Of a stretch of 64,000 nucleotides of DNA, positions 1-64,000 are shown piece after piece; position 1 is the stretch's first letter; every line of letters starts with the position of its first letter. Below the pieces are notes generated by a model. That model made no database searches. It saw only the letters and a program-made list of their open reading frames with translations, and was not told the origin of the DNA. Source of the DNA: an uncultured Oscillospiraceae bacterium (GTDB taxonomy: Bacteria > Bacillota > Clostridia > Oscillospirales > Oscillospiraceae); the NCBI GenBank assembly GCA_950075865.1, contig CATMVA010000002.1:125053-189052 (forward strand), given 5' to 3'. The translations under genes and the position numbers were made by a program.

Positions 1-3000
1 CCGTGGACCTTGCCGTTCACGTCAATGGTCAGCACGGTGTTGGAGCTGGCCGACAGGGCAATATAGTTGCTCTCCCCCTCGGCGTAGGTCGGACCCACCA
101 CGGCGGCGTTCACAGTGCCGAACTGGCCCTGGTCATAGCCGCCGTTGGTGCTGGCGTTCTTACCGATGTTCAGCACGTCGCCGCTCCGGGTCAGGATGTG
201 GGTGGTGTTCTGGTCTGCCACGATGTCGTAAGCCTGAGCCCAGGAAGGCAGGCGGAGCCGCACCGGTCCAACGGTCACATTGGTGCTCTCGTTGGTGGTG
301 TTGGTGATGTCCAGCTTGCCGTAGGCGAAGGAGCCCATGCCGTAGACGTTGCCCATGCTGTCCAGCAGCAGGGCGTGGGTCTCGCCGGCGGCGATGTCCA
401 CAATCTCAGCTCCGTCAGGCAACACCTTCTCCAGCGGCAGGTTGGTGGGGCTCTCCAGCCACAGATAGTTGTCGATATAATCGTTCACCGGCTTGAAGCC
501 CAGCTGTCCGTGGGCATTGTCACCCCAAACAAAGACCTTTCCGTCGGTGGTGAGGGCCAGGGTGAAGGAGGCTCCTACCGCGATTCGGGACACGGTCAGC
601 TCATCCGCATCCAGGGGATCCAGCTTGAAGCTCAGCTTCTTGGGCGAGGTAGCAGTGATCACAGAGCTGTCCCGGCCAAGGCCCAGACGCCCGTTCTCAT
701 TGCTGCCCCAAGTCCAGACCGTACCGTCGTCCCGCAGGACCACCGAGAACTTGTCGCCCATGGCCACCTGAGGATAAGTGATGCTGGGCGTGTCCCCGGC
801 TTTCTCGGGCAGAGGCATAACATTAAGTTTAAAGAATCCGTAATATGTCTCTCCGTCATCAGCCGTGTACTCGGCCACAATGTAGGTCACACCGAAGGTC
901 TTGGCGGTGACCGTCACAGTCTTGCCGTCGGCCGAGATGGCGATGTCAGCCACCTCGGGATCCAGGGACTTGTAGCTCACCTGGGTGGCGTCGGTGACGA
1001 TGTTGTTGATGGTGGCGTTGATCAGGTTGAACCCGTCGGCCTTGATAAGCTGGAACAGCTCGGCATTCAGGGTCATGGACTCTTCCTTGAGCATGGTGTA
1101 CTCATAGTCCGTGAGCTTGTTCTCCCCGTTCACGGTCTCCATCAGATTCATGGTCAGCAGCTTCTTGTCCACGCCCACCTGGAGAGCCTTGGAGGTGCTC
1201 TCCCCGGCCAGGACATTCTTCAGAATGCCCAGCTGGTACTCGCTGTTGGAGCCCCAGGCCCAAACCGTGCCATCCTTCTTGACGGCCAGGCTGTGCTTGC
1301 CGCCGGCGGCCACAGCAAAGACGTTGCTCAACCGGTCGGTGACAAGGATCTTGCCCTTACAGTCCTTGGTCTTGGTGCACTCGTGATTGGGATTGGCCGC
1401 GTCGTTGTACTCCTCAGCGGTGTAGATGGCGCCGCAGACACTGCAGTTGTAATTCTCCACGCTGTCCTCCACCGTGGTGGGCACAGCGCTGTCCACCGAG
1501 GCGTCCTTGCCCCAGGTGTAGACCTTGCCGTCGATGCCCAGTGCGGTGATGTGGCTGTCCGCGACAGAGACCTCCATGACCTCCACGCCCAGGCTGACCT
1601 GGCCGGCGGCCGAGTAACCCTGGTTGGCGGTGACGGCGGAGAGGTCCTCCCCTGTCACCGGGTTGGAGATAGGCTCATAGTTGCTCCCGGTGCTCTCGGC
1701 CTCCCGGCCCAGCTGGCTGCTGGAGTTTTCGCCGAAGGTCCACAGAGTTCCATCCTTGCGGATGATAGCGGTGGTATTGCCGCCGGCCGCGATCTGCCAG
1801 GCGTTGTCCACCGTCACCTGCACGGGCGCCACCTTCTGGGTCATGTTGGCCCAGACGGTCCCGGAGGCGTTCAGCGCCTTGCCCACATTGGTGGTGGGCC
1901 GGCCGTTGCCCAGCTGGCCGTAGCTGTTGTCGCCCCAAGCGTACACAGTTCCGTAGCGGTCCATGGCCACAATGTGGGCGTCGCCGGCCGCCACCGCCAC
2001 GATATCCCGCAGGTAGGCGGAGGATTCAGCGGTGGAGGTGGTGATGATAGCCCCGTCCACATAGCCACCGGCCTCGGTTCCCTCGGGGTGCTCGTTGACA
2101 TTGCCGGAAGTCCAGGTGTAGTTGTAGTTCAGGTTGGCCTTGCCGGCGTACACCCGGGTGGGCAGCTCGATACTGGCCCGCTGCTCGTGAGCGTAGTCGA
2201 TATGGCCGTTCATGTCCACATAGTTGCTGTAGCCCGGCGGCGGGGAAGCCAGATAGTGCTTCAGCTCGTCCTCGCTGTCGGTCCGGTTGATACCCAGCAC
2301 GCCACGGGTGTTCTTGCCGAAGGTGTAGACAAAGCCGTTCTTGTCCACACACACCGAGAACCGGTCGCCGGCGGCGATGTCCACGATCTCGTGGAGATAC
2401 TCACAACTGGTCAGAGTGCCCGTGACGCCGCCCTCCGTGCAGCTGTCGCCCACATTGCCGGTGGTGTAGAGCTTGCCGCAAGCGTCGCAGACCAGGGCGC
2501 CGGACTGCTCGCCCAGGCGGACCCTGACGGGCTGATAAGCGGTAGTCTTGGTCCTGCCGTCGCCCAGCTGGCCGAACTCGTCGCTGCCCCAGGCGTAGAC
2601 ATAGCCGTCCTTACTGAGGGCCAGCATGTGGTCGGTACCCACAGCAATCTTGATAATGCCATCCAGATAGTTCTCCCCGTCCTCAGCCAGGACCTGAGCG
2701 GGCACATCGCTGAAGCTCTGGGCGGTGCCGGGCAGGTAATCGTTCATGCCGGTGCCGTCCAGCCGGTTCCGGCCCACGCCGGTACCCAGCTGACCGTTCT
2801 CGTTGCTGCCCCAAGTCCAGACGGTGCCGTCGGACATGAGGGCGGCCGAGAAGCTCTTGCCGGCGGCCACCATGGGCGTAGCTACCACCGAGGTATCAGC
2901 CTTGGCGGCGTTGCCGGCGGTGAAGGTGTCCACGATCTTCTCGTCGTCGGTATGGCGGTGCTCCATCTGAATGCGCTTCCACACCTGGCCCAGACGGTCG

Positions 3001-6000
3001 TTGATGGTGATGACCGACTCACGGTAGCGCTCGTCGGAGGTACCCTGGTAGACGATCCAGTCCTCCTTGGTCACGAAGTCGGCGTTGGCCGAGGTCAGGG
3101 TGATATCCTCCACTTTGCTGGTGGAGTTAGAGCTGCTGTAAAGCAGGTTGGTATAGAAGTGGTCGTGACGGTAGACCGTGTTCTTATCCACCACGAAGAT
3201 CTGGTCCCCTGTCAGGGTCAGCTTGCTGGGCAGCGGGTTTTCAGCGTCAAAGTGGTATTTATCATCCACAATGACCACGTCCTCCATATCGGGAACCATG
3301 ACAGCGGACATGGAGAAGATGGCGGGGGCGAAAAGCTCGGCCAGGATCTGGCTGCTCTCCTCCTTATTGGCGCCGTTCACCAGCTGGTCAAAGCTGAACA
3401 TGCTCAGCAGCTGAACAGTCATCTCGGCCGCGGTTTCGGGCTCCTCAGCCAGGATCTCCTGGATCTCCTCCGCCAGTCTGATGAAAGCATAGGAGAGCTC
3501 CAGGTTGGAGTCAGCGCCCACGGGCACAGGCGTCAGGGCCCGCTCGCCGCTGACATTGCTGCCCATCTGCCAGGCAGCGTTGGAGCCGGTGGCATAGATG
3601 CCGCCCTGAGCGGTGAGGAACAGGGAGAAGTCGGGACCGCCGGCCACCACGCCCTTGTAGTCGCTGGCTCTGTTGCTCATGGCGTTGCCGCCAATGTACA
3701 TCGCGCCCAAATTGGTCCGCTCCTGGGCGGTGTAGGAGTTGTAGACAGTGCCGTCGCCCAGCTGGCCGCTGGTGTTCCGGCCCCAGATATAGGCTCTGCC
3801 CTCCACCGTGACCGCCATGCCGTGGTAAGCGCCGGCGGCGATGTAAGCTACGCCGGTCAGCTCGGTCATGTCGTCCTTCTTCACGGTCCCGGCTACGGTG
3901 CCGTCGGCAGCCACGCCCCGGCCAAGCTGGCCGTAGCTGTTGCCGCCCATGCTGTACACCTTGCCGTCACTGCCCAGAGCCAGGGTGAAGTCGTTGCCCG
4001 CGGCCACGGCCCGGAAGTCAACACCGGGCACCGAGAAGCCGGAGACATTGCCATTCGCCAGGTAGGCGATCCGGCTGCCGTCGGGGCTGATGGACATATC
4101 CTGAGCATAGGTGGACGTGGCGCTCCAGCCCGAGCCGGAGGGCGTGTAGACCTGACCGCCCGAAATCAGGCGATAGGCGCTGCCGCCGGCGTAAACCGTG
4201 CTGCCCTCGCCCATGGCCTCGCCGAAGGGTCTGGCGTAAGCCACTGTGTTGCCCTGGCCGTCATTGACGTGGTAGGGGGCGCCCCAGCGGTAGGCCTGGC
4301 CTTCGCTGTCCACCGCGATGCCGAAGTTGCTGCCGGCGGCGATGGAGACGATATTGCGCAGGAAATAATGGTTCCGGTAGCTGTCCTCCAAGGAGACCTG
4401 GACGGGCACCATCTGCTTGCCGCCGATGACGCCGTTGCCCAGCTGGCCCTGGCTGTTGTCGCCCCAGGCCCAGACCGTGCCATTACCCTTCAGGGCCACG
4501 GCGAAGCCGTCGCCCGCCACCAGCATGGGCTGGGTGAAGGTATAGGTCTCGGGCGTATCGCCGGCGTTGGGCTGCTCGTCGTAAGGCTTGATGGTCAGAG
4601 TGACCTTGCGGAAAGCGCCGCTCTTCCGGTCGGTGACCGTGATAACGGCCACGCCCACAGCGTCCTTCAGCGGGGTGATGCGGAACTCATTGTCGCTGAT
4701 CTTGGTGATCTCCACCAGCCAGCTGTCGGTGGTGACCGCAATGTCCATCTCGGTCACGGCGCCGCCGGCGTTGAAGACATTTATGCTGTTGGCGGTCATC
4801 ACGTTGATGCCCGAGAGGGTCAGACTGCCGTTGTTGTAAAGGTCCACAGCGGCGGCGTCGGTGGTGTTGCCCACGTTCATGTGGAGCTGGGCGGCGGTAG
4901 CGCCGGCCAGATTCACCTGAGCGGGTATGCTGACGCCGGACACCTGGGTGCTCTGACCCAGCTGTCCCTCCCGGTTGCTGCCGGCAGCCAGAATGAAGCC
5001 GTCGTTGCGGATCATAACGGTGTGGTCCTCGCCGCCCGCAATGGCCCGGATGTCGTCGGCGTAAACGTTGGGCATGGCCACCGTCTTGTTGGCCTGGGCT
5101 CCGTCGGCCAGCTGGCCGTTGGCGTTGCCGCCCCAGGCGTAGACCTTGCCCTCAGCGGTGATAGCGAAGGAACTGTCGGCGCCGGCCGCAATGGAGGTCA
5201 CCTTATCCAGGGGCCTGGTCACCACGTTCTCGGTGGTCAGGACCAGAGTGGGATAGTAGTGGTCCATCTCGTCGCCGGTACCCAGACGGCCATAGTAGTT
5301 GTAGCCCATGGCCCAGACATTACCGTCCTCAGTGAGGAGCAGGGTGTGGGCGTCGCCGGCCGCGATATCCACCACCCGGTGGTCGTGGCTGAAGGCGTAG
5401 AGCTCCTCGGCCAGGACCTCGCGGACGTAGTAGTCGGTGCGGTGGTCGCCGGTGTCGCCCCGGCCCAGCTGACCATAGTCGTTGTCGCCCCAGGTGTACA
5501 CGGCTCCGCCGTAAGTAAGGGCCACAGCGTGGCGGCCGCCCGCGGCGATCTTCAGCACGTTGTCCAGCTTATAGGGGGTGTTGATGGCAGACTTCTGGAA
5601 GCCCAGCTGCTCGTCGCTGCTGGAGTAGCCCTGGACCTGGACGGGAGAGGGCACGTCCGCGGTACCGGACACGCCCACCTGGCCGTACTCGTTGTTGCCC
5701 CAGGCCCACACCTGGCCGTTGTTGTCAATGGCCAGGCTGAAGGCGTCGCCGGCCGCCACGGTGCGCAGGTTGCCGAAGCGGACCCCCTCGGTCAGCTCGG
5801 TGAGGTGCCCGCCGCAGACCGTGATGGCAGCCTCCGTGTCACCCTCACCAGGCACCATGGTCTCCTTGGTGCAGCGACCACTCTCAGGCATGGTAGTGTA
5901 GCTCTCGCCGCAAACGTCGCAGACATAGCCGGCCACGTTGGTGCCGATGACCACCCGCTGGGGCAGGGACACGCTGTCGGTGTCACCGGTGCCCAGTTGG

Positions 6001-9000
6001 CCGTCCTCGTTGTAGCCCCAGACCCACAGGTAGCCCCTGTCGTCCACCGCCAGGGCGTGGAACTGACCGGCGGCGATGGCCTTGATCCTGGGCACGTAAC
6101 CCAGGTTATCCTCCTCAAAGAGCACCTGGCCGGGCTCATAGGTGCGGTCGCTGAACAGCTCCCGGCCCAGCATACCGTTGGCGCCATCGCCCCAGCTCCA
6201 GACTGTCCCGTCAGCCTTCAGGGCCAGGGTGAAGCCATCGCCGGCGGCCACTACGGGAGCGTAGTGGTTGCCCGCCTCGGCGTCACTGCTCCGGTCGGAG
6301 AGCACATGGATGGTCAGGATGCCGATGGTCTCCACCCGCTCGGTGGCCCGGTTGTTCCGGCGCACCAGGATGGTAGAGGTGCCGGTGGCGCCCTCGTGCG
6401 GCGTCACCACGCCCTCGGCGGACACAGCCACCACAGCGTCGGAACGCACCAGGGTGCCGTCGGCGTCGAGGATGTAGTATTCCAGATCCTTCTCCTCCAC
6501 CGTCTGCTCGGTGGGATAGAGGGTCACGGTAAAGCTCTCGGGCACGGTGATGGTCTTGCTGTTACCCACATTCAGATCCAAGGTAGTTCCGGGCTTGTTG
6601 TCCATCACAAAGCTGGTGGTCTTGTCGCTGAGCCGGATGGCGGGCAGGTGGGCCACCGCCCGGACGGGCAGCTCCTTGGCGCTCTCGTTGGGCCGGGCGC
6701 CGGCGACAAGCTCGGCGTCGCCGTCCTTGTCACCCAGCTGGCCATAGTCGTCCTGGCCATAGCCGTAGACCGAGCCCTCGTAGGTGACGAACATCATGTG
6801 GTCGTTGCTGGCCGTGACCCCGATGGCCTTGACCATGGGATCGGTCTCCTCCACGGGATCGGTCAGAGTGGAGATCATACCGGCAGCCTCGCCGGCGGCC
6901 ACCCTCACCAGGTCAGCGCCGTCCACATCCAACTGGGCGTAGACCCCGCCGTCGGTATCCAGCAGCGCCAGGGCCTGCGCCCGGGCGGCGATCTGGTAGA
7001 TAGTGGCGTCCTCGTCCATGCCGTCCACGTCCAGCTTCTCAGCCAGCCGCTTGTCAGCGCCCTGATAGCTGCCCCAGACCCAGACCTGATTCTCGTCGTC
7101 CAGTGCCAGGGAGAAGTTGGCGCCGGCGGCGATCTCCAGCACATTGGTCAGGGCCTCGGTCTCACTGATCATGACCTTCTCGGGCCGGTTGGCGTTGGGA
7201 TCCAGGGCGTAGGTCTTACCGTTACCCAGCTGGCCCAGGCTGTTGTCGCCCAGAGTCCAGACCGTGCCGTCCCGGCGCAGGATGGTGGTGTGATCCTCGC
7301 CCAGCGCCACATCCAGTACGCCGCTGAAGCGGACCTGCTCACCGGTGAGGAAGTTGCCCTTGTTCATCTTATCCCGGCCATTCCGGCCGTCGGCGGTGGA
7401 GCCCCACATATAAAGGCTGCCGTCCTTGGTCACCGCGGCGGCATGGCTTCCCTTGGCCGCGATCTTCTCAACACTGTTGATGTAGGACTCGATATGCTCG
7501 TTGCTCTTCACGTCGCTGCCCAGAGACTTGGGCGTGGCCGAGAAGGTAGTCAGCCGCTGGAGCACCTGCTCGGGGGTGCCCAGCTTGTGGTCGGTCCGGG
7601 TGTCGTTGCCCAGCTGGCCGTCGGCATTGTAGCCCCAGGCCCACACATCGCTGGTGTGGGTCACGGTCTGGGTCACGTCGTCCACCGTCTCGACTTCCTT
7701 CAGGATCAGCATGAACCGGTCGCCCATGGCGATCTGGGTCACGCCGGTGAGGAACCCGGTGGGATCGTTCTCATCCCGCACCTGAGTGGGCACGTTGATG
7801 GTGGTCTGGTCGTAGTCGCTGCCGCTGGCCAGGAAGTCCAGAGCCCTGCCCTGCTGGCCGGTCAGCGCGTTGTGGCCCCAGGTCCACACCGTGCCGTCGG
7901 CCCGGAGGGCGGCGGTGAACGCCTCGCCGGCGATGACCACCGGCATGGCGATAGCGCTCACATGGTTGCCCGCCATGGCATACTCGGTACCCATGTCGGC
8001 CTTGCCGAAGCCCACGGTGATCCGCGCCATCTCCTGCACGGCAGTCCCGTCCACGGTGGGCAACTCCACAATGATGTCCAGCTTCATGCCGGCCACCGCC
8101 ACGTTCCAGTCGATATTGGCCGTGGCAAAGGCGGGTACGCCGTTGGCGTCGTTCTCGATAGTGAACCCGGTGATGGCGTTGGGATTGCTGGAACGGAAGC
8201 GCAGCCGCTTCTTCTGGTCGTCGGTCAGGCTGGCCCAGGCGGCCTGGATCAGCACGTTGAAGTCGTCGATCTTCTCGATGACGATCTCGTTGATATCGAT
8301 ACGCACAGTCTCCCGGTTGGCCTCGTTATCCACCTTCAGAAGAATGTCGTAAGGCGCCTCGTAGGTCCGGTTCAGGATGGAGGTGGCGTCCACGATCACG
8401 TCCACCTTATTGAGCCGCAGCACGCTGGTGCTCTCCATACCGAAGCCCACCTGCTTGGGCTTCACGGTATTGGGCAGCTCATCCACATCGTAGCCCGAAC
8501 CCAGCTGGCCTTGGGCGTTGTCGCCCCAGCTCCACACGGTACCGTCGGCTTTGATGGTCACCAGCGCCGTGTCAGTGAGAGCCAGGTCGTAGGAGTTCCA
8601 GGGCAGCAGCTCCTCGATGCTGCCAGGCACCACACCGGTGCGCTCGTAGCCGCTGTTGGGCGTGATCACAAAGCCGTTCGTCGCGGTGACCGTAATGGGC
8701 ACGCGTCCGCCGCTTGCGTTCCGGCCGTAAAGGGTGCCGTACTGATAGGTGGTGCCGCTGCTGCTCATGGCGGCGGACAGAGCACCGTTGGTGGCCACCT
8801 GAACGATCTTCTCATCCTTGTCCGCCACAGGCACATCCACCTCCACCGGCCGCCTGACAAAGGTGTCGGTCACAGCCGGGGAAACTTCCTTGTTGGTGTT
8901 GTCGCCGAAGGCGAAGACCCGGTCCCGCTTCCCGTCGGCGTCAGCGTGAGTCGAAATGGTCACGATCTGATCCGCCAGGTTGCCGGCGTTCAGCTCCACC

Positions 9001-12000
9001 ACCTGGTCCAGATACTTGCCGATGTAGTTGTCGTCCGTCTCCTCGGCCTCGGCCCGCAGGACCAGCATGGGCGTACGCTGGTAATAGCTGGCCCAGCTGG
9101 TGCCGCTGTACTGATTGTTGGCAGTCATATAGTAGAGCCACCGGCTGCCGCCCTTGTCGCTGCCGTCATAGCCCCGCTCCTGGTTGGTGTTGACCCGGTC
9201 GGTGTCGCCCAGGTCATAGCTCCAGCTCCGGGAGGTCTCATTGTACACCGCGCCCCAGGTCATGACCTGGCCGCTGGCCAGCAGAGCGGCCGAGAAGCCC
9301 CGTCCGGCGGCGATCTGGATCACGCCGGTCAGATACTGCTCCTTGGCGTTGGCCTGGTTGTTCACCAGGCTGTCCCTCTCCACCTGGACCGGAGTGGAGT
9401 AGTAACTGCTCCGGTACCGGGTACCCAACTGCGAGGTGCTGTTGTTGCCCCAGGACCACACGTTGCCGTAGGCGTCCAGGGCCAGAGCGTGGTCATAGCC
9501 GGCGGCGATGGCCACGATGTCGTGGAGATAGGTCTCGCCCAGCTCGTTGGTCTCACTGGCGGCCTGGGTGCCCCGGAGCACCCGTACCGGGAAGAACTCA
9601 TGATGGTCATGAGCCTTCCAGGCGGTGGGATTGCCGTAGCGGTCCCAGGCGATGGCCTCCCACCAGGGCGTCTTGTTCTGACCCAGGATGCCGTTGCCGT
9701 TGTAGCCCCACATCCACACGGTGCCGTCGGCGCCCAGGGCCATGGCGTAGTTGCTGCCCGCGGCGATATCCACGATATCGGTCAGGTAGCCCATACCGCC
9801 CTCGCCCCGGAGCTGCACGGGGGAGATCTCATAGTTGTTGGGGGTCTTGTTGGCGCCATAGCTGCCATAGCCCACGCTCACATCGGAATCGGTGTAGTTG
9901 TAGTTGCCGTCAGCCATCTGGCCCCAGCGGTTGTCGCCCCAGCCCCAGACCGTGCCGTCGGCCTTCAGGGCCAGGGCAAAGCCCACCCCGTCGGTGCTGG
10001 TTCCATAAGCCACCTTGGGAGAGGTGGTCCGGACCACCTGGGCCCCGTCCACCACGGGGATGACCTCCAGGCGGAAGACACGGGTAGTGTCGGTGGGAAT
10101 GTGCCGCACCAAAATGGTCACGGTGCCAAAGGCCCGGCCATCGGCCGCCTTCACCAGGAACTGCCCATTGGCAGTATCCTTCTCTACCGTGGCGATGGTG
10201 GGATTGGAGGAAAGGATCTCAAAGTCATCCATGGTCCGCTGGTCCACGCCCAGCTTTTCATAGCTGTCGTTGGGCACGCCGTAGGGCCGCACCTTGGTGG
10301 AGAAACCGGGGATCAGGAACCGCTCCAGGCTGTCCAGAGAGATGGCCACGGTGTCGCCCTCGGTCGCCACCAGCTTGCCCTCGTTGTCCAGCCGGGCAGT
10401 GGTGCCGTTGATTCTGACCGTGCTACCGCCAAGGCCGTTCTCCACATCCTGGAGAACCGTCTTTGTCTGTGTTCCGGTGACGGACAGCTGGCCCAGATAC
10501 AGGGAGTTCTGGTCCTCGGCGCCCACCCGGACGGGGGTCTCAGCGCTGAGCAGCTTGAAGTTGCCCATGTTGCCGCCCCGGGCGGCGAACTCGCTGTCGG
10601 TGCCGCCGATGGCTCTGGCGGTGGTGGTGCCCACGCTCCAGACGCTGCCGTCGGTGCGGATCATGGTGGTCCGCTCCCCGGTCAGGGCCATGGTCACCGC
10701 CATGCTGAAGGCCTCTTCCCCGCCCATATGGCTGGTGATGGCGGTGGAATACTGCTCCACCGTGCCGGCGGTGCCGTCATAGTTCCGGCTCTCGCCCTGA
10801 GCCATGACGGTGTACTCGTCGGTGTCCACCGTGGTCCCGGTGGTCACGCCGGTGCTGAACTGGCTCACCGTCTGGTTGGCGGCGCCCCAGCTGTAGATCT
10901 GGCCCTTGTCGTCGATGATAGCCGAAGCGTCGTCGCCGGCCGCCATGGACATGATTTGGATGTCGTCGAAGGCGGACAGCCGCATGGGCTCGTTCACGAT
11001 GGCGATGCCGAAGGCCGGCGTAGTCTCGGTCCCCTCCACATACTTCTGGGACTGGATCAGCTGTCCGCTGGTGTTGTCGCCCCAGCCGTAGAGATGGTTG
11101 CTGCCATCGAGAGCCAGGAAGTGGTCGTCGCCGGCCGCGATGTCCACGATACCCTGGAGATAGTGGGTGCCGTTCTTCTGTTCGCCGTGGAGCACCTGGG
11201 TGGGATAGATCCGGCTGACGGTGGTGCCGTCGCCCAGCTGTCCCTTGTCGTTCCGGCCCCAGGCATAGACCGTGCCGTCGGCCAGCAGGGCGGCCACGGC
11301 GGTATCCGCGGTGGCCAGCTTCACCACCCGTGCGGTGCGGTTGGGGGTGGCGGTGGCGGCGGTGGCGTTGATGGCGTTGGAGCCCAGAACGGTGGCCGCC
11401 TGGCCGCTGGTGTCGCCCAGGTGGTCGGTGCCGCCGGGGCCAAGGACCATGGTGGGCACGGTGGCGTACAGGCTGCCCGTATTGGTCCAGTCCACACCGT
11501 CATAGCGGTACACGCCGTCGCCCGCGCGCATAAATTCGGGGTTGAGAAGCTTCCGGCTGGCGATGTAGGAAGTGTTGCTGGAGTAGGAGCCCTGGTACCA
11601 CCAGCTGTTATAGGCGGTCGTCATATGACCGGTGATGAAGTCCAGCCGGTCGGTATATTCCACGCCGCTCTGGATATCGCTGCTGGAGCTATAGTAGCCA
11701 CCGTTGTTGCCCCAATAGTACACGTTGCCGTCCCCGGACAGGGCCACGGCGTAGTCCCGGCCCGCGGCCAGGGAGACCGCGTTGCTGATATTGCTGACCT
11801 TTGTGGGGAAGTAGGAACCGGCGTCATTGATGCTGTAGCTCGTAAAGCCATACCCATCATGGTCATGGCAACATACATACACGTTGTTATAGGTCCCGTT
11901 GCCCAGCTCGCCGTGCTCGTTGTAGCCCCAGGCGTACACATTGCCGTCCTTGTCCATGGCATAGCTGGTGAAATCGCTGGCGGCGATGGCCACGATGTCG

Positions 12001-15000
12001 TGGAGGTATCCGCCGGCGGCGCCGCTGGCGCCCGAATACCAGGTGGTGCTGTCCTCGCTGCTGATGGCCCCGTGGCCGGACCGGACGCCGCTGCCCTGCG
12101 CGCCCGACACCACCTGCTGGGGTGCCGCGTAGCTCCGCTGGACACTGTAGCCCTGCTGGTCATAGGCCCGGGTGGCGAAGTTGTAGTGGCAGGTGTCGTC
12201 CCAAACATGGCTGTGGGTCTCGTAGATCTTCACCCGGGTATTCCAGCTGTCGGCGATGCCCAGCTGTCCATACTCGTTGGAGCCCCAGGCCCACACGGTG
12301 CCGTCCTCCTTCAGGACCAGGGTGTGGTTCTTGCCCGAGACCACCATGGGCGTGGTCACCGTGGTCCGACCGCCATCCTTGTCCACGAAGGTGGCCCGGA
12401 TGTTGACCTGGAGGTCGGCCTCGGCCACCACATAGAAGGAACCCGCCACCACGCTGCCGTCAGCGTTCTTCTCGGGAGCCCAGACCTGGAAGCGGATCAC
12501 GGCGGTGCCATAGTTCCGCTTGTAGCTGCCGTCGTCGTTCCTGGCCGCCTCGATGGTGAAGCTGCCGTTGCCGTTGTCGCTGACCGAAGCGATATTGGTA
12601 TTCATGGAGGTGGCGGTCACATAGCCGCCATTGGCGGTATCCACCGAGCGCAGCCAGTTGCGCGGAATGATGGCGGTGCCCGTGTTCTCCACCCAGCTGT
12701 TGATATTCAGGGTCAGCTTCTGGCCCTCGGTCATGCGGATACGCCAGGCCGCGGTATCCACATCGCTCCAGTCCACAAAGCTCAGGTCGGTGCCCAGCAC
12801 GTCGCCCGAGGCCCCAGCTGTACCGTACCTGCCGCCGTTCAGGATCTCGGCGAGGGTGTAAAGGGCCGTCGGCACGGCAGGCGTCGTGTCGCTGGTATCG
12901 CCGGTGTCCCCGGTGTCGCCCTCAGTGCCCTCTCCGGGCTCCTCAGGCTGGGTCATGGGTCCAACGGTCACCACAGTGCCGTCGGCGTTAGTCAGCTCTG
13001 CGCTGTCGATCCAGGCGTAGCTCTGATACCGGTAACCGGCCATCACGGGGGTGGATGCCGTCACATTGTTGTTCTGATAGCCCGAGGTCTGGGTCACCAT
13101 ACCCAGCTGGCCATAGGTATCGTCGCCCCAGGCCAGCACGTAGCCGTACTCCTGGCGGGCGTCCTTGGAGGTCAGGTTGCCCACGTTCAGCAGAGCGGCG
13201 GCATGGGTGTAGCCGGCCGTAATGATCTTCACGTCGGTGAGATAGCCGCTCGTCTCGGTCTGCTTGTAGCCCGAGGTGATGTCCTTGTCGGGAGCGGTGC
13301 TGGTGGTGCCGTCCCAATCGGGATCGGCGGTCTCACCCGCCTTCACGAAGATGGGCAGGGTGTGCTTATCCTGGTCCACCGTGCCCTCACCCAGCTGGCC
13401 GAAGTGGTTCCGGCCCCAGGACAGGACCCGCTGGTCGCTGGTGATGGCCAGGGTGTAGCCCTCGCCGGCCTCCACCCGCTCCAGGGTAGGCATCTGGTGG
13501 TTGGTGTTCTCCATATCGCCCAGGTTCACATCGGGGCTGGTGGATTCCTTCACCCGCATGGGCATCAGGGCCCGCTCCAGGGTGCCGTTACCGATGCCCA
13601 GCTGGCCATAGGCGTTGGAACCCCAGGCGTAGATCTCCTGCTTGTTGTTGTCGTCGGTACGAGTACGGATGGCCACCATGTGGTCCACACCCACCGCCAC
13701 GTTGGTGATCAGGTTCAGGTTGCTGCCACCGTCAGCGTTGTAGCTGGCGCCCCGCATGACGGTGACGGGCAGGGGAGCGTCCTTCCGGGAGTTCTGGCCC
13801 AACTGGCCCTCGGCATTGGAACCGAAGACCCACAGGTCACTGTTGCCCAGCACCACAGCGGACACATTGCCGCCGGCGGCGATGAGCAGGGCGCCGGACA
13901 GGTAGCCCTGGCCCAGCTCGCCCTTGACCTGCTCGGGCGTGGTGTGGAGGTACAGGTTGGCGTTCTTCTTCTCCACATTGGTCCAGTGGGCGTCGCTGAT
14001 GGCGGTGCCCAGCTGGCCGTTGTAGTTGGAGCCCCAGGCCCACACCGTACCGTCGTCGGCCAGAGCCAGGGTATGGCTGGCGCCGGCGGCGATGGCCACG
14101 ATGTTGGTCAGGTACTGGTATCTCTGGAGCTTACCGGTGCACATGGTGTTGGCGGTCACCTTTTCACAGGTCTTGCCCACCTCGCCAGTGCGGTAGTGGG
14201 TACCGCACCGGTCGCAGATGTAAGTCTCCTGGGTGCCGGCCAGAACATGGACGGCGTAGGTCTTGTTGGTCCGGTCGCCCACGCCCAGCTGGCCGCTGTC
14301 GTTGCGGCCCCAGGCGTACACGTCGCCGTCCAGGCTCAGGGCCACGGCGTGATCGGTACCGGCGGCCACCGCCTTGAAGCGGATCTGCTCGGTGGTGTTG
14401 ATAGCTCCGTCGGTGTCCCGGACGGTGCCCAGATAGTCTCCGTTGGCGTCCAGCACCCGCTGGGGATTGGGGGTGGATTTGGAGCCGTAGATGTTGTTGG
14501 TAGCCGAGCCCACATAGCCGATGGATCCGGCCACGTTGGCGGCCGCCCGGGTGCCCTGGCCCAACTGGCCATAGTTGTTGTGGCCCCAGGCCCAGACCGC
14601 TCCGTCGCCGTCCAGGAACACGGTGAAGCTGGAGCCGGCCACCACGTTGGGAATGATGGCGTCGCTGGACTCCTGGAAGTTCACCTCGATAGCGCCCACG
14701 TAGCTGCCGGTGACCAGAACATAGTTGCCCGCACCATCCACATGGATCTGGCCGTAGTCGCCCGTAACGGTGCCCACCACCGCGTTGGTGGTGCCCACAC
14801 CGTTGTGGTTGTAGTAAGCCGCCCGGGAGGTGATGGTGGACCGGCCCAGCTTGTGGTAGGTGTTGTAGGTGCTGGTGACCTCGATCTTGCTGGTCACCGC
14901 CAGGGGATCACCCACCATTCTCACCGCGGCGATATCCTCGTTGGAGGTGGACAGAGCCCAGGCCTCGTCAGTGGTGGGCAGGGTCAGGTGCATGGGATAG

Positions 15001-18000
15001 AGGGTGAAGCCGTTGTCGTAATCCAGGTGGGTGTTTCCGCGGAAGACCACCAGCTTCTCATTGTAGCCCAGCAGGACGGAGGGAGACACGGTGTCGTTGG
15101 TGGCCAGAGGCGCACCCGTGACCAGAGAACTGCTGTTGGGTGTGCCGTAAGCCATCCGCACCACGCTGCCGTTGACCACCTCGGCGTAGTCGATGACCAG
15201 AGACAGCTTCTCCTTGGGGCCCGCCTGAACAGGCTCATAGATCCGGATGTCATCGTTGGTGCCCAGCTGTCCCATCTTGACCTGGTCGTCCGGATTGGGG
15301 GTAGCCGTATTGATACCCCAGGCCCAGACGTAGCCGAACCGGCCGTCCAGACCGTCGTTGTGGGCATAGGCCAGGTTGTTGTAGTAAAGGTTCAGGGTCA
15401 GGTTGTGGAAGTAGCCCGCATCGATCCCATTGACGCCTGTCAGATAAGTATAGCTGTCGTTGTGCTCCTCATACTTACCCTTGACCGTTCGGACCGGCTT
15501 GCTGGAGTTCTCCAGAATGGTGTCACCCATCTGCCCCTCGGTGCCCCGGCCCCAAACATAGGTCATGTCGATGTTGGGCTGGCTGCGCCAGTCCTTCGTC
15601 AGATCGGCGATGGCAGGTCCATAGGTCACATCGGTGTTGATGGTCCGGACCAAGGCGTGAGCGGCGCCGGCCGAAACCTGCACCAAACGCTCCTTTTCTG
15701 CGGTCAAACTGCTCGTTTTTGCGGTCAAAACGTCGGCAACCGCGTCGCCGGAACCTGTCGTAATTGTTTCTCTTCCTGTAATAATACTGTCATTTTGAGA
15801 ACCATCCAGGGTCAAAATCGGCAGTGCATGGTCGTTCGGGTCAGCCCCGCCCGTTGCAGCCGTAGGATCCACGCCCAACTGACCATAGGTGTTGCTGCCG
15901 AAGCCCCAGATTTTCTGGCTCCGGTTAGAATCGGTGGAAGAGGTCAAAATCAGGGAGAATCCGTCTGTTTCAGGGGTATTTGCGCCGAAATTGTAATAAC
16001 TTCCGCCTGCGGCGATGGCCATGGCCCCCTGGAGGAACTCACCTGTAGCCTCTCCCTGAACCTGTTGTGTCACAGTGGTTCCGGCGGTTTTTCCGATGGC
16101 CCGGAAGTCGGTCCGGCTCCCCGCCACGTCATTCGCGCCCCGCTTCACCTGCACCGCAACGGGTACGTGGTAATAGTTGCCGTGCGCGGTCTCCTCACCG
16201 ATACCCAACTGTCCCTGCGCATTATAGCCCCACGCCACAACGGTTCCGTTGGATCTCAGGGCCAAAACATGCCCATCGGAAGCGTCCAGGGTCACGATAT
16301 GAGCCAGATAGTTGAGCGGATCGCCCTCCTGGTCGGGGCCTGCGGCAGTGCCGTTGACCACCCGGGCGGGAACACGCACATCCATGGCATTACCCCGCAG
16401 GTGCGCGCCGATGCCCAGCCGGTCGGAGGCGTTGTTGCCCCAGCCGTAGACATAACCGTTCTTATCCAGAGCCAGTGCAAAGTCATATCCTGCCACTACG
16501 GCAATGATATCGTGGAGGTAGGTCTCCTCGGTCTCGGTAGCTTCCTGAGCTCCCCGGAGGACCCGGACAGGCACAGAAGCGGCATTGATCTTGTTGACAT
16601 CCGTGCTGGTGTAATCCACGTTGGAGCCCAGCTGATAATGGTTGTTATGGCCCCAGGTGTACACATAACCGTCCTTGTCCAGGGCTACGGTAAAGTTTCC
16701 ACCGGAGGACAGGTCGATAATGTCATGGAGGAACTCGCCATCGCCCGGCTGTTCACCAATCAGAACCTGAACCGGATAAGCCTTGTTGACGCTGGTGCCG
16801 TCGCCCAGCTGCCGGTACTCGTTGCTGCCCCAGACCCACACGCTGCCGTCAGCCTTGAGCATAGCCGAATGGGCATATCCGGCAGCCAGCTTGGGCACGG
16901 CGATGGCGGTCTCGTTGGCATCCATAACGCTGATCAGCATCACATAGGAACCGGTCACTGTACGGGTGCTGTCTTTGGGATCGGTATAGGTGTAGGTGAA
17001 GCGTACGGTGGTGGTGCCTGCCCGGTCAGGCTGGACGGCACGGAAGATGAACTTCTTGCCCGAGGCATCCTTCTCCACCTTAACCAAGCTGGTGTCCAGG
17101 ATCTCGGGAGTCTGGAAGGTCACGTTGCTGAGGGCAACATCGGTATCCTTGGTGTGACGGAGATTGAATCCGATGTACTCTCTGCGGACAAAGTTGGCGG
17201 TGTTCACCATCAGAGCGCTCTTGCCGTAGGCGATGGGAGCATCCTTGCCGTAGTTCACGGCGTTGTCGGTGAAGGTGGACTCAATCTCCCGGATCACTTC
17301 GCCGCCAACAGTGCTGATGGTATTCTCCGAGTTGTAGATCAGGATATCCTCCTCCCGGACACCGGAGCGGACGGGATAGGAATTGTCTGTGTTGGTGCCG
17401 TCGCCCAGCGCGCCGTAGGCGTTGTCGCCGGCGGCGTACACATAGCCGTCGGTGCCCAGAATGGCGGTATGGGTATAGCCCAGAGCCGTCATAAAGGAAA
17501 GCTGGGAGTAGTTTTCGTAGTACGGATAGCGGTTGGTTGCAGTGACAGTATCACTGTACATGGTAAGGGCGGGAGTGTTCCGCATGGTCACCGCGCCGGT
17601 GCCCGTAATGGCGGTCCCGTTCACCAGTTGTCCTTTGCTGTTGGAACCCCAAGTATAGACCAGATACTCCTGCTTGGCGGTACCGTTGACAGCGGTAGCG
17701 CCCGAGAGCTTCTGCGCCGCCGAATGGTTGCCGTTAGCTACCACCGAGGTAATGTCGCTGAGACCCTCCACCTTGGTGGGATACCAGATGGTGGCTGTGG
17801 TGGAGCCACTGCCCACCTGGCCCTCGTTGTTCCGGCCCCAAGCGTACACCTCACCGGAACGATTCAAAATCATACTGTGGGCCGAACCGGCAGCCACGCC
17901 GATGACGTTGGTCAACTGCTGCTGGTCGTTGAGCATGACACGCTCAGGCGCCAGCTTACGGTTGCGGCTGTCGCCCCGGTTGCCCGAGCCCAGACCCAAA

Positions 18001-21000
18001 CGGCCCGTATCGCTCAGGCCCCAGGAGTAGGCGCTGCCGTCAGAACGGACCACAATGCCATGGACGTCGCCTGCGGCGATGTCAATGACGTTCTCCATAT
18101 ATCCGCCGCCGCGGCTGCCGCGGACACGGATGGGATACTGCCAATAGGCCGTGCCGGTGTTGTCGCCCAGCTGGCCACTGTCATCGCGGCCCCAGGCATA
18201 CGCCCGACCGGTGTTGGTCAGGGCCAGGGACCACTGCTCCCCTGCCGCCACCTGGATAATATCGGTGAGGTAGTTGGTATCGGCAGTGGCACCGGCGTTA
18301 TTCAGGCCATGGACCAGAGTGGGCGTGCTCCGGTTGCTCCGGCTGTTGTCGCCCAGCTGGCCGTAATCATTGCGGCCCCAAGCATACACCAAGCCCTGGG
18401 TAGTGACCGCCAAAGCGTGATACCGACCAGCGGAGATATTCTTGATCAGGGTATCGCTGCCGTCAGGCGCCTTGGGGAACTGGACCTGGATCACATTGTT
18501 CTGGCTGGCCTTAGGCACACCGTTGGCGCTGACACCGTTGTCGTAGGTCCGGCCGTCGCCCAGCTGGCCGTAATCATTGCGGCCCCAGGCCCACACGGTA
18601 CCGTCAGCCTTCAGGGCCAAGGTATAGCCGTCGCCGGCGCTGATTGCAGGAGACACCAGGGTGCCGTCGGGCACCACGGTGACCAGGATAGCTCCGGAGT
18701 AGACCTTCTGCTCCCCGGTCTCCAGAATGGTCTTGGTCACGTAGAAGTAGATCACAACCTTGCCATAGTTGTCCGGGCTGGTGGGCGTGATGGTCCACAC
18801 AGGCTCGCTGGTAGGCGTTCCCGTGGGAGGCGTGCCGCCGGTCCGGGTCACCGTGGCAATACTGGGATCGGCGCTGACAAAGGTGATGTCCAGGGGGCTG
18901 CGCTCCCGCTCGGTATCGCTGTACAGGTTATAACCCTTGTAGTGGACGGCGTCCATGTTGTGGTCCTCGGTGTTGAAGACCAGGTACCGGTCGCCGTAGA
19001 CCATCTCGATGGCCAGAGGCGGCTTCTTGGTACCCGTGCTGCTGTAATAGTCGGTGGGATCGCCGTTCTGATGGTAGAATTCGGTATAGGAGGGCTCCAG
19101 CGCGTAATACTCCTCGGTACCGATCTTGATGGGCGAGTTTTTCTGAACCGTGGTAAAGTCACCCAGCTGGCGCTCGTTATTCTGGCCCCAGCCCATGGCG
19201 TAACCCTCGTGGTTCACCACCGCGGCATGGGTGTCGCCGGCGCTGACGCTCTGGATCAGGTTGATATACTTGACCCCGTCGATCTCATAATCCTGGGTGT
19301 TGGCGCCTGCCAGAACGGGCACGGGGACATTGGAGGAGGTGACCGCCGGGACCTTGTTTGCAGAAGCCTCGATACCCAACTGGCCCTCGTTGTTCCGGCC
19401 AAAGCTGTACACAGCGCCATTCTGGGTCAGGAGCAGCCCGAAGGAGCCGCCAGAGGATACCTGGACCGCCATACCCCGATCGGCACCCACGTTGGTCAGG
19501 TTCATGGTGGTAGGCAGGTTCCGGTTGGTGTAGCTACCGTCGCCCAGCTGGCCGCTGGTGTTGAGGCCCCAGCCCCGCACCACAGCGGCATTGGCGGTGT
19601 CATGAGTGATGGCCAGCATGGAGTGAGTACCCACGTCCACGTTAGTCACGTGCTTCAGGACGGTGGCACCATCAGTCACGTAGTCGTAGCGATCGCCCGC
19701 CACGGTGTTGCCCCGGTCAGTGTAGTCATCGGCCTTGCCGGTGTAACCGGTGAGGGAAGTGACCACCTGGACAGGATAGCGGGAAATCCGGCTGTTGTCC
19801 TGATAGCCATTGCCCATCTGGCCATAGTTGTTATAGCCCCAGGTGAAAACGGTACCGTCGTTTCGGACCGCCGCGCTGTTACAGTAACCTGCAGAAATAG
19901 ACAGAATATTGGTCAGGTAAGCGCCGCCGGTACTCATACCTGTGCGGACCCGCTGAGGCATGCTGAAGGTGGTGCCGGTGTTGGCGACTCCATCCACACC
20001 AGCAGTGTAAACATTGCCGATCTCGGCATTGGTCAGACCCCAGGTCAGAACAGAACCGTCCTTCAGCAGGACCATGGAGTGATAGCTGCCTGCGGCCACC
20101 TGGACCACGCCGGTCAGGTAGTGAACAGCACCGGGTGTATACTCCTCGTTCTCATAACGGGTATTGGTGGAGGGATCGAAGGTGTACCAGAAGGGACTGT
20201 CACCGGCCAGGACACGCTGAGGCATCCGCTCAGTGTTGCCGTTGGTAGTGTTACCGATACCCAACTGGCCATAGTAGTTCCAGCCCCAAGCGTACACATC
20301 GCCCTTGGCGGACAGAGCCAGCACATGGTAGCTGCTGGAGGTATAACGGCCATCATCCTTCCATTCGCCCACGTCCAGATCCACGATGGCGTCATTATAG
20401 CTGGTGGTGATATCGCCCAGCAGGCCGTTTCCGTTGACGCCCATCACCTGCATGGGAGTATTGTAATACTCGGCGGTGGTGACCTTATCCCCGTCGTCAG
20501 CGTCCACGAACTCCACGTTGAAGGCAGCGATCACGGCGGGGAGCTTACCGTCAAGCTCACTCACCGCATAAACCTTGGGGGTGACCATAGCGGCGTCAAA
20601 AGCATTGGCATCCACATAGATGGTGTTGGCATCCTCGATCCCCTCGGGATCCACACTCCAGTTGATGGTGGCGATCCCGGTACAGCCCTTGAAGGTATCC
20701 TTCTGGATGGCCTGGATATCGGTCACGGTCAAAGAGGTCATGCTGCTGCCGGCGAAGCTGCCCTCCAGGCCCACCACGGGCAGGGAAGAAATACTGTTGG
20801 AGGGCTTTTCGGTACCGGTGAAGAGACTGTAATAATCCCGGCTGACCGTGGCGGGCAACTCCAGGACCGTGGAGCTGGTGCCAAGGGCGGACAGGCCGGT
20901 AATGGCGGCTACGCCGGTCTTGTTGTTCGCCTCGGAATAGTCATAGAGCTTCTGATAATAGCCGTCCGTGCCGGCCAGAGTGGCCAGGGTAGCGTTGGAG

Positions 21001-24000
21001 TAGTACTTCCAGGTGAAAGAGCCGGCGGGCGTGGCGCTGTCGGCGGCGCTGACGCCCATGTAGCCCCGGTAGTTATCGCCCCAGGCCCACACGGTGCCGT
21101 CCCACTGGATGGCATAGGTATAGCCGTCGCCCGAAACCACCTTGGCGTTGGATACGATGGGATCATTGTCCGAGTTCAGGCCCTCGTAGTACACGTTTAC
21201 GGTGAAAGAGCCCCAGTCGTCCCGACCAGTGGCCGAGGTATCGCGAACATAGACCACGGCACGGCCCGCCCGGGTGGCGGTGGGCGTGATCTTGATCTTG
21301 GTCTTGTCGGTCTGGTCAATGGTGATAATGCCGGGGTCACTGGTGAACCACTCCAAATTGGCGGCCAGCGCCTTCTCAGTGGTCACATCCCAGTAAAGGT
21401 TATAGCCCTTATACTGCTCCTTGATGATCTCGGTGGCGTCAATGGTCAGCACCTGGCCCACGGTGATGTCCACCTGGACAGGCAGCTCACCCAGATCCTC
21501 GTCCTTGCCGTAGGTCACAGCCTGACCCCGGGTCGCGGAGGCGGGGTTGTTCTCAATAGCAGCCTTGACCGAGGCATGGAGATCGGTCCGGTTGGCGCCG
21601 ATGATAGCCTGGCCGTAAACCTGGGTATGGAGCAGGGTGATATCCGTGTTGGAGGGATCCAGCTCCTTGGGAGACTGGGCCGTAGAACCGGTGACCGAGC
21701 CTTCAGTGATCTGGAGCAGGGTGGCGGCACGGCCGCCCACCAGCGTGGGCAGGGTCTTACTGGTCCCGGCGCCCACTACCACATCGTTGGTCACTCCCAC
21801 GCCCAGCTGACCGTGGTTGTTGTTGCCCCAGGCATAGACATAACCGTCGGAGGTCAGGACCAGATTGGTGCCCGAACCGGCGCTGATATCCATGACCCCA
21901 GCCAGGTAGGAAGTGCCGCCGGACAGGGCGGGCGCCTGGCCGTTGAGCACGCCGCTGGCTCCGGTGAGCGCATTCCAGGTATAGACAATTCCATTGTCCA
22001 TGATAGCCATGTCGTAACTGTCACCGCCCTCGATGCGGACCGGCTTGGCGGTCTCATTTTGAGAGAGGGTTACCTTCCGGGCAGTAGTGGCTGTAACTGC
22101 GCTGCTGTTATAGCTACCCCAGGCGTAAATCTCCTGGTCCACAGCCAATGCCGAGCCATGGTTCAGACCGGCGGCGATATCCATGATCCCGGCAAGGGGA
22201 ATCTCAGCATCTCCGACGGTGGTCATGACTTGGACTGGCGCATAGCGGGTCTGGGTGTCACCCACAGGAGCAGATGCGGGATTGCCATAGGACACAGTGC
22301 CCTGACCCAACTGATAGAGGTTGTTGAGGCCCCAGGCCCACACCGTACCATCGCTGCGGAGGGCGTAAGCCACATTTCCGCCCGCGGCAATATCCACTAC
22401 TCGATCCAGGTAGTGGTAACCGTTGGCAGTATTCTCCTCCAGCAACCGACCGGAACAGCCCGCGGTCTCGGTGCAGCGGTCGCCTACCTTGCCGCTGTCA
22501 TGGACAGCGTTGCAGGTATTGCAGACATACTTGAGTCCGGCGAAGTTGCCCGGAGCGGCCATGCCGGCCACCACATGGGCGGGCGTTCTGACCGTACCGC
22601 CCGAGGTCTGGTCGATGCCCAGCTTGCCGTTGGCGTTGTTACCCCAGGCCCACACCGTACCATCGCTGGACAGAGCCAGTGCAAAGTCGGTGCCGGCCGC
22701 AATATTTACGATCACGGGATGCTCCTTGCCATAGTAGGCATTGCCGGGATCCCGGACAGTATTATCCTCACTGAAGACCTGGTCAAAGGCCACCAGTTTG
22801 GGCAGGGCACTGCCGACAGTTCCGGGTACCACGCCGCTGGTCGAGCTGCCCCAGGCATACACATTGCCTTCGGCATCCAGAGCCAGGTCAAAGGTGTTGC
22901 CAGCGGCCACGGCTACAATGTTCTCCAGGAGCAACTTCTCCATGGTGCCCTCGCAACCGGTCTTCTTGCAGTTGTCACCCACCCGGCCGGCAGCATAACG
23001 CGTACCGCAGTCGGTACAGACATAGGTCAGATACCCCTCAGCCAGAGCGCCAGCACAGTTGACTGTCTCAGTGCAGGGATCGCCTACGGCCCCAGTGGTA
23101 TGTACGGAGCCGCAAACAGTGCAGTAGCGCACCTTGTACTGCTCTCCGGCCAGGACCGGCGAGGGGAAGGTGTAGGTGTTGGTGGTGCCATCGCCGCTCT
23201 CGCCGCCGGCACCGTAGCCCCAAGTCCAAACGGTGCCGTTGGCCTTCAGGGCAATAGAGTGGGTATTCTGGGTAGAGATCATGGGCACGGCCACATCGTC
23301 CTGACCGCGCTGTTCCTCATCCCCGCTGAAGGCGCTGGCCTGCCGGCGGACGTAGACGTTGAGGGACATCATGTAGGTGATACCATCCACCACGCATGAG
23401 ATGGCCACGGTGGTGGCGCCCATCTCGCCGGAGGATTCCAGAATGACCCGGTCATTCGCCACATCAGGAGTGGCCTTGACCACCCGCTTATCCAACACGG
23501 TCACAGTCAGATCGGTCACGCTCAGCCCGGCAAAAACATCCTTGCGGTTCCGGTCATAGAGATCAAACCCGGACAGATATTGGTCCTTCAGGTCGCTGAC
23601 CTTGATGTAGACCTTCTCATTCTCGTTGATCCGGATCACCGAGGTGCCCTGGAGGTACTGCGCAGCGTCCACATAGATCCAGTCGGCGATGAGCAGGTTC
23701 ATCTCGCTGGTGCCTACGCGAACGGGCCCGATCTGCTGATAGGTGTCGGCAGTGCCCAACTCCCAGTTGGTGTTGGTGCCCCAGGCCCAGACGGTGCCGT
23801 CAGCCTTCAGGAACACCCCGCCGCTGAGGTGATGTGTACCGGAATTATCCGAGTAAATATAATCGTCGCCGGTAGCCAGAGCCCGAATGGGATTATTTCC
23901 CTCCACACCGTTGACCATCTTGGTGGGCAGGGTGACATAGTCGCCCGCCGCGGTCTTGGTATCGGCGTCTACAATGTTGAGAGCGTTGTTGGTATTGTCG

Positions 24001-27000
24001 CCCCAGGCATAGACCTCACCGGCCTGGGTGATGGCAAAGGACCGCTGATAGCCGGCAATGACCTGGGTGATGACCTCCTGGTCGCCGGTCTCGCCGGTGG
24101 AGCCTAACTTGTCGGGCGTGGGGAAGCCGGAAGCGCCCTGGGCGCCGCGGACCCGACGGGGCACATAGTTCCTGGCGTTGTTGGACGCGTCCACGCTCCA
24201 GGTTCCCAGCTGGCCCCTGGTGTTAGCGCCTACGGCGTAGACCTCGGTACGGATACCCAAGCTGGTGGTGCCGCTGAGCTTGGCGGCGTCCTCCACCCGG
24301 ACCAGAACCATGGTGTGGTCGTAACCGGCCGAAACACCCACAGCGTGCTCCATGTAATCGCTGGCACCCTCGCTCTCGCCCTTGAGCATCTGGACGGGCA
24401 GACCGTTGTTGTAGGTGGTGCCGTCACCCAGCTGGCCGTTGGTATTGCGGCCCCATGCGTAGACTGTGCCGTCGCTGCGGAGGGCCACGGCGTGGTCGGC
24501 GCCGCCGGCAATGGCAATAACGCTGCTCAGATAGTAAGAGTCGGACGCGCTCTGTCCCTTGAGGACCTTGGCCGGAATGGCGTCGCTGGCGGCCAGGCCG
24601 TTGCCGCGGCCCAGCTGTCCAAACTCGTTGTCACCAAAGGACCAGACCTGGCCACCCAGGCTGGCGGTGCCGGGCCGGGTGGTGTCGGTGGTCTCGGTGG
24701 ACTGGGTCAGGACCAGGGTGAAGTCATAGCCGGCAGCCACAGCCACGGCATACTCATTGTTCAGGTTGACCTGGGTGGCGTAGGTGCCCCGGTTGTCGGT
24801 CCCGGCCACGTAACCGGCCACGCCGGTGCCGGTATAGCCCAGCTGGCCCAAGCCATTGTCGCCGGTGGTGTAGACCTTGCCATCATCGGTCAGCATAACC
24901 AGATGGGCACGGCCAGCCGAGATGGCCACCACATGGGTCAGGTACCGGCGCTTACCGTCGGTGTTGGCCACCTGGACCTGGGTGGGTACGGTGCGGCTGA
25001 TGGTGGTACCATCGCCCAGCTGACCCTTGTTGTTAAGGCCCCAGGCCCACACGGTGCCATCGGAGCGGAGGGCGGCGGTGAAGCGGTCGCCCTGGACCAG
25101 TGCGGGCACAGCAACGCCCACCGTCTCGTCACGATCCACGTCACGCTGGGTGACGGTCACGTTGATGGAGCCGGTGTGGGTAGAAACGGTATTGGTGAGG
25201 CGGACTACGGCCGTGCCGGGATCCCCGGCCGTGATGGTGGCTACAGCGCCGCTGACCGAGATGGCGGCCACCGAGCTGTTGGAGGTGATCCACTGGATCT
25301 TGTCGGCGGGAGTCACGTCGGCGTTACGGACCGACAGAGTCCGGCTGTCCACCAGCAGGTTGAAGGCGGACAGGTAGGTCTCCAGCAGGTCGTTCCGCGT
25401 GGCGGTGTAGGTGATGGTCAGGGTATCACCGGGGTTGTTACCCTGGGCACCCTGCATGGTGATATTCATGGCGGAAAGCAATGCCTGGTCGCTCATGCCG
25501 GTAGTATCCAGAGTGTAGATCCGCTTCTCTCCAGTGACACCGTCGGTAACTACGGCCTGGTAGACCACCAGGGTCTTGGCCTCCATGTCGCCCACCTGAA
25601 CGGGCTGGGAGGCGATCTTGTTCACCGAGACCGAGTGAGCACCCATGATGCCCATACCCGTGCGGCCGGGAGCGGCAACATTGTTGCCCCAGGCGTATAC
25701 GAAGCCGTCGGCCCGGACCATGACCACCCGGTCGGCGCCAGCCTCCAGGGCCAGAACACTCTGGAGGTTGGGGCTGGCGTCGGCGTTGAAGGTCTCGCCC
25801 TTCAACACCGCAGTGGGAGTATCGATCGTGGTAAAGCCAGTCTGTACATCATGATCGATGTTCCGATTGTCGGTGCCGATGCCCAGCTGGCCCTGGCCAG
25901 CCACACCCCAGGCATAAGCATAGCCGCTCTTGGTCACGGCGATGGTGTAGCCGTTGCCCACCCGGACCGAGCTGATGGCCACATCAGCCCCCTGGTCGTC
26001 CTTGATGGTCTTCTGGGTAGGAACCGCGTTGGCGGCGGTGGTCCACTCGTAAACCTTACCGCTGCCGTCCACGGCGGCGAAGCTGGAACCGCCGTCGATG
26101 TCCACGATATTGACCAGATCGGTCCGCTTGACCAGAGCGTCTGCCGTGTTGCCCTTGCCCTGGTACACCTCACCGGCGGTGGTGAGCAGCAGGTAGCTGC
26201 CATCGGCGGCGATGGCCATCTTGCGGATAGCGCTGGCACTGAGCTCGGTGGGCAGAACATAGGTGTTGGTCACCGTATTGACGCCCACAGTTCCGTTGCC
26301 CAGCAGGACCACATAGTTGTCGCCGTAAGCGGCAGCCATGACGGCATTGCTGACCAGCAGCATGTTGTTGAAGTTGTTGCCCAGGCCCTTGACACCGGCA
26401 CCGTAGAGCTTTCCGTCGCTGCACAGGACCAGGGAGAAATCATTTCCGGCATAGACCTTGGAAATGTTGGCGGGGGCATTGGTCACCTGGTAGGGATACT
26501 CATAGGGAGTATTGTTGCCAATACCCAGCTGACCCTGGGAGTTGTCGCCCCAAACCCACAACTTGCCGTCCTGGCTCAGGGCCAGGGTATGCCGGTTGCC
26601 CACGGCCACCATGGGATAGATGGTGACCACGTCATCCTCCACAAAGGTGACCCGGATCTGGCTGGTAGCCACCACCACACCATTGACCCGGTAATTCAGG
26701 GTGATAACGGTAGTACCAGTCTTATCCTTGCTGGGAGAGTAAATGCGGTAACGGGTACCACTGTCTCCGCCCACCACACCGATGGTTTCGTCACTGCTGG
26801 TCATGCTGACGCCTGAGTAGTTGGCATCAGTAACCTGGCTGTCGGTGTAGAGGTTGAAGCCCTCGTTGTAATACCGGGCCATCTGAGCAGCATCCAGCAC
26901 CAAGTCATCGCTGAGATGGAGCGTGAAATAGTCAGGAACGGTGCCGTTGCCATAGGTCTGGCTGGTACCATTGGCGTACCGGACCATGGCCCACTTGGGC

Positions 27001-30000
27001 TTGATGGAGTCTGTGGCGGCTGCGCCCACCTGGACGGGCCGGGTCATGATCTTCTCATCGAAGCTACCCGTACCCATCTGGCCCTCGTTGTTACGGCCCA
27101 CGGCCCACACCGAGCCATCTTCCTTGTAGAGGGCGGTGTGGCTGCTCCCACCCGAGAGGGCGATGACATCCTGAACGTAGGTGTAGATGTTGCCCATGGG
27201 CTTATCGGTATCCCGCATCTGCTCCAGGGTAGTGGCAGTGTCCACCGGAGCATAGTTGGTGCCATCCTGGCCGGTATAGTAGTCCAGGCCCAGCTGACCG
27301 CTGGTGTTCAGGCCCCAGCCCAGCACCTTGGTGGTTTCGGTCTTGGCACCGGCGCCGTTCAGCTTCATAGTCCCCTGAACCAGCAGGCCGTGCATACCGC
27401 CCAGAGCAATGCTCTGGATGTTTTCCACGGGCACGTAGCTGTTAGTGGCGGGGTTCATAAGGCCGCTGCGCTTGGTTCCCACATAGGCAAGACCCTGATC
27501 CACAATCTCGCCCCGCTTGGCGGCTCCGGTCTGTCCGTTAGCCGTACCAGTACGGGTATAGATGCTGCCGCCCACCAGGACCTTGTGGTCGTAAGTCAAA
27601 TAAGCAGTGGTCGCGTTGCCCGACTGCACGTCCAGGATCTTGTGCAGTTTGCGGTTATAATCCACATGGTTCATATCGTTGTCCATAGGCTCATAGGTAA
27701 TACCAGCCCGGATGGAGTCGGGATAAATATTGGGCAGAGAGGTGCTGTTGGTGCCCCAGGCCACCACAGTGCCGTCTTCACGGAGAGCCTGGGCGTAGTT
27801 GGCGGCCGCCTCAATAGCGATCACGTCCCGCAAATCGCCCTGGGTAGCGTGGAGCAGACCACTATGGGTCATACCAGGTGCGGTGGTTCCGGCGGTCACC
27901 TTGATGGGACGGGTCTGATTGGCCGTGCTGTACACATTCCCCAGCTGATGCTTGGAATTGTCGCCCCAGGCCCACACGGTGCCGTCCTTGGCCAAAGCCA
28001 GGGCATAGTTGCCGGCAGCGGCCACGGCGATCACGTCGTCGAGATACTCGGCGGGTACAGCGGGCACCTCGGGAGATACTTCAATCATCTTGGGAATGGT
28101 CTTTTCCTCGTCCTCCCAAAGGAGGTTCCCGTCCTCATCCTTATCCTGCTCATACTTGGCAGGAATACCAGGCACAGCGTCCTTGATAACGATCATGCCA
28201 GCGGTGGCACGCTGGGAAATACCGGAAACGCCCAGCTGGCCAACGTTGTTCTGGCCCCATGTCCAGACCGAACCGTCGGCCTGGAGCGCCAGGGCAAAGT
28301 AGTTGCCGGCGGCGATGTCAACGACCTGATCCAGGACCTTGACCTCGCTGCCCTCCACGTAGGTCACCTGCACGGGCGTGGAACGGTCGGCGGTATCGCC
28401 GATGCCCAACTGGCCGGCATTGTTCTGGCCCCAGGTCCACACGGTACCATCCGACTTCAGGCTCACGTTAAAGTTGGCGCCCGAGACCACTTTGGGCGCG
28501 GCGATCTTCTCTTCCTTCTCCTGCGCACCCGCGGCGTTGGTGATGGTGACAGTATCCTGGATCACGGTAACGTGGATCATACCGTACTCATGGGCATAGT
28601 TGGTGGCGGCATTGCCCACCATCTCAATGAGAATGTTGGCAGTGCCGTAGCCGTAATGCTCAGCGTCCACCTTCACCGGGCTGATGGTGATGGCAGAGCC
28701 GTTGACCGATACAGTGGCCACGTTCTCGTTGGAAGACCAGGCCAGGAACTTGGAACCCTTCAGTCCGTTGGCGTCGGCAGTGTTCGCTTTGTCCTCATTA
28801 AAGAGCAGGAAGCCGGGCACATACTCCAGAGTGGCCTTGGTCATATCCACCCGCAAACTCTCACTCTCATGGATGGTCACATAGGCCTGGCCGTCCAGCC
28901 CCGTGACGGCGGCGCTGCCGATGGACATGGCATTATTCAGATAGAGGGAGTGGAAATCCTCGGCACCCACACGGATGGGATAGTACCGGTTGGCGGGAGC
29001 ATCATTGCTCACGGGATCGGCGGCGTTGTTGAGACTCATGCCGTAGTCCGACCGCTGGAAGGAACCCAGCTGGCCGGAGGTATTGAGACCCACGCCGTAG
29101 ATACTGCCGTCGGTACGCTGAACCATGGTGAAATCATCGCCTACCGAGACAGCGTAGATGTTGTCCATATCCTCGCTGTAAACGTTGGTGAAGTGATAAG
29201 ACACATCGGAGCGGGCATCATAATCGGCCGCCTTCTTGATGGTCTGGGGAGCCAGAACGCTGACCACGCCGCTGTCGGTGGCCACAGACTGGCTCAGGCT
29301 CATCTGGTTTTTGGCGGTATCGTCCGAATTGACACCGAAGGCGTAGGCAATACCGTTCTGACCAGTCACAGTGTAGTGGTCGCCATAGGCATCCACGCTC
29401 ACAGGCCGGTTCCAGCCGCCGGTGACCTCACCGGGCAGGAGATAGTCCAGACCAGTCTGCCCGCCATAGTTGTGGTTGCCAGCGGTGTATACCTTGTCGT
29501 CCCGGGTAATGAGCAGGGACGCGGTGCTGCCCACGTCAATGTCGGTGACGGCACGGACATACACGTCGTCCGGACGACCGGTCATGCCGGCATCCTTCAC
29601 CATGTAGGTAGGAACGTAGGTCCACTGGCCAGAGGGCGTGGTGGTTCCGATGCCAAACTGGCCGTCGTCATTCTGGCCGGGATTAGCCACCCGGGTGGGC
29701 GAACCAGCGTTGCCGGTCAGGGTCTGCAAGCCGAGGGAAACCACGCTGCCGTCGGTCCGCAGGGCCATCATGGTGGAGCCATAGACGGCCACTTTCACCA
29801 CCCGGTCAAGGACCCGAGCCTCGCTGGTGCCGCCGGCGGCATTGGTCAGAACGCCGCCCACGTTGGCCACCCGCTCATAGATGTTATGGTAATCCCTGCC
29901 GTTGACCGTGGTAAGATAGCCCGTCGAAGTGTCATAGTAATTGAATGCCTGCCGGTTGTACACATGGATGACGGTGCCGTTATCCAGCAGGGCCAGACCC

Positions 30001-33000
30001 ACATCCAGACCGGCGGCCACCTGGACCACCTTCCGTCCGGCGGGAACCGAGAGCTGGCGGGCATAATTGTAATATTCAAAATACCAATAGGTAGCATGCT
30101 GAGTACTCACATGCCAGGTGTGGTAATCACCCAGAATCCAGAGCCGTCCCTCCGCATCGGCGGCCAGGGCAAAGTTCTCCCCTGCGGACACCGAAATCAC
30201 ATCGGTCAGGGGCGTGTTGTCCCCCTTCATGACCTGGTTGGGATAGCCATAGTAATAGGAGTCGTTCGATACCACACTGGTGCCCAGGACAGCGGGGTTG
30301 TTGGTGCCCAGAATGCCCCGGTCGTTGGTGCCCCAACCCCAGAGAGTTCCGTCAGCCTTCAGTGCCAAGGTATAGCGGGAGCCACTGGAAACCATGGGAT
30401 CGATCATGATCTGCTCTTCGTCTTGGATCACGCTGACCACCATCTGGCCCATGTAGCCGGTAGAGGCATTGTAGACCGACACCATGGTCCGGCCGTACAT
30501 ACCGTTGCTGTTGGCCGTGATGAGGCCACTGCCGCTCACGGTAAGGAGCCGCTCATCTCCCGAGCGCAGGGTCAGGCCGGCGAAGCTCTGCTTCACCGGC
30601 TTCTTGGAGAGTTGATAGGCATTGAAACCCTCCAGGTCGTGGTAGTTGACACCGGGGAGTTGGATGGCCTCTCCCTCCTTCACGGTAAAGAAGAGGGTCT
30701 CCTGCTCGGTGCCATCCTCCTGGGTCGTCAGGAAGAGGTAGGTATCGGTATCCTCGTCTCCTGCCCGGGTCACCCGGTCATTGCGGCGCAGCTGACCGTA
30801 AGGATATGCGTCACCCCGCTGACCGTAGTCATTGGAGGCACTGCCTACCCAGACCTCTCCGTCATAAGTCATATAGACACTCTGAGAACCATCCAGAATC
30901 AAATGGGACACATGGTTCAGGGCCCGGCTGGGATCGGCGATGTAGTCGTCACTGTTATAGCCGGCCAGAAGCGGAGTGGGTGTGGTAAGAGTACCGGCGG
31001 AGGTGACCACATTGCTGCCCCAAACCCAGGTCCGGCCATGGTCGGCACCGGTGGCGCTGCTGTGGTCGGCCAGGTTGGTTCGCAGGCTACCGGTCACCGC
31101 TGAGGTAGTACCACCAGCGTACACGCCGGAGAAGTAAAGATTCTTTCCAGCGGGAACAGACATGGAAGCGTCGGTATTGGTCAGAATGGTCCTGTTGACC
31201 GGACCGGTAGCCCCCAGAAGGGCGCTGCTGTTGGCTCCGGCAGGCGCATAGGCCACCACCTGGCTGTTGTCGTCCAGCAGGGCCAGGGTATAGCCCGCGC
31301 CACGGTCAAAGGACAGCACGTTGTGGCGGAAGTTATCCTCGTGGAAGGTATCCTTGTTGTCGGCATCCAAAACGGCGGTCCGGTCGTGGACCAAAGTGCC
31401 ATCCCAGCGCAGGAAAGAGATTTCGGCAGAGCCGGTGGAGCTCTTCATAGCCAGCATCTTGTCCAGATAGCTGTCCCTGGAGAATGCGGACCAATACCAG
31501 TAGGTAGTACCGCCATGGACCTCTGAGTAAGTATAGGCAGAGTAGATGTCGCCGGCCTCGGTCAGGGCGTAGATCCGGTCACTGTTGCCGGCAATGGCCA
31601 CCACCTTGTCCTGGTCAGCGGTAGGCAATCCGGACATCTGAGTACCGGTACCACAAAGCCAGCCCACACCCCAAACGGTACCATCATCCTTCAGATAGAA
31701 GGAAGTGGAGCTACGGATAGCGATATCCACCACATTGGAAGCGCTTGCCATCTGGACTGGATAGTTCCGGCCGTTGGTTGTGCCGTCACCCAAACGGCCG
31801 GAGCCGTTGTCGCCCCAGCCCCAGACCGTACCATCCGCCTTCAGGACCAACACGGTAGCGCCATAGGAAACCAGCTTGGGAGCGGTAATGTGGGTCTTAT
31901 CCACCACCACGTTCTCTACGGCGGCAGTCGCCTCGTCGGGCACGACTTCGATCTCGAAGAGGCCCACGATCTTATACTCACTATCCTTCACCTGCAGGAT
32001 AGCATTCCCCGAGTTATCCCCGTTGGGGGTCACCCGCAAGGTCTTGCCGTAGCCAGTGATCACATTGGCGGTAAAGAGGTCAGTGTTGCCGGAAATGGCG
32101 CTCAGGTTGGCGGCCTCCGAGAACAAATCGTCCCGTCCGTCGGCGCAGTTGCGCAGGTTGAAACCGTGGTCCATCCGGGCCACCATATCGTTGAGGCTGA
32201 TCTCCAGATACTGATTCCACTGGAGGACAATGTGCTTGGGCATAGGATTGGGGTTGACAGCCGCGCCCAGCTGGGTGGTGGCCGAATAGCTGGCGATGGG
32301 AGTCGTGTTCCCGGTCTCGTAGAGGTCCACAGTGACCGGCACCAGATGGTTCACATCCCGGTGGCCCACCTGGTCGGGTGCGTCATAAAGGGTATCCTCG
32401 CTCCAGCCAAACACCACGCCGCTGTTCTGGGCGGCCAGGGTATAGTTATCCGAAATACTCAGATCCACCACCCGGTTGAACTTGCCCTGGTACTCGCTGC
32501 TTAGGGAGGTGTCGTTGTGAGAGGCCCCCTGGAGCACGGTCCGACCGGGCAGAAGCACATCGGCCTTGGCTGTGTCGGCGTTGCCAAGCTGCTTGTTATT
32601 GTTGCTGCCCCACATGTAGAGGAGGGCGGTGGCCATCTCCCGGTTGTCAGTGCCCGCATTGGCTGGGGTATGCTCCGCCAGAGCCGCCGAGGTGTTGGCG
32701 CCGGCATAAATGCCAATCACGCCGGTCAGGTTGGCCGAACCGGTGCTGTCCTTTACATACATAGGACGGATGGCATCGTTGGTATTGCCGGTACCCAGCT
32801 GACCGTTGCCGTTGGCGCCCCAAGCCACTACTCCGTGGGTACCGTTGGGCAGACGGACCAGAGCCATCTGATGATGCTCGCCAGCCGCCAGGGCCAGAGC
32901 ATCTTCCAGATAAGTGGTGTTGGTCTCGCCGCCAGCCACGGGATAGGGGGCAGATTCGCTGAGCCCATAGAGATCGTTGGTGCCCCGGCCGGTACCCATG

Positions 33001-36000
33001 TACCGGTTCACATTGGTGCCCATGGCAAAGACCTGGCCCGAGCGGTGGAGCAGGAGCAGGACCTCGTTGTCGGCCTCGATCTCCACGATGTTGGTCACAT
33101 AAGTGGACTGGTAGAAAGTAGTGGTCTCCACTATGCTGCCGTTGGCGTCCTCGGCAAACTTCTGCTTGCCGCCGGTGTGGCTGGCCACCATGCCAGCGTG
33201 CACCCGGGCGATCCAGCTGTTGTTGGCGTAGTAAACCTCGCCCGTGTCGCCATCCAGGGCGTAGATGACCCCGTTGCTGGCGGTGACCTGGGTGATGTTG
33301 GCTGCTCTACCGGTGACCGCGCTGAAGGGCTTGTGGATAGCGCCCGACACATAGACACCGCCCGTGCCCAAGGCCGCAGCCACATAGCTGTTGCCGGCGG
33401 CCACATCCACAGCGCCGGTGATACCGGCCACCTGAGTGGGATAACCGTTGGTGTTCACGTAGCCCAGGCCCTCGTCCTGAATACCTGTGCCCGTCCAGGT
33501 CCAGACGGTGCCGTCGGTCTTCAGGGCGATATTGCTCCTGCCGCTGTTGCCCGCGACAACTTTGGGCACGGCAACAGCCGAGGCCACCGCGGTGGAGGTC
33601 TCGGTCACGGTAATTCTGAGCATGAAGGAGTAGCCAGTGGCGGTGTTCCGCACCAGCATGTTGGTAACGCCGTACTCGCCGGCGGTGATGACGATTCGGT
33701 CATTCAGGATCTGAGCCGAGGCCACGGCCGGGTTGCTGAAATCCACGGTCAGCACGCCGGCACCGGTGATGATGGCCTTCTCACGGGAAGCCACCCGGAT
33801 CAGATTGTAAGCGGCGTAATCCTCCTCATAGAGGTCGCTGAAAAGGATCTCCATGGTGGTGGGATAGGCGGGCGTGGGCACAGTCACGCTGGTATGGACC
33901 GCGTTGGGATACACGCCATTGGAGGCCGACATAGTCCAGGCAATGGGCTGCTCGGCGCCGTTGCGGCCGCCGATGACCCAGTTGTAAAGCAGCTGCCCGT
34001 TGGCCCCGAACCGGTCAGGCACCAGGGACTCCCGGTAAGCCAGAGGGCTGGCGGTCTGGTTGACAGGGTTGTTGTAGTGATAGTTGGCATAAGAGCCCAT
34101 GATGTACACCGCGCCGCTCTGATCCATGATGATGGTGTGCTCCTGGCCACCGGTCACAGACACGGGGGTGCGGAAGTAAGGATCATCCTCATCCTGGCCG
34201 TTGGGGTCGGGATAGCTCACCAGATTGTTCAGATTGACGGCGGTGTGGCAGCTGGGACATACGGTGGGGCCGCCGGCAGTATACTCGTCAGCCGTACCGG
34301 TAAAGTCGCAGTTGTTGCAGGTGTAGTAGACCTCATAATCATTGACGCCATCACCCCGAAGTACCCGCTGGGGGTAAGTCTGGGGCGTGACCGGGGTCAC
34401 GGCGCTGCCGGTGACGCCCAGCTGACCGGCGGTGTTGCTACCCCAAGCCAACAGGGTGTCGTCAGAGGTCCGGGCCAAGGAGTGGTAGCGTCCGGTGTCA
34501 ATGTCGATGACCACGGCGTTCCCCGCCAGGCCGGACTGGCTCAGGTCCACCAGCTTGGGCGAGTTGCTCCGAACAGTGGTACCGATACCCAGCTGGCCTT
34601 CGGTGTTCCGTCCCCAGGAGAAGAGCCGTCCATCCCGGGTCAGGGCCAGGGTATGCTGCGCACCGGCAGCCACACGGACCACCTGGCTGATGTAATAGCT
34701 GCCCGCGTCATAATCGCCCGAAGAAACCTGGACCGGGCGAGCAGAGTAAGCGTCGGTCAGCAGGATGTTGCCCAGCTGACCCTCGCTGTTGTCGCCCCAG
34801 GAAAACACGGCGCCGTCAGCCCGGACGGCCACCGAATGAGTGCCGCCGGCAGTGATAAAGATGATGTTACGGATCTTGGCAGTCTCACCCTCGGAGGCCA
34901 TAGCCAGCACCTGCCGCGCGGTAAGGACATAATAGGTACTGGAATGGACCCCGTCAGGGACAAAGCCCAAGCCCAGACGGCCCTGGCCGTTGAAGCCCCA
35001 GGCATAGACCGAACCGTCGGCACGAAGGGCCAAACTGTGATACTCACCGGCCGCGATGGCGATCACATCGGTCAGCTCGGTGGTAGTCTCCCCAGCCATG
35101 AGGACAACCACAGGATCAGCGCTGTAAGCCTGGTTTCCATTGCCCAACTGGCCCTGGGCGTTGTCACCCCAGGCAAAAACTCTGCCCTTGTTGCTCAGTG
35201 CCAGGAAGAAGTTGTATCCGGTGTCCACATCGATGATGTACTCATCCTCAGCCAGCAGAGTGCCGAAGCTAACCTGGGTGGGATACTGGACGGAGACATT
35301 GGCGGCATAGCCGATGTTGGGCTGCTGGCTGTCAGCGTCGCTGTAGGGGAAAGTGCCGGACCAGTTCCAGCTGCTGGCTCCATAAGTCTTGTATGCCTTG
35401 TAATTGCCCCAGAACCAGACCGTACCGTCAGACCGGAGGGCCAGGTTGTTCTGGTAACCGGCCGAGACCTTGGGCTCCACGATGGAGTTGTGCTCCAACT
35501 CCACGTTGGGCAGGACTACCACCTCGTAGTAGCCCCGGTAGTTGGTGCCCACATGCTCGATGGTAATGATCACCGAACCGTGCCGGCGGCCGGTGGGGAT
35601 CAGATACCACTCGCCGTCGATCTGCTGGAAATAGGCCACAGTGGGATCGGAAGAAACCATAGTGATCTCGGCGTCCTCCTCGATCAAGCGGCGGATCTCA
35701 TCGGCGATCACGTTGAAGGAGCTGCTGTACAGCTCGATCAGGGCCTTCTTGTTGATATGGAGCTGCTCGTTGGGGGACAGCGTCACCGAACGCGGCATCT
35801 TGTTGCCCTGCTCCTTAACAGTGGTGCCTACCATGATCTGGTATGCGTCGGTACCCGGATAGATGCCGCCGCCCACTTCCAGAGCATAGTAGTTGCCGTT
35901 GCCCACCTGAGCCAGCAGCTTGGTGTCATTAAACGTGGTATTACCGCCCTGGGCCGTATTGTTGGCGCCAGTGGCCCAAACAGAGCCCTCCTCCCGGACC

Positions 36001-39000
36001 ACCACGCTGTAACCGTCGCCGGTCGCAATGAACAGATTCTCCCGAACGTGAGAGGGACTGCCCTCATTGGAAATGTTGTCAATACCGGAAGAGGTATCGC
36101 CTCGGTACATCTTCACGGGCACATCATAACGGCCGCCGGTAATATCATTGCCCATCTGGCCCCGGGCATTGCTGCCCCAGCCCAGCACGGCGCTGTCGTA
36201 GATGGGCCGCATGTTGCTGGCCCGATACAGAATATCCGAGGTGATAGCCAGGCTGTGATCAGAACCAGCGGACACCTGCCGCACACCGACGAGGTAGGGC
36301 TGGGTAGCGTCGGTGTTGTCCTGATGGTTCAGCACGATCTGGGGCACCCGGGTCCAGTCGGTCACGTTGCCGGCGCCCACGCCCAACTGCCCCTGGCTGT
36401 TGTCGCCCCAGGCCAGAGCGTAGGCGTTCATGGCCTTTCCATTCAGGGTGCGCAAAACGGCCGCCAGGGCGTAATCCTTACCCGCCGAGATCTGGAAGAC
36501 ATTCTCCAGATAGTAGTTCTTCTTGCTGAACTCGCCAGCAGCATCGGGCATAGCCTCGTCAAAATCGGGGTCGATAGAGGCCTTCTCCACCTGCACGGGC
36601 ACCCAGGATCCTCCAGCAGATTCCATGCCCAACTGGCCCTTGTTGTTGTCACCCCAGGTCCACACGGTACCATCGGCAGTCAGTGCCATGCTGTTATTGC
36701 CGTCAGCCGCGATCTGAATAACATTGGACAGGTACTTGTACTGCAAGGTATCCTCAGCGGTTTCGCCGTCATGGAGGAATTGCTTGCCGCCATTCATACC
36801 AGTCAGCACCTGGACAGGGCCGTATCGGGGCAAATCGTCGCCTACGCCCAGCTGTCCCCGGCTGTTATCGCCAAAGGCCCATACAGTACCGTCGTCCGCC
36901 AGAAGCAGGGTATGATGGTCACCCGCGGCGGCAGCCACAAATTTGATCTCATTGATCCGGGGCACAGTTTCATGGGGATAGCTACGTCGGTCAATGGTAA
37001 TGCCAGCGGGGATATCCTCGTCGTCAGGCACATAGCCGCCGGTCTCCCGGTCGGTGACATCCTGGTACCGCTGCTCCAAATACTGGGTCAGATTGGAGGG
37101 CCGGGCCACAGAGTCGTTATAGCTGAAGTTCAGGTCGTATACGTTCTCGTAGAGGGCGTTGGAGGAATCATCCCAACTGTGGATAATGATCTTCTTTAAA
37201 GTATAGTCAGAGCTGTACTGGCCCAGCTGGCCATAGGTATTGGAGCCCCATGTCCAGACTGTGCCGTCGGACTGGATGGCCACGAAATGGTTCTCGCCGG
37301 CAGCCACATAGACGATGTCATGGAGCAGGCTTCCCTCCTCGTTGGCAAAGTTCACCAACTGCGGGATCATATAGGGCTCGCTCTCATTCACAGGCCGGCC
37401 ATTCTCGCCATAAGCGGTGACGCCCCAGGTGTACACATCGCCGTTGGCCTTTAGAGCGATGGAACCATTCTTACCCGCCGAGACCATGGGGGTCACAAAG
37501 CGGGCCTCAGCCGGGTTCACGCTCTCATCGGTGCTGATCACCGAGACCACAAAAAGGCTGACGATGTTATCATCCGCATCCACCACAGCCACCGTGGTGG
37601 TACCGGTCTTCTGGAAGCGGGCATAAGTCCGTTCGTCGGCCGCGGCGATGGTGCCGGTGGCGTTGTCCACCGAGACCACACTCTCGTCGTTGGAGACCAA
37701 CCGGTAGCCTGCGGCGGAGAGACTCAGGGCGGAATCAGTGGTAGCCGTATCCCAGAGGTTAAAGCCGTGGTACTCATGGTCCTGCTTTACGGTGACCCGG
37801 ATCCGCTCACCGTAATAGAAGGACAGCCGGTTGAAGCCCTGGAAGACAGGGCCGTTCCCGGTTCCTGTATTGGTAAAGTCAAACTCCAGCGTGCGGTCAG
37901 CCTTGGGGCCCACCACACGGGGCTCCAGGGTAAGCTGCTGCACAGCGGCGGCGGTAATGGTCCCCTCCACGCCAAAGGCGCCCATGCCAAGATAGCCCCG
38001 GGTGTTGTCGCCTACAGCCAGGAGGACGCCGTCATCGGTCATGACGTAGGTCCGGTTCCCGCCGGCAGCTACCAGCGCGGCATGGGTCAACAGAGCGGTG
38101 CCGTTCACATTCTTACCGTGGGCGGCTTCACCCTGGATGATATAGGTATTGTCATTGGCGCCGGTGCTGCCGTTGCCCAGCTGACCGCCCAGATTGGTGC
38201 CCATGGCATAGACCTGATCTATCTGGCGGATCACCGTATGATAGATACCACCATCCACACCGGTCACATTGGCAACGGGGGTCTTGTCCCCCTTCCGGGC
38301 CAGGACCAGTGAAGTGGAGATGCCGGTAGAACAGCCGGTGCCCAGCTGGCTATATGTATTGTCGCCCCAGAGATAAGCATAGGCAGTATAGTTGTTGTCG
38401 GCAGTGTTCTTCTGATAGGCCACGGCCATGGCGTGATCCCGTCCGACGGCGATGTCCACCACCTGGCTTATGCCGCGGCTCCGGGCGTTCTCGGGCAAGG
38501 GATACTCACCGTTGAAGACCTGGACAGGTACCGAGCTGTTCACAGTCTTCTCGTTGCCCAGCTGCCCCTTGTCGTTGGCACCCCAGGCCCAAAGCGTGCT
38601 GTCCTCCATCACAGCCAGGGAGAAGCCATTCCCGGCGGCGATACGCTGAACGTGCTCCAGATCGTGCAGGCCCTTCCGGTCCTGAACGGGATTGGCATAG
38701 TAGTGGACCTTGGTATCGTTCAAGCCCAGCTGGCCCCGGTCATTGTTGCCGGCGGCGTACAGCTTGGTCTCCTTGTTTTCGTTTTCAGTCAGGAGCAGGA
38801 TATGATCAGCGCCGGCAGCGATGGAGATAACGTTCTCCAGCGCCACCTCGCTGGTGGTCCCATCATTTTCATTCTTCACCGGGACCACGATCTGCTCCAC
38901 AGTGGGCTTCTTGTCGCCCATGTTCTTGTAGGGATACACCCGCCAGGAATGGCGGCAGATGGTACAGAACCAGACCTGGAACTCCCACTCCTCCTCGGGA

Positions 39001-42000
39001 ATGTTGTTCTGCTCCCAGGCGTCGTCATAAATCTTGACAGGTGTGACCACTTTACCCTCGCTGTTCACACTCTCACAGCCATGGTCGTTGTGATCGCCAC
39101 CCGCCTGACCGCAGGCACACATAAAGGGATCGTTGGAGGTCACGTTCCAGACCAGACCGCACTCCTCACAGCGCCACTCACCGGTGTAGGCCTTCCGGCT
39201 TTCATAGGTCACGTCCATCTCAAAGACCTTGCCATTGGCGTCAATGATAAACCGCTCGCCCTCAGGCAGATCGGCGGGCGACTCGTTGGCAGCGGCATTA
39301 TAGGCTACATAGTAGCCATTGAAGCCGCCGCTGTCACGGTAGATATAGTTTCGGCCCTCATAGGTGTAGCCGTCCATGTCGCCAGTGTCGCCATTGACAT
39401 GCTGAGTTCCCTCAGCGTCCTTCTGTTCATAGGTGGGTACCCAGTCGGGGGTATTGGGCTCCCGGCCCTCGCTGTCGGGCAGGGGCTTGGTCTCGTCGTC
39501 CACCTGATGCTGGGCGCCGGGGATAAACTTGATGGTGTCAGGAATGGGCTTATCCCACACCTCACCGGTCAGGTGGCTGCTGTCCGCATTGCAGTTCCAG
39601 TTGGGACAATTTTCGGGCACGTAGGTATCCGGATCCAGGACCACCTCGTGGCTCAGGCTGGTAACGCCGTTGAGCTCACCGATGATCCAGGCATGACCGT
39701 TTTCATCCAACAGCAGGGTAAAGGTATCCCCCGCGGCAATATCCACGATCTTTGTAAAGGGTTTCTCGTTGTTGGTCATCTGGACAGGATAGCTCCGGCT
39801 GAGGAAGGTCCCGTCGCCCAGCTGACCGTAAGTGTTGTCACCCCAGGCCCACACAGTACCGTCAGCCTTCAGGACCACGGTATGGTTCAGGGCAGCGGCG
39901 ATCTTGGGCTCGGTGAAAGCGCCGTCCTTGCGAATGCTCACCTTGATGACGGCGTTGATGTTGGTACTCTGGCTGGTAGCCAGAATATAGGTGGTGCCGT
40001 AGGTGCCGCCAAACTGGAACTCAGCGGCGGTAGCGGTGGACGAGGTCTTCTTCAGAATATTGCTGTCCAGCACGTTCAGAACCAAATCGCCCGAATCAAT
40101 GTCGGCAGGCTTCACATGGGTGTGGAGGTTGAAGCCCATATCGATCTTGAATACGGTAGGATCGGTCAGGGAGATAGTCAGCTGCTCGCTGTCCTTCATC
40201 ACGATCTCCCGGTCCAGAGCCACCAGCGTGCTGCTGCCGGGGGTGATGTAACCGTAAAGCTCCAGCGAAGAGAAACCCTCCCGGCCCACCCGGACGGGAA
40301 TATTGCTGTCCAGGTCGGTGAAATCGCCCAGCTGGCCCAGGCTGTTCACACCAGCGGCGTACACATCGCCGTTATTAACGCTGAAGGCCATATGGTCACC
40401 GCCCACGTCGAAGGACCAGGCGATCTGCATATAGGTGCTGTTGTTCTCATTGGCGGTGCCGGCGCCGTCCACGGGCTTATTCATGGCGTTCATGTTCCGG
40501 ATCTCGACTTCGATGACGCCGCTCTCGGGGTCCTCCACAGGCACCGAGACCGTCTCGCCGGTGCCCATCTGACCCAGAGTGTTCTCGCCCCAGGCCAGCA
40601 GGGTCAGGGGTCCGGGCAGACCGGTATCGCCATCCTTCACAGGATAAGGAGCTTGGACCAGGGTGGAGTTTCCGCCGGCGGCCACGGCCACGCCGCCCCG
40701 CTCCACCATCAGCACAGGTAGGCGACTCATCTCAGCGCCGTTCAGGTCACCGATCTGGTTGCTGTCGGCCCGGCCGAAACCCCAGACAGAGCCGTTCTCC
40801 ACCGCATCCGCGGCCACAGCAACAGCGTGAGAATCGCCTGCGGCGACGCTCACGATACGGTCCTTCATCACCCGGACCGGGGTGGTACGGCGCTCCACCG
40901 GGCTGTCAGCGCCCAGCTGGCCATACCTATTGTCGCCCCAGGCCCACAGTGTCCCGTTGGCCTGCAGAGCATAGGCGGTGTCACCGCCCGCGGCAATAGC
41001 GATCACGTCAGAAAGCTTACTGCCGATGGAGCTGGGGCTGTTGCCCTTGTCCACCTGGATGGCCACAGGGGACCAGGTCAGGTCGGTACCGCTCTGGCCC
41101 AGCTGGCCGCAGTCATCCCGGCCCCAGGCATAGACCCGTCCGCTCCGGCTCAGCGCCAGAGAGAAGTCCTTGCCTGCGGCGACAGAAACAATGGGATCAT
41201 CCACAAATTTACCCACGGTGATCTCCACCTGACCGGTACCCAGAGGAATGTCCCCCTCCATCATCACCTGGCCGGGATAGGGATCCAGCCAGCGGTCAGT
41301 GACGGTGGTGGTCGTGATATTGCCGTCGGGATCGACCCTGGTCACATCATAGGTATACTCGGAGGTCCGGCCCAGCTTGCCTGTCTGGGCAGTCCGATTC
41401 TTATCGTCCCAGATCGGGGTGATCTTCCCCTCACCGTTATCCTCCCAGTATGCGTTGTCGCCCCAAGACCAAACTTGGCCATAGTTATCCACCGCCAGGG
41501 AGAACCCATCCCCTGCCGCTACGTCGATAAAGGTCACGACCCGGTTTTTCTCGTCCCGGAAAACATAGTTGCCGTCGGAATCCTTCTCCCCGGTGGCGTT
41601 CTTGATCGCCATAGGTTCGTTGACGCCGATGGGGTTGCGGCTGTATGTCGCGGCCGCGGTAGTGCCCGAGGGGATGGTCAGCAGAGGCGCGGCCTCGCCG
41701 ATGCCCAGCTGGCCGTGGGTATTGTCACCCCAGGTCCAGATCCGGCCTGCGGTATCCAGCGCCACCGTATGGCTCTGTCCGGCCGAGACCTTGGGGATGG
41801 CGGCCACAGCAGGGGGCGGATCAGTGGGCGAGGTGCTGGTGCCGCCTGGGGTCTGACCCTTGTTACCCGAGCCGGCCTCCAGCCGCCGGACGGTCACAGC
41901 CAGGACTCGGGTGTTCTGCACATCCGGATTGGTGGGATCGTCATAAAGAATGGTTACAGTTGTAGTCCCCAGTTTTCCCTTGGGCTTCAGAGTGATCAGC

Positions 42001-45000
42001 TCACTGCCGGTGGAGGAGACACTGGTAACGCCCAGGATCTCGGGATCGGCCACCACCACATGGAAATTCGAGAGCGTAGTGGTGATCTTCTCCCCATCGG
42101 AATGGAGGTTGAAGCCCATCAGATGGCTGTTGACCACATCACTCAGATCCAGAGTCAGATACTGGTCCAATGCCAGATCCTGAATGGCGGGAGATTTATC
42201 CTTGCCCGAGGCGGTGTCGTCGCTGTAATTGGCGATCTCCCGGTCGGTGCCGTTGGGCACGGTCTGCATCACCTTGTAATCCTGGATCTGAAGGATCTTG
42301 GAATCCCGGTCGCCGGTCAACACGGGCTCCTCGGCGTTCATGTGGGTGCCGTTGCCCAACTGGCCATTGTCATTGGCTCCCCAGCTCCAGACATAGTAGG
42401 TGTCCTTTACGGCTGCGCCGTGGGTACCACCCAGAGCCACAGTCAGGGCGCCCTCAAAGTAGGGGGCGCTGACGCCGTCCACAGCCACGCTCTCACTGTC
42501 GCCCTTATTTAAATATGTAGGCGTATAGGAGTAGGCCAGCGTCTTCTCGGGGGTAGCCGTATCGTCCCGGCCCAACTGGCCGTTCTCGTTGGTACCCCAA
42601 AGCAGGACGTTGTACTTCTCGCCGATAATGACGCCCGAGTTATCTCCGCCGGCCGCCACACCCGAAACCCTCTCTCCGTCCTTACCCACCGTGATCTGCC
42701 GGGGCAGCACGGTCATCTCGTCGGTGGGAGTAGGAAAGGGATCGGCATACCAGTCCAGAACGCCGTCCACCATCTCCTCCCGGAGCACCGGGTTGTAGGT
42801 CTGGTCGGCTCGGGCCCGATCGCCCAGCTGGCCGTATCCGTTACGGCCCCACGTGAGCACGCTGCCGTCAGCCAGAAGCACGATGCTATGGTTGTCACCG
42901 GCGGCAATATCCATAGCGCACTGGACCTGTCCCTCCTCAGCCTTGCCGGGGATCACGGTCACGGGCACGTGATAATTGAAGAGAACATCAGTGGCATCCC
43001 GGTCATAGCCGGTCCCCAGCTGTCCGTAGGTGTTGTCGCCCCAAGCAAACAGGGTGCCGTCGGAGCGGATGGCCAGCACATGGGCGCCGCCGGCCGCCAC
43101 TTCCACAATGTTGGTCAGCTTCTCCGAGGTGCTGGCGCTCAGGCCCTGATACACCAGGGTAGGCGTGGGCATATCGCCCACATATTCAGGCGCCGGCACA
43201 TAGTCGGGCAGGCTCACGCCATACTCTTCCTCATAGTTGGCGGCAGCAGCCAGGTATGCCGCGTAGTTGGTGTAGTGGGTCTGATAATCCACCACCTCCA
43301 GATCCCAGCTTTGGAACTGGTCCTTGCCGGTGTAACCGATACCAAGCTGGCCCCGGTCATTCATACCGAAACTCCAGATGGCGCCGGCCTCGGTGAGCAC
43401 CAGAGAATAGCCGTCCCCGGCGTAAACCGCGCAGGCCCGGTCGCTATTGGAGCTATAAAGACTGGGAATGGGCACCAGAACCGCGCTGGTCTCAACGCCG
43501 CCCAAAGTCCCCTGGCCCAGCTGGCCGTGGAGGTTATTGCCCCAGGCGTAGACCGTCCGGGTGCCATTCTCGTCCTCCACAATGGCCAGAGCGTGGTCCC
43601 TGCCCGCCGCGATGGAAACCGCGTTCTCCAGGTAGCCGGTCCCGCACAGGACCCGCTGGGGGCTCAGTCCATCGTCGATCGTGCTGCTGCGGCCCAACTG
43701 GCCCACGCTGTTGTCACCCCAGGTCAGCACCTGGCCGTTGGTCTTCAGGGCCACCGCAAAGCTCTCGCCCACCTTCAGGTCAGGGGCGGTCCCATCCATC
43801 GGATCCCCCTTCGCGTCCGTGGTCTTATCCCGAACCAGGACCCGCAGCACCAGGGAATTCCCGCTTGTCTTATTATAAACGCGCACGGTGGTCACGCCTG
43901 TCCCGGCCGCCCGGATCACATTGGAGGAAACGACCTCCACGATACGGGTGTCGGTGCTGGTGATCTCAAAATTCTCGATGTCATTGTAGACCTCTGCGTC
44001 CTTACTCTCTTTCCGCAGCAGGAACTCGTCCACCCGCTGATCGGTGAGAGACTGGACACGCATCCGATCGCCCAGGAGCAGGGTCACCTGACGCTCGAAA
44101 GTCTTATCGGCATTGGAGACGCCGCTCGTGACTACAGATGTCGCCGCCGTGTGAGTGGTGCTGTTGGAACCCGTAGTAGGCGCGTTGTCTACGCCCGTAG
44201 TCATATTGTCCTGACCCCGGTCGATGGTGGACATCTCACCCAACTGGCCACTGGTGTTCAGGCCCCAGGTAGAGACCCGGCCATTCTCTGCCACGACTGC
44301 AGTGTGCGCAGCACCGCCGCCCACGGCGATGGCGCTGCCGCCCTCCAGCCCGGTGATCACCTGATAGATGTTGGTGCCTTCCGTGGTGTCAACCGCCGTA
44401 AACCGGTTATTCAGCATATAGGCCTTGAAGTTGGTTCCAATAGGCACACCCAACTGGCCGCTGGTGTTCATACCAAAGATGTACACCTGGCCGTCCTCAA
44501 TGGCGTTGGTGTCAGTATTCCGCTTGCCCCGGATGATCATGGAGTGGTTATCGCCGGCGGCGATGGCCACCACATCATTCAGGTCGGTGGTCAGCTTGTC
44601 GGGCATGGAGTTGGCATAGCCGCTCTCCACATCCAGCTGAAGGACACAGGCGGCAGGGACCTGCTGGGTGCCGTAGCCCATCAGTGCGGGATCGGCATTC
44701 TGCCAGCTGAAGATAATGCCCAGCTGACCATACAGGTTGGAACCGAATCCACGCACCGTAATATTATTGTTGGTATCCTGAACCATAACCAGGGTATGGC
44801 TCCGTCCCACGGCCACATCGGTCACACCGGTCATGGTGATGTTGCCCTGACTGAAGATGCTCCGGCCTACCTGACCGGTATAATAGGGCGCCGAAGGCTC
44901 GCCCCGGCCCAGCTGGCCGTATTCGTTATTGCCCCAAGCGAACAGGTTCGTGTCCTCACTCAAGGCAAAGGACTGATCCGCTCCGGCGTAGACCTTCATG

Positions 45001-48000
45001 ACGCCGGTCAGGTTGCCCTCATTTTCGCCCAGCACCGGGATCGGTACGCAGGAATAATATTCCGTGGTATCGGTAGGCTCGGGGGTCAGCTTCTGACCCA
45101 ACTGGCCCTTTTGGTTGGTACCCCAGGCATAGGCCGTGCCGCCCGAGACCGCCATGGAGTGCTCGTCACCGGCGGCGATGCTGGTAGCGCCGGTAAAGTA
45201 CTCACCGGAGCCGCCCTCCCACATCTTCACCTGTACCGGACTGCTGTAATCGGTGCGGTCATCCTCGCCCTGGCCCAACTGACCCCGGCTGTTCCGGCCC
45301 CAGGCGTAAATGTCGCCGTCGGCCGTCCGGGCCAGCACATGGTGCCGGCCCACCGCGATTTCCTCGATCAGCTGGCCGATACTCACCTGCACAGGGAAGG
45401 TGGTCATGGGCACCTCGGTCTCGCTCTTACCGATGCCCAACTGGCCGTAGGCATTGCTGCCCCAGGTCCAGACCGTACCGTCAGCCCGGAGGGCCACGGT
45501 GAAATCATCGCTGCCCTTGATAAAAGGCTCGGTAAAGTTGTCGGAATCCTTGACCACCACATTGAAAGAGCCCTTGTACTTCAGCTCGCCGCCCAACTCC
45601 CGCACAGTGGGATCCTGGACCCGGATAGTTCCCTCCGTGTTGAGCAGCCCGTTGGTAGCGGGATCAAACCGGGCGTCACCCGCCGTGGCGCCGCTCGTAT
45701 CGCGGACCACCACCATGGGATTCTCCGAAATATACTCCAGATCAATGCCGCTCAGCTCGGTCTCGCTGTAACTGTGAGAGCGGTTGCGTTCACTCAGGTT
45801 GAAGCCCACATCGTAGTAGCGGCCAACACCGTCCCGGAAGATCACGATGTACTGATTGTTGGTGATGGTGAGCAGCGGGTAAGAAACCACCGTCCCATCC
45901 TCGTTTCTCCGCTGCACGATGGGCAGCGGCTTTTCAGCGATCTTCAGAGCGTCAAGGTCATTCTCCTGGTAGAGCCCCGTAATGCTGGCGTACCGACTGC
46001 TCAGAGTGCTCTTTCCCGTGGGCACCTGGGTCAGGGGATCTAACTCCACGGTGTAGACCCAGATCTTGTTGAACACCAGGGTTTCGCTGAACTCGGTGCC
46101 GGTCAGCACGGGAACAGGGGCTCTTCCAGAGGTGGCGTCCGGACTGCCCAGACGGCCCTCGTCCGCCAGGCCCACACCCCGGACGGTTCCGTCAGCAAAC
46201 CAGAACAGGGTGTAATCCAGGCCGGCCGTGGTGCCTACCACCTCGCCGTAAAGATCCCGCATGGTCTTGAGCATCAAATAGTTGCTGTCCTGGGAGCCCC
46301 AGACCTCGCCGGGGGTAGGACCGGATACGCTGCTGGACGTGGTGGCGTTGCCGCCGTGTCCCAGCTGATGGTTGTAGTTATAGCCCCAGGTGTAGGCCTT
46401 GCCATCCTCGGTGACCGCCGCGGTGTGGCTGTTGCCCACACTCAGGGAGACCACGTTGTTGACCGCCGCGGCCCACTCCACGATCGCCGGCTTGATCACA
46501 ATGCTGGAGGCGCTCTGGTTACCCACCTCGCCGTGGGCGTTAGTGCCCCAGCCCCAGACCTGGGTGGCGCCGCTCTGGCCCACGCTGATGACCTGGACAT
46601 GGCCTTCGTTGGAAACCGTATCACCGCCCGAGGAGACCGACTGGCCGCCGGCCGCGATCTCCACCACGTTCAGTGTTCTGCTGGTGCCCCGGCTCTCACT
46701 CACACTTCTGGGAGTATCCGAACTGGACATGATGCTGGAGGCTGTATTGATACCCAACTGGCCACCGCGGTTTTCACCCCAGCTCCACACGGTACCCTCG
46801 CTGCTCAGCGCCACGCTGAAGTTACCGCCCGCGCTGATCTGAATGATTTTCTGGTTGGTAAAAACGACCTTCTGGGCGTAAGTGTAGTTCTCGTCGCTCA
46901 AGGTGGGCCCCAGGCCCAGCTGGCCCCGGACATTCCGCCCCCAGGACCAGACCTCACCGTTGGCAGTCAGGGCCAGGGAGTGGTTGGCGCCAGCCGCGAT
47001 GGCCACCACATTCTTCAGCACATTCCCATCCTGATCCACCACCTTGGTGGGATAGGGCACCGACTGTTCCAGGCTGTTGCAGCCCACCTGGCCGTTTCCG
47101 TTGGCGCCCCAGGCCCAGACCGTTCCGTCCTCATCCAGAGCCAGAGAGTGCCGGTCGCCCACCGCCACCATGGTGATGTGGTCCAGAGGTTCCTTTTCCT
47201 CCGCATCCTTGTAGATCTGCACCGGCGTCAGCACTCTGGCGGCATCTTCATTGTTCCGGGTCAGCTGACCGTCGCCGGCCACGCCCCAGCCGCTGACCGT
47301 ACCGTCGGCCCAGAGGGCCAGGGTGTGGCTGGAGTAAGCCCGCACCATAGGAATAGTGAACTTGATATCCGGGTTGGCGGGATCGGCGCTGCTCTCAGTG
47401 TAGCGCCCCGTGACCTCCAGGTTCAGCACTCGGAAATTCCCGCCGTTGTCCCAGGCGTAGACCTTGGTCCGGCCCTCGCTCTTGGCGGTGAGCTTGATCG
47501 CGTTGTCTCCCACCAGCTCACAGTCGGCCACCCGGTCATCCAGCACGCCGGCCGCCACGATATTGGTCAGGCTCACATTATTGTCTCCCACAAACCCGGA
47601 GGCCGGGATCGTCAGCGCGGAAGCCGAGGTTTCGGTACCCACCGTCATCCGAACCGTATAAGGAGAGACGGGCGGCGCCGCCGCGGCAAGGGCCTTGGGG
47701 GTCACATCCTGTTTGTCTACGTTTGTCGTCGTTTGTCCGTTTCCATTGCCATTCAGGCTTTCCGCCGGTTTCTGTGTCTGACTGTCGGACGGTGTCTTCG
47801 ACGTGTTGTCGATTTTTGTCGTCTGGTCATCGTCAGCGGGTTCAGCGGCGGTCTGGTCTCCGTCGGTCTCCGCGGTCTCATCCGTTTTGGTCTGATCGTC
47901 TGTTTTGGTCTGATCGTCCGTCTTGCTCTGATCCTTCTTGTTGTCCTCGGATACAGGCGCCGTCTTGGTGGTCGGCATATAGATGGAGTAGCCTCCCGTA

Positions 48001-49121: not shown

Positions 49122-49191
49122 TCATCGCCTCTTTCTCTTCGCCATTCCGGCGGGTTACATAGTTTCCCATACTATTGCAATGGTATCATAT

Positions 49192-49220
49192 ATTATGTCA
49201 CCAGTTAACGTAAAAATCAA
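49192..49220 (-). promoter_or_regulatory. Candidate promoter of the giant gene
   Basis: On the minus strand TTGATT (49220-49215) is followed after 17 nt by CATAAT (49197-49192). Transcription would start near 49185 and leave a leader of about 64 nt before ATG 49121. Confidence 0.5.
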
Positions 49221-49519
49221 GTCTTTTCCACAAATTTTTACACGAATTTTTCCTTGATTTTTCAATGTTTTGAGGGCATTCCGGAGCAATTCAAAATTAT
49301 TATTTTAAATAGAGGTTGTTTTTCACATTTTTTCACCGTTTTTTCCACATTTCAATTGTTCAAAAGCTCAAGGGAATTTTCTCCTTCATTTCACTGGTTT
49401 TGACCGCTTTTTTCGAAGATCGTGAGGAAGTTTGACCGCTTCACATTTATAATATTATTCTGTCAACCGAAAGTCTCTACCTTTTTTCGCCCATCATGGC
49501 ATTTTATTCAAAATTTTCC

Positions 49520-49548
49520 TTGACATTCTCTTTCGGCCGTAGTATAGT
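49520..49548 (+). promoter_or_regulatory. Strong sigma-A type promoter of the cold-shock gene
   Basis: TTGACA (49520-49525), a 17-nt spacer and TATAGT (49543-49548) nearly match consensus. The predicted start near 49555 gives a leader of about 120 nt. Within it GCCGCC (49580-49585) can pair with GGTGGC (49622-49627), followed by a T-rich run. Long structured leaders are typical of temperature-responsive csp genes. Confidence 0.75.
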
Positions 49549-49673
49549 AAGCCTGTATCTTAAAATGTAAAAATTGATTGCCGCCTGTGCCAGGTCAGTT
49601 TCCATTTTGACATACGGCTCTGGTGGCTTTTATTTTTGCAGGGGGATAACATTTTTTGGGAGGTACTTCCACT

Positions 49674-49886
49674 ATGAATCACGGCACTGTCAAATGGTTC
49701 AACAACGAAAAGGGCTTCGGCTTCATCTCCAACGATGACGGCAGCGGCGACGTGTTCGTCCACTTCTCCGCCATCCAGGCCGAGGGCTTCCGTACCCTGG
49801 CCGAGGGCCAGAAGGTGTCCTATGACACCGAGCCCGATCCCAAGGATCCCGGCAAGCTCCGCGCCGTCAACGTCGTCGCTGAGTAA
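49674..49886 (+). CDS. csp: Cold-shock protein, CspA family
   Basis: This 70-residue single-domain OB-fold protein acts as an RNA chaperone that binds single-stranded nucleic acid. The sequence begins [18 protein letters not shown] and contains RNP1 (KGFGFI) and RNP2 (VFVHFSAI), the two aromatic nucleic-acid-binding motifs. The length is normal for the family. I chose ATG 49674 because GGGAGGT sits 9 nt upstream; a TTG 18 bases earlier overlaps that ribosome site. The gene is monocistronic, has its own promoter and terminator, and faces away from the giant gene. Which csp paralogue it is cannot be told from sequence alone. Confidence 0.96.
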
Positions 49887-49895
49887 TTGAACCAC

Positions 49896-49937
49896 AAAAA
49901 ATCCCGCCCCGTGAAGTTCACGGGGCGGGATTTTTTT
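49896..49937. terminator. Bidirectional intrinsic terminator
   Basis: CCCGCCCCGTGA pairs with TCACGGGGCGGG around a tiny loop. The stem is flanked by an A-run on the left and a T-run on the right, so it can stop csp on the plus strand and the convergent permease gene on the minus strand. Confidence 0.92.
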
Positions 49938-50027
49938 GCTCCTTTTCGAACTGGCGCACTTTGTAGTCATTCCTCCATTTCCGTTGCGCCACAACGGTTT
50001 TATTTTGTAGTCACACTTTTCCGTCTC

Positions 50028-53000
50028 TCATTCCACCGTCTTGAGGGACTCCACCATGTCGATCTTCCGCAGCCGTCTCTTGGCCGCGAAATTCACCAGG
50101 ACGGAGAACACCACCGTCAGGATGGCGGCAAGCACATAGCTCACGGGCTTGGCACTGCGGTAGAACATAGCCATGTCGATCTCCACGGTGAGCACCAGCC
50201 ATTGATGGAGGAATTTTCCCATCACCAGCCCCAGCAGGATACCGAAGAAGGTAAGGAAGATATTCTCCCGATAGACGTACTGGCTCATCTCATGGTCGGT
50301 GAAGCCCAGCACCTTCAGGGTGGCCAGCTCCCGGAGCCGCTCGGTGATGTTGATGTTGGTCAGGTTATAGAGCACCACGAAGGCCAGGGCGGCCGCCGCG
50401 GCCACCACCACGATCACCGCGTAATCCACCCCCTCCAGTCCCCGGAGCACCGACTGCCTGAGGGAGTCGGTCCGGGAGACCGAGGACACCCCCGCCAGAG
50501 GCAGAAGGGCCGACGCCACGGCATCCGAGTTGGCCTCGGTATCCTCGGTGTACCGGAGCATGATGCTGTTCACCGTGGGCTCCTCGCCATAGATCGAGAG
50601 ATAGGCGTTATGGCTGAGATAGATATAGTGGAAGATATAGTTTTCCGTGATGCCCGCGATGGGGATCTCGGTGCGCACATTGTCGGCGTCCACCAGGGTG
50701 ATGGTGTCCCCCACCCCCACGTCCAGCATCTCAGACAGCTTCTCAGTGATCACGGCCCCCTCGTCGGTCAGAGGGACCTCCTCTCCGGTCTTTCTGTCCC
50801 GCAGGTGGATAAACTCCCCGAACTTCTCCTGGTCGGCGACCCCACAGAGATAAACGTTGCTGTCCAGGGACCGCTTTTCGCTTTCGGCGGTGACCATGGT
50901 GTTGGAGATGGCGGTCCATCCGTCCACCAACTCCTGCCGGTCCAGCTCCCGTCCGATCTCCAAAAGCTCATCCCCGGTGACCTTGTCGTCCAGGCTCACC
51001 GTGCCGTGGTAGGTGGTGATCTCGTCGTACTGGGTATCAAAGAAGCCATGGATGGAATCCCGGAGGCCAAAGCCCGTGATGAGCAGGGCGGTACAGCCGC
51101 CGATGCCAATGACCGCCATCCAGAACCGCTTTTTATATCGGAACAGGTTCCGCACCGTCACCTTCCAGGTGAAGGAGAGCCGCTTCCAGATGAAATCCAC
51201 CCGCTCCAGAAGTACCCGCTTGCCCGCCTGGGGGGCCTTGGGCCGCATAAGGGTGGCCGGCACCGCTGTCAGGGCGGCGAAGGAGGCCGCCAGGGCGGCC
51301 CCGGTAACGCAGACCACTGCCGCTCCCACCGCCAGGAGATAGATCCCCGGGAAGAGGGTGATCTCAAGGTCCCCCACGGTGTACATGACCTTCCAGGCAT
51401 TGAAAATAATGGTGGGGATCAGAGTACAGCCCACCGCCAGACCCACCGCACCCCCGAAGAAGGAGGACAGGAAGCCGTAGCCCACATACTTCTTGGAAAT
51501 GGTCAACCGGCTGTAGCCCAAGGCCTTCAGCCCGCCGATCTGGATCCGCTGTTCCTCCACCATCCGCGTCATGGTGGTCAGGCACACCAGAGCGGCCACC
51601 AGGAAGAAAATGAGGGGGAATACTTGGGCCAGGTTCCCCATCCGCTGGGCGTCCTGCTGATAGGACACATAGCCGGCATTGGTGTTCCGGCCCAGAATAT
51701 ACCACTTGCAATCCTCGATCTCGGCGATCTCCCGCCGGGCATCGTTCAGCTTCCGCCGGGCGTCGGAGAGCTCCTCCTCGGCCTCGGCTTTTCCATCCTC
51801 ATACTCCTGTACGCCGTCGGCATACTCGGCTTCCCCGTCGTTGAGTTCCACTAAGGCATCGGCCAGCTCTTTATCCCCCTTGGCCACCTCCCGGGGCAGT
51901 TCCTCCCTGGCGTCGGCCAGCTCGGCCAGCCCATCCCGGTACTCGGCCCAACCGTCATCCAGCTTCTGCCGGGCATCCAAAAGCTCGGCCTCACCGTCCT
52001 CGATCTCCTGCCGGGCCTCCTCCAGCTTGGTCCAGGCGTCGCTCAACTCAGCCCAGCCATCATCCAGTTCCTTCCGTCCATCAGCGAGCTGAGCCCAGCC
52101 GTCCTCCAGCTCGACCTTGGCGTCCTCCAGCTGGGCCGCAGCGTCCTCCAGTTCGGCCTTGGCCTCCTCCAGCTCGGCCAAACCCTCGTTGTAGGCCCGC
52201 CGCCCGGTATTGTACTGGGCCCAGCCCGAATCCAGGGCTGCCTGCCCGCTGTCTAGTTGAGCCTTGGCGGCTCTCAGCCCGGCCTCCCCGGCCTCAAACT
52301 CCCGCAGTCCGTCCCAGCCGGCGATCAATTGCTGGACCTCCGCAACCTTATCAGGAGCGACCATCTGGATCAAACTCAGGTAGGATTTCAAGGTTTCGAT
52401 CAATTCTACGTCTGTCATGGCGTCGGTATCGACGCCATACCCCTTCATCATTTCCCGCGCCTGGACAAGGCCGGCCTCCACCAGCGGGACTGCGGCTTCA
52501 TAAGCCGGCCGCTTTTCCTCCAGGGCCTCCAGCCCCTGCTCATACTCCGCCCGCCCGCTCTTCAATTGGGCCTCTGCGGCGTTCAGCTCCCGCCGGGCCG
52601 CATTCAGCTCCCGCCGGGCATCGTCCAACTCAGCCTGGCCGTCCTCGTACTCTTTCAGGCCGTCCTCGTATTCCTTCAGCCCGTCCTCATACTCAGCCTG
52701 CCCGTCCTCCAATTTTTGGAGACTGTCAGCGTACTCGGCCTCCCCCTTCTCCAGCTCGGCCTTGCCATCAGCATACTCCCGTAAGCCGTCGGCGTACTGC
52801 TCTTTGCCGTCCTCCAGCTCCAGAACTCCCCGGGCGTAATCGGCCTCTCCGTCCTCCAGCTCAGTAAGGGCGTCGGTCAGCTCCACCTCGGCATCAGCGA
52901 TCTTTTTCTTGGCGTCGGCCGTCTCCCGTTTCAGAGTCTCCACCCCGTCGTAGTACTCAGCCCAGCCGTCGTCCAGCTTTTTCCGGGCGTCGAAGAGCTC

Positions 53001-53870
53001 AGCCTCGGCGTCGGCCAGCTCCTGGTCCACCTCGGCCTCGGCGTCGTCATATTCTTTCTGAGCGTCGTTCAGCTTGTCGGTAGCCTCCCCCACCACCTGG
53101 TCGTAGCGAAGTCCCGCCCGCTCCTGTTTCATAGGCTCCAGCGCGTCCAGCAGGTCGTCCACCCGGTCCTGGTAGGCGTCGTCATAGCACATCAGCTCAG
53201 CCAGCCCCTCGAACCGGAGGTAGGCCTCGGTGTAGACCTCCATATCAAAGGCCTCCCGGGGCAGGAAGGCCACCGCGGTGAGCCGCCCCGTACCAATGGT
53301 GGAGGTCCCCCGATCCCGGGACATATAGAGGGAGGTGGTCACGGTGCCCACCACCGTATAGGTGTCCCCCACCAGGGAATCCTCATAATCGGTCCCCGCC
53401 GTATCCAGCCGGATGGTGTCCCCCATCCGAAGGCCGGCCGCGGTGAGCAGGTCGGGCTCCACCACGCACTCTCGCCCATTCTCCGGAAGCCTGCCCTCCA
53501 CCAGCTCAGGCAGGTTGATGCCCTCCTCACTCATGGAATGGAACCGGACCACCAGGTCGTTGTTCCCGGCGTGGATGGTGGCGTCGATATACCAGGCGCC
53601 CTCAGCCTTCTCCACACCCTCGGCACTCCCCAGGGCCTCGATGTCCTTCTCGGTCAGCCCCAAGGTGGACAGCACCCGTGCATCCATCAGGGCTGTTCGG
53701 TCAAAATAGTCGTCGGCGGTATATTCCATATCGGGGGCGGTGGTCCGCAGTCCCGCCAGGAAGGCCACGGCCAGCGCCGAGAGCAAAAACAGGGAGAGGA
53801 ACCGGCTGGCCGTGTTCTTGATCTCTCTCCATGCGTCCGTATTGATTCGGTTGGGAGTATGCTTTTTCAA
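50028..53870 (-). CDS. ABC transporter permease (FtsX/MacB type) with very long coiled-coil stalk
   Basis: An integral membrane protein of about 1280 residues. The first membrane segment is FLSLFLLSALAVAFLAGL. An extracytoplasmic domain follows, then about 480 residues of repeats of the type ELEDGxxEYxDGLxEY with strong coiled-coil character, briefly broken by a non-repetitive Met/Leu-rich segment. Two FtsX-type permease domains follow (around VFPLIFFLVAALVCL and VDYAVIVVVAAAAALAFV), each with further membrane segments. Cognate ATPase lies just upstream. I prefer the TTG start at 53870: GGGGAG lies 8 nt upstream, and the resulting MKKHT...WREI...SRFLS beginning is typical of this family. An ATG at 53942 would add 24 residues but has a poor ribosome site. 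Substrate unknown; the family includes peptide, lipid and antibiotic exporters and mechanotransmission complexes. Confidence 0.92.
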   Translation of the reverse strand: MKKHTPNRINTDAWREIKNTASRFLSLFLLSALAVAFLAGLRTTAPDMEYTADDYFDRTALMDARVLSTLGLTEKDIEALGSAEGVEKAEGAWYIDATIHAGNNDLVVRFHSMSEEGINLPELVEGRLPENGRECVVEPDLLTAAGLRMGDTIRLDTAGTDYEDSLVGDTYTVVGTVTTSLYMSRDRGTSTIGTGRLTAVAFLPREAFDMEVYTEAYLRFEGLAELMCYDDAYQDRVDDLLDALEPMKQERAGLRYDQVVGEATDKLNDAQKEYDDAEAEVDQELADAEAELFDARKKLDDGWAEYYDGVETLKRETADAKKKIADAEVELTDALTELEDGEADYARGVLELEDGKEQYADGLREYADGKAELEKGEAEYADSLQKLEDGQAEYEDGLKEYEDGLKEYEDGQAELDDARRELNAARRELNAAEAQLKSGRAEYEQGLEALEEKRPAYEAAVPLVEAGLVQAREMMKGYGVDTDAMTDVELIETLKSYLSLIQMVAPDKVAEVQQLIAGWDGLREFEAGEAGLRAAKAQLDSGQAALDSGWAQYNTGRRAYNEGLAELEEAKAELEDAAAQLEDAKVELEDGWAQLADGRKELDDGWAELSDAWTKLEEARQEIEDGEAELLDARQKLDDGWAEYRDGLAELADAREELPREVAKGDKELADALVELNDGEAEYADGVQEYEDGKAEAEEELSDARRKLNDARREIAEIEDCKWYILGRNTNAGYVSYQQDAQRMGNLAQVFPLIFFLVAALVCLTTMTRMVEEQRIQIGGLKALGYSRLTISKKYVGYGFLSSFFGGAVGLAVGCTLIPTIIFNAWKVMYTVGDLEITLFPGIYLLAVGAAVVCVTGAALAASFAALTAVPATLMRPKAPQAGKRVLLERVDFIWKRLSFTWKVTVRNLFRYKKRFWMAVIGIGGCTALLITGFGLRDSIHGFFDTQYDEITTYHGTVSLDDKVTGDELLEIGRELDRQELVDGWTAISNTMVTAESEKRSLDSNVYLCGVADQEKFGEFIHLRDRKTGEEVPLTDEGAVITEKLSEMLDVGVGDTITLVDADNVRTEIPIAGITENYIFHYIYLSHNAYLSIYGEEPTVNSIMLRYTEDTEANSDAVASALLPLAGVSSVSRTDSLRQSVLRGLEGVDYAVIVVVAAAAALAFVVLYNLTNINITERLRELATLKVLGFTDHEMSQYVYRENIFLTFFGILLGLVMGKFLHQWLVLTVEIDMAMFYRSAKPVSYVLAAILTVVFSVLVNFAAKRRLRKIDMVESLKTVE

Positions 53871-53968
53871 CCGGGTCTCTCCCCTTCGTTTTGGTTTCTT
53901 GTCTACAAATATCGCCATCCTCCGGCTACACTTGTAACCCATTGTCCCGCAGTGGATTTACGGTTCCA

Positions 53969-54670
53969 TCACCATTCGATGTTTTCCACCGGCGTGGGGT
54001 GCTCATTCAGTTCCACCTTGGCCACCTGCCCGTTCTTAATATGGATCACCCGGTCGGCCATGGGGGTCAGGGCGGTGTTGTGGGTGATGACCACCACGGT
54101 CATTCCCTCCTTCCGGCATGTGTCCTGAAGGAGCTTCAGAACCTCCTTGCCGGTCACGTAGTCCAAAGCTCCCGTGGGCTCATCACAGAGGAGCAGCTTG
54201 GGGTTCTTGGCCAACGCCCGGGCAATGGCCACCCGCTGCTGCTCGCCGCCCGAGAGCTGGGCCGGGAAGTTCCCCAGCCGCTCTCCCAGCCCCACGTGCC
54301 GCAGGACCTCCTCAGCGGGCAGCGGATCCTTGCAGATCTGGGCGGCCAGCTCCACGTTCTCCAAAGCCGTCAGGTTCTGGACCAGGTTGTAGAACTGGAA
54401 CACAAACCCGATGTCGTACCGGCGGTACATGGTCAACTGTTTCTGGCTGTATCCGTCGATCCGCTGTCCGTCCACCAGGATGACCCCTTCGTCACAGGCA
54501 TCCATCCCACCCAGAATATTCAGTACTGTGGTCTTACCGGCGCCCGAGGGCCCCACAATGACGCAGAACTCCCCTTTCTCAATGTCGAAGGAGATATCGC
54601 TGACGGCGGTGATGACCACCTCGCCCATCTGATAGCGCTTGACTACGTGCTCCAAAGATATGTATGCCAT
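53969..54670 (-). CDS. ABC transporter ATP-binding protein (MacB/LolD-like)
   Basis: This 233-residue cytoplasmic ATPase powers the permease encoded 98 bases downstream. Visible motifs are Walker A GPSGAGKT (40-47), Q-loop Q92, ABC signature LSGGEQQR (139-146), Walker B LLLCDE (159-164), the LolD/MacB-type PTGALD (165-170) and switch H197. ATG 54670 is the start because AGGGGGAG sits 5 nt upstream; an in-frame GTG at 54688 lies upstream of that site. It is the first gene of a two-gene operon divergent from a TetR regulator. The substrate cannot be read from the ATPase. Confidence 0.96.
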
Positions 54671-54711
54671 GAAGGCTCCCCCTTGCACAATATCGAACAG
54701 GTGTTGATTTT

Positions 54712-54765
54712 TTGACAGAAGTCTATTATAATTATAGTATATTTCACGTAGGATTCAATGGTCAA
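54712..54765. promoter_or_regulatory. Overlapping divergent promoters between ABC operon and TetR gene
   Basis: On the minus strand TTGACC (54765-54760), 18 nt, TATACT (54741-54736) would drive the ABC genes. On the plus strand TTGACA (54712-54717) precedes TATAGT/TAGTAT-like hexamers at 54733-54740. TATAATTATA (54727-54736), a perfect 10-bp palindrome, lies in the overlap and could be part of an operator. Control by the adjacent TetR protein is inferred from layout. Confidence 0.55.
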
Positions 54766-54850
54766 ACAGAGCCCCGCCGTCCAAAAGCAGACAAAACAGT
54801 GAAAAATGTTGAAGAATACCTGTGAATTTTTTGTAAAGGAGGCGCTCCCC

Positions 54851-55468
54851 ATGGAGGAGCACAAGGAGGAACGCAGAGGGGACCACAAGGAGGCCCGCAG
54901 GGACGACCGCCGGGTCCGCCGGACCCGTGCCCAGCTCCGCAAGGCCCTGGCCGAGCTGCTGCAGGAGAAATCCGCGGACGTCCTTTCGGTCACCGAGCTC
55001 ACCAGCCGTGCCGACGTGAACCGAGGCACCTTCTACTGCCACTACAAGGACATCTACGACATGCTGGACCAGTTGGAGGCCGAGACTCTGGAGGAGTTCT
55101 CCGCCCTGATGGATTCCTACCCTGCCGTCCGGCTCCGGGAGGGTCTCCGCCCCATTTTGGAGGACGTCTTCCTTTTTATCCAGCGGAATCTGGATCTGGC
55201 CGCCTCGGCCATGAACCTCTGGGGCCGGTCCAGCTTTCTGGAGCGGCTCAAAGCCCTGCTTCGGGACAAGGTGGCCCGGGACTGGAGCGATCTCTACCAC
55301 TTTTCCGGGGACGTTCAGCGGGAACACTGCCTGAACTTCCTGGTTGGCGGCATTATCGGCCTGGTCCAGAGCTGGCTGGAGGGAGGCGGCCGGGAGACCC
55401 CCCAGGAGATGGCCGCCCTGGCCGAAGCCTTGATCCTCCATGGAATCCAACCCTTCGGGATACAGTAG
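54851..55468 (+). CDS. TetR/AcrR-family transcriptional regulator
   Basis: This 205-residue DNA-binding repressor has an N-terminal helix-turn-helix (RRTRAQLRKALAELL, then LSVTELTSRADVNRGTFYCHY with the family's typical RGTFYxHYxxxxDM ending). The helical C-terminal half is a ligand/dimer domain with no clear ligand class. AAAGGAGG lies 8 nt before ATG 54851; an in-frame ATG at 54806 has no such site. The first 25 residues are unusually rich in Glu, Lys, Arg and His. Divergence from the ABC operon suggests it controls that operon and itself. It probably shares a transcript with the deacetylase gene, whose ribosome site overlaps its stop. Confidence 0.93.
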   Translation: MEEHKEERRGDHKEARRDDRRVRRTRAQLRKALAELLQEKSADVLSVTELTSRADVNRGTFYCHYKDIYDMLDQLEAETLEEFSALMDSYPAVRLREGLRPILEDVFLFIQRNLDLAASAMNLWGRSSFLERLKALLRDKVARDWSDLYHFSGDVQREHCLNFLVGGIIGLVQSWLEGGGRETPQEMAALAEALILHGIQPFGIQ

Positions 55469-55479
55469 AGGTATATATT

Positions 55480-56919
55480 ATGGTTTACCCGCAAAAGAAA
55501 AAAACTGGTGTGCTGTTGGCATCCGCCGCGCTTGCCGCCGCGGTTTGCGTATGGTTTCTCGCCGATGTGGAACCGGTTATCGCGTTGAACGGCAGCGACC
55601 AGGTGGAGATCGACTACGGTGAGACATACGAGGAGAAGGGCGCGGCCGCCAGGCTGGTGGAGAAATTCTTTGGCAAGGATCTAATCTCCATCCGCCCGCG
55701 CGTCATCCAGAATGATGTAAGGAATGAGGTCGGAACCTATCAGGTCGTCTACGAGGCCGGCTTCCTGTTTCAAAAAGTGACCGCGGAGCGGACGGTGGTG
55801 GTTGTCGATCGGGAGCCGCCTGTAATTGAGCTGGCGGAGCAGAAGGACACGGAGCTGACTCTGCCCGGCGAACCGTTTCAGGAGTGCGGGTACAGGGCAA
55901 TGGATAATGTCGACGGAGACATCACGGATCAGGTAAAGAGCAGGGAAGAGAATGGAAGGGTGATCTATACCGTAACAGACACCTCCGGCAATACCGCGAC
56001 CGCAGAGCGAATCATCCGGTATAAAGACACGGAACCGCCTGTGATCACGTTAATCGGGTCGGAGCATATGACGCTGAAGGTCGGTGAGACCTATCACGAG
56101 CCGGGCTATACGGCTACGGATCAGATCGATGGAGATCTGAGCGGCCAGGTCGCTGTGGAGCATCAGATCGACAGCCAGAAGCCCGGGGTGTATGATGTCG
56201 TTTATACCGTTGAGGACCGCGGCGGAAATCAGGCCGCGGTGAAGAGGACCGTGACCGTTGTGTCCTCGATCTATGATCCGTCGAACAACAGCGGCGATAA
56301 GATCATCTATCTGACCTTTGACGACGGCCCCGGCCCATATACGGAGAAGCTGCTGAATATCCTGGATGAATATAACGTGAAAGCGACATTCTTTGTTACG
56401 AATGGATACCCGGAATACAGGGACATGATTGGCGAGGCTTACAGGCGAGGCCATACGATAGCCATTCACACATACTCCCACGACTACTCCGCCATCTATG
56501 CGAGCAAGGATGCCTATTACGACGATTTGAATAAAATGCAGGAGATCATTTTGGAGCAGACCGGAGAGACGACAACCTTGTTTCGCTTCCCCGGGGGCAG
56601 CTCCAATGCGGTCAGCAAGAGGTACTGCATGGGTATTATGTCTCTTCTGACGGAATCTCTTGAGGAAGATGGTTACCACTATTTCGACTGGCACGTATCC
56701 AGCACGGACGGTGGCGGAACGACAGAGACAAGCGTGGTCGTCAGCAATGTGATCAATGGATGCAGCAGAAGGAGCAAGTCTGTTGTCCTTCAGCATGACA
56801 CCAAGGATTTCAGTGTGGATGCCGTCCCCCAGATTATCGAGTGGGGGCTGCGGAATGGGTATACGTTCAGGCCCTTGGACGAAAACAGCCCGACAGCACA
56901 TCACGCTGTCAATAACTAA
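55480..56919 (+). CDS. Membrane-anchored polysaccharide deacetylase (NodB domain) with Ig-like modules
   Basis: This 479-residue protein has an N-terminal membrane segment (VLLASAALAAAVCVWFLA) and an extracytoplasmic part. Two to three Ig-like modules of the DUF5011 type follow (DREPPVIEL...DNVDGDIT, DTEPPVITL...DQIDGDLSG), then a NodB deacetylase domain. NodB motifs are complete: TFDDG with D281 and D282, H330-x3-H334, RFPGG (369-373), DW (403-404) and LQH with H439. The family removes acetyl groups from peptidoglycan or other beta-linked GlcNAc polymers, often giving lysozyme resistance. The start is ATG 55480, 11 nt after the regulator stop. AGA/AGG/ATA codons and lower GC than the flanking genes hint at separate ancestry. 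Confidence 0.93.
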   Translation: MVYPQKKKTGVLLASAALAAAVCVWFLADVEPVIALNGSDQVEIDYGETYEEKGAAARLVEKFFGKDLISIRPRVIQNDVRNEVGTYQVVYEAGFLFQKVTAERTVVVVDREPPVIELAEQKDTELTLPGEPFQECGYRAMDNVDGDITDQVKSREENGRVIYTVTDTSGNTATAERIIRYKDTEPPVITLIGSEHMTLKVGETYHEPGYTATDQIDGDLSGQVAVEHQIDSQKPGVYDVVYTVEDRGGNQAAVKRTVTVVSSIYDPSNNSGDKIIYLTFDDGPGPYTEKLLNILDEYNVKATFFVTNGYPEYRDMIGEAYRRGHTIAIHTYSHDYSAIYASKDAYYDDLNKMQEIILEQTGETTTLFRFPGGSSNAVSKRYCMGIMSLLTESLEEDGYHYFDWHVSSTDGGGTTETSVVVSNVINGCSRRSKSVVLQHDTKDFSVDAVPQIIEWGLRNGYTFRPLDENSPTAHHAVNN

Positions 56920-57069
56920 ATTTTTGAAAAGCACATACCATCCGGGCTCTCCGCTCCGTCTTTGGCTTTCACGATGATTTGCCATCCAGCCCTTCGCCCC
57001 TCGCCGCAAGTGCGGCGTCACAAGCGTTTTCGCATTGCGGCAAAAACCTTGAGGCAGGGCAGCGGAACC

Positions 57070-57109
57070 AAAAAAAGAAAGACACGCCTAAGCGTGTCTT
57101 TCTTTTTTT
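57070..57109 (-). terminator. Terminator of the tRNA operon
   Basis: A perfect 18-bp stem with a 4-nt loop: GACACGC pairs with GCGTGTC and the stem extends into A/T tracts on both sides. It begins at the encoded CCA end of tRNA-Val. The symmetric A/T arms mean it could also stop the deacetylase transcript arriving on the plus strand. Confidence 0.92.
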
Positions 57110-57185
57110 GGTGGAGACTACTGGACTCGAACCAGTGACCTCTTGCGTGTGAAGCAAGCGCTCTAACCAGCTGAGCTAAGCCTCC
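57109..57185 (-). tRNA. tRNA-Val (anticodon CAC)
   Basis: Cloverleaf on the minus strand: acceptor GGAGGCT/AGTCTCC with one G-U pair, anticodon stem CTTGC/GCAAG, loop TTCACAC giving anticodon CAC for Val GUG, T-arm GGTTCGAGTCC, discriminator A, CCA encoded. It is the last gene of the three-tRNA operon. Confidence 0.96.
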
Positions 57186-57320
57186 AAATTATGGGGCCCT
57201 GGCCCCGGGGGTCCCTGCAAAAGCGGTCCTCAGCTTTTGTGGGGAAAAGGAGGAAGGAACCGATGGATGTGCAGCTTTCGCCGCCAGGCGGAAACGGAAC
57301 GGAATCGGTTTCTTCCGACG

Positions 57321-57395
57321 TGGTGACCCGTACGGGATTCGAACCCATGTTACAGCCGTGAAAGGGCCGTGTCTTAACCACTTGACCAACGGGCC
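57321..57395 (-). tRNA. tRNA-Glu (anticodon TTC)
   Basis: The sense strand begins GGCCCGTTGGTCAAG, the anticodon loop is CTTTCAC giving TTC, the T-arm contains GGGTTCGAATCCC, and CCA is encoded. Acceptor pairs with ACGGGTC. It is the middle gene of the operon. Confidence 0.96.
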
Positions 57396-57459
57396 ATAAC
57401 TTTGCGGCACAGGCCGCCGGAAAACTCCCACAGGGCGCCCGGCCGGGCGCCCCGGGGAC

Positions 57460-57536
57460 TGGTAGCGGCACCTGGATTTGAACCGGGGACACCACGGGTA
57501 TGAACCGTGTGCTCTAGCCAACTGAGCTATGCCGCC
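57460..57536 (-). tRNA. tRNA-Met (anticodon CAT), elongator type
   Basis: The sense strand begins GGCGGCATAGCTCAG, anticodon stem CACGG/CCGTG, loop TTCATAC giving CAT, and CCA is encoded. A G1-U72 wobble closes the acceptor. The absence of three consecutive G-C pairs below the anticodon argues against initiator tRNA. A tRNA-Ile2 with modified CAT is a less likely alternative. Confidence 0.9.
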
Positions 57537-57565
57537 ATACCTGCCCCCAAAAGAGGGCATGGATT

Positions 57566-57594
57566 AGTATATCCGATTTCCCCCGGCTTGTCAA
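57566..57594 (-). promoter_or_regulatory. Promoter of the tRNA operon
   Basis: TTGACA (57594-57589), a 17-nt spacer and TATACT (57571-57566) form a near-consensus promoter about 30 nt upstream of tRNA-Met, as expected for highly expressed stable RNA. Confidence 0.88.
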
Positions 57595-57629
57595 TCAAAA
57601 GTTTCCGAAAGAGCAAAAATTTTTCTTTT

Positions 57630-59177
57630 TTATTCCCCGCCGGTGACCGACCAGTTCTCCAACCCGGCAAACACGTCCCGCTGCGTGGGCTCCGCCCCCC
57701 GTACCTGTCCCCACTGGGTGAGCAGGGAGCCGTTTTTGAAGCACAATGTCACCAGGGGCACCGTCTCTTCCAGCCGGGCCCAGAGGGCCGAGGCCGCCTC
57801 TTCCCGCGCCTCCCCGGCCGCCGCCCGGTACTCCTCCAGCAGCCGGTCGGTTTCCCGGTCGGCGTACCTGCCGTAATTCAGGCTCCCCCCGCTGCCCAGC
57901 AGGTCCTCCAGGTCAAAGTCGGCGGTGAGGATGCTCTCCCCCAGATACAGGTCGAACTGTCCCCGCTCCAGGGCCGAGACAAAATCATCCCAGGGCAGCT
58001 TGGTCAGGGTCACCGTGCAGCCCATCTCCTCCAGGGCGTCCCGCAGCGCCGCAGCCACGGCCACCTTGTAGACATTCTCCTGATTCACGATAAGCCGCAG
58101 GGTCAGCCGGTTCCGCCACTTGGCCAACTTCCCCTCCTCGTCGGCGCTCCACCCAGCCCCAGTCAACAGCTCCAGAGCCTTCTCCCGGTCACAGGCCAAC
58201 GCCCCGGCCCGCTCACTGTCATAGCCCGCCCCGTTGGGGTGTATGGGCAGGGCCGAGGCCGTCGCATGACCCAGCAGGATCTCCCGGACAATGGTCTCCC
58301 GGTCAAAGGCCAGGGCCACCGCCTGCCGCACCGCCTCCTCCCGGCAGGCCCCCGAGGCCGTGTTGCATCCTACATAAAGAAGTCCCGTGGTGGGATAGTC
58401 GGCAGTCTCCTGCCGGCCAGAATAGCCCGGCATGTTGGTGCCCGTCAGGTCGGTGTCCACCAGGGAGATCTCCCGTGTGTCAAAAGCGTAGACCAACTCG
58501 TCGCTGGATCCTACTGTCCGCAGCTCCACCCTCTGCCGGGGCACCGCCGCCCCCTCCCGGGCGGAGAGGAAAAGTCCCTCCTCCCCCTCGTCCAGATAAT
58601 AGGGCCCTGTTCCCAAAGGCCGCTGAGGATCTTCGCCCTCCCGGACGATAGGCACGTCCAAAAGGGCCGGCAGAGCCCCGTTGGGCCGGGACAGAGTGAC
58701 CTCCACCTTATCCTCCCCTTGGGCCCGTACCCGGATCACATCCTCCAGCCGTCCCCCGTACCGGTCGCTCTGCCGGGCGGCATTCAGGGAGGAGACCACC
58801 TCGGCGGCGGTCAGAGCCGCCCCGTTGGAGAAAGTGTCCTCCTTCAGGGTAAGGGTCCAGGTCAGCCCATCCTCGCTCACCTCATAGTCCACGCACAGGT
58901 CCTTTTGAGGGACAAAATTCCGGTCCAGAGCGAACAGCCCCCGGTACAGCAGGGGAGCCAGTGTCAGGTTCAGCCGGTTGGTCCCCGTGATGGGGTGGAA
59001 CCCGCCCCCCGGATAGCAGGGCAGGGCAAATTCCAGCTCCTCCGCCGGGAGCGCCGTGGGCGTGGGCGTGGCCGAAGCCGCGGGCGTATCCGTGACCTGG
59101 GCCGCCAGATCGCCGCACCCTGCCAGGCTCATCAGCCCGGCCAGAGCCAGGGCCATCCATTGTCGTCTCTTTTTCAT
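57630..59177 (-). CDS. ABC transporter substrate-binding lipoprotein (SBP_bac_5, peptide type)
   Basis: This 515-residue exported lipoprotein has the signal MKKRRQWMALALAGLMSLAGC, with lipobox LAGC and C21 as lipidation site. An Ala/Thr/Pro-rich spacer follows, then a full-length family 5 solute-binding domain (LNLTLAPLLYRGLFALD, DGLTWTLTLKED, AEVVSSLNAA, then AVALAFDRETI). The family binds oligopeptides, nickel or related solutes for an ABC importer. No permease or ATPase gene is next to it, so it is an orphan here. It follows the pgeF-like gene by 66 bases on the same strand and is probably cotranscribed. The ligand is not predictable. Confidence 0.93.
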   Translation of the reverse strand: MKKRRQWMALALAGLMSLAGCGDLAAQVTDTPAASATPTPTALPAEELEFALPCYPGGGFHPITGTNRLNLTLAPLLYRGLFALDRNFVPQKDLCVDYEVSEDGLTWTLTLKEDTFSNGAALTAAEVVSSLNAARQSDRYGGRLEDVIRVRAQGEDKVEVTLSRPNGALPALLDVPIVREGEDPQRPLGTGPYYLDEGEEGLFLSAREGAAVPRQRVELRTVGSSDELVYAFDTREISLVDTDLTGTNMPGYSGRQETADYPTTGLLYVGCNTASGACREEAVRQAVALAFDRETIVREILLGHATASALPIHPNGAGYDSERAGALACDREKALELLTGAGWSADEEGKLAKWRNRLTLRLIVNQENVYKVAVAAALRDALEEMGCTVTLTKLPWDDFVSALERGQFDLYLGESILTADFDLEDLLGSGGSLNYGRYADRETDRLLEEYRAAAGEAREEAASALWARLEETVPLVTLCFKNGSLLTQWGQVRGAEPTQRDVFAGLENWSVTGGE

Positions 59178-59243
59178 ATTCTCTCATTCCTCACATCAGG
59201 ATCATGTTCAAAGGCTCTCCCGCTCCCCGCGGCAGTTCCCCGT

Positions 59244-60074
59244 TCAGGCCCCCACTTTCTCTCCCGGCAGGGCGATGAGGGCCGCCTGGCTCCCCCGTTC
59301 CCCTTTGGTGTACCGGTGGGACCAGTATTTTTCAGGTTTACATAATGTGCAATCGGGCGAGATGTCGGTAAACTCCCTCAAAACCCCCGATTTTTGCAGC
59401 AAAAGGGCGTTAATCCCCTTCAAATCCACCCTAAATTTCCCCCCCTCGCCGGGGCCGTCCAGATAGGGCAAAATATCCTCTCCAAGCTTGCGGCGCAAGG
59501 CTTCCGGCACATCTTCATCGGTCTCGAAGCAGCACCGGGAAATACAGGGCCCCAGAGCAGCGGTCAAGTCCTCCGGCCGGGTCCCGTAGGCCTCTTTCAT
59601 TGTCCGGACTGCCTGCCCCACAATGTTTTCCGCCGTCCCCCGCCACCCGGCGTGGACCGCCCCGATGGCCCTGTGGACCGGGTCGCACAGTAGCACCGTC
59701 AGACAATCCGCCCCAAACACAGTCAGCACAAGGCCTTCCACGTTTGTGACCAGCCCGTCAGCCTCATAATCCACCCTCCGGTCCAACCCTTTTCCGGCAT
59801 CCTCTGCGGTCACGATCCGCACCCCGGAGCCGTGGACCTGGTTGGAAAAAACCAGCTTATCCCGCTCCACCCCAAGAGCGGAACACACGCGGCTGTAGTT
59901 CTCCCGGACTTTATCCAGATCGTCCCCCCGGTTTTTTCCCAGGTTCAGCGAGGCATAGATCCCCTCCGACACGCCCCCCTGCCGGGTGGTAAAACCATGG
60001 GGCACCCCTGCCATGGTCATCCGCAGGGAAACCTGCATAGGGATCCGCCCCAGTGTCACATCGATCAGGTCCAT
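59244..60074 (-). CDS. pgeF: Purine nucleoside phosphorylase / YfiH (PgeF, LACC1) family
   Basis: A 276-residue cytosolic protein. It carries the family's metal-binding residues in NQVHG, ADCLTVLLCD and HAGWRGT, and the characteristic GFTTRQGGVS and GPCISRCCFE blocks. Members were long called multicopper polyphenol oxidases; later work showed adenosine and inosine phosphorolysis, and a role in correcting mis-amidated peptidoglycan precursors in E. coli PgeF. The ATG at 60074 has AAAGGAGA 6 nt upstream. The length is usual. It heads a probable operon with the lipoprotein gene. Confidence 0.93.
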   Translation of the reverse strand: MDLIDVTLGRIPMQVSLRMTMAGVPHGFTTRQGGVSEGIYASLNLGKNRGDDLDKVRENYSRVCSALGVERDKLVFSNQVHGSGVRIVTAEDAGKGLDRRVDYEADGLVTNVEGLVLTVFGADCLTVLLCDPVHRAIGAVHAGWRGTAENIVGQAVRTMKEAYGTRPEDLTAALGPCISRCCFETDEDVPEALRRKLGEDILPYLDGPGEGGKFRVDLKGINALLLQKSGVLREFTDISPDCTLCKPEKYWSHRYTKGERGSQAALIALPGEKVGA

Positions 60075-60098
60075 GAAGGTCTCCTTTCGATTATGTCA

Positions 60099-60127
60099 AC
60101 TATATTATGTAAAATTATATTAATCAA
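60099..60127 (-). promoter_or_regulatory. Candidate promoter of the pgeF-lipoprotein operon
   Basis: On the minus strand TTGATT (60127-60122), a 17-nt spacer and TATAGT (60104-60099) lie just upstream of the pgeF ribosome site, in an AT-rich stretch of about 130 bases. Confidence 0.6.
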
Positions 60128-60210
60128 GTCCTTTATAAGTTAGCCTTTATATATTTTTGGTTAGAGTTATGTCTACTATATTTATGTTAACATTTATTTA
60201 AGAGAAAACA

Positions 60211-60240
60211 TACCCCGCCGCTGTCCCCAGCGGCGGGGTA
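60211..60240 (-). terminator. Intrinsic terminator of secA
   Basis: TACCCCGCCGCTG and CAGCGGCGGGGTA form a 13-bp stem around a 4-nt loop. In the secA direction it is followed by TGTTTTCTCTT. It ends 16 bases beyond the secA stop. Confidence 0.9.
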
Positions 60241-60255
60241 GCTCTTGCCCTCGCG

Positions 60256-63018
60256 TTACATATCCGCTTCCGAATGGTACTCCTTGCAGGTACATTTCTT
60301 CCATTTCTTGCCGCTGCCGCAGGGACAGGGATCGTTGCGGCCGATCTTCTCGCCCTTGCGGACCACAGGACGCTTCTGGACAGTCTGGTCGCCGCCCCCC
60401 GAGGTGCCGGTGACCTTGGCCACCCGCTCCCGCTTGACCTCGCCCTGGGGCTGGACCCGGGCCAGGAAGATCCGGCGCACGGTCTCCTCCTGGATGGCCG
60501 CGATCATCTCCTCAAACATATCGTAGCCTTCCCGCTTATACTCGATGACCGGGTTGGACTGGCCGTAAGCCCGCAGGCCGATGCCCTGGCGCAGCTCCTG
60601 CATAGCATCAATGTGGTCCATCCAGTATTCATCCACCACCCGGAGCATGACCACCCGCTCCAGCTCCCGCATAAGGGGAGCACCCAGAGCCTGTTCCTTG
60701 GCCGCGTAGAGGGTCTCCGCCTTTTCGGTCAGCTCGGACACAAGGTCCTCCACCGACTTGTGGGCAAGCTCCTCATCGGTATACTGCAGCTCAGCCGCAC
60801 CCAGGAAAACCCCCCGGAAATGGTCGGTGGCCGCCTTCCAGCCGTCGGCGTCCAGGTGTCCCTGCTCGCCCATGTGACCCTGGACGGCGTTCTGGATGGC
60901 GGTCTCCAGCATCTTGCGGATACTCTGCTGCACATCCTCCCCGTCCAGCACCTGGCGGCGCTGCTTGTAAATGACATGCCGCTGGGTGTTCATCACGTCG
61001 TCGTACTCCAGGGTAGATTTCCGGGCCTGGAAGTTCCGGGACTCCACCTGCTTCTGGGCGTTCTCGATGGCATTGGTCAGCATTTTCTGCTCCAGAGGGG
61101 TGTCCTCGTCCACGCCCAGCTTATCCATCATGCCCATGACCCGCTCAGAGCCGAAGAGCCGCATGATGTCGTCCTCCAGAGAGAGGTAGAACCGGGTCTC
61201 GCCCGGATCCCCCTGACGGCCGGCACGGCCCCGGAGCTGGTTGTCGATCCGGCGGGACTCATGGCGCTCGGTGCCCACGATGAAGAGACCGCCGGCCGCC
61301 CGGACCTTGTCGGCCTCGGGGCGGATCTCCTCCTTATACTTGGCCTCGGCGGTCTGAAAGGCCTGCCGGGCGGCGATGATCTCCTGGTCGTCGGTCTCGG
61401 CAAAGCCGGTGGCCTCGGCAATGAGCTCGTCGCTCATACCCTGCTTCCGGAGATCAGCCTTGGCCAGAAACTCGGCATTGCCGCCCAGCATGATATCGGT
61501 ACCACGGCCGGCCATGTTGGTGGCCACGGTGACGGCTCCAAACTTGCCCGCCTGGGCCACGATCTCGGCTTCCTTCTCGTGGTTCTTGGCATTCAAGACG
61601 TTGTGCTTGATCCCCGCCCGCTTCAGAAGGGCAGAGAGCAGCTCGGACTTCTCGATGGAGATGGTGCCCACCAGCACGGGCTGGCCCTTCTCGTGGCACT
61701 CCTGGATCTGCTGGATCACCGCCCGGAACTTCCCCGCCTCGGTCTTGTAGATCAGATCGTCGTGATCCTGCCGGGCCACGGGACGGTTGGTGGGAATCTC
61801 CACCACGTCCAGGGCGTAGGTTCCGTTGAACTCCTCCTCCTCAGTCATGGCGGTGCCCGTCATGCCCGAGAGCTTCCCATAAAGCCGGAAATAATTCTGG
61901 AAGGTGATGGTGGCCAAGGTCTTGCTCTCCCGCTGGACGTCCACCCCCTCCTTGGCCTCGATGGCCTGATGGAGGCCCTCGGAATACCGGCGGCCGAACA
62001 TGAGCCGGCCGGTGAACTCGTCCACGATGATGATCTGACCGTTCTCCACTACATAGTCGATATCCCTCTTCATCAGGCCCCTGGCCCGGATGGCCTGGTT
62101 GATGTGGTGGGACAGGGTGGCGTTCTCCGGGTCGGCCAGGTTCTCCACATTGAATGCCTGCTCGGCCTTTGCCACGCCCCGGGCGGTAAGGGCCACAGTC
62201 TTGGCCTTCTCGTCCACAATGTAGTCAGCGTCCAGATCGGGATCCTCCTCCTGCTTGGAGTCGGTTTTAGCGTACCGCTGGCACTTGAGTCGGGCGGCAA
62301 ACTGGTCCACGATCTGGTAGAGCTGGGTGGACTGGTCCCCCTGACCCGAGATGATCAGGGGGGTCCGGGCCTCGTCGATAAGGATGGAGTCCACCTCATC
62401 CACAATGGCAAAGGCATGGCCCCGCTGGACCAGCTCCTGAGCGTAAAGTGCCATATTGTCCCGCAGGTAATCAAAGCCAAACTCGTTGTTGGTGCCATAG
62501 GTGATGTCGGCGGCGTAAGAGCCTTTCCGATCCTTGGGCTCCACATCGTGGATCACAAGGCCCACCGTGAGGCCCAGGAAGCGGTAGAGCTTGCCCATCC
62601 ACTCCGAGTCACGCTTTGCCAGGTAATCGTTCACCGTAACGATGTGGACTCCCTCGCCGGCCAGAGCGTTGAGGTAGGCGGGCAGAGTGGCCACCAGGGT
62701 CTTGCCTTCGCCGGTCCGCATCTCGGCGATGCGCCCCTGGTGGAGGATAATGCCGCCGATGAGCTGGACCCGGTAGGGCCGCAGGCCCAGCACCCGATCG
62801 GAGGCCTCCCGCGCGGTGGCAAAGGCCTCGGGCAGAATGTCGTCCAGGGTCTCCCCATTTTTGAGCCGCTCCTTGAACTCGGGGGTCTTGGCCTGGAGCT
62901 GGGCGTCGGTGAGATGGCGGTACTCCTCCTCCAGGGCCTCGATCTTCTGCACGGTGGGCTCCAGCCGCTTGACCTCCTTCTCGGAGGTGGTACCGAAAAT
63001 TTTCTTCAGAATATTCAT
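60256..63018 (-). CDS. secA: Preprotein translocase ATPase SecA
   Basis: This 920-residue ATPase pushes unfolded secretory proteins through SecYEG. Seen in order: Walker A MRTGEGKT (100-107) in nucleotide-binding domain 1, [13 protein letters not shown] (DEAD-type Walker B), the cross-linking domain, domain 2 with [14 protein letters not shown] and [14 protein letters not shown], the helical scaffold and wing, and a C-terminal metal-binding tail [14 protein letters not shown] that binds SecB or the ribosome in the family. ATG 63018 begins MNILKKIFG, the typical start, with AAAGGA 9 nt upstream; an upstream in-frame start would add 29 atypical residues. The giant protein would depend on this route, though their closeness may be chance. 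Confidence 0.97.
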
Positions 63019-63095
63019 ACTCCGTGTTCCTTTCGCACTGCGGAATTTTGACTGTCTCAATTTGCCAACAGTTTCCTTTGTGTTGTCATCTGGTA

Positions 63096-63166
63096 AGTAT
63101 ATCACACATTGAGATAATAAAAAAGTAGAAATTGTAAATATCAGCGGCCATCGGCGAAAATGTCAA
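63096..63166 (-). promoter_or_regulatory. Candidate secA promoters
   Basis: Two candidates lie on the minus strand. One is TTGACA (63166-63161), 17 nt, TGATAT (63143-63138). The other is an extended -10, TGATATACT, with TATACT at 63101-63096 and a poor -35. The distal one is within 50 bases of the transposase stop, so it may lie in or next to the IS end. Confidence 0.5.
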
Positions 63167-63169
63167 GGG

Positions 63170-64000
63170 TTAAATGCAGAAAAATCTAAAAAACTTTTTT
63201 GTGCAATATTTACAAAAGCAATTCCACCCCCTCAACCCCGGCCTTCTGGGCAAGCTCCAGCAGCACCCGCCCGGCACACCTTCCCCCAAGGATGCCGCGC
63301 GGGTACTCGTTTACCCACCTCTGTACTTCCAGTGTGTCCGCCTCGGTTATCCCGGTGAAGTCCGTCCCCTTCGGCACCCGCCGCCGAATCATGCGGTTTC
63401 CGTTCTCGTTGCTCCCTCGTTCGTAGGCGCTGTACGGATGACAGTAATAGATATGCGTCCGGTCCCCTTCTCCGGTCACGGTCCGCGTCATGCCCTCCCA
63501 GTCTTGGAACTCGCTGCCATTGTCCACGGTGATTGTCTGGAATATCCGCCGAAAGTTGAAGCTCCCCAGTTTCTTTTCCAGCATATCCAGCACGGCCACC
63601 ACGCTTGCCATTGTCCCGTCCGGTATAAGAAACATGAGGTCCGCCCGCGACGTTCTTTCCGTCATGGTCAGGAACCGCTTCTTGCTCCCGCCCTCTTTGG
63701 CGGACAGCACAGAATCCATTTCCCAGTGAAACGGCTCTTCCCGTGTCGCCACTTCCTCCGGCCTGTCCTCGATACTGTCCCCCTTCGGCACCCTCGCCGC
63801 CTGGACCTTCTTGTACTCGGTCTTTCTCTTTCCGCCCATCGGCAGGCTCTTATTGGTCACTCGCAGAAATACCCCATCGTTGATGTACTTATACACGGTC
63901 CACTTTGAGAGGGTCACGGAGAAGGTCAAGCCGTCCTCCTTGATTTTGTGCAGGGCAGCTTCCGGGGAATATCCGTCGTCCGCGATTTTCCCCTCTATGT
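63170..64000 (-). mobile_element. Partial IS30-type insertion sequence upstream of secA
   Basis: The element is inferred from the transposase. Its secA-proximal end should lie in the AT-rich stretch just below 63210; no inverted repeat can be confirmed because the other end is outside the window. The left boundary given is an estimate. Confidence 0.5.
63210..64000 (-). CDS. IS30-family transposase, N-terminus outside window
   Basis: At least 263 C-terminal residues of a DDE transposase; the frame is open to the right edge, so the start is unseen (a TTG at 63929 is internal). Seen are HWEMDSVLSAKE (first Asp), TVDNGSEFQDW (second Asp) and SNENGNRMIRRRVPKGTDF (catalytic Glu), the normal IS30 order and spacing, following a WTVYKYI helix. 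The catalytic core looks intact. It reads towards secA and its stop lies 191 bases from the secA start. Confidence 0.92.
   Translation of the reverse strand, partial: IEGKIADDGYSPEAALHKIKEDGLTFSVTLSKWTVYKYINDGVFLRVTNKSLPMGGKRKTEYKKVQAARVPKGDSIEDRPEEVATREEPFHWEMDSVLSAKEGGSKKRFLTMTERTSRADLMFLIPDGTMASVVAVLDMLEKKLGSFNFRRIFQTITVDNGSEFQDWEGMTRTVTGEGDRTHIYYCHPYSAYERGSNENGNRMIRRRVPKGTDFTGITEADTLEVQRWVNEYPRGILGGRCAGRVLLELAQKAGVEGVELLL

Follow-up and report, generated by a model that had tools for sequence, protein, structure and literature searches.

Giant proteins of the Omnitrophota are reportedly the subject of a 2023 preprint by West-Roberts et al. The available part of PMC12057145 describes bacterial proteins of up to 85,800 amino acids. 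In that of PMC13104272, Omnitrophota and Oscillospiraceae together account for 19 proteins longer than 40,000 residues, and the Oscillospiraceae proteins of roughly this length (Microbiome Datahub) are said to come from uncultured lineages that live in the guts of humans, mice and rabbits. Because of the latter, size and lineage alone are not new in the protein described here. RCC1 and dockerin both occur in the available text of PMC6083626. In the literature searched (preprints and most subscription journals lie outside it), we found no account of an array of RCC1 and Ig domains, of its fixed order or of a dockerin/SLH cluster and, PMC13104272 apart, none of Oscillospiraceae giants with RCC1.

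The window, that is, the whole stretch of 64,000 nucleotides that was analysed, corresponds to positions 125053-189052 of contig C2 in its own draft genome (G000, 2.29 Mb), and its end is also the end of the contig. On its minus strand, a frame starts with an ATG at 49121, immediately preceded by a stop codon, and runs through 16,373 codons to position 3, where it is still open at the window edge. Along C2, the frame continues to a total of 32,858 stop-free codons, up to a gap of 100 Ns at C2:75498-75597, over a stretch in which the other five frames contain 1113, 950, 1520, 1467 and 25 stops. Beyond the gap, the reading frame changes, and 126 residues, comprising a linker rich in Pro, Glu and Thr and a calcium-loop end, lead up to a stop codon that ends at C2:75115. 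As the relatives terminate in a similar manner, the true C-end of the G000 protein is seen, apart from the gap sequence. The gene spans C2:75115-174173, about 99 kb or 4.3% of the assembly. The exact total depends on the real size of the gap, so 32,858 residues is a lower bound; an automated figure of 32,936 amino acids was discarded, since it comes from translating through the gap and onwards in an incorrect frame.

The earlier note had claimed a single minus-strand gene of at least 49 kb and at least 16,373 residues, with a frame open from a secreted-type start to the window edge and RCC1 motifs throughout. The gene is confirmed, its real length being about twice the stated minimum, and so is the frame (ATG at 49121, no stop, a signal peptide judged by eye); translation of the minus strand beyond the window, as the note had suggested, reached the stop and the C-end past the gap, at C2:75115 and in another frame. 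RCC1 motifs do extend across the window, but the last third of the gene has no RCC1 match past about residue 22,500. The note placed the protein among the largest of bacteria; published ones in the available part of PMC12057145 (up to 85,800 amino acids) are larger. The features of the locus are as follows (coordinates without a contig are those of the window):

1..49121, minus strand: portion of the giant gene that lies in the window, encoding residues 1-16,373; the gene continues about 49.9 kb past the left edge of the window to C2:75115.
49017..49121, minus strand: predicted signal peptide, residues ~1-35, from a basic start, a hydrophobic stretch and an AxA-like end seen by eye, and from the orthologue alignment.
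48222..48911, minus strand: conserved N-terminal domain, residues ~71-300 (orthologue alignment).
1152..47639, minus strand: units 1-24 of the 34 Ig and RCC1-propeller units, residues 495-15,990 (unit HMM; Pfam RCC1/RLD).
3..1151, minus strand: first part of unit 25 (unit HMM).
C2:75115-125052, minus strand, outside the window: remainder of unit 25, units 26-34, non-RCC1 region and C-end.
49122..50027, minus strand: upstream intergenic region (consensus promoter matches only).
G000 residues ~4,930, 8,660, 8,860, 11,630, 15,890, 16,590, 17,120, 22,090 and 22,360: zinc-ribbon-like inserts, the first five falling in the window at ~1,450-34,340.

Each of the 34 units, which occupy residues ~495-22,500, combines an Ig (Big_2-like) domain with an RCC1 propeller; about 10,000 further residues follow them, and then the C-end. 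Units were counted as matches to a unit HMM above 30 bits, Ig part included, with matches within 250 residues merged. This stricter count replaced one by regular expression, which gave 13-23 starts per protein; a loose junction profile, which single blades matched and which gave 145 "junctions" in G000, was also replaced. There are at least 131 RCC1 matches with E<=0.001 (150 of the 216 candidates were scored), and the matches listed are all in the giant frame on C2. Likewise, both Pfam RCC1 and WD40_RLD are far above their curated cut-offs in every 5,000-residue piece of residues 1-25,000. In its predicted structure, the propeller of unit 1, the one unit considered, is closed and seven-bladed, and the RCC1-propeller fold of the units is predicted on this basis. 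The internal repeats are divergent, with best paralogous chunks that are a median 30% identical; given this value and a longest exact DNA repeat of 33 bp, the near-identical tandem repeats of giant adhesins are not found in the giant.

Outside the propellers, the N-terminal domain contains a block (residues 71-210) modelled with pLDDT 69-90, in an N-end model where 594 of the 1200 residues are below pLDDT 50. Searched against solved structures, the sequence profile of this domain found no convincing relative, the sole chain having E=0.081. Pfam T2SS-T3SS_pil_N is barely over its cut-off (24.8 vs 23 bits) at residues 526-571, in the first Ig region. The zinc-ribbon-like inserts (CxxC ... C ... 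C), which lie within the propeller region, hold about 40 of the 106 cysteines of the G000 giant; their pattern is counted 10 times in G000 and 12 in G015, 3-4 times in G010, G008 and G002 (truncated), and 0-1 times in G196, G114, G013 and G188 (the last two truncated).

Five relatives carry gap-free, uninterrupted frames of 32,278-40,690 residues with 33-35 units, in three genera including that of G000. The frames measure 32,701 (G015), 34,110 (G010), 37,709 (G008), 32,278 (G196) and 40,690 residues (G114, counted from the first start codon, a start 37 codons later being likelier). G010 is a single-contig, complete-genome record, Oscillospiraceae bacterium CE91-St43; other relatives of the same genus carry the names Oscillospiraceae, Ruminococcaceae or Eubacteriales, and three come, by name, from mouse, rabbit and water-deer material. 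The giants of G012, G005 and G188 run past contig ends, and those of the drafts G013 and G002, the latter N-rich, have interrupted frames in which the next ORF resumes near the following place of the array. Units number 33 in G008 and G114, 35 in G196, where one is weak (38 bits), and 34 in the other three; since the counting limits give 33-35, the figure of 34 is exact for three of the six giants.

The distribution of the giant is narrow. When its first 583 residues were used as query, matches were found in 8 of 60 genomes, including its own, and the other seven fall among the 15 genomes of the same genus. Outside the genus, neither the 21 genomes of the same family nor the 23 from other families of the order gave a match. 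No match was found either in 8 of the 15 other same-genus genomes, and, as three of these are 93-99% complete, the genus can do without the giant. A profile of the N-end matched 24 of 300 family genomes, 7 of them strongly (E<=4.5e-86, its own included) and 17 weakly, with best E values from 5.9e-6 to 8.9e-4 and limited to about the first 73 model positions; these weak matches probably reflect the signal-peptide region.

Among the giants, the order of the units is kept. For 83 chunks of 400 residues from G000, queried against each relative, collinear matches were 82/82 in G015, 82/82 in G010, 80/81 in G008, 81/82 in G196 and 74/76 in G114. The best match of a unit lies at the same index for 34/34 units in G015 (median identity 52.8%) and 34/34 in G010 (34.9%), for 32/34 in G008 and 25/34 in G114, and, in truncated relatives, for 29/34 in G002, 8 in G013 and 8 in G188. 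In G196, all 34 G000 units are found in order, the same index being kept for 14 and then shifted by one after the weak extra detection. When the six giants are compared with one another in all 15 combinations, between 29 and 34 of the 33-35 unit best matches are strictly increasing, compared with a random mean of 9 and maximum of 15, at a median unit identity of ~32-53%. Because this order is kept, the array was most likely present before the three genera parted, with little reshuffling or evening-out by gene conversion since. Moreover, as the number and order of units were nearly kept while their median identity fell to such values, the full length appears to be in use.

The sequences directly show the frame without stops, the array of units with an order common to three genera and, as described below, the in-frame constraint and the conserved cluster. 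On these features we build a reading that we hold with about as much belief as doubt, namely, that the protein (32,858 residues or more, with 34 Ig-propeller units and about 10,000 further residues) would be secreted and held at the surface, in a calcium-dependent manner, by a dockerin-like C-end. A secreted chain that is cut into many propellers or pieces acting separately would better suit the uneven distances between unit starts (493-910 residues in G000), and processing of very long multidomain giants was suggested by an earlier study, according to the available part of PMC13104272. However, free pieces would not need the unit order and number that are kept between genera, and such a polyprotein is, in our opinion, unlikely.

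The reading of a single surface-held chain is also concerned by the genes that follow. In G000, G010, G008, G196 and G114, three genes (d1, d2 and d3) lie downstream of the giant on the same strand, with gaps of 6-314 bp; the G015 contig stops after d1. They encode 1,460-1,922 (d1), 3,056-3,643 (d2) and 3,414-5,509 amino acids (d3; 1,404 in the G010 ORF). The d1 products end in dockerin-like loops, two by pattern in 4/5, and Pfam Dockerin_1 is over its cut-off in 2/6 orthologues (23.8 and 24.1 bits), below it in 3 and absent in 1. Of 7,992 database candidates scored against the last third of d1, 40 are relatives with E<=0.001, a Pfam domain being listed for none of these 40. The d2 products have a GDVDMDG loop in 5/5, a second loop by pattern in 2/5, and SLH domains at their end (PF00395 at 62.6 bits in G000, cut-off 20.8); in agreement, a profile of five d2 matched Sap with E=2.8e-26 (SLH). 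Near the end of d3, a loop pair is found by pattern in 3/5 (G008, G196 and G114) and none in the short G010 ORF, while G000 d3 has one loop-pattern match and Dockerin_1 at 15.8 bits (cut-off 22.9). In G010, the 1,404-aa ORF of d3 is followed by one of 460 aa (L104-L105), possibly an interrupted gene. One ORF past d3 in G000, another large ORF (L059, C2:22777-39108; 5,443 aa) has an SLH-like C-end by eye. Sortases are present in 4/4 genomes checked; sortase anchoring of the giant was rejected, since an LPXTG motif with a membrane stretch was absent, by eye, from the C-ends of G000, G010, G008 and G015.

It might be thought that the giant is a contact weapon or a wall-attacking arm, as giants of other phyla have been interpreted as surface weapons (PMC12057145, available part), and an M23 peptidase domain (PF01551) is carried by many of the 52 database cousins of the giant (5,975-7,860 aa among them), at the C-terminus in those inspected. 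Against this, no peptidase, hydrolase or toxin domain is over its cut-off in the giant, d1, d2 or 4,999 of the 5,041 residues of d3, with matches in the giant staying below it (e.g., Pepdidase_M14_N, 13.3 bits vs 23.2), which leaves such a weapon rather improbable.

With regard to anchoring of the chain by its own end, a profile of the ~420 residues before the linker, made from six giants, gave weak matches to the X-module-dockerin of CipA (2b59_B, E=0.0034; 3kcp_A, 0.005; 5g5d_B, 0.028), and the same list contains eight other dockerin chains (E=0.035-0.66) and two EF-hand carrier chains (0.61 and 0.93). All six giants have a DxNxDGxxD-type loop and then a last loop, such as DFNxDxxxxxxD, near the end. 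In the five gap-free giants, these loops are 350-490 residues apart, rather than close together as the two calcium loops of one dockerin domain, and the linker between them is acidic or Pro-rich in the four ends examined. Pfam Dockerin_1 gave no match in the 101-residue C-end piece of G000, where no family was found, or in the own-genome search. The C-end model has a mean pLDDT of 60.6; the Foldseek and VIA-align rows shown for it are Ig-like chains, over model residues ~5-132, and the X-dockerin fold is absent among them. As Pfam cohesin PF00963 was found in 0/6 genomes at E<=0.001, the classical partner of a dockerin is missing, and no cohesin-like part was found in d2, either in ten Pfam pieces or against solved chains.

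In CipA, the X-module-dockerin pairs with an SLH-anchored partner. The C-end of the giant and its SLH-bearing neighbour mirror this arrangement and could suggest a true cellulosome-like scaffold that gathers enzymes. However, with cohesins in none of six genomes, and neither enzyme nor carbohydrate-binding domains over cut-off in the giant, we find this very hard to sustain.

The giant also behaves as a coding sequence. Between G000 and G015, the fractions of differences at codon positions 1, 2 and 3 are 0.346, 0.294 and 0.550; the comparison covers 30,596 of the 32,858 codons, in the 3 alignment pieces (out of 62) that lie near the diagonal and were kept. In each 3,000-residue block, the second position differs least and the third most. 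TTA, CTA and TCA together occur only 25 times among the 32,858 sense codons, equal to the 25 stops of the antisense frame. The rarity of these codons explains the long ORFs of the plus strand, which reach 7,798 aa within the window, and suffices to reject them as antisense genes. GC at third positions is 0.823 in the giant and 0.834 in the nearby secA, which, together with the short exact repeats, makes repeat-driven misassembly unlikely. Thus, in spite of the N gap close to the giant's end and the interrupted frames of G013 and G002, an assembly error, a decayed gene or antisense coding is already contradicted by these codon-position differences, by exact internal repeats of 33 bp at most and by five gap-free, uninterrupted relatives (two of which, G015 and G008, stem from one sample series according to their titles, and one of which is a complete-genome record), and has next to no probability.

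Returning to the surface-held chain, the giant is predicted to be secreted and is likely a very long cell-surface arm. It would be exported through Sec, and the products of the giant, d1, d2 and d3 may assemble on the cell surface, fixed to the wall by the SLH domains of d2 and coupled to each other by the calcium loops. The arm, perhaps more than half a micrometre long by usual domain sizes, would resemble beads on a string, with 34 propellers on a stalk, and would display 34 different propeller faces. Since every propeller stays distinct in sequence and position, recognition of a range of ligands (glycans or proteins, from the host or from microbes) or of a fixed long partner seems likelier than the action of one repeated adhesive. 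In a more specific and clearly more tentative version, the 34 propellers would form an addressed array, fixed in place and sequence since before the three genera split, anchored to SLH through dockerin-like ends without classical cohesins, and serving as a ruler of selected length and order or as a reader of multiple ligands. A surface molecule of this kind would be about the size of titin.

Upstream, both strands of 49000-50100 contain 8 promoter-like consensus matches, compared with a shuffle mean of 1.4. An Rfam cspA thermoregulator match at 49557-49933 on the plus strand (79.6, gathering score 78) overlaps a terminator-like hairpin of 19 pairs and is perhaps a chance structural match. Directly upstream of the giant (50028-54688) lie a MacB/FtsX-type ABC permease of 1304 aa and an ABC ATPase-like ORF; by eye, a similar permease is upstream of the giant in G012. 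The sole SecA over cut-off in G000 (60256-63105) is 11 kb upstream of the giant, and in G002, G114 and G188 a SecA is likewise located upstream, at up to about 10 kb (G002 and G188 by eye); in G010 and G196 the distance is about 28 kb and 44 kb. Since one SecA over cut-off was found per genome in 4/4, a second SecA as a dedicated export motor was ruled out, and no special motor is seen. A transposase-like ORF, identified by eye at 63210-63998, probably explains the end of the contig at this place.

Giant bacterial genes are mostly known as single-assembly curiosities, whereas the one described here is uninterrupted in several species. If the docking holds, a dockerin-like assembly would exist outside cellulosomes. 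In addition to the cluster and a complete genome record, pieces that can be tested at the bench are now defined, such as the N-domain, single propellers, the C-end and the SLH partner.

Compared with known systems, the Oscillospiraceae giants of PMC13104272 are alike in family label, origin in gut MAGs and size class, and they are likely the same or sister proteins, although the available part of that paper, unlike the present analysis, is silent on domain anatomy, the order of units, the C-end and the neighbouring genes. The giants of Omnitrophota are likewise multidomain products of single genes of tens of kilobases, up to 85,800 amino acids (PMC12057145, available part), but they belong to another phylum, their length and sequence differ between orders (PMC13104272, available part), and the passages available from both papers mention no RCC1 array. 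Giant1-5 of Apilactobacillus kunkeei are also very large surface proteins encoded by consecutive genes, but, as described in the available part of PMC12863079, they are different proteins, of 3,000-8,000 aa and with helical repeats.

The closest relatives in databases are RCC1-Ig proteins of 5.5-7.9 kaa (P0001, P0003, P0007 and P0039), which share the RCC1 blades and Ig linker, some cousins also carrying dockerin or cadherin-like domains. By contrast, they have 9-13 units and N-ends unlike that of the giant by eye, and neither they nor P0002, which is in the same range of units, show any order against the units of the giant. Three of them (P0003, P0007 and P0039, ~7.2-7.9 kaa) end in an M23 peptidase and apparently represent a second family of large propeller proteins. 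P0044 (6,115 aa, partial, 8 units), labelled as a Roseburia sp. MAG, is collinear with units 16-23 and, from its sequence, resembles a fragment of a giant of this kind, so that either another lineage carries one or the contig was mis-binned. In relation to the X-module-dockerin II of the CipA scaffoldin of Clostridium thermocellum, the giant system shares the weak C-end profile match (E=0.0034) and a nearby SLH-bearing gene, but it has no cohesin in six genomes, its loops are split by a linker and no enzyme partners are seen. Finally, UVR8, RCC1 and BLIP-II proteins have one propeller each, whereas the giant carries 34 predicted propellers of that fold type.
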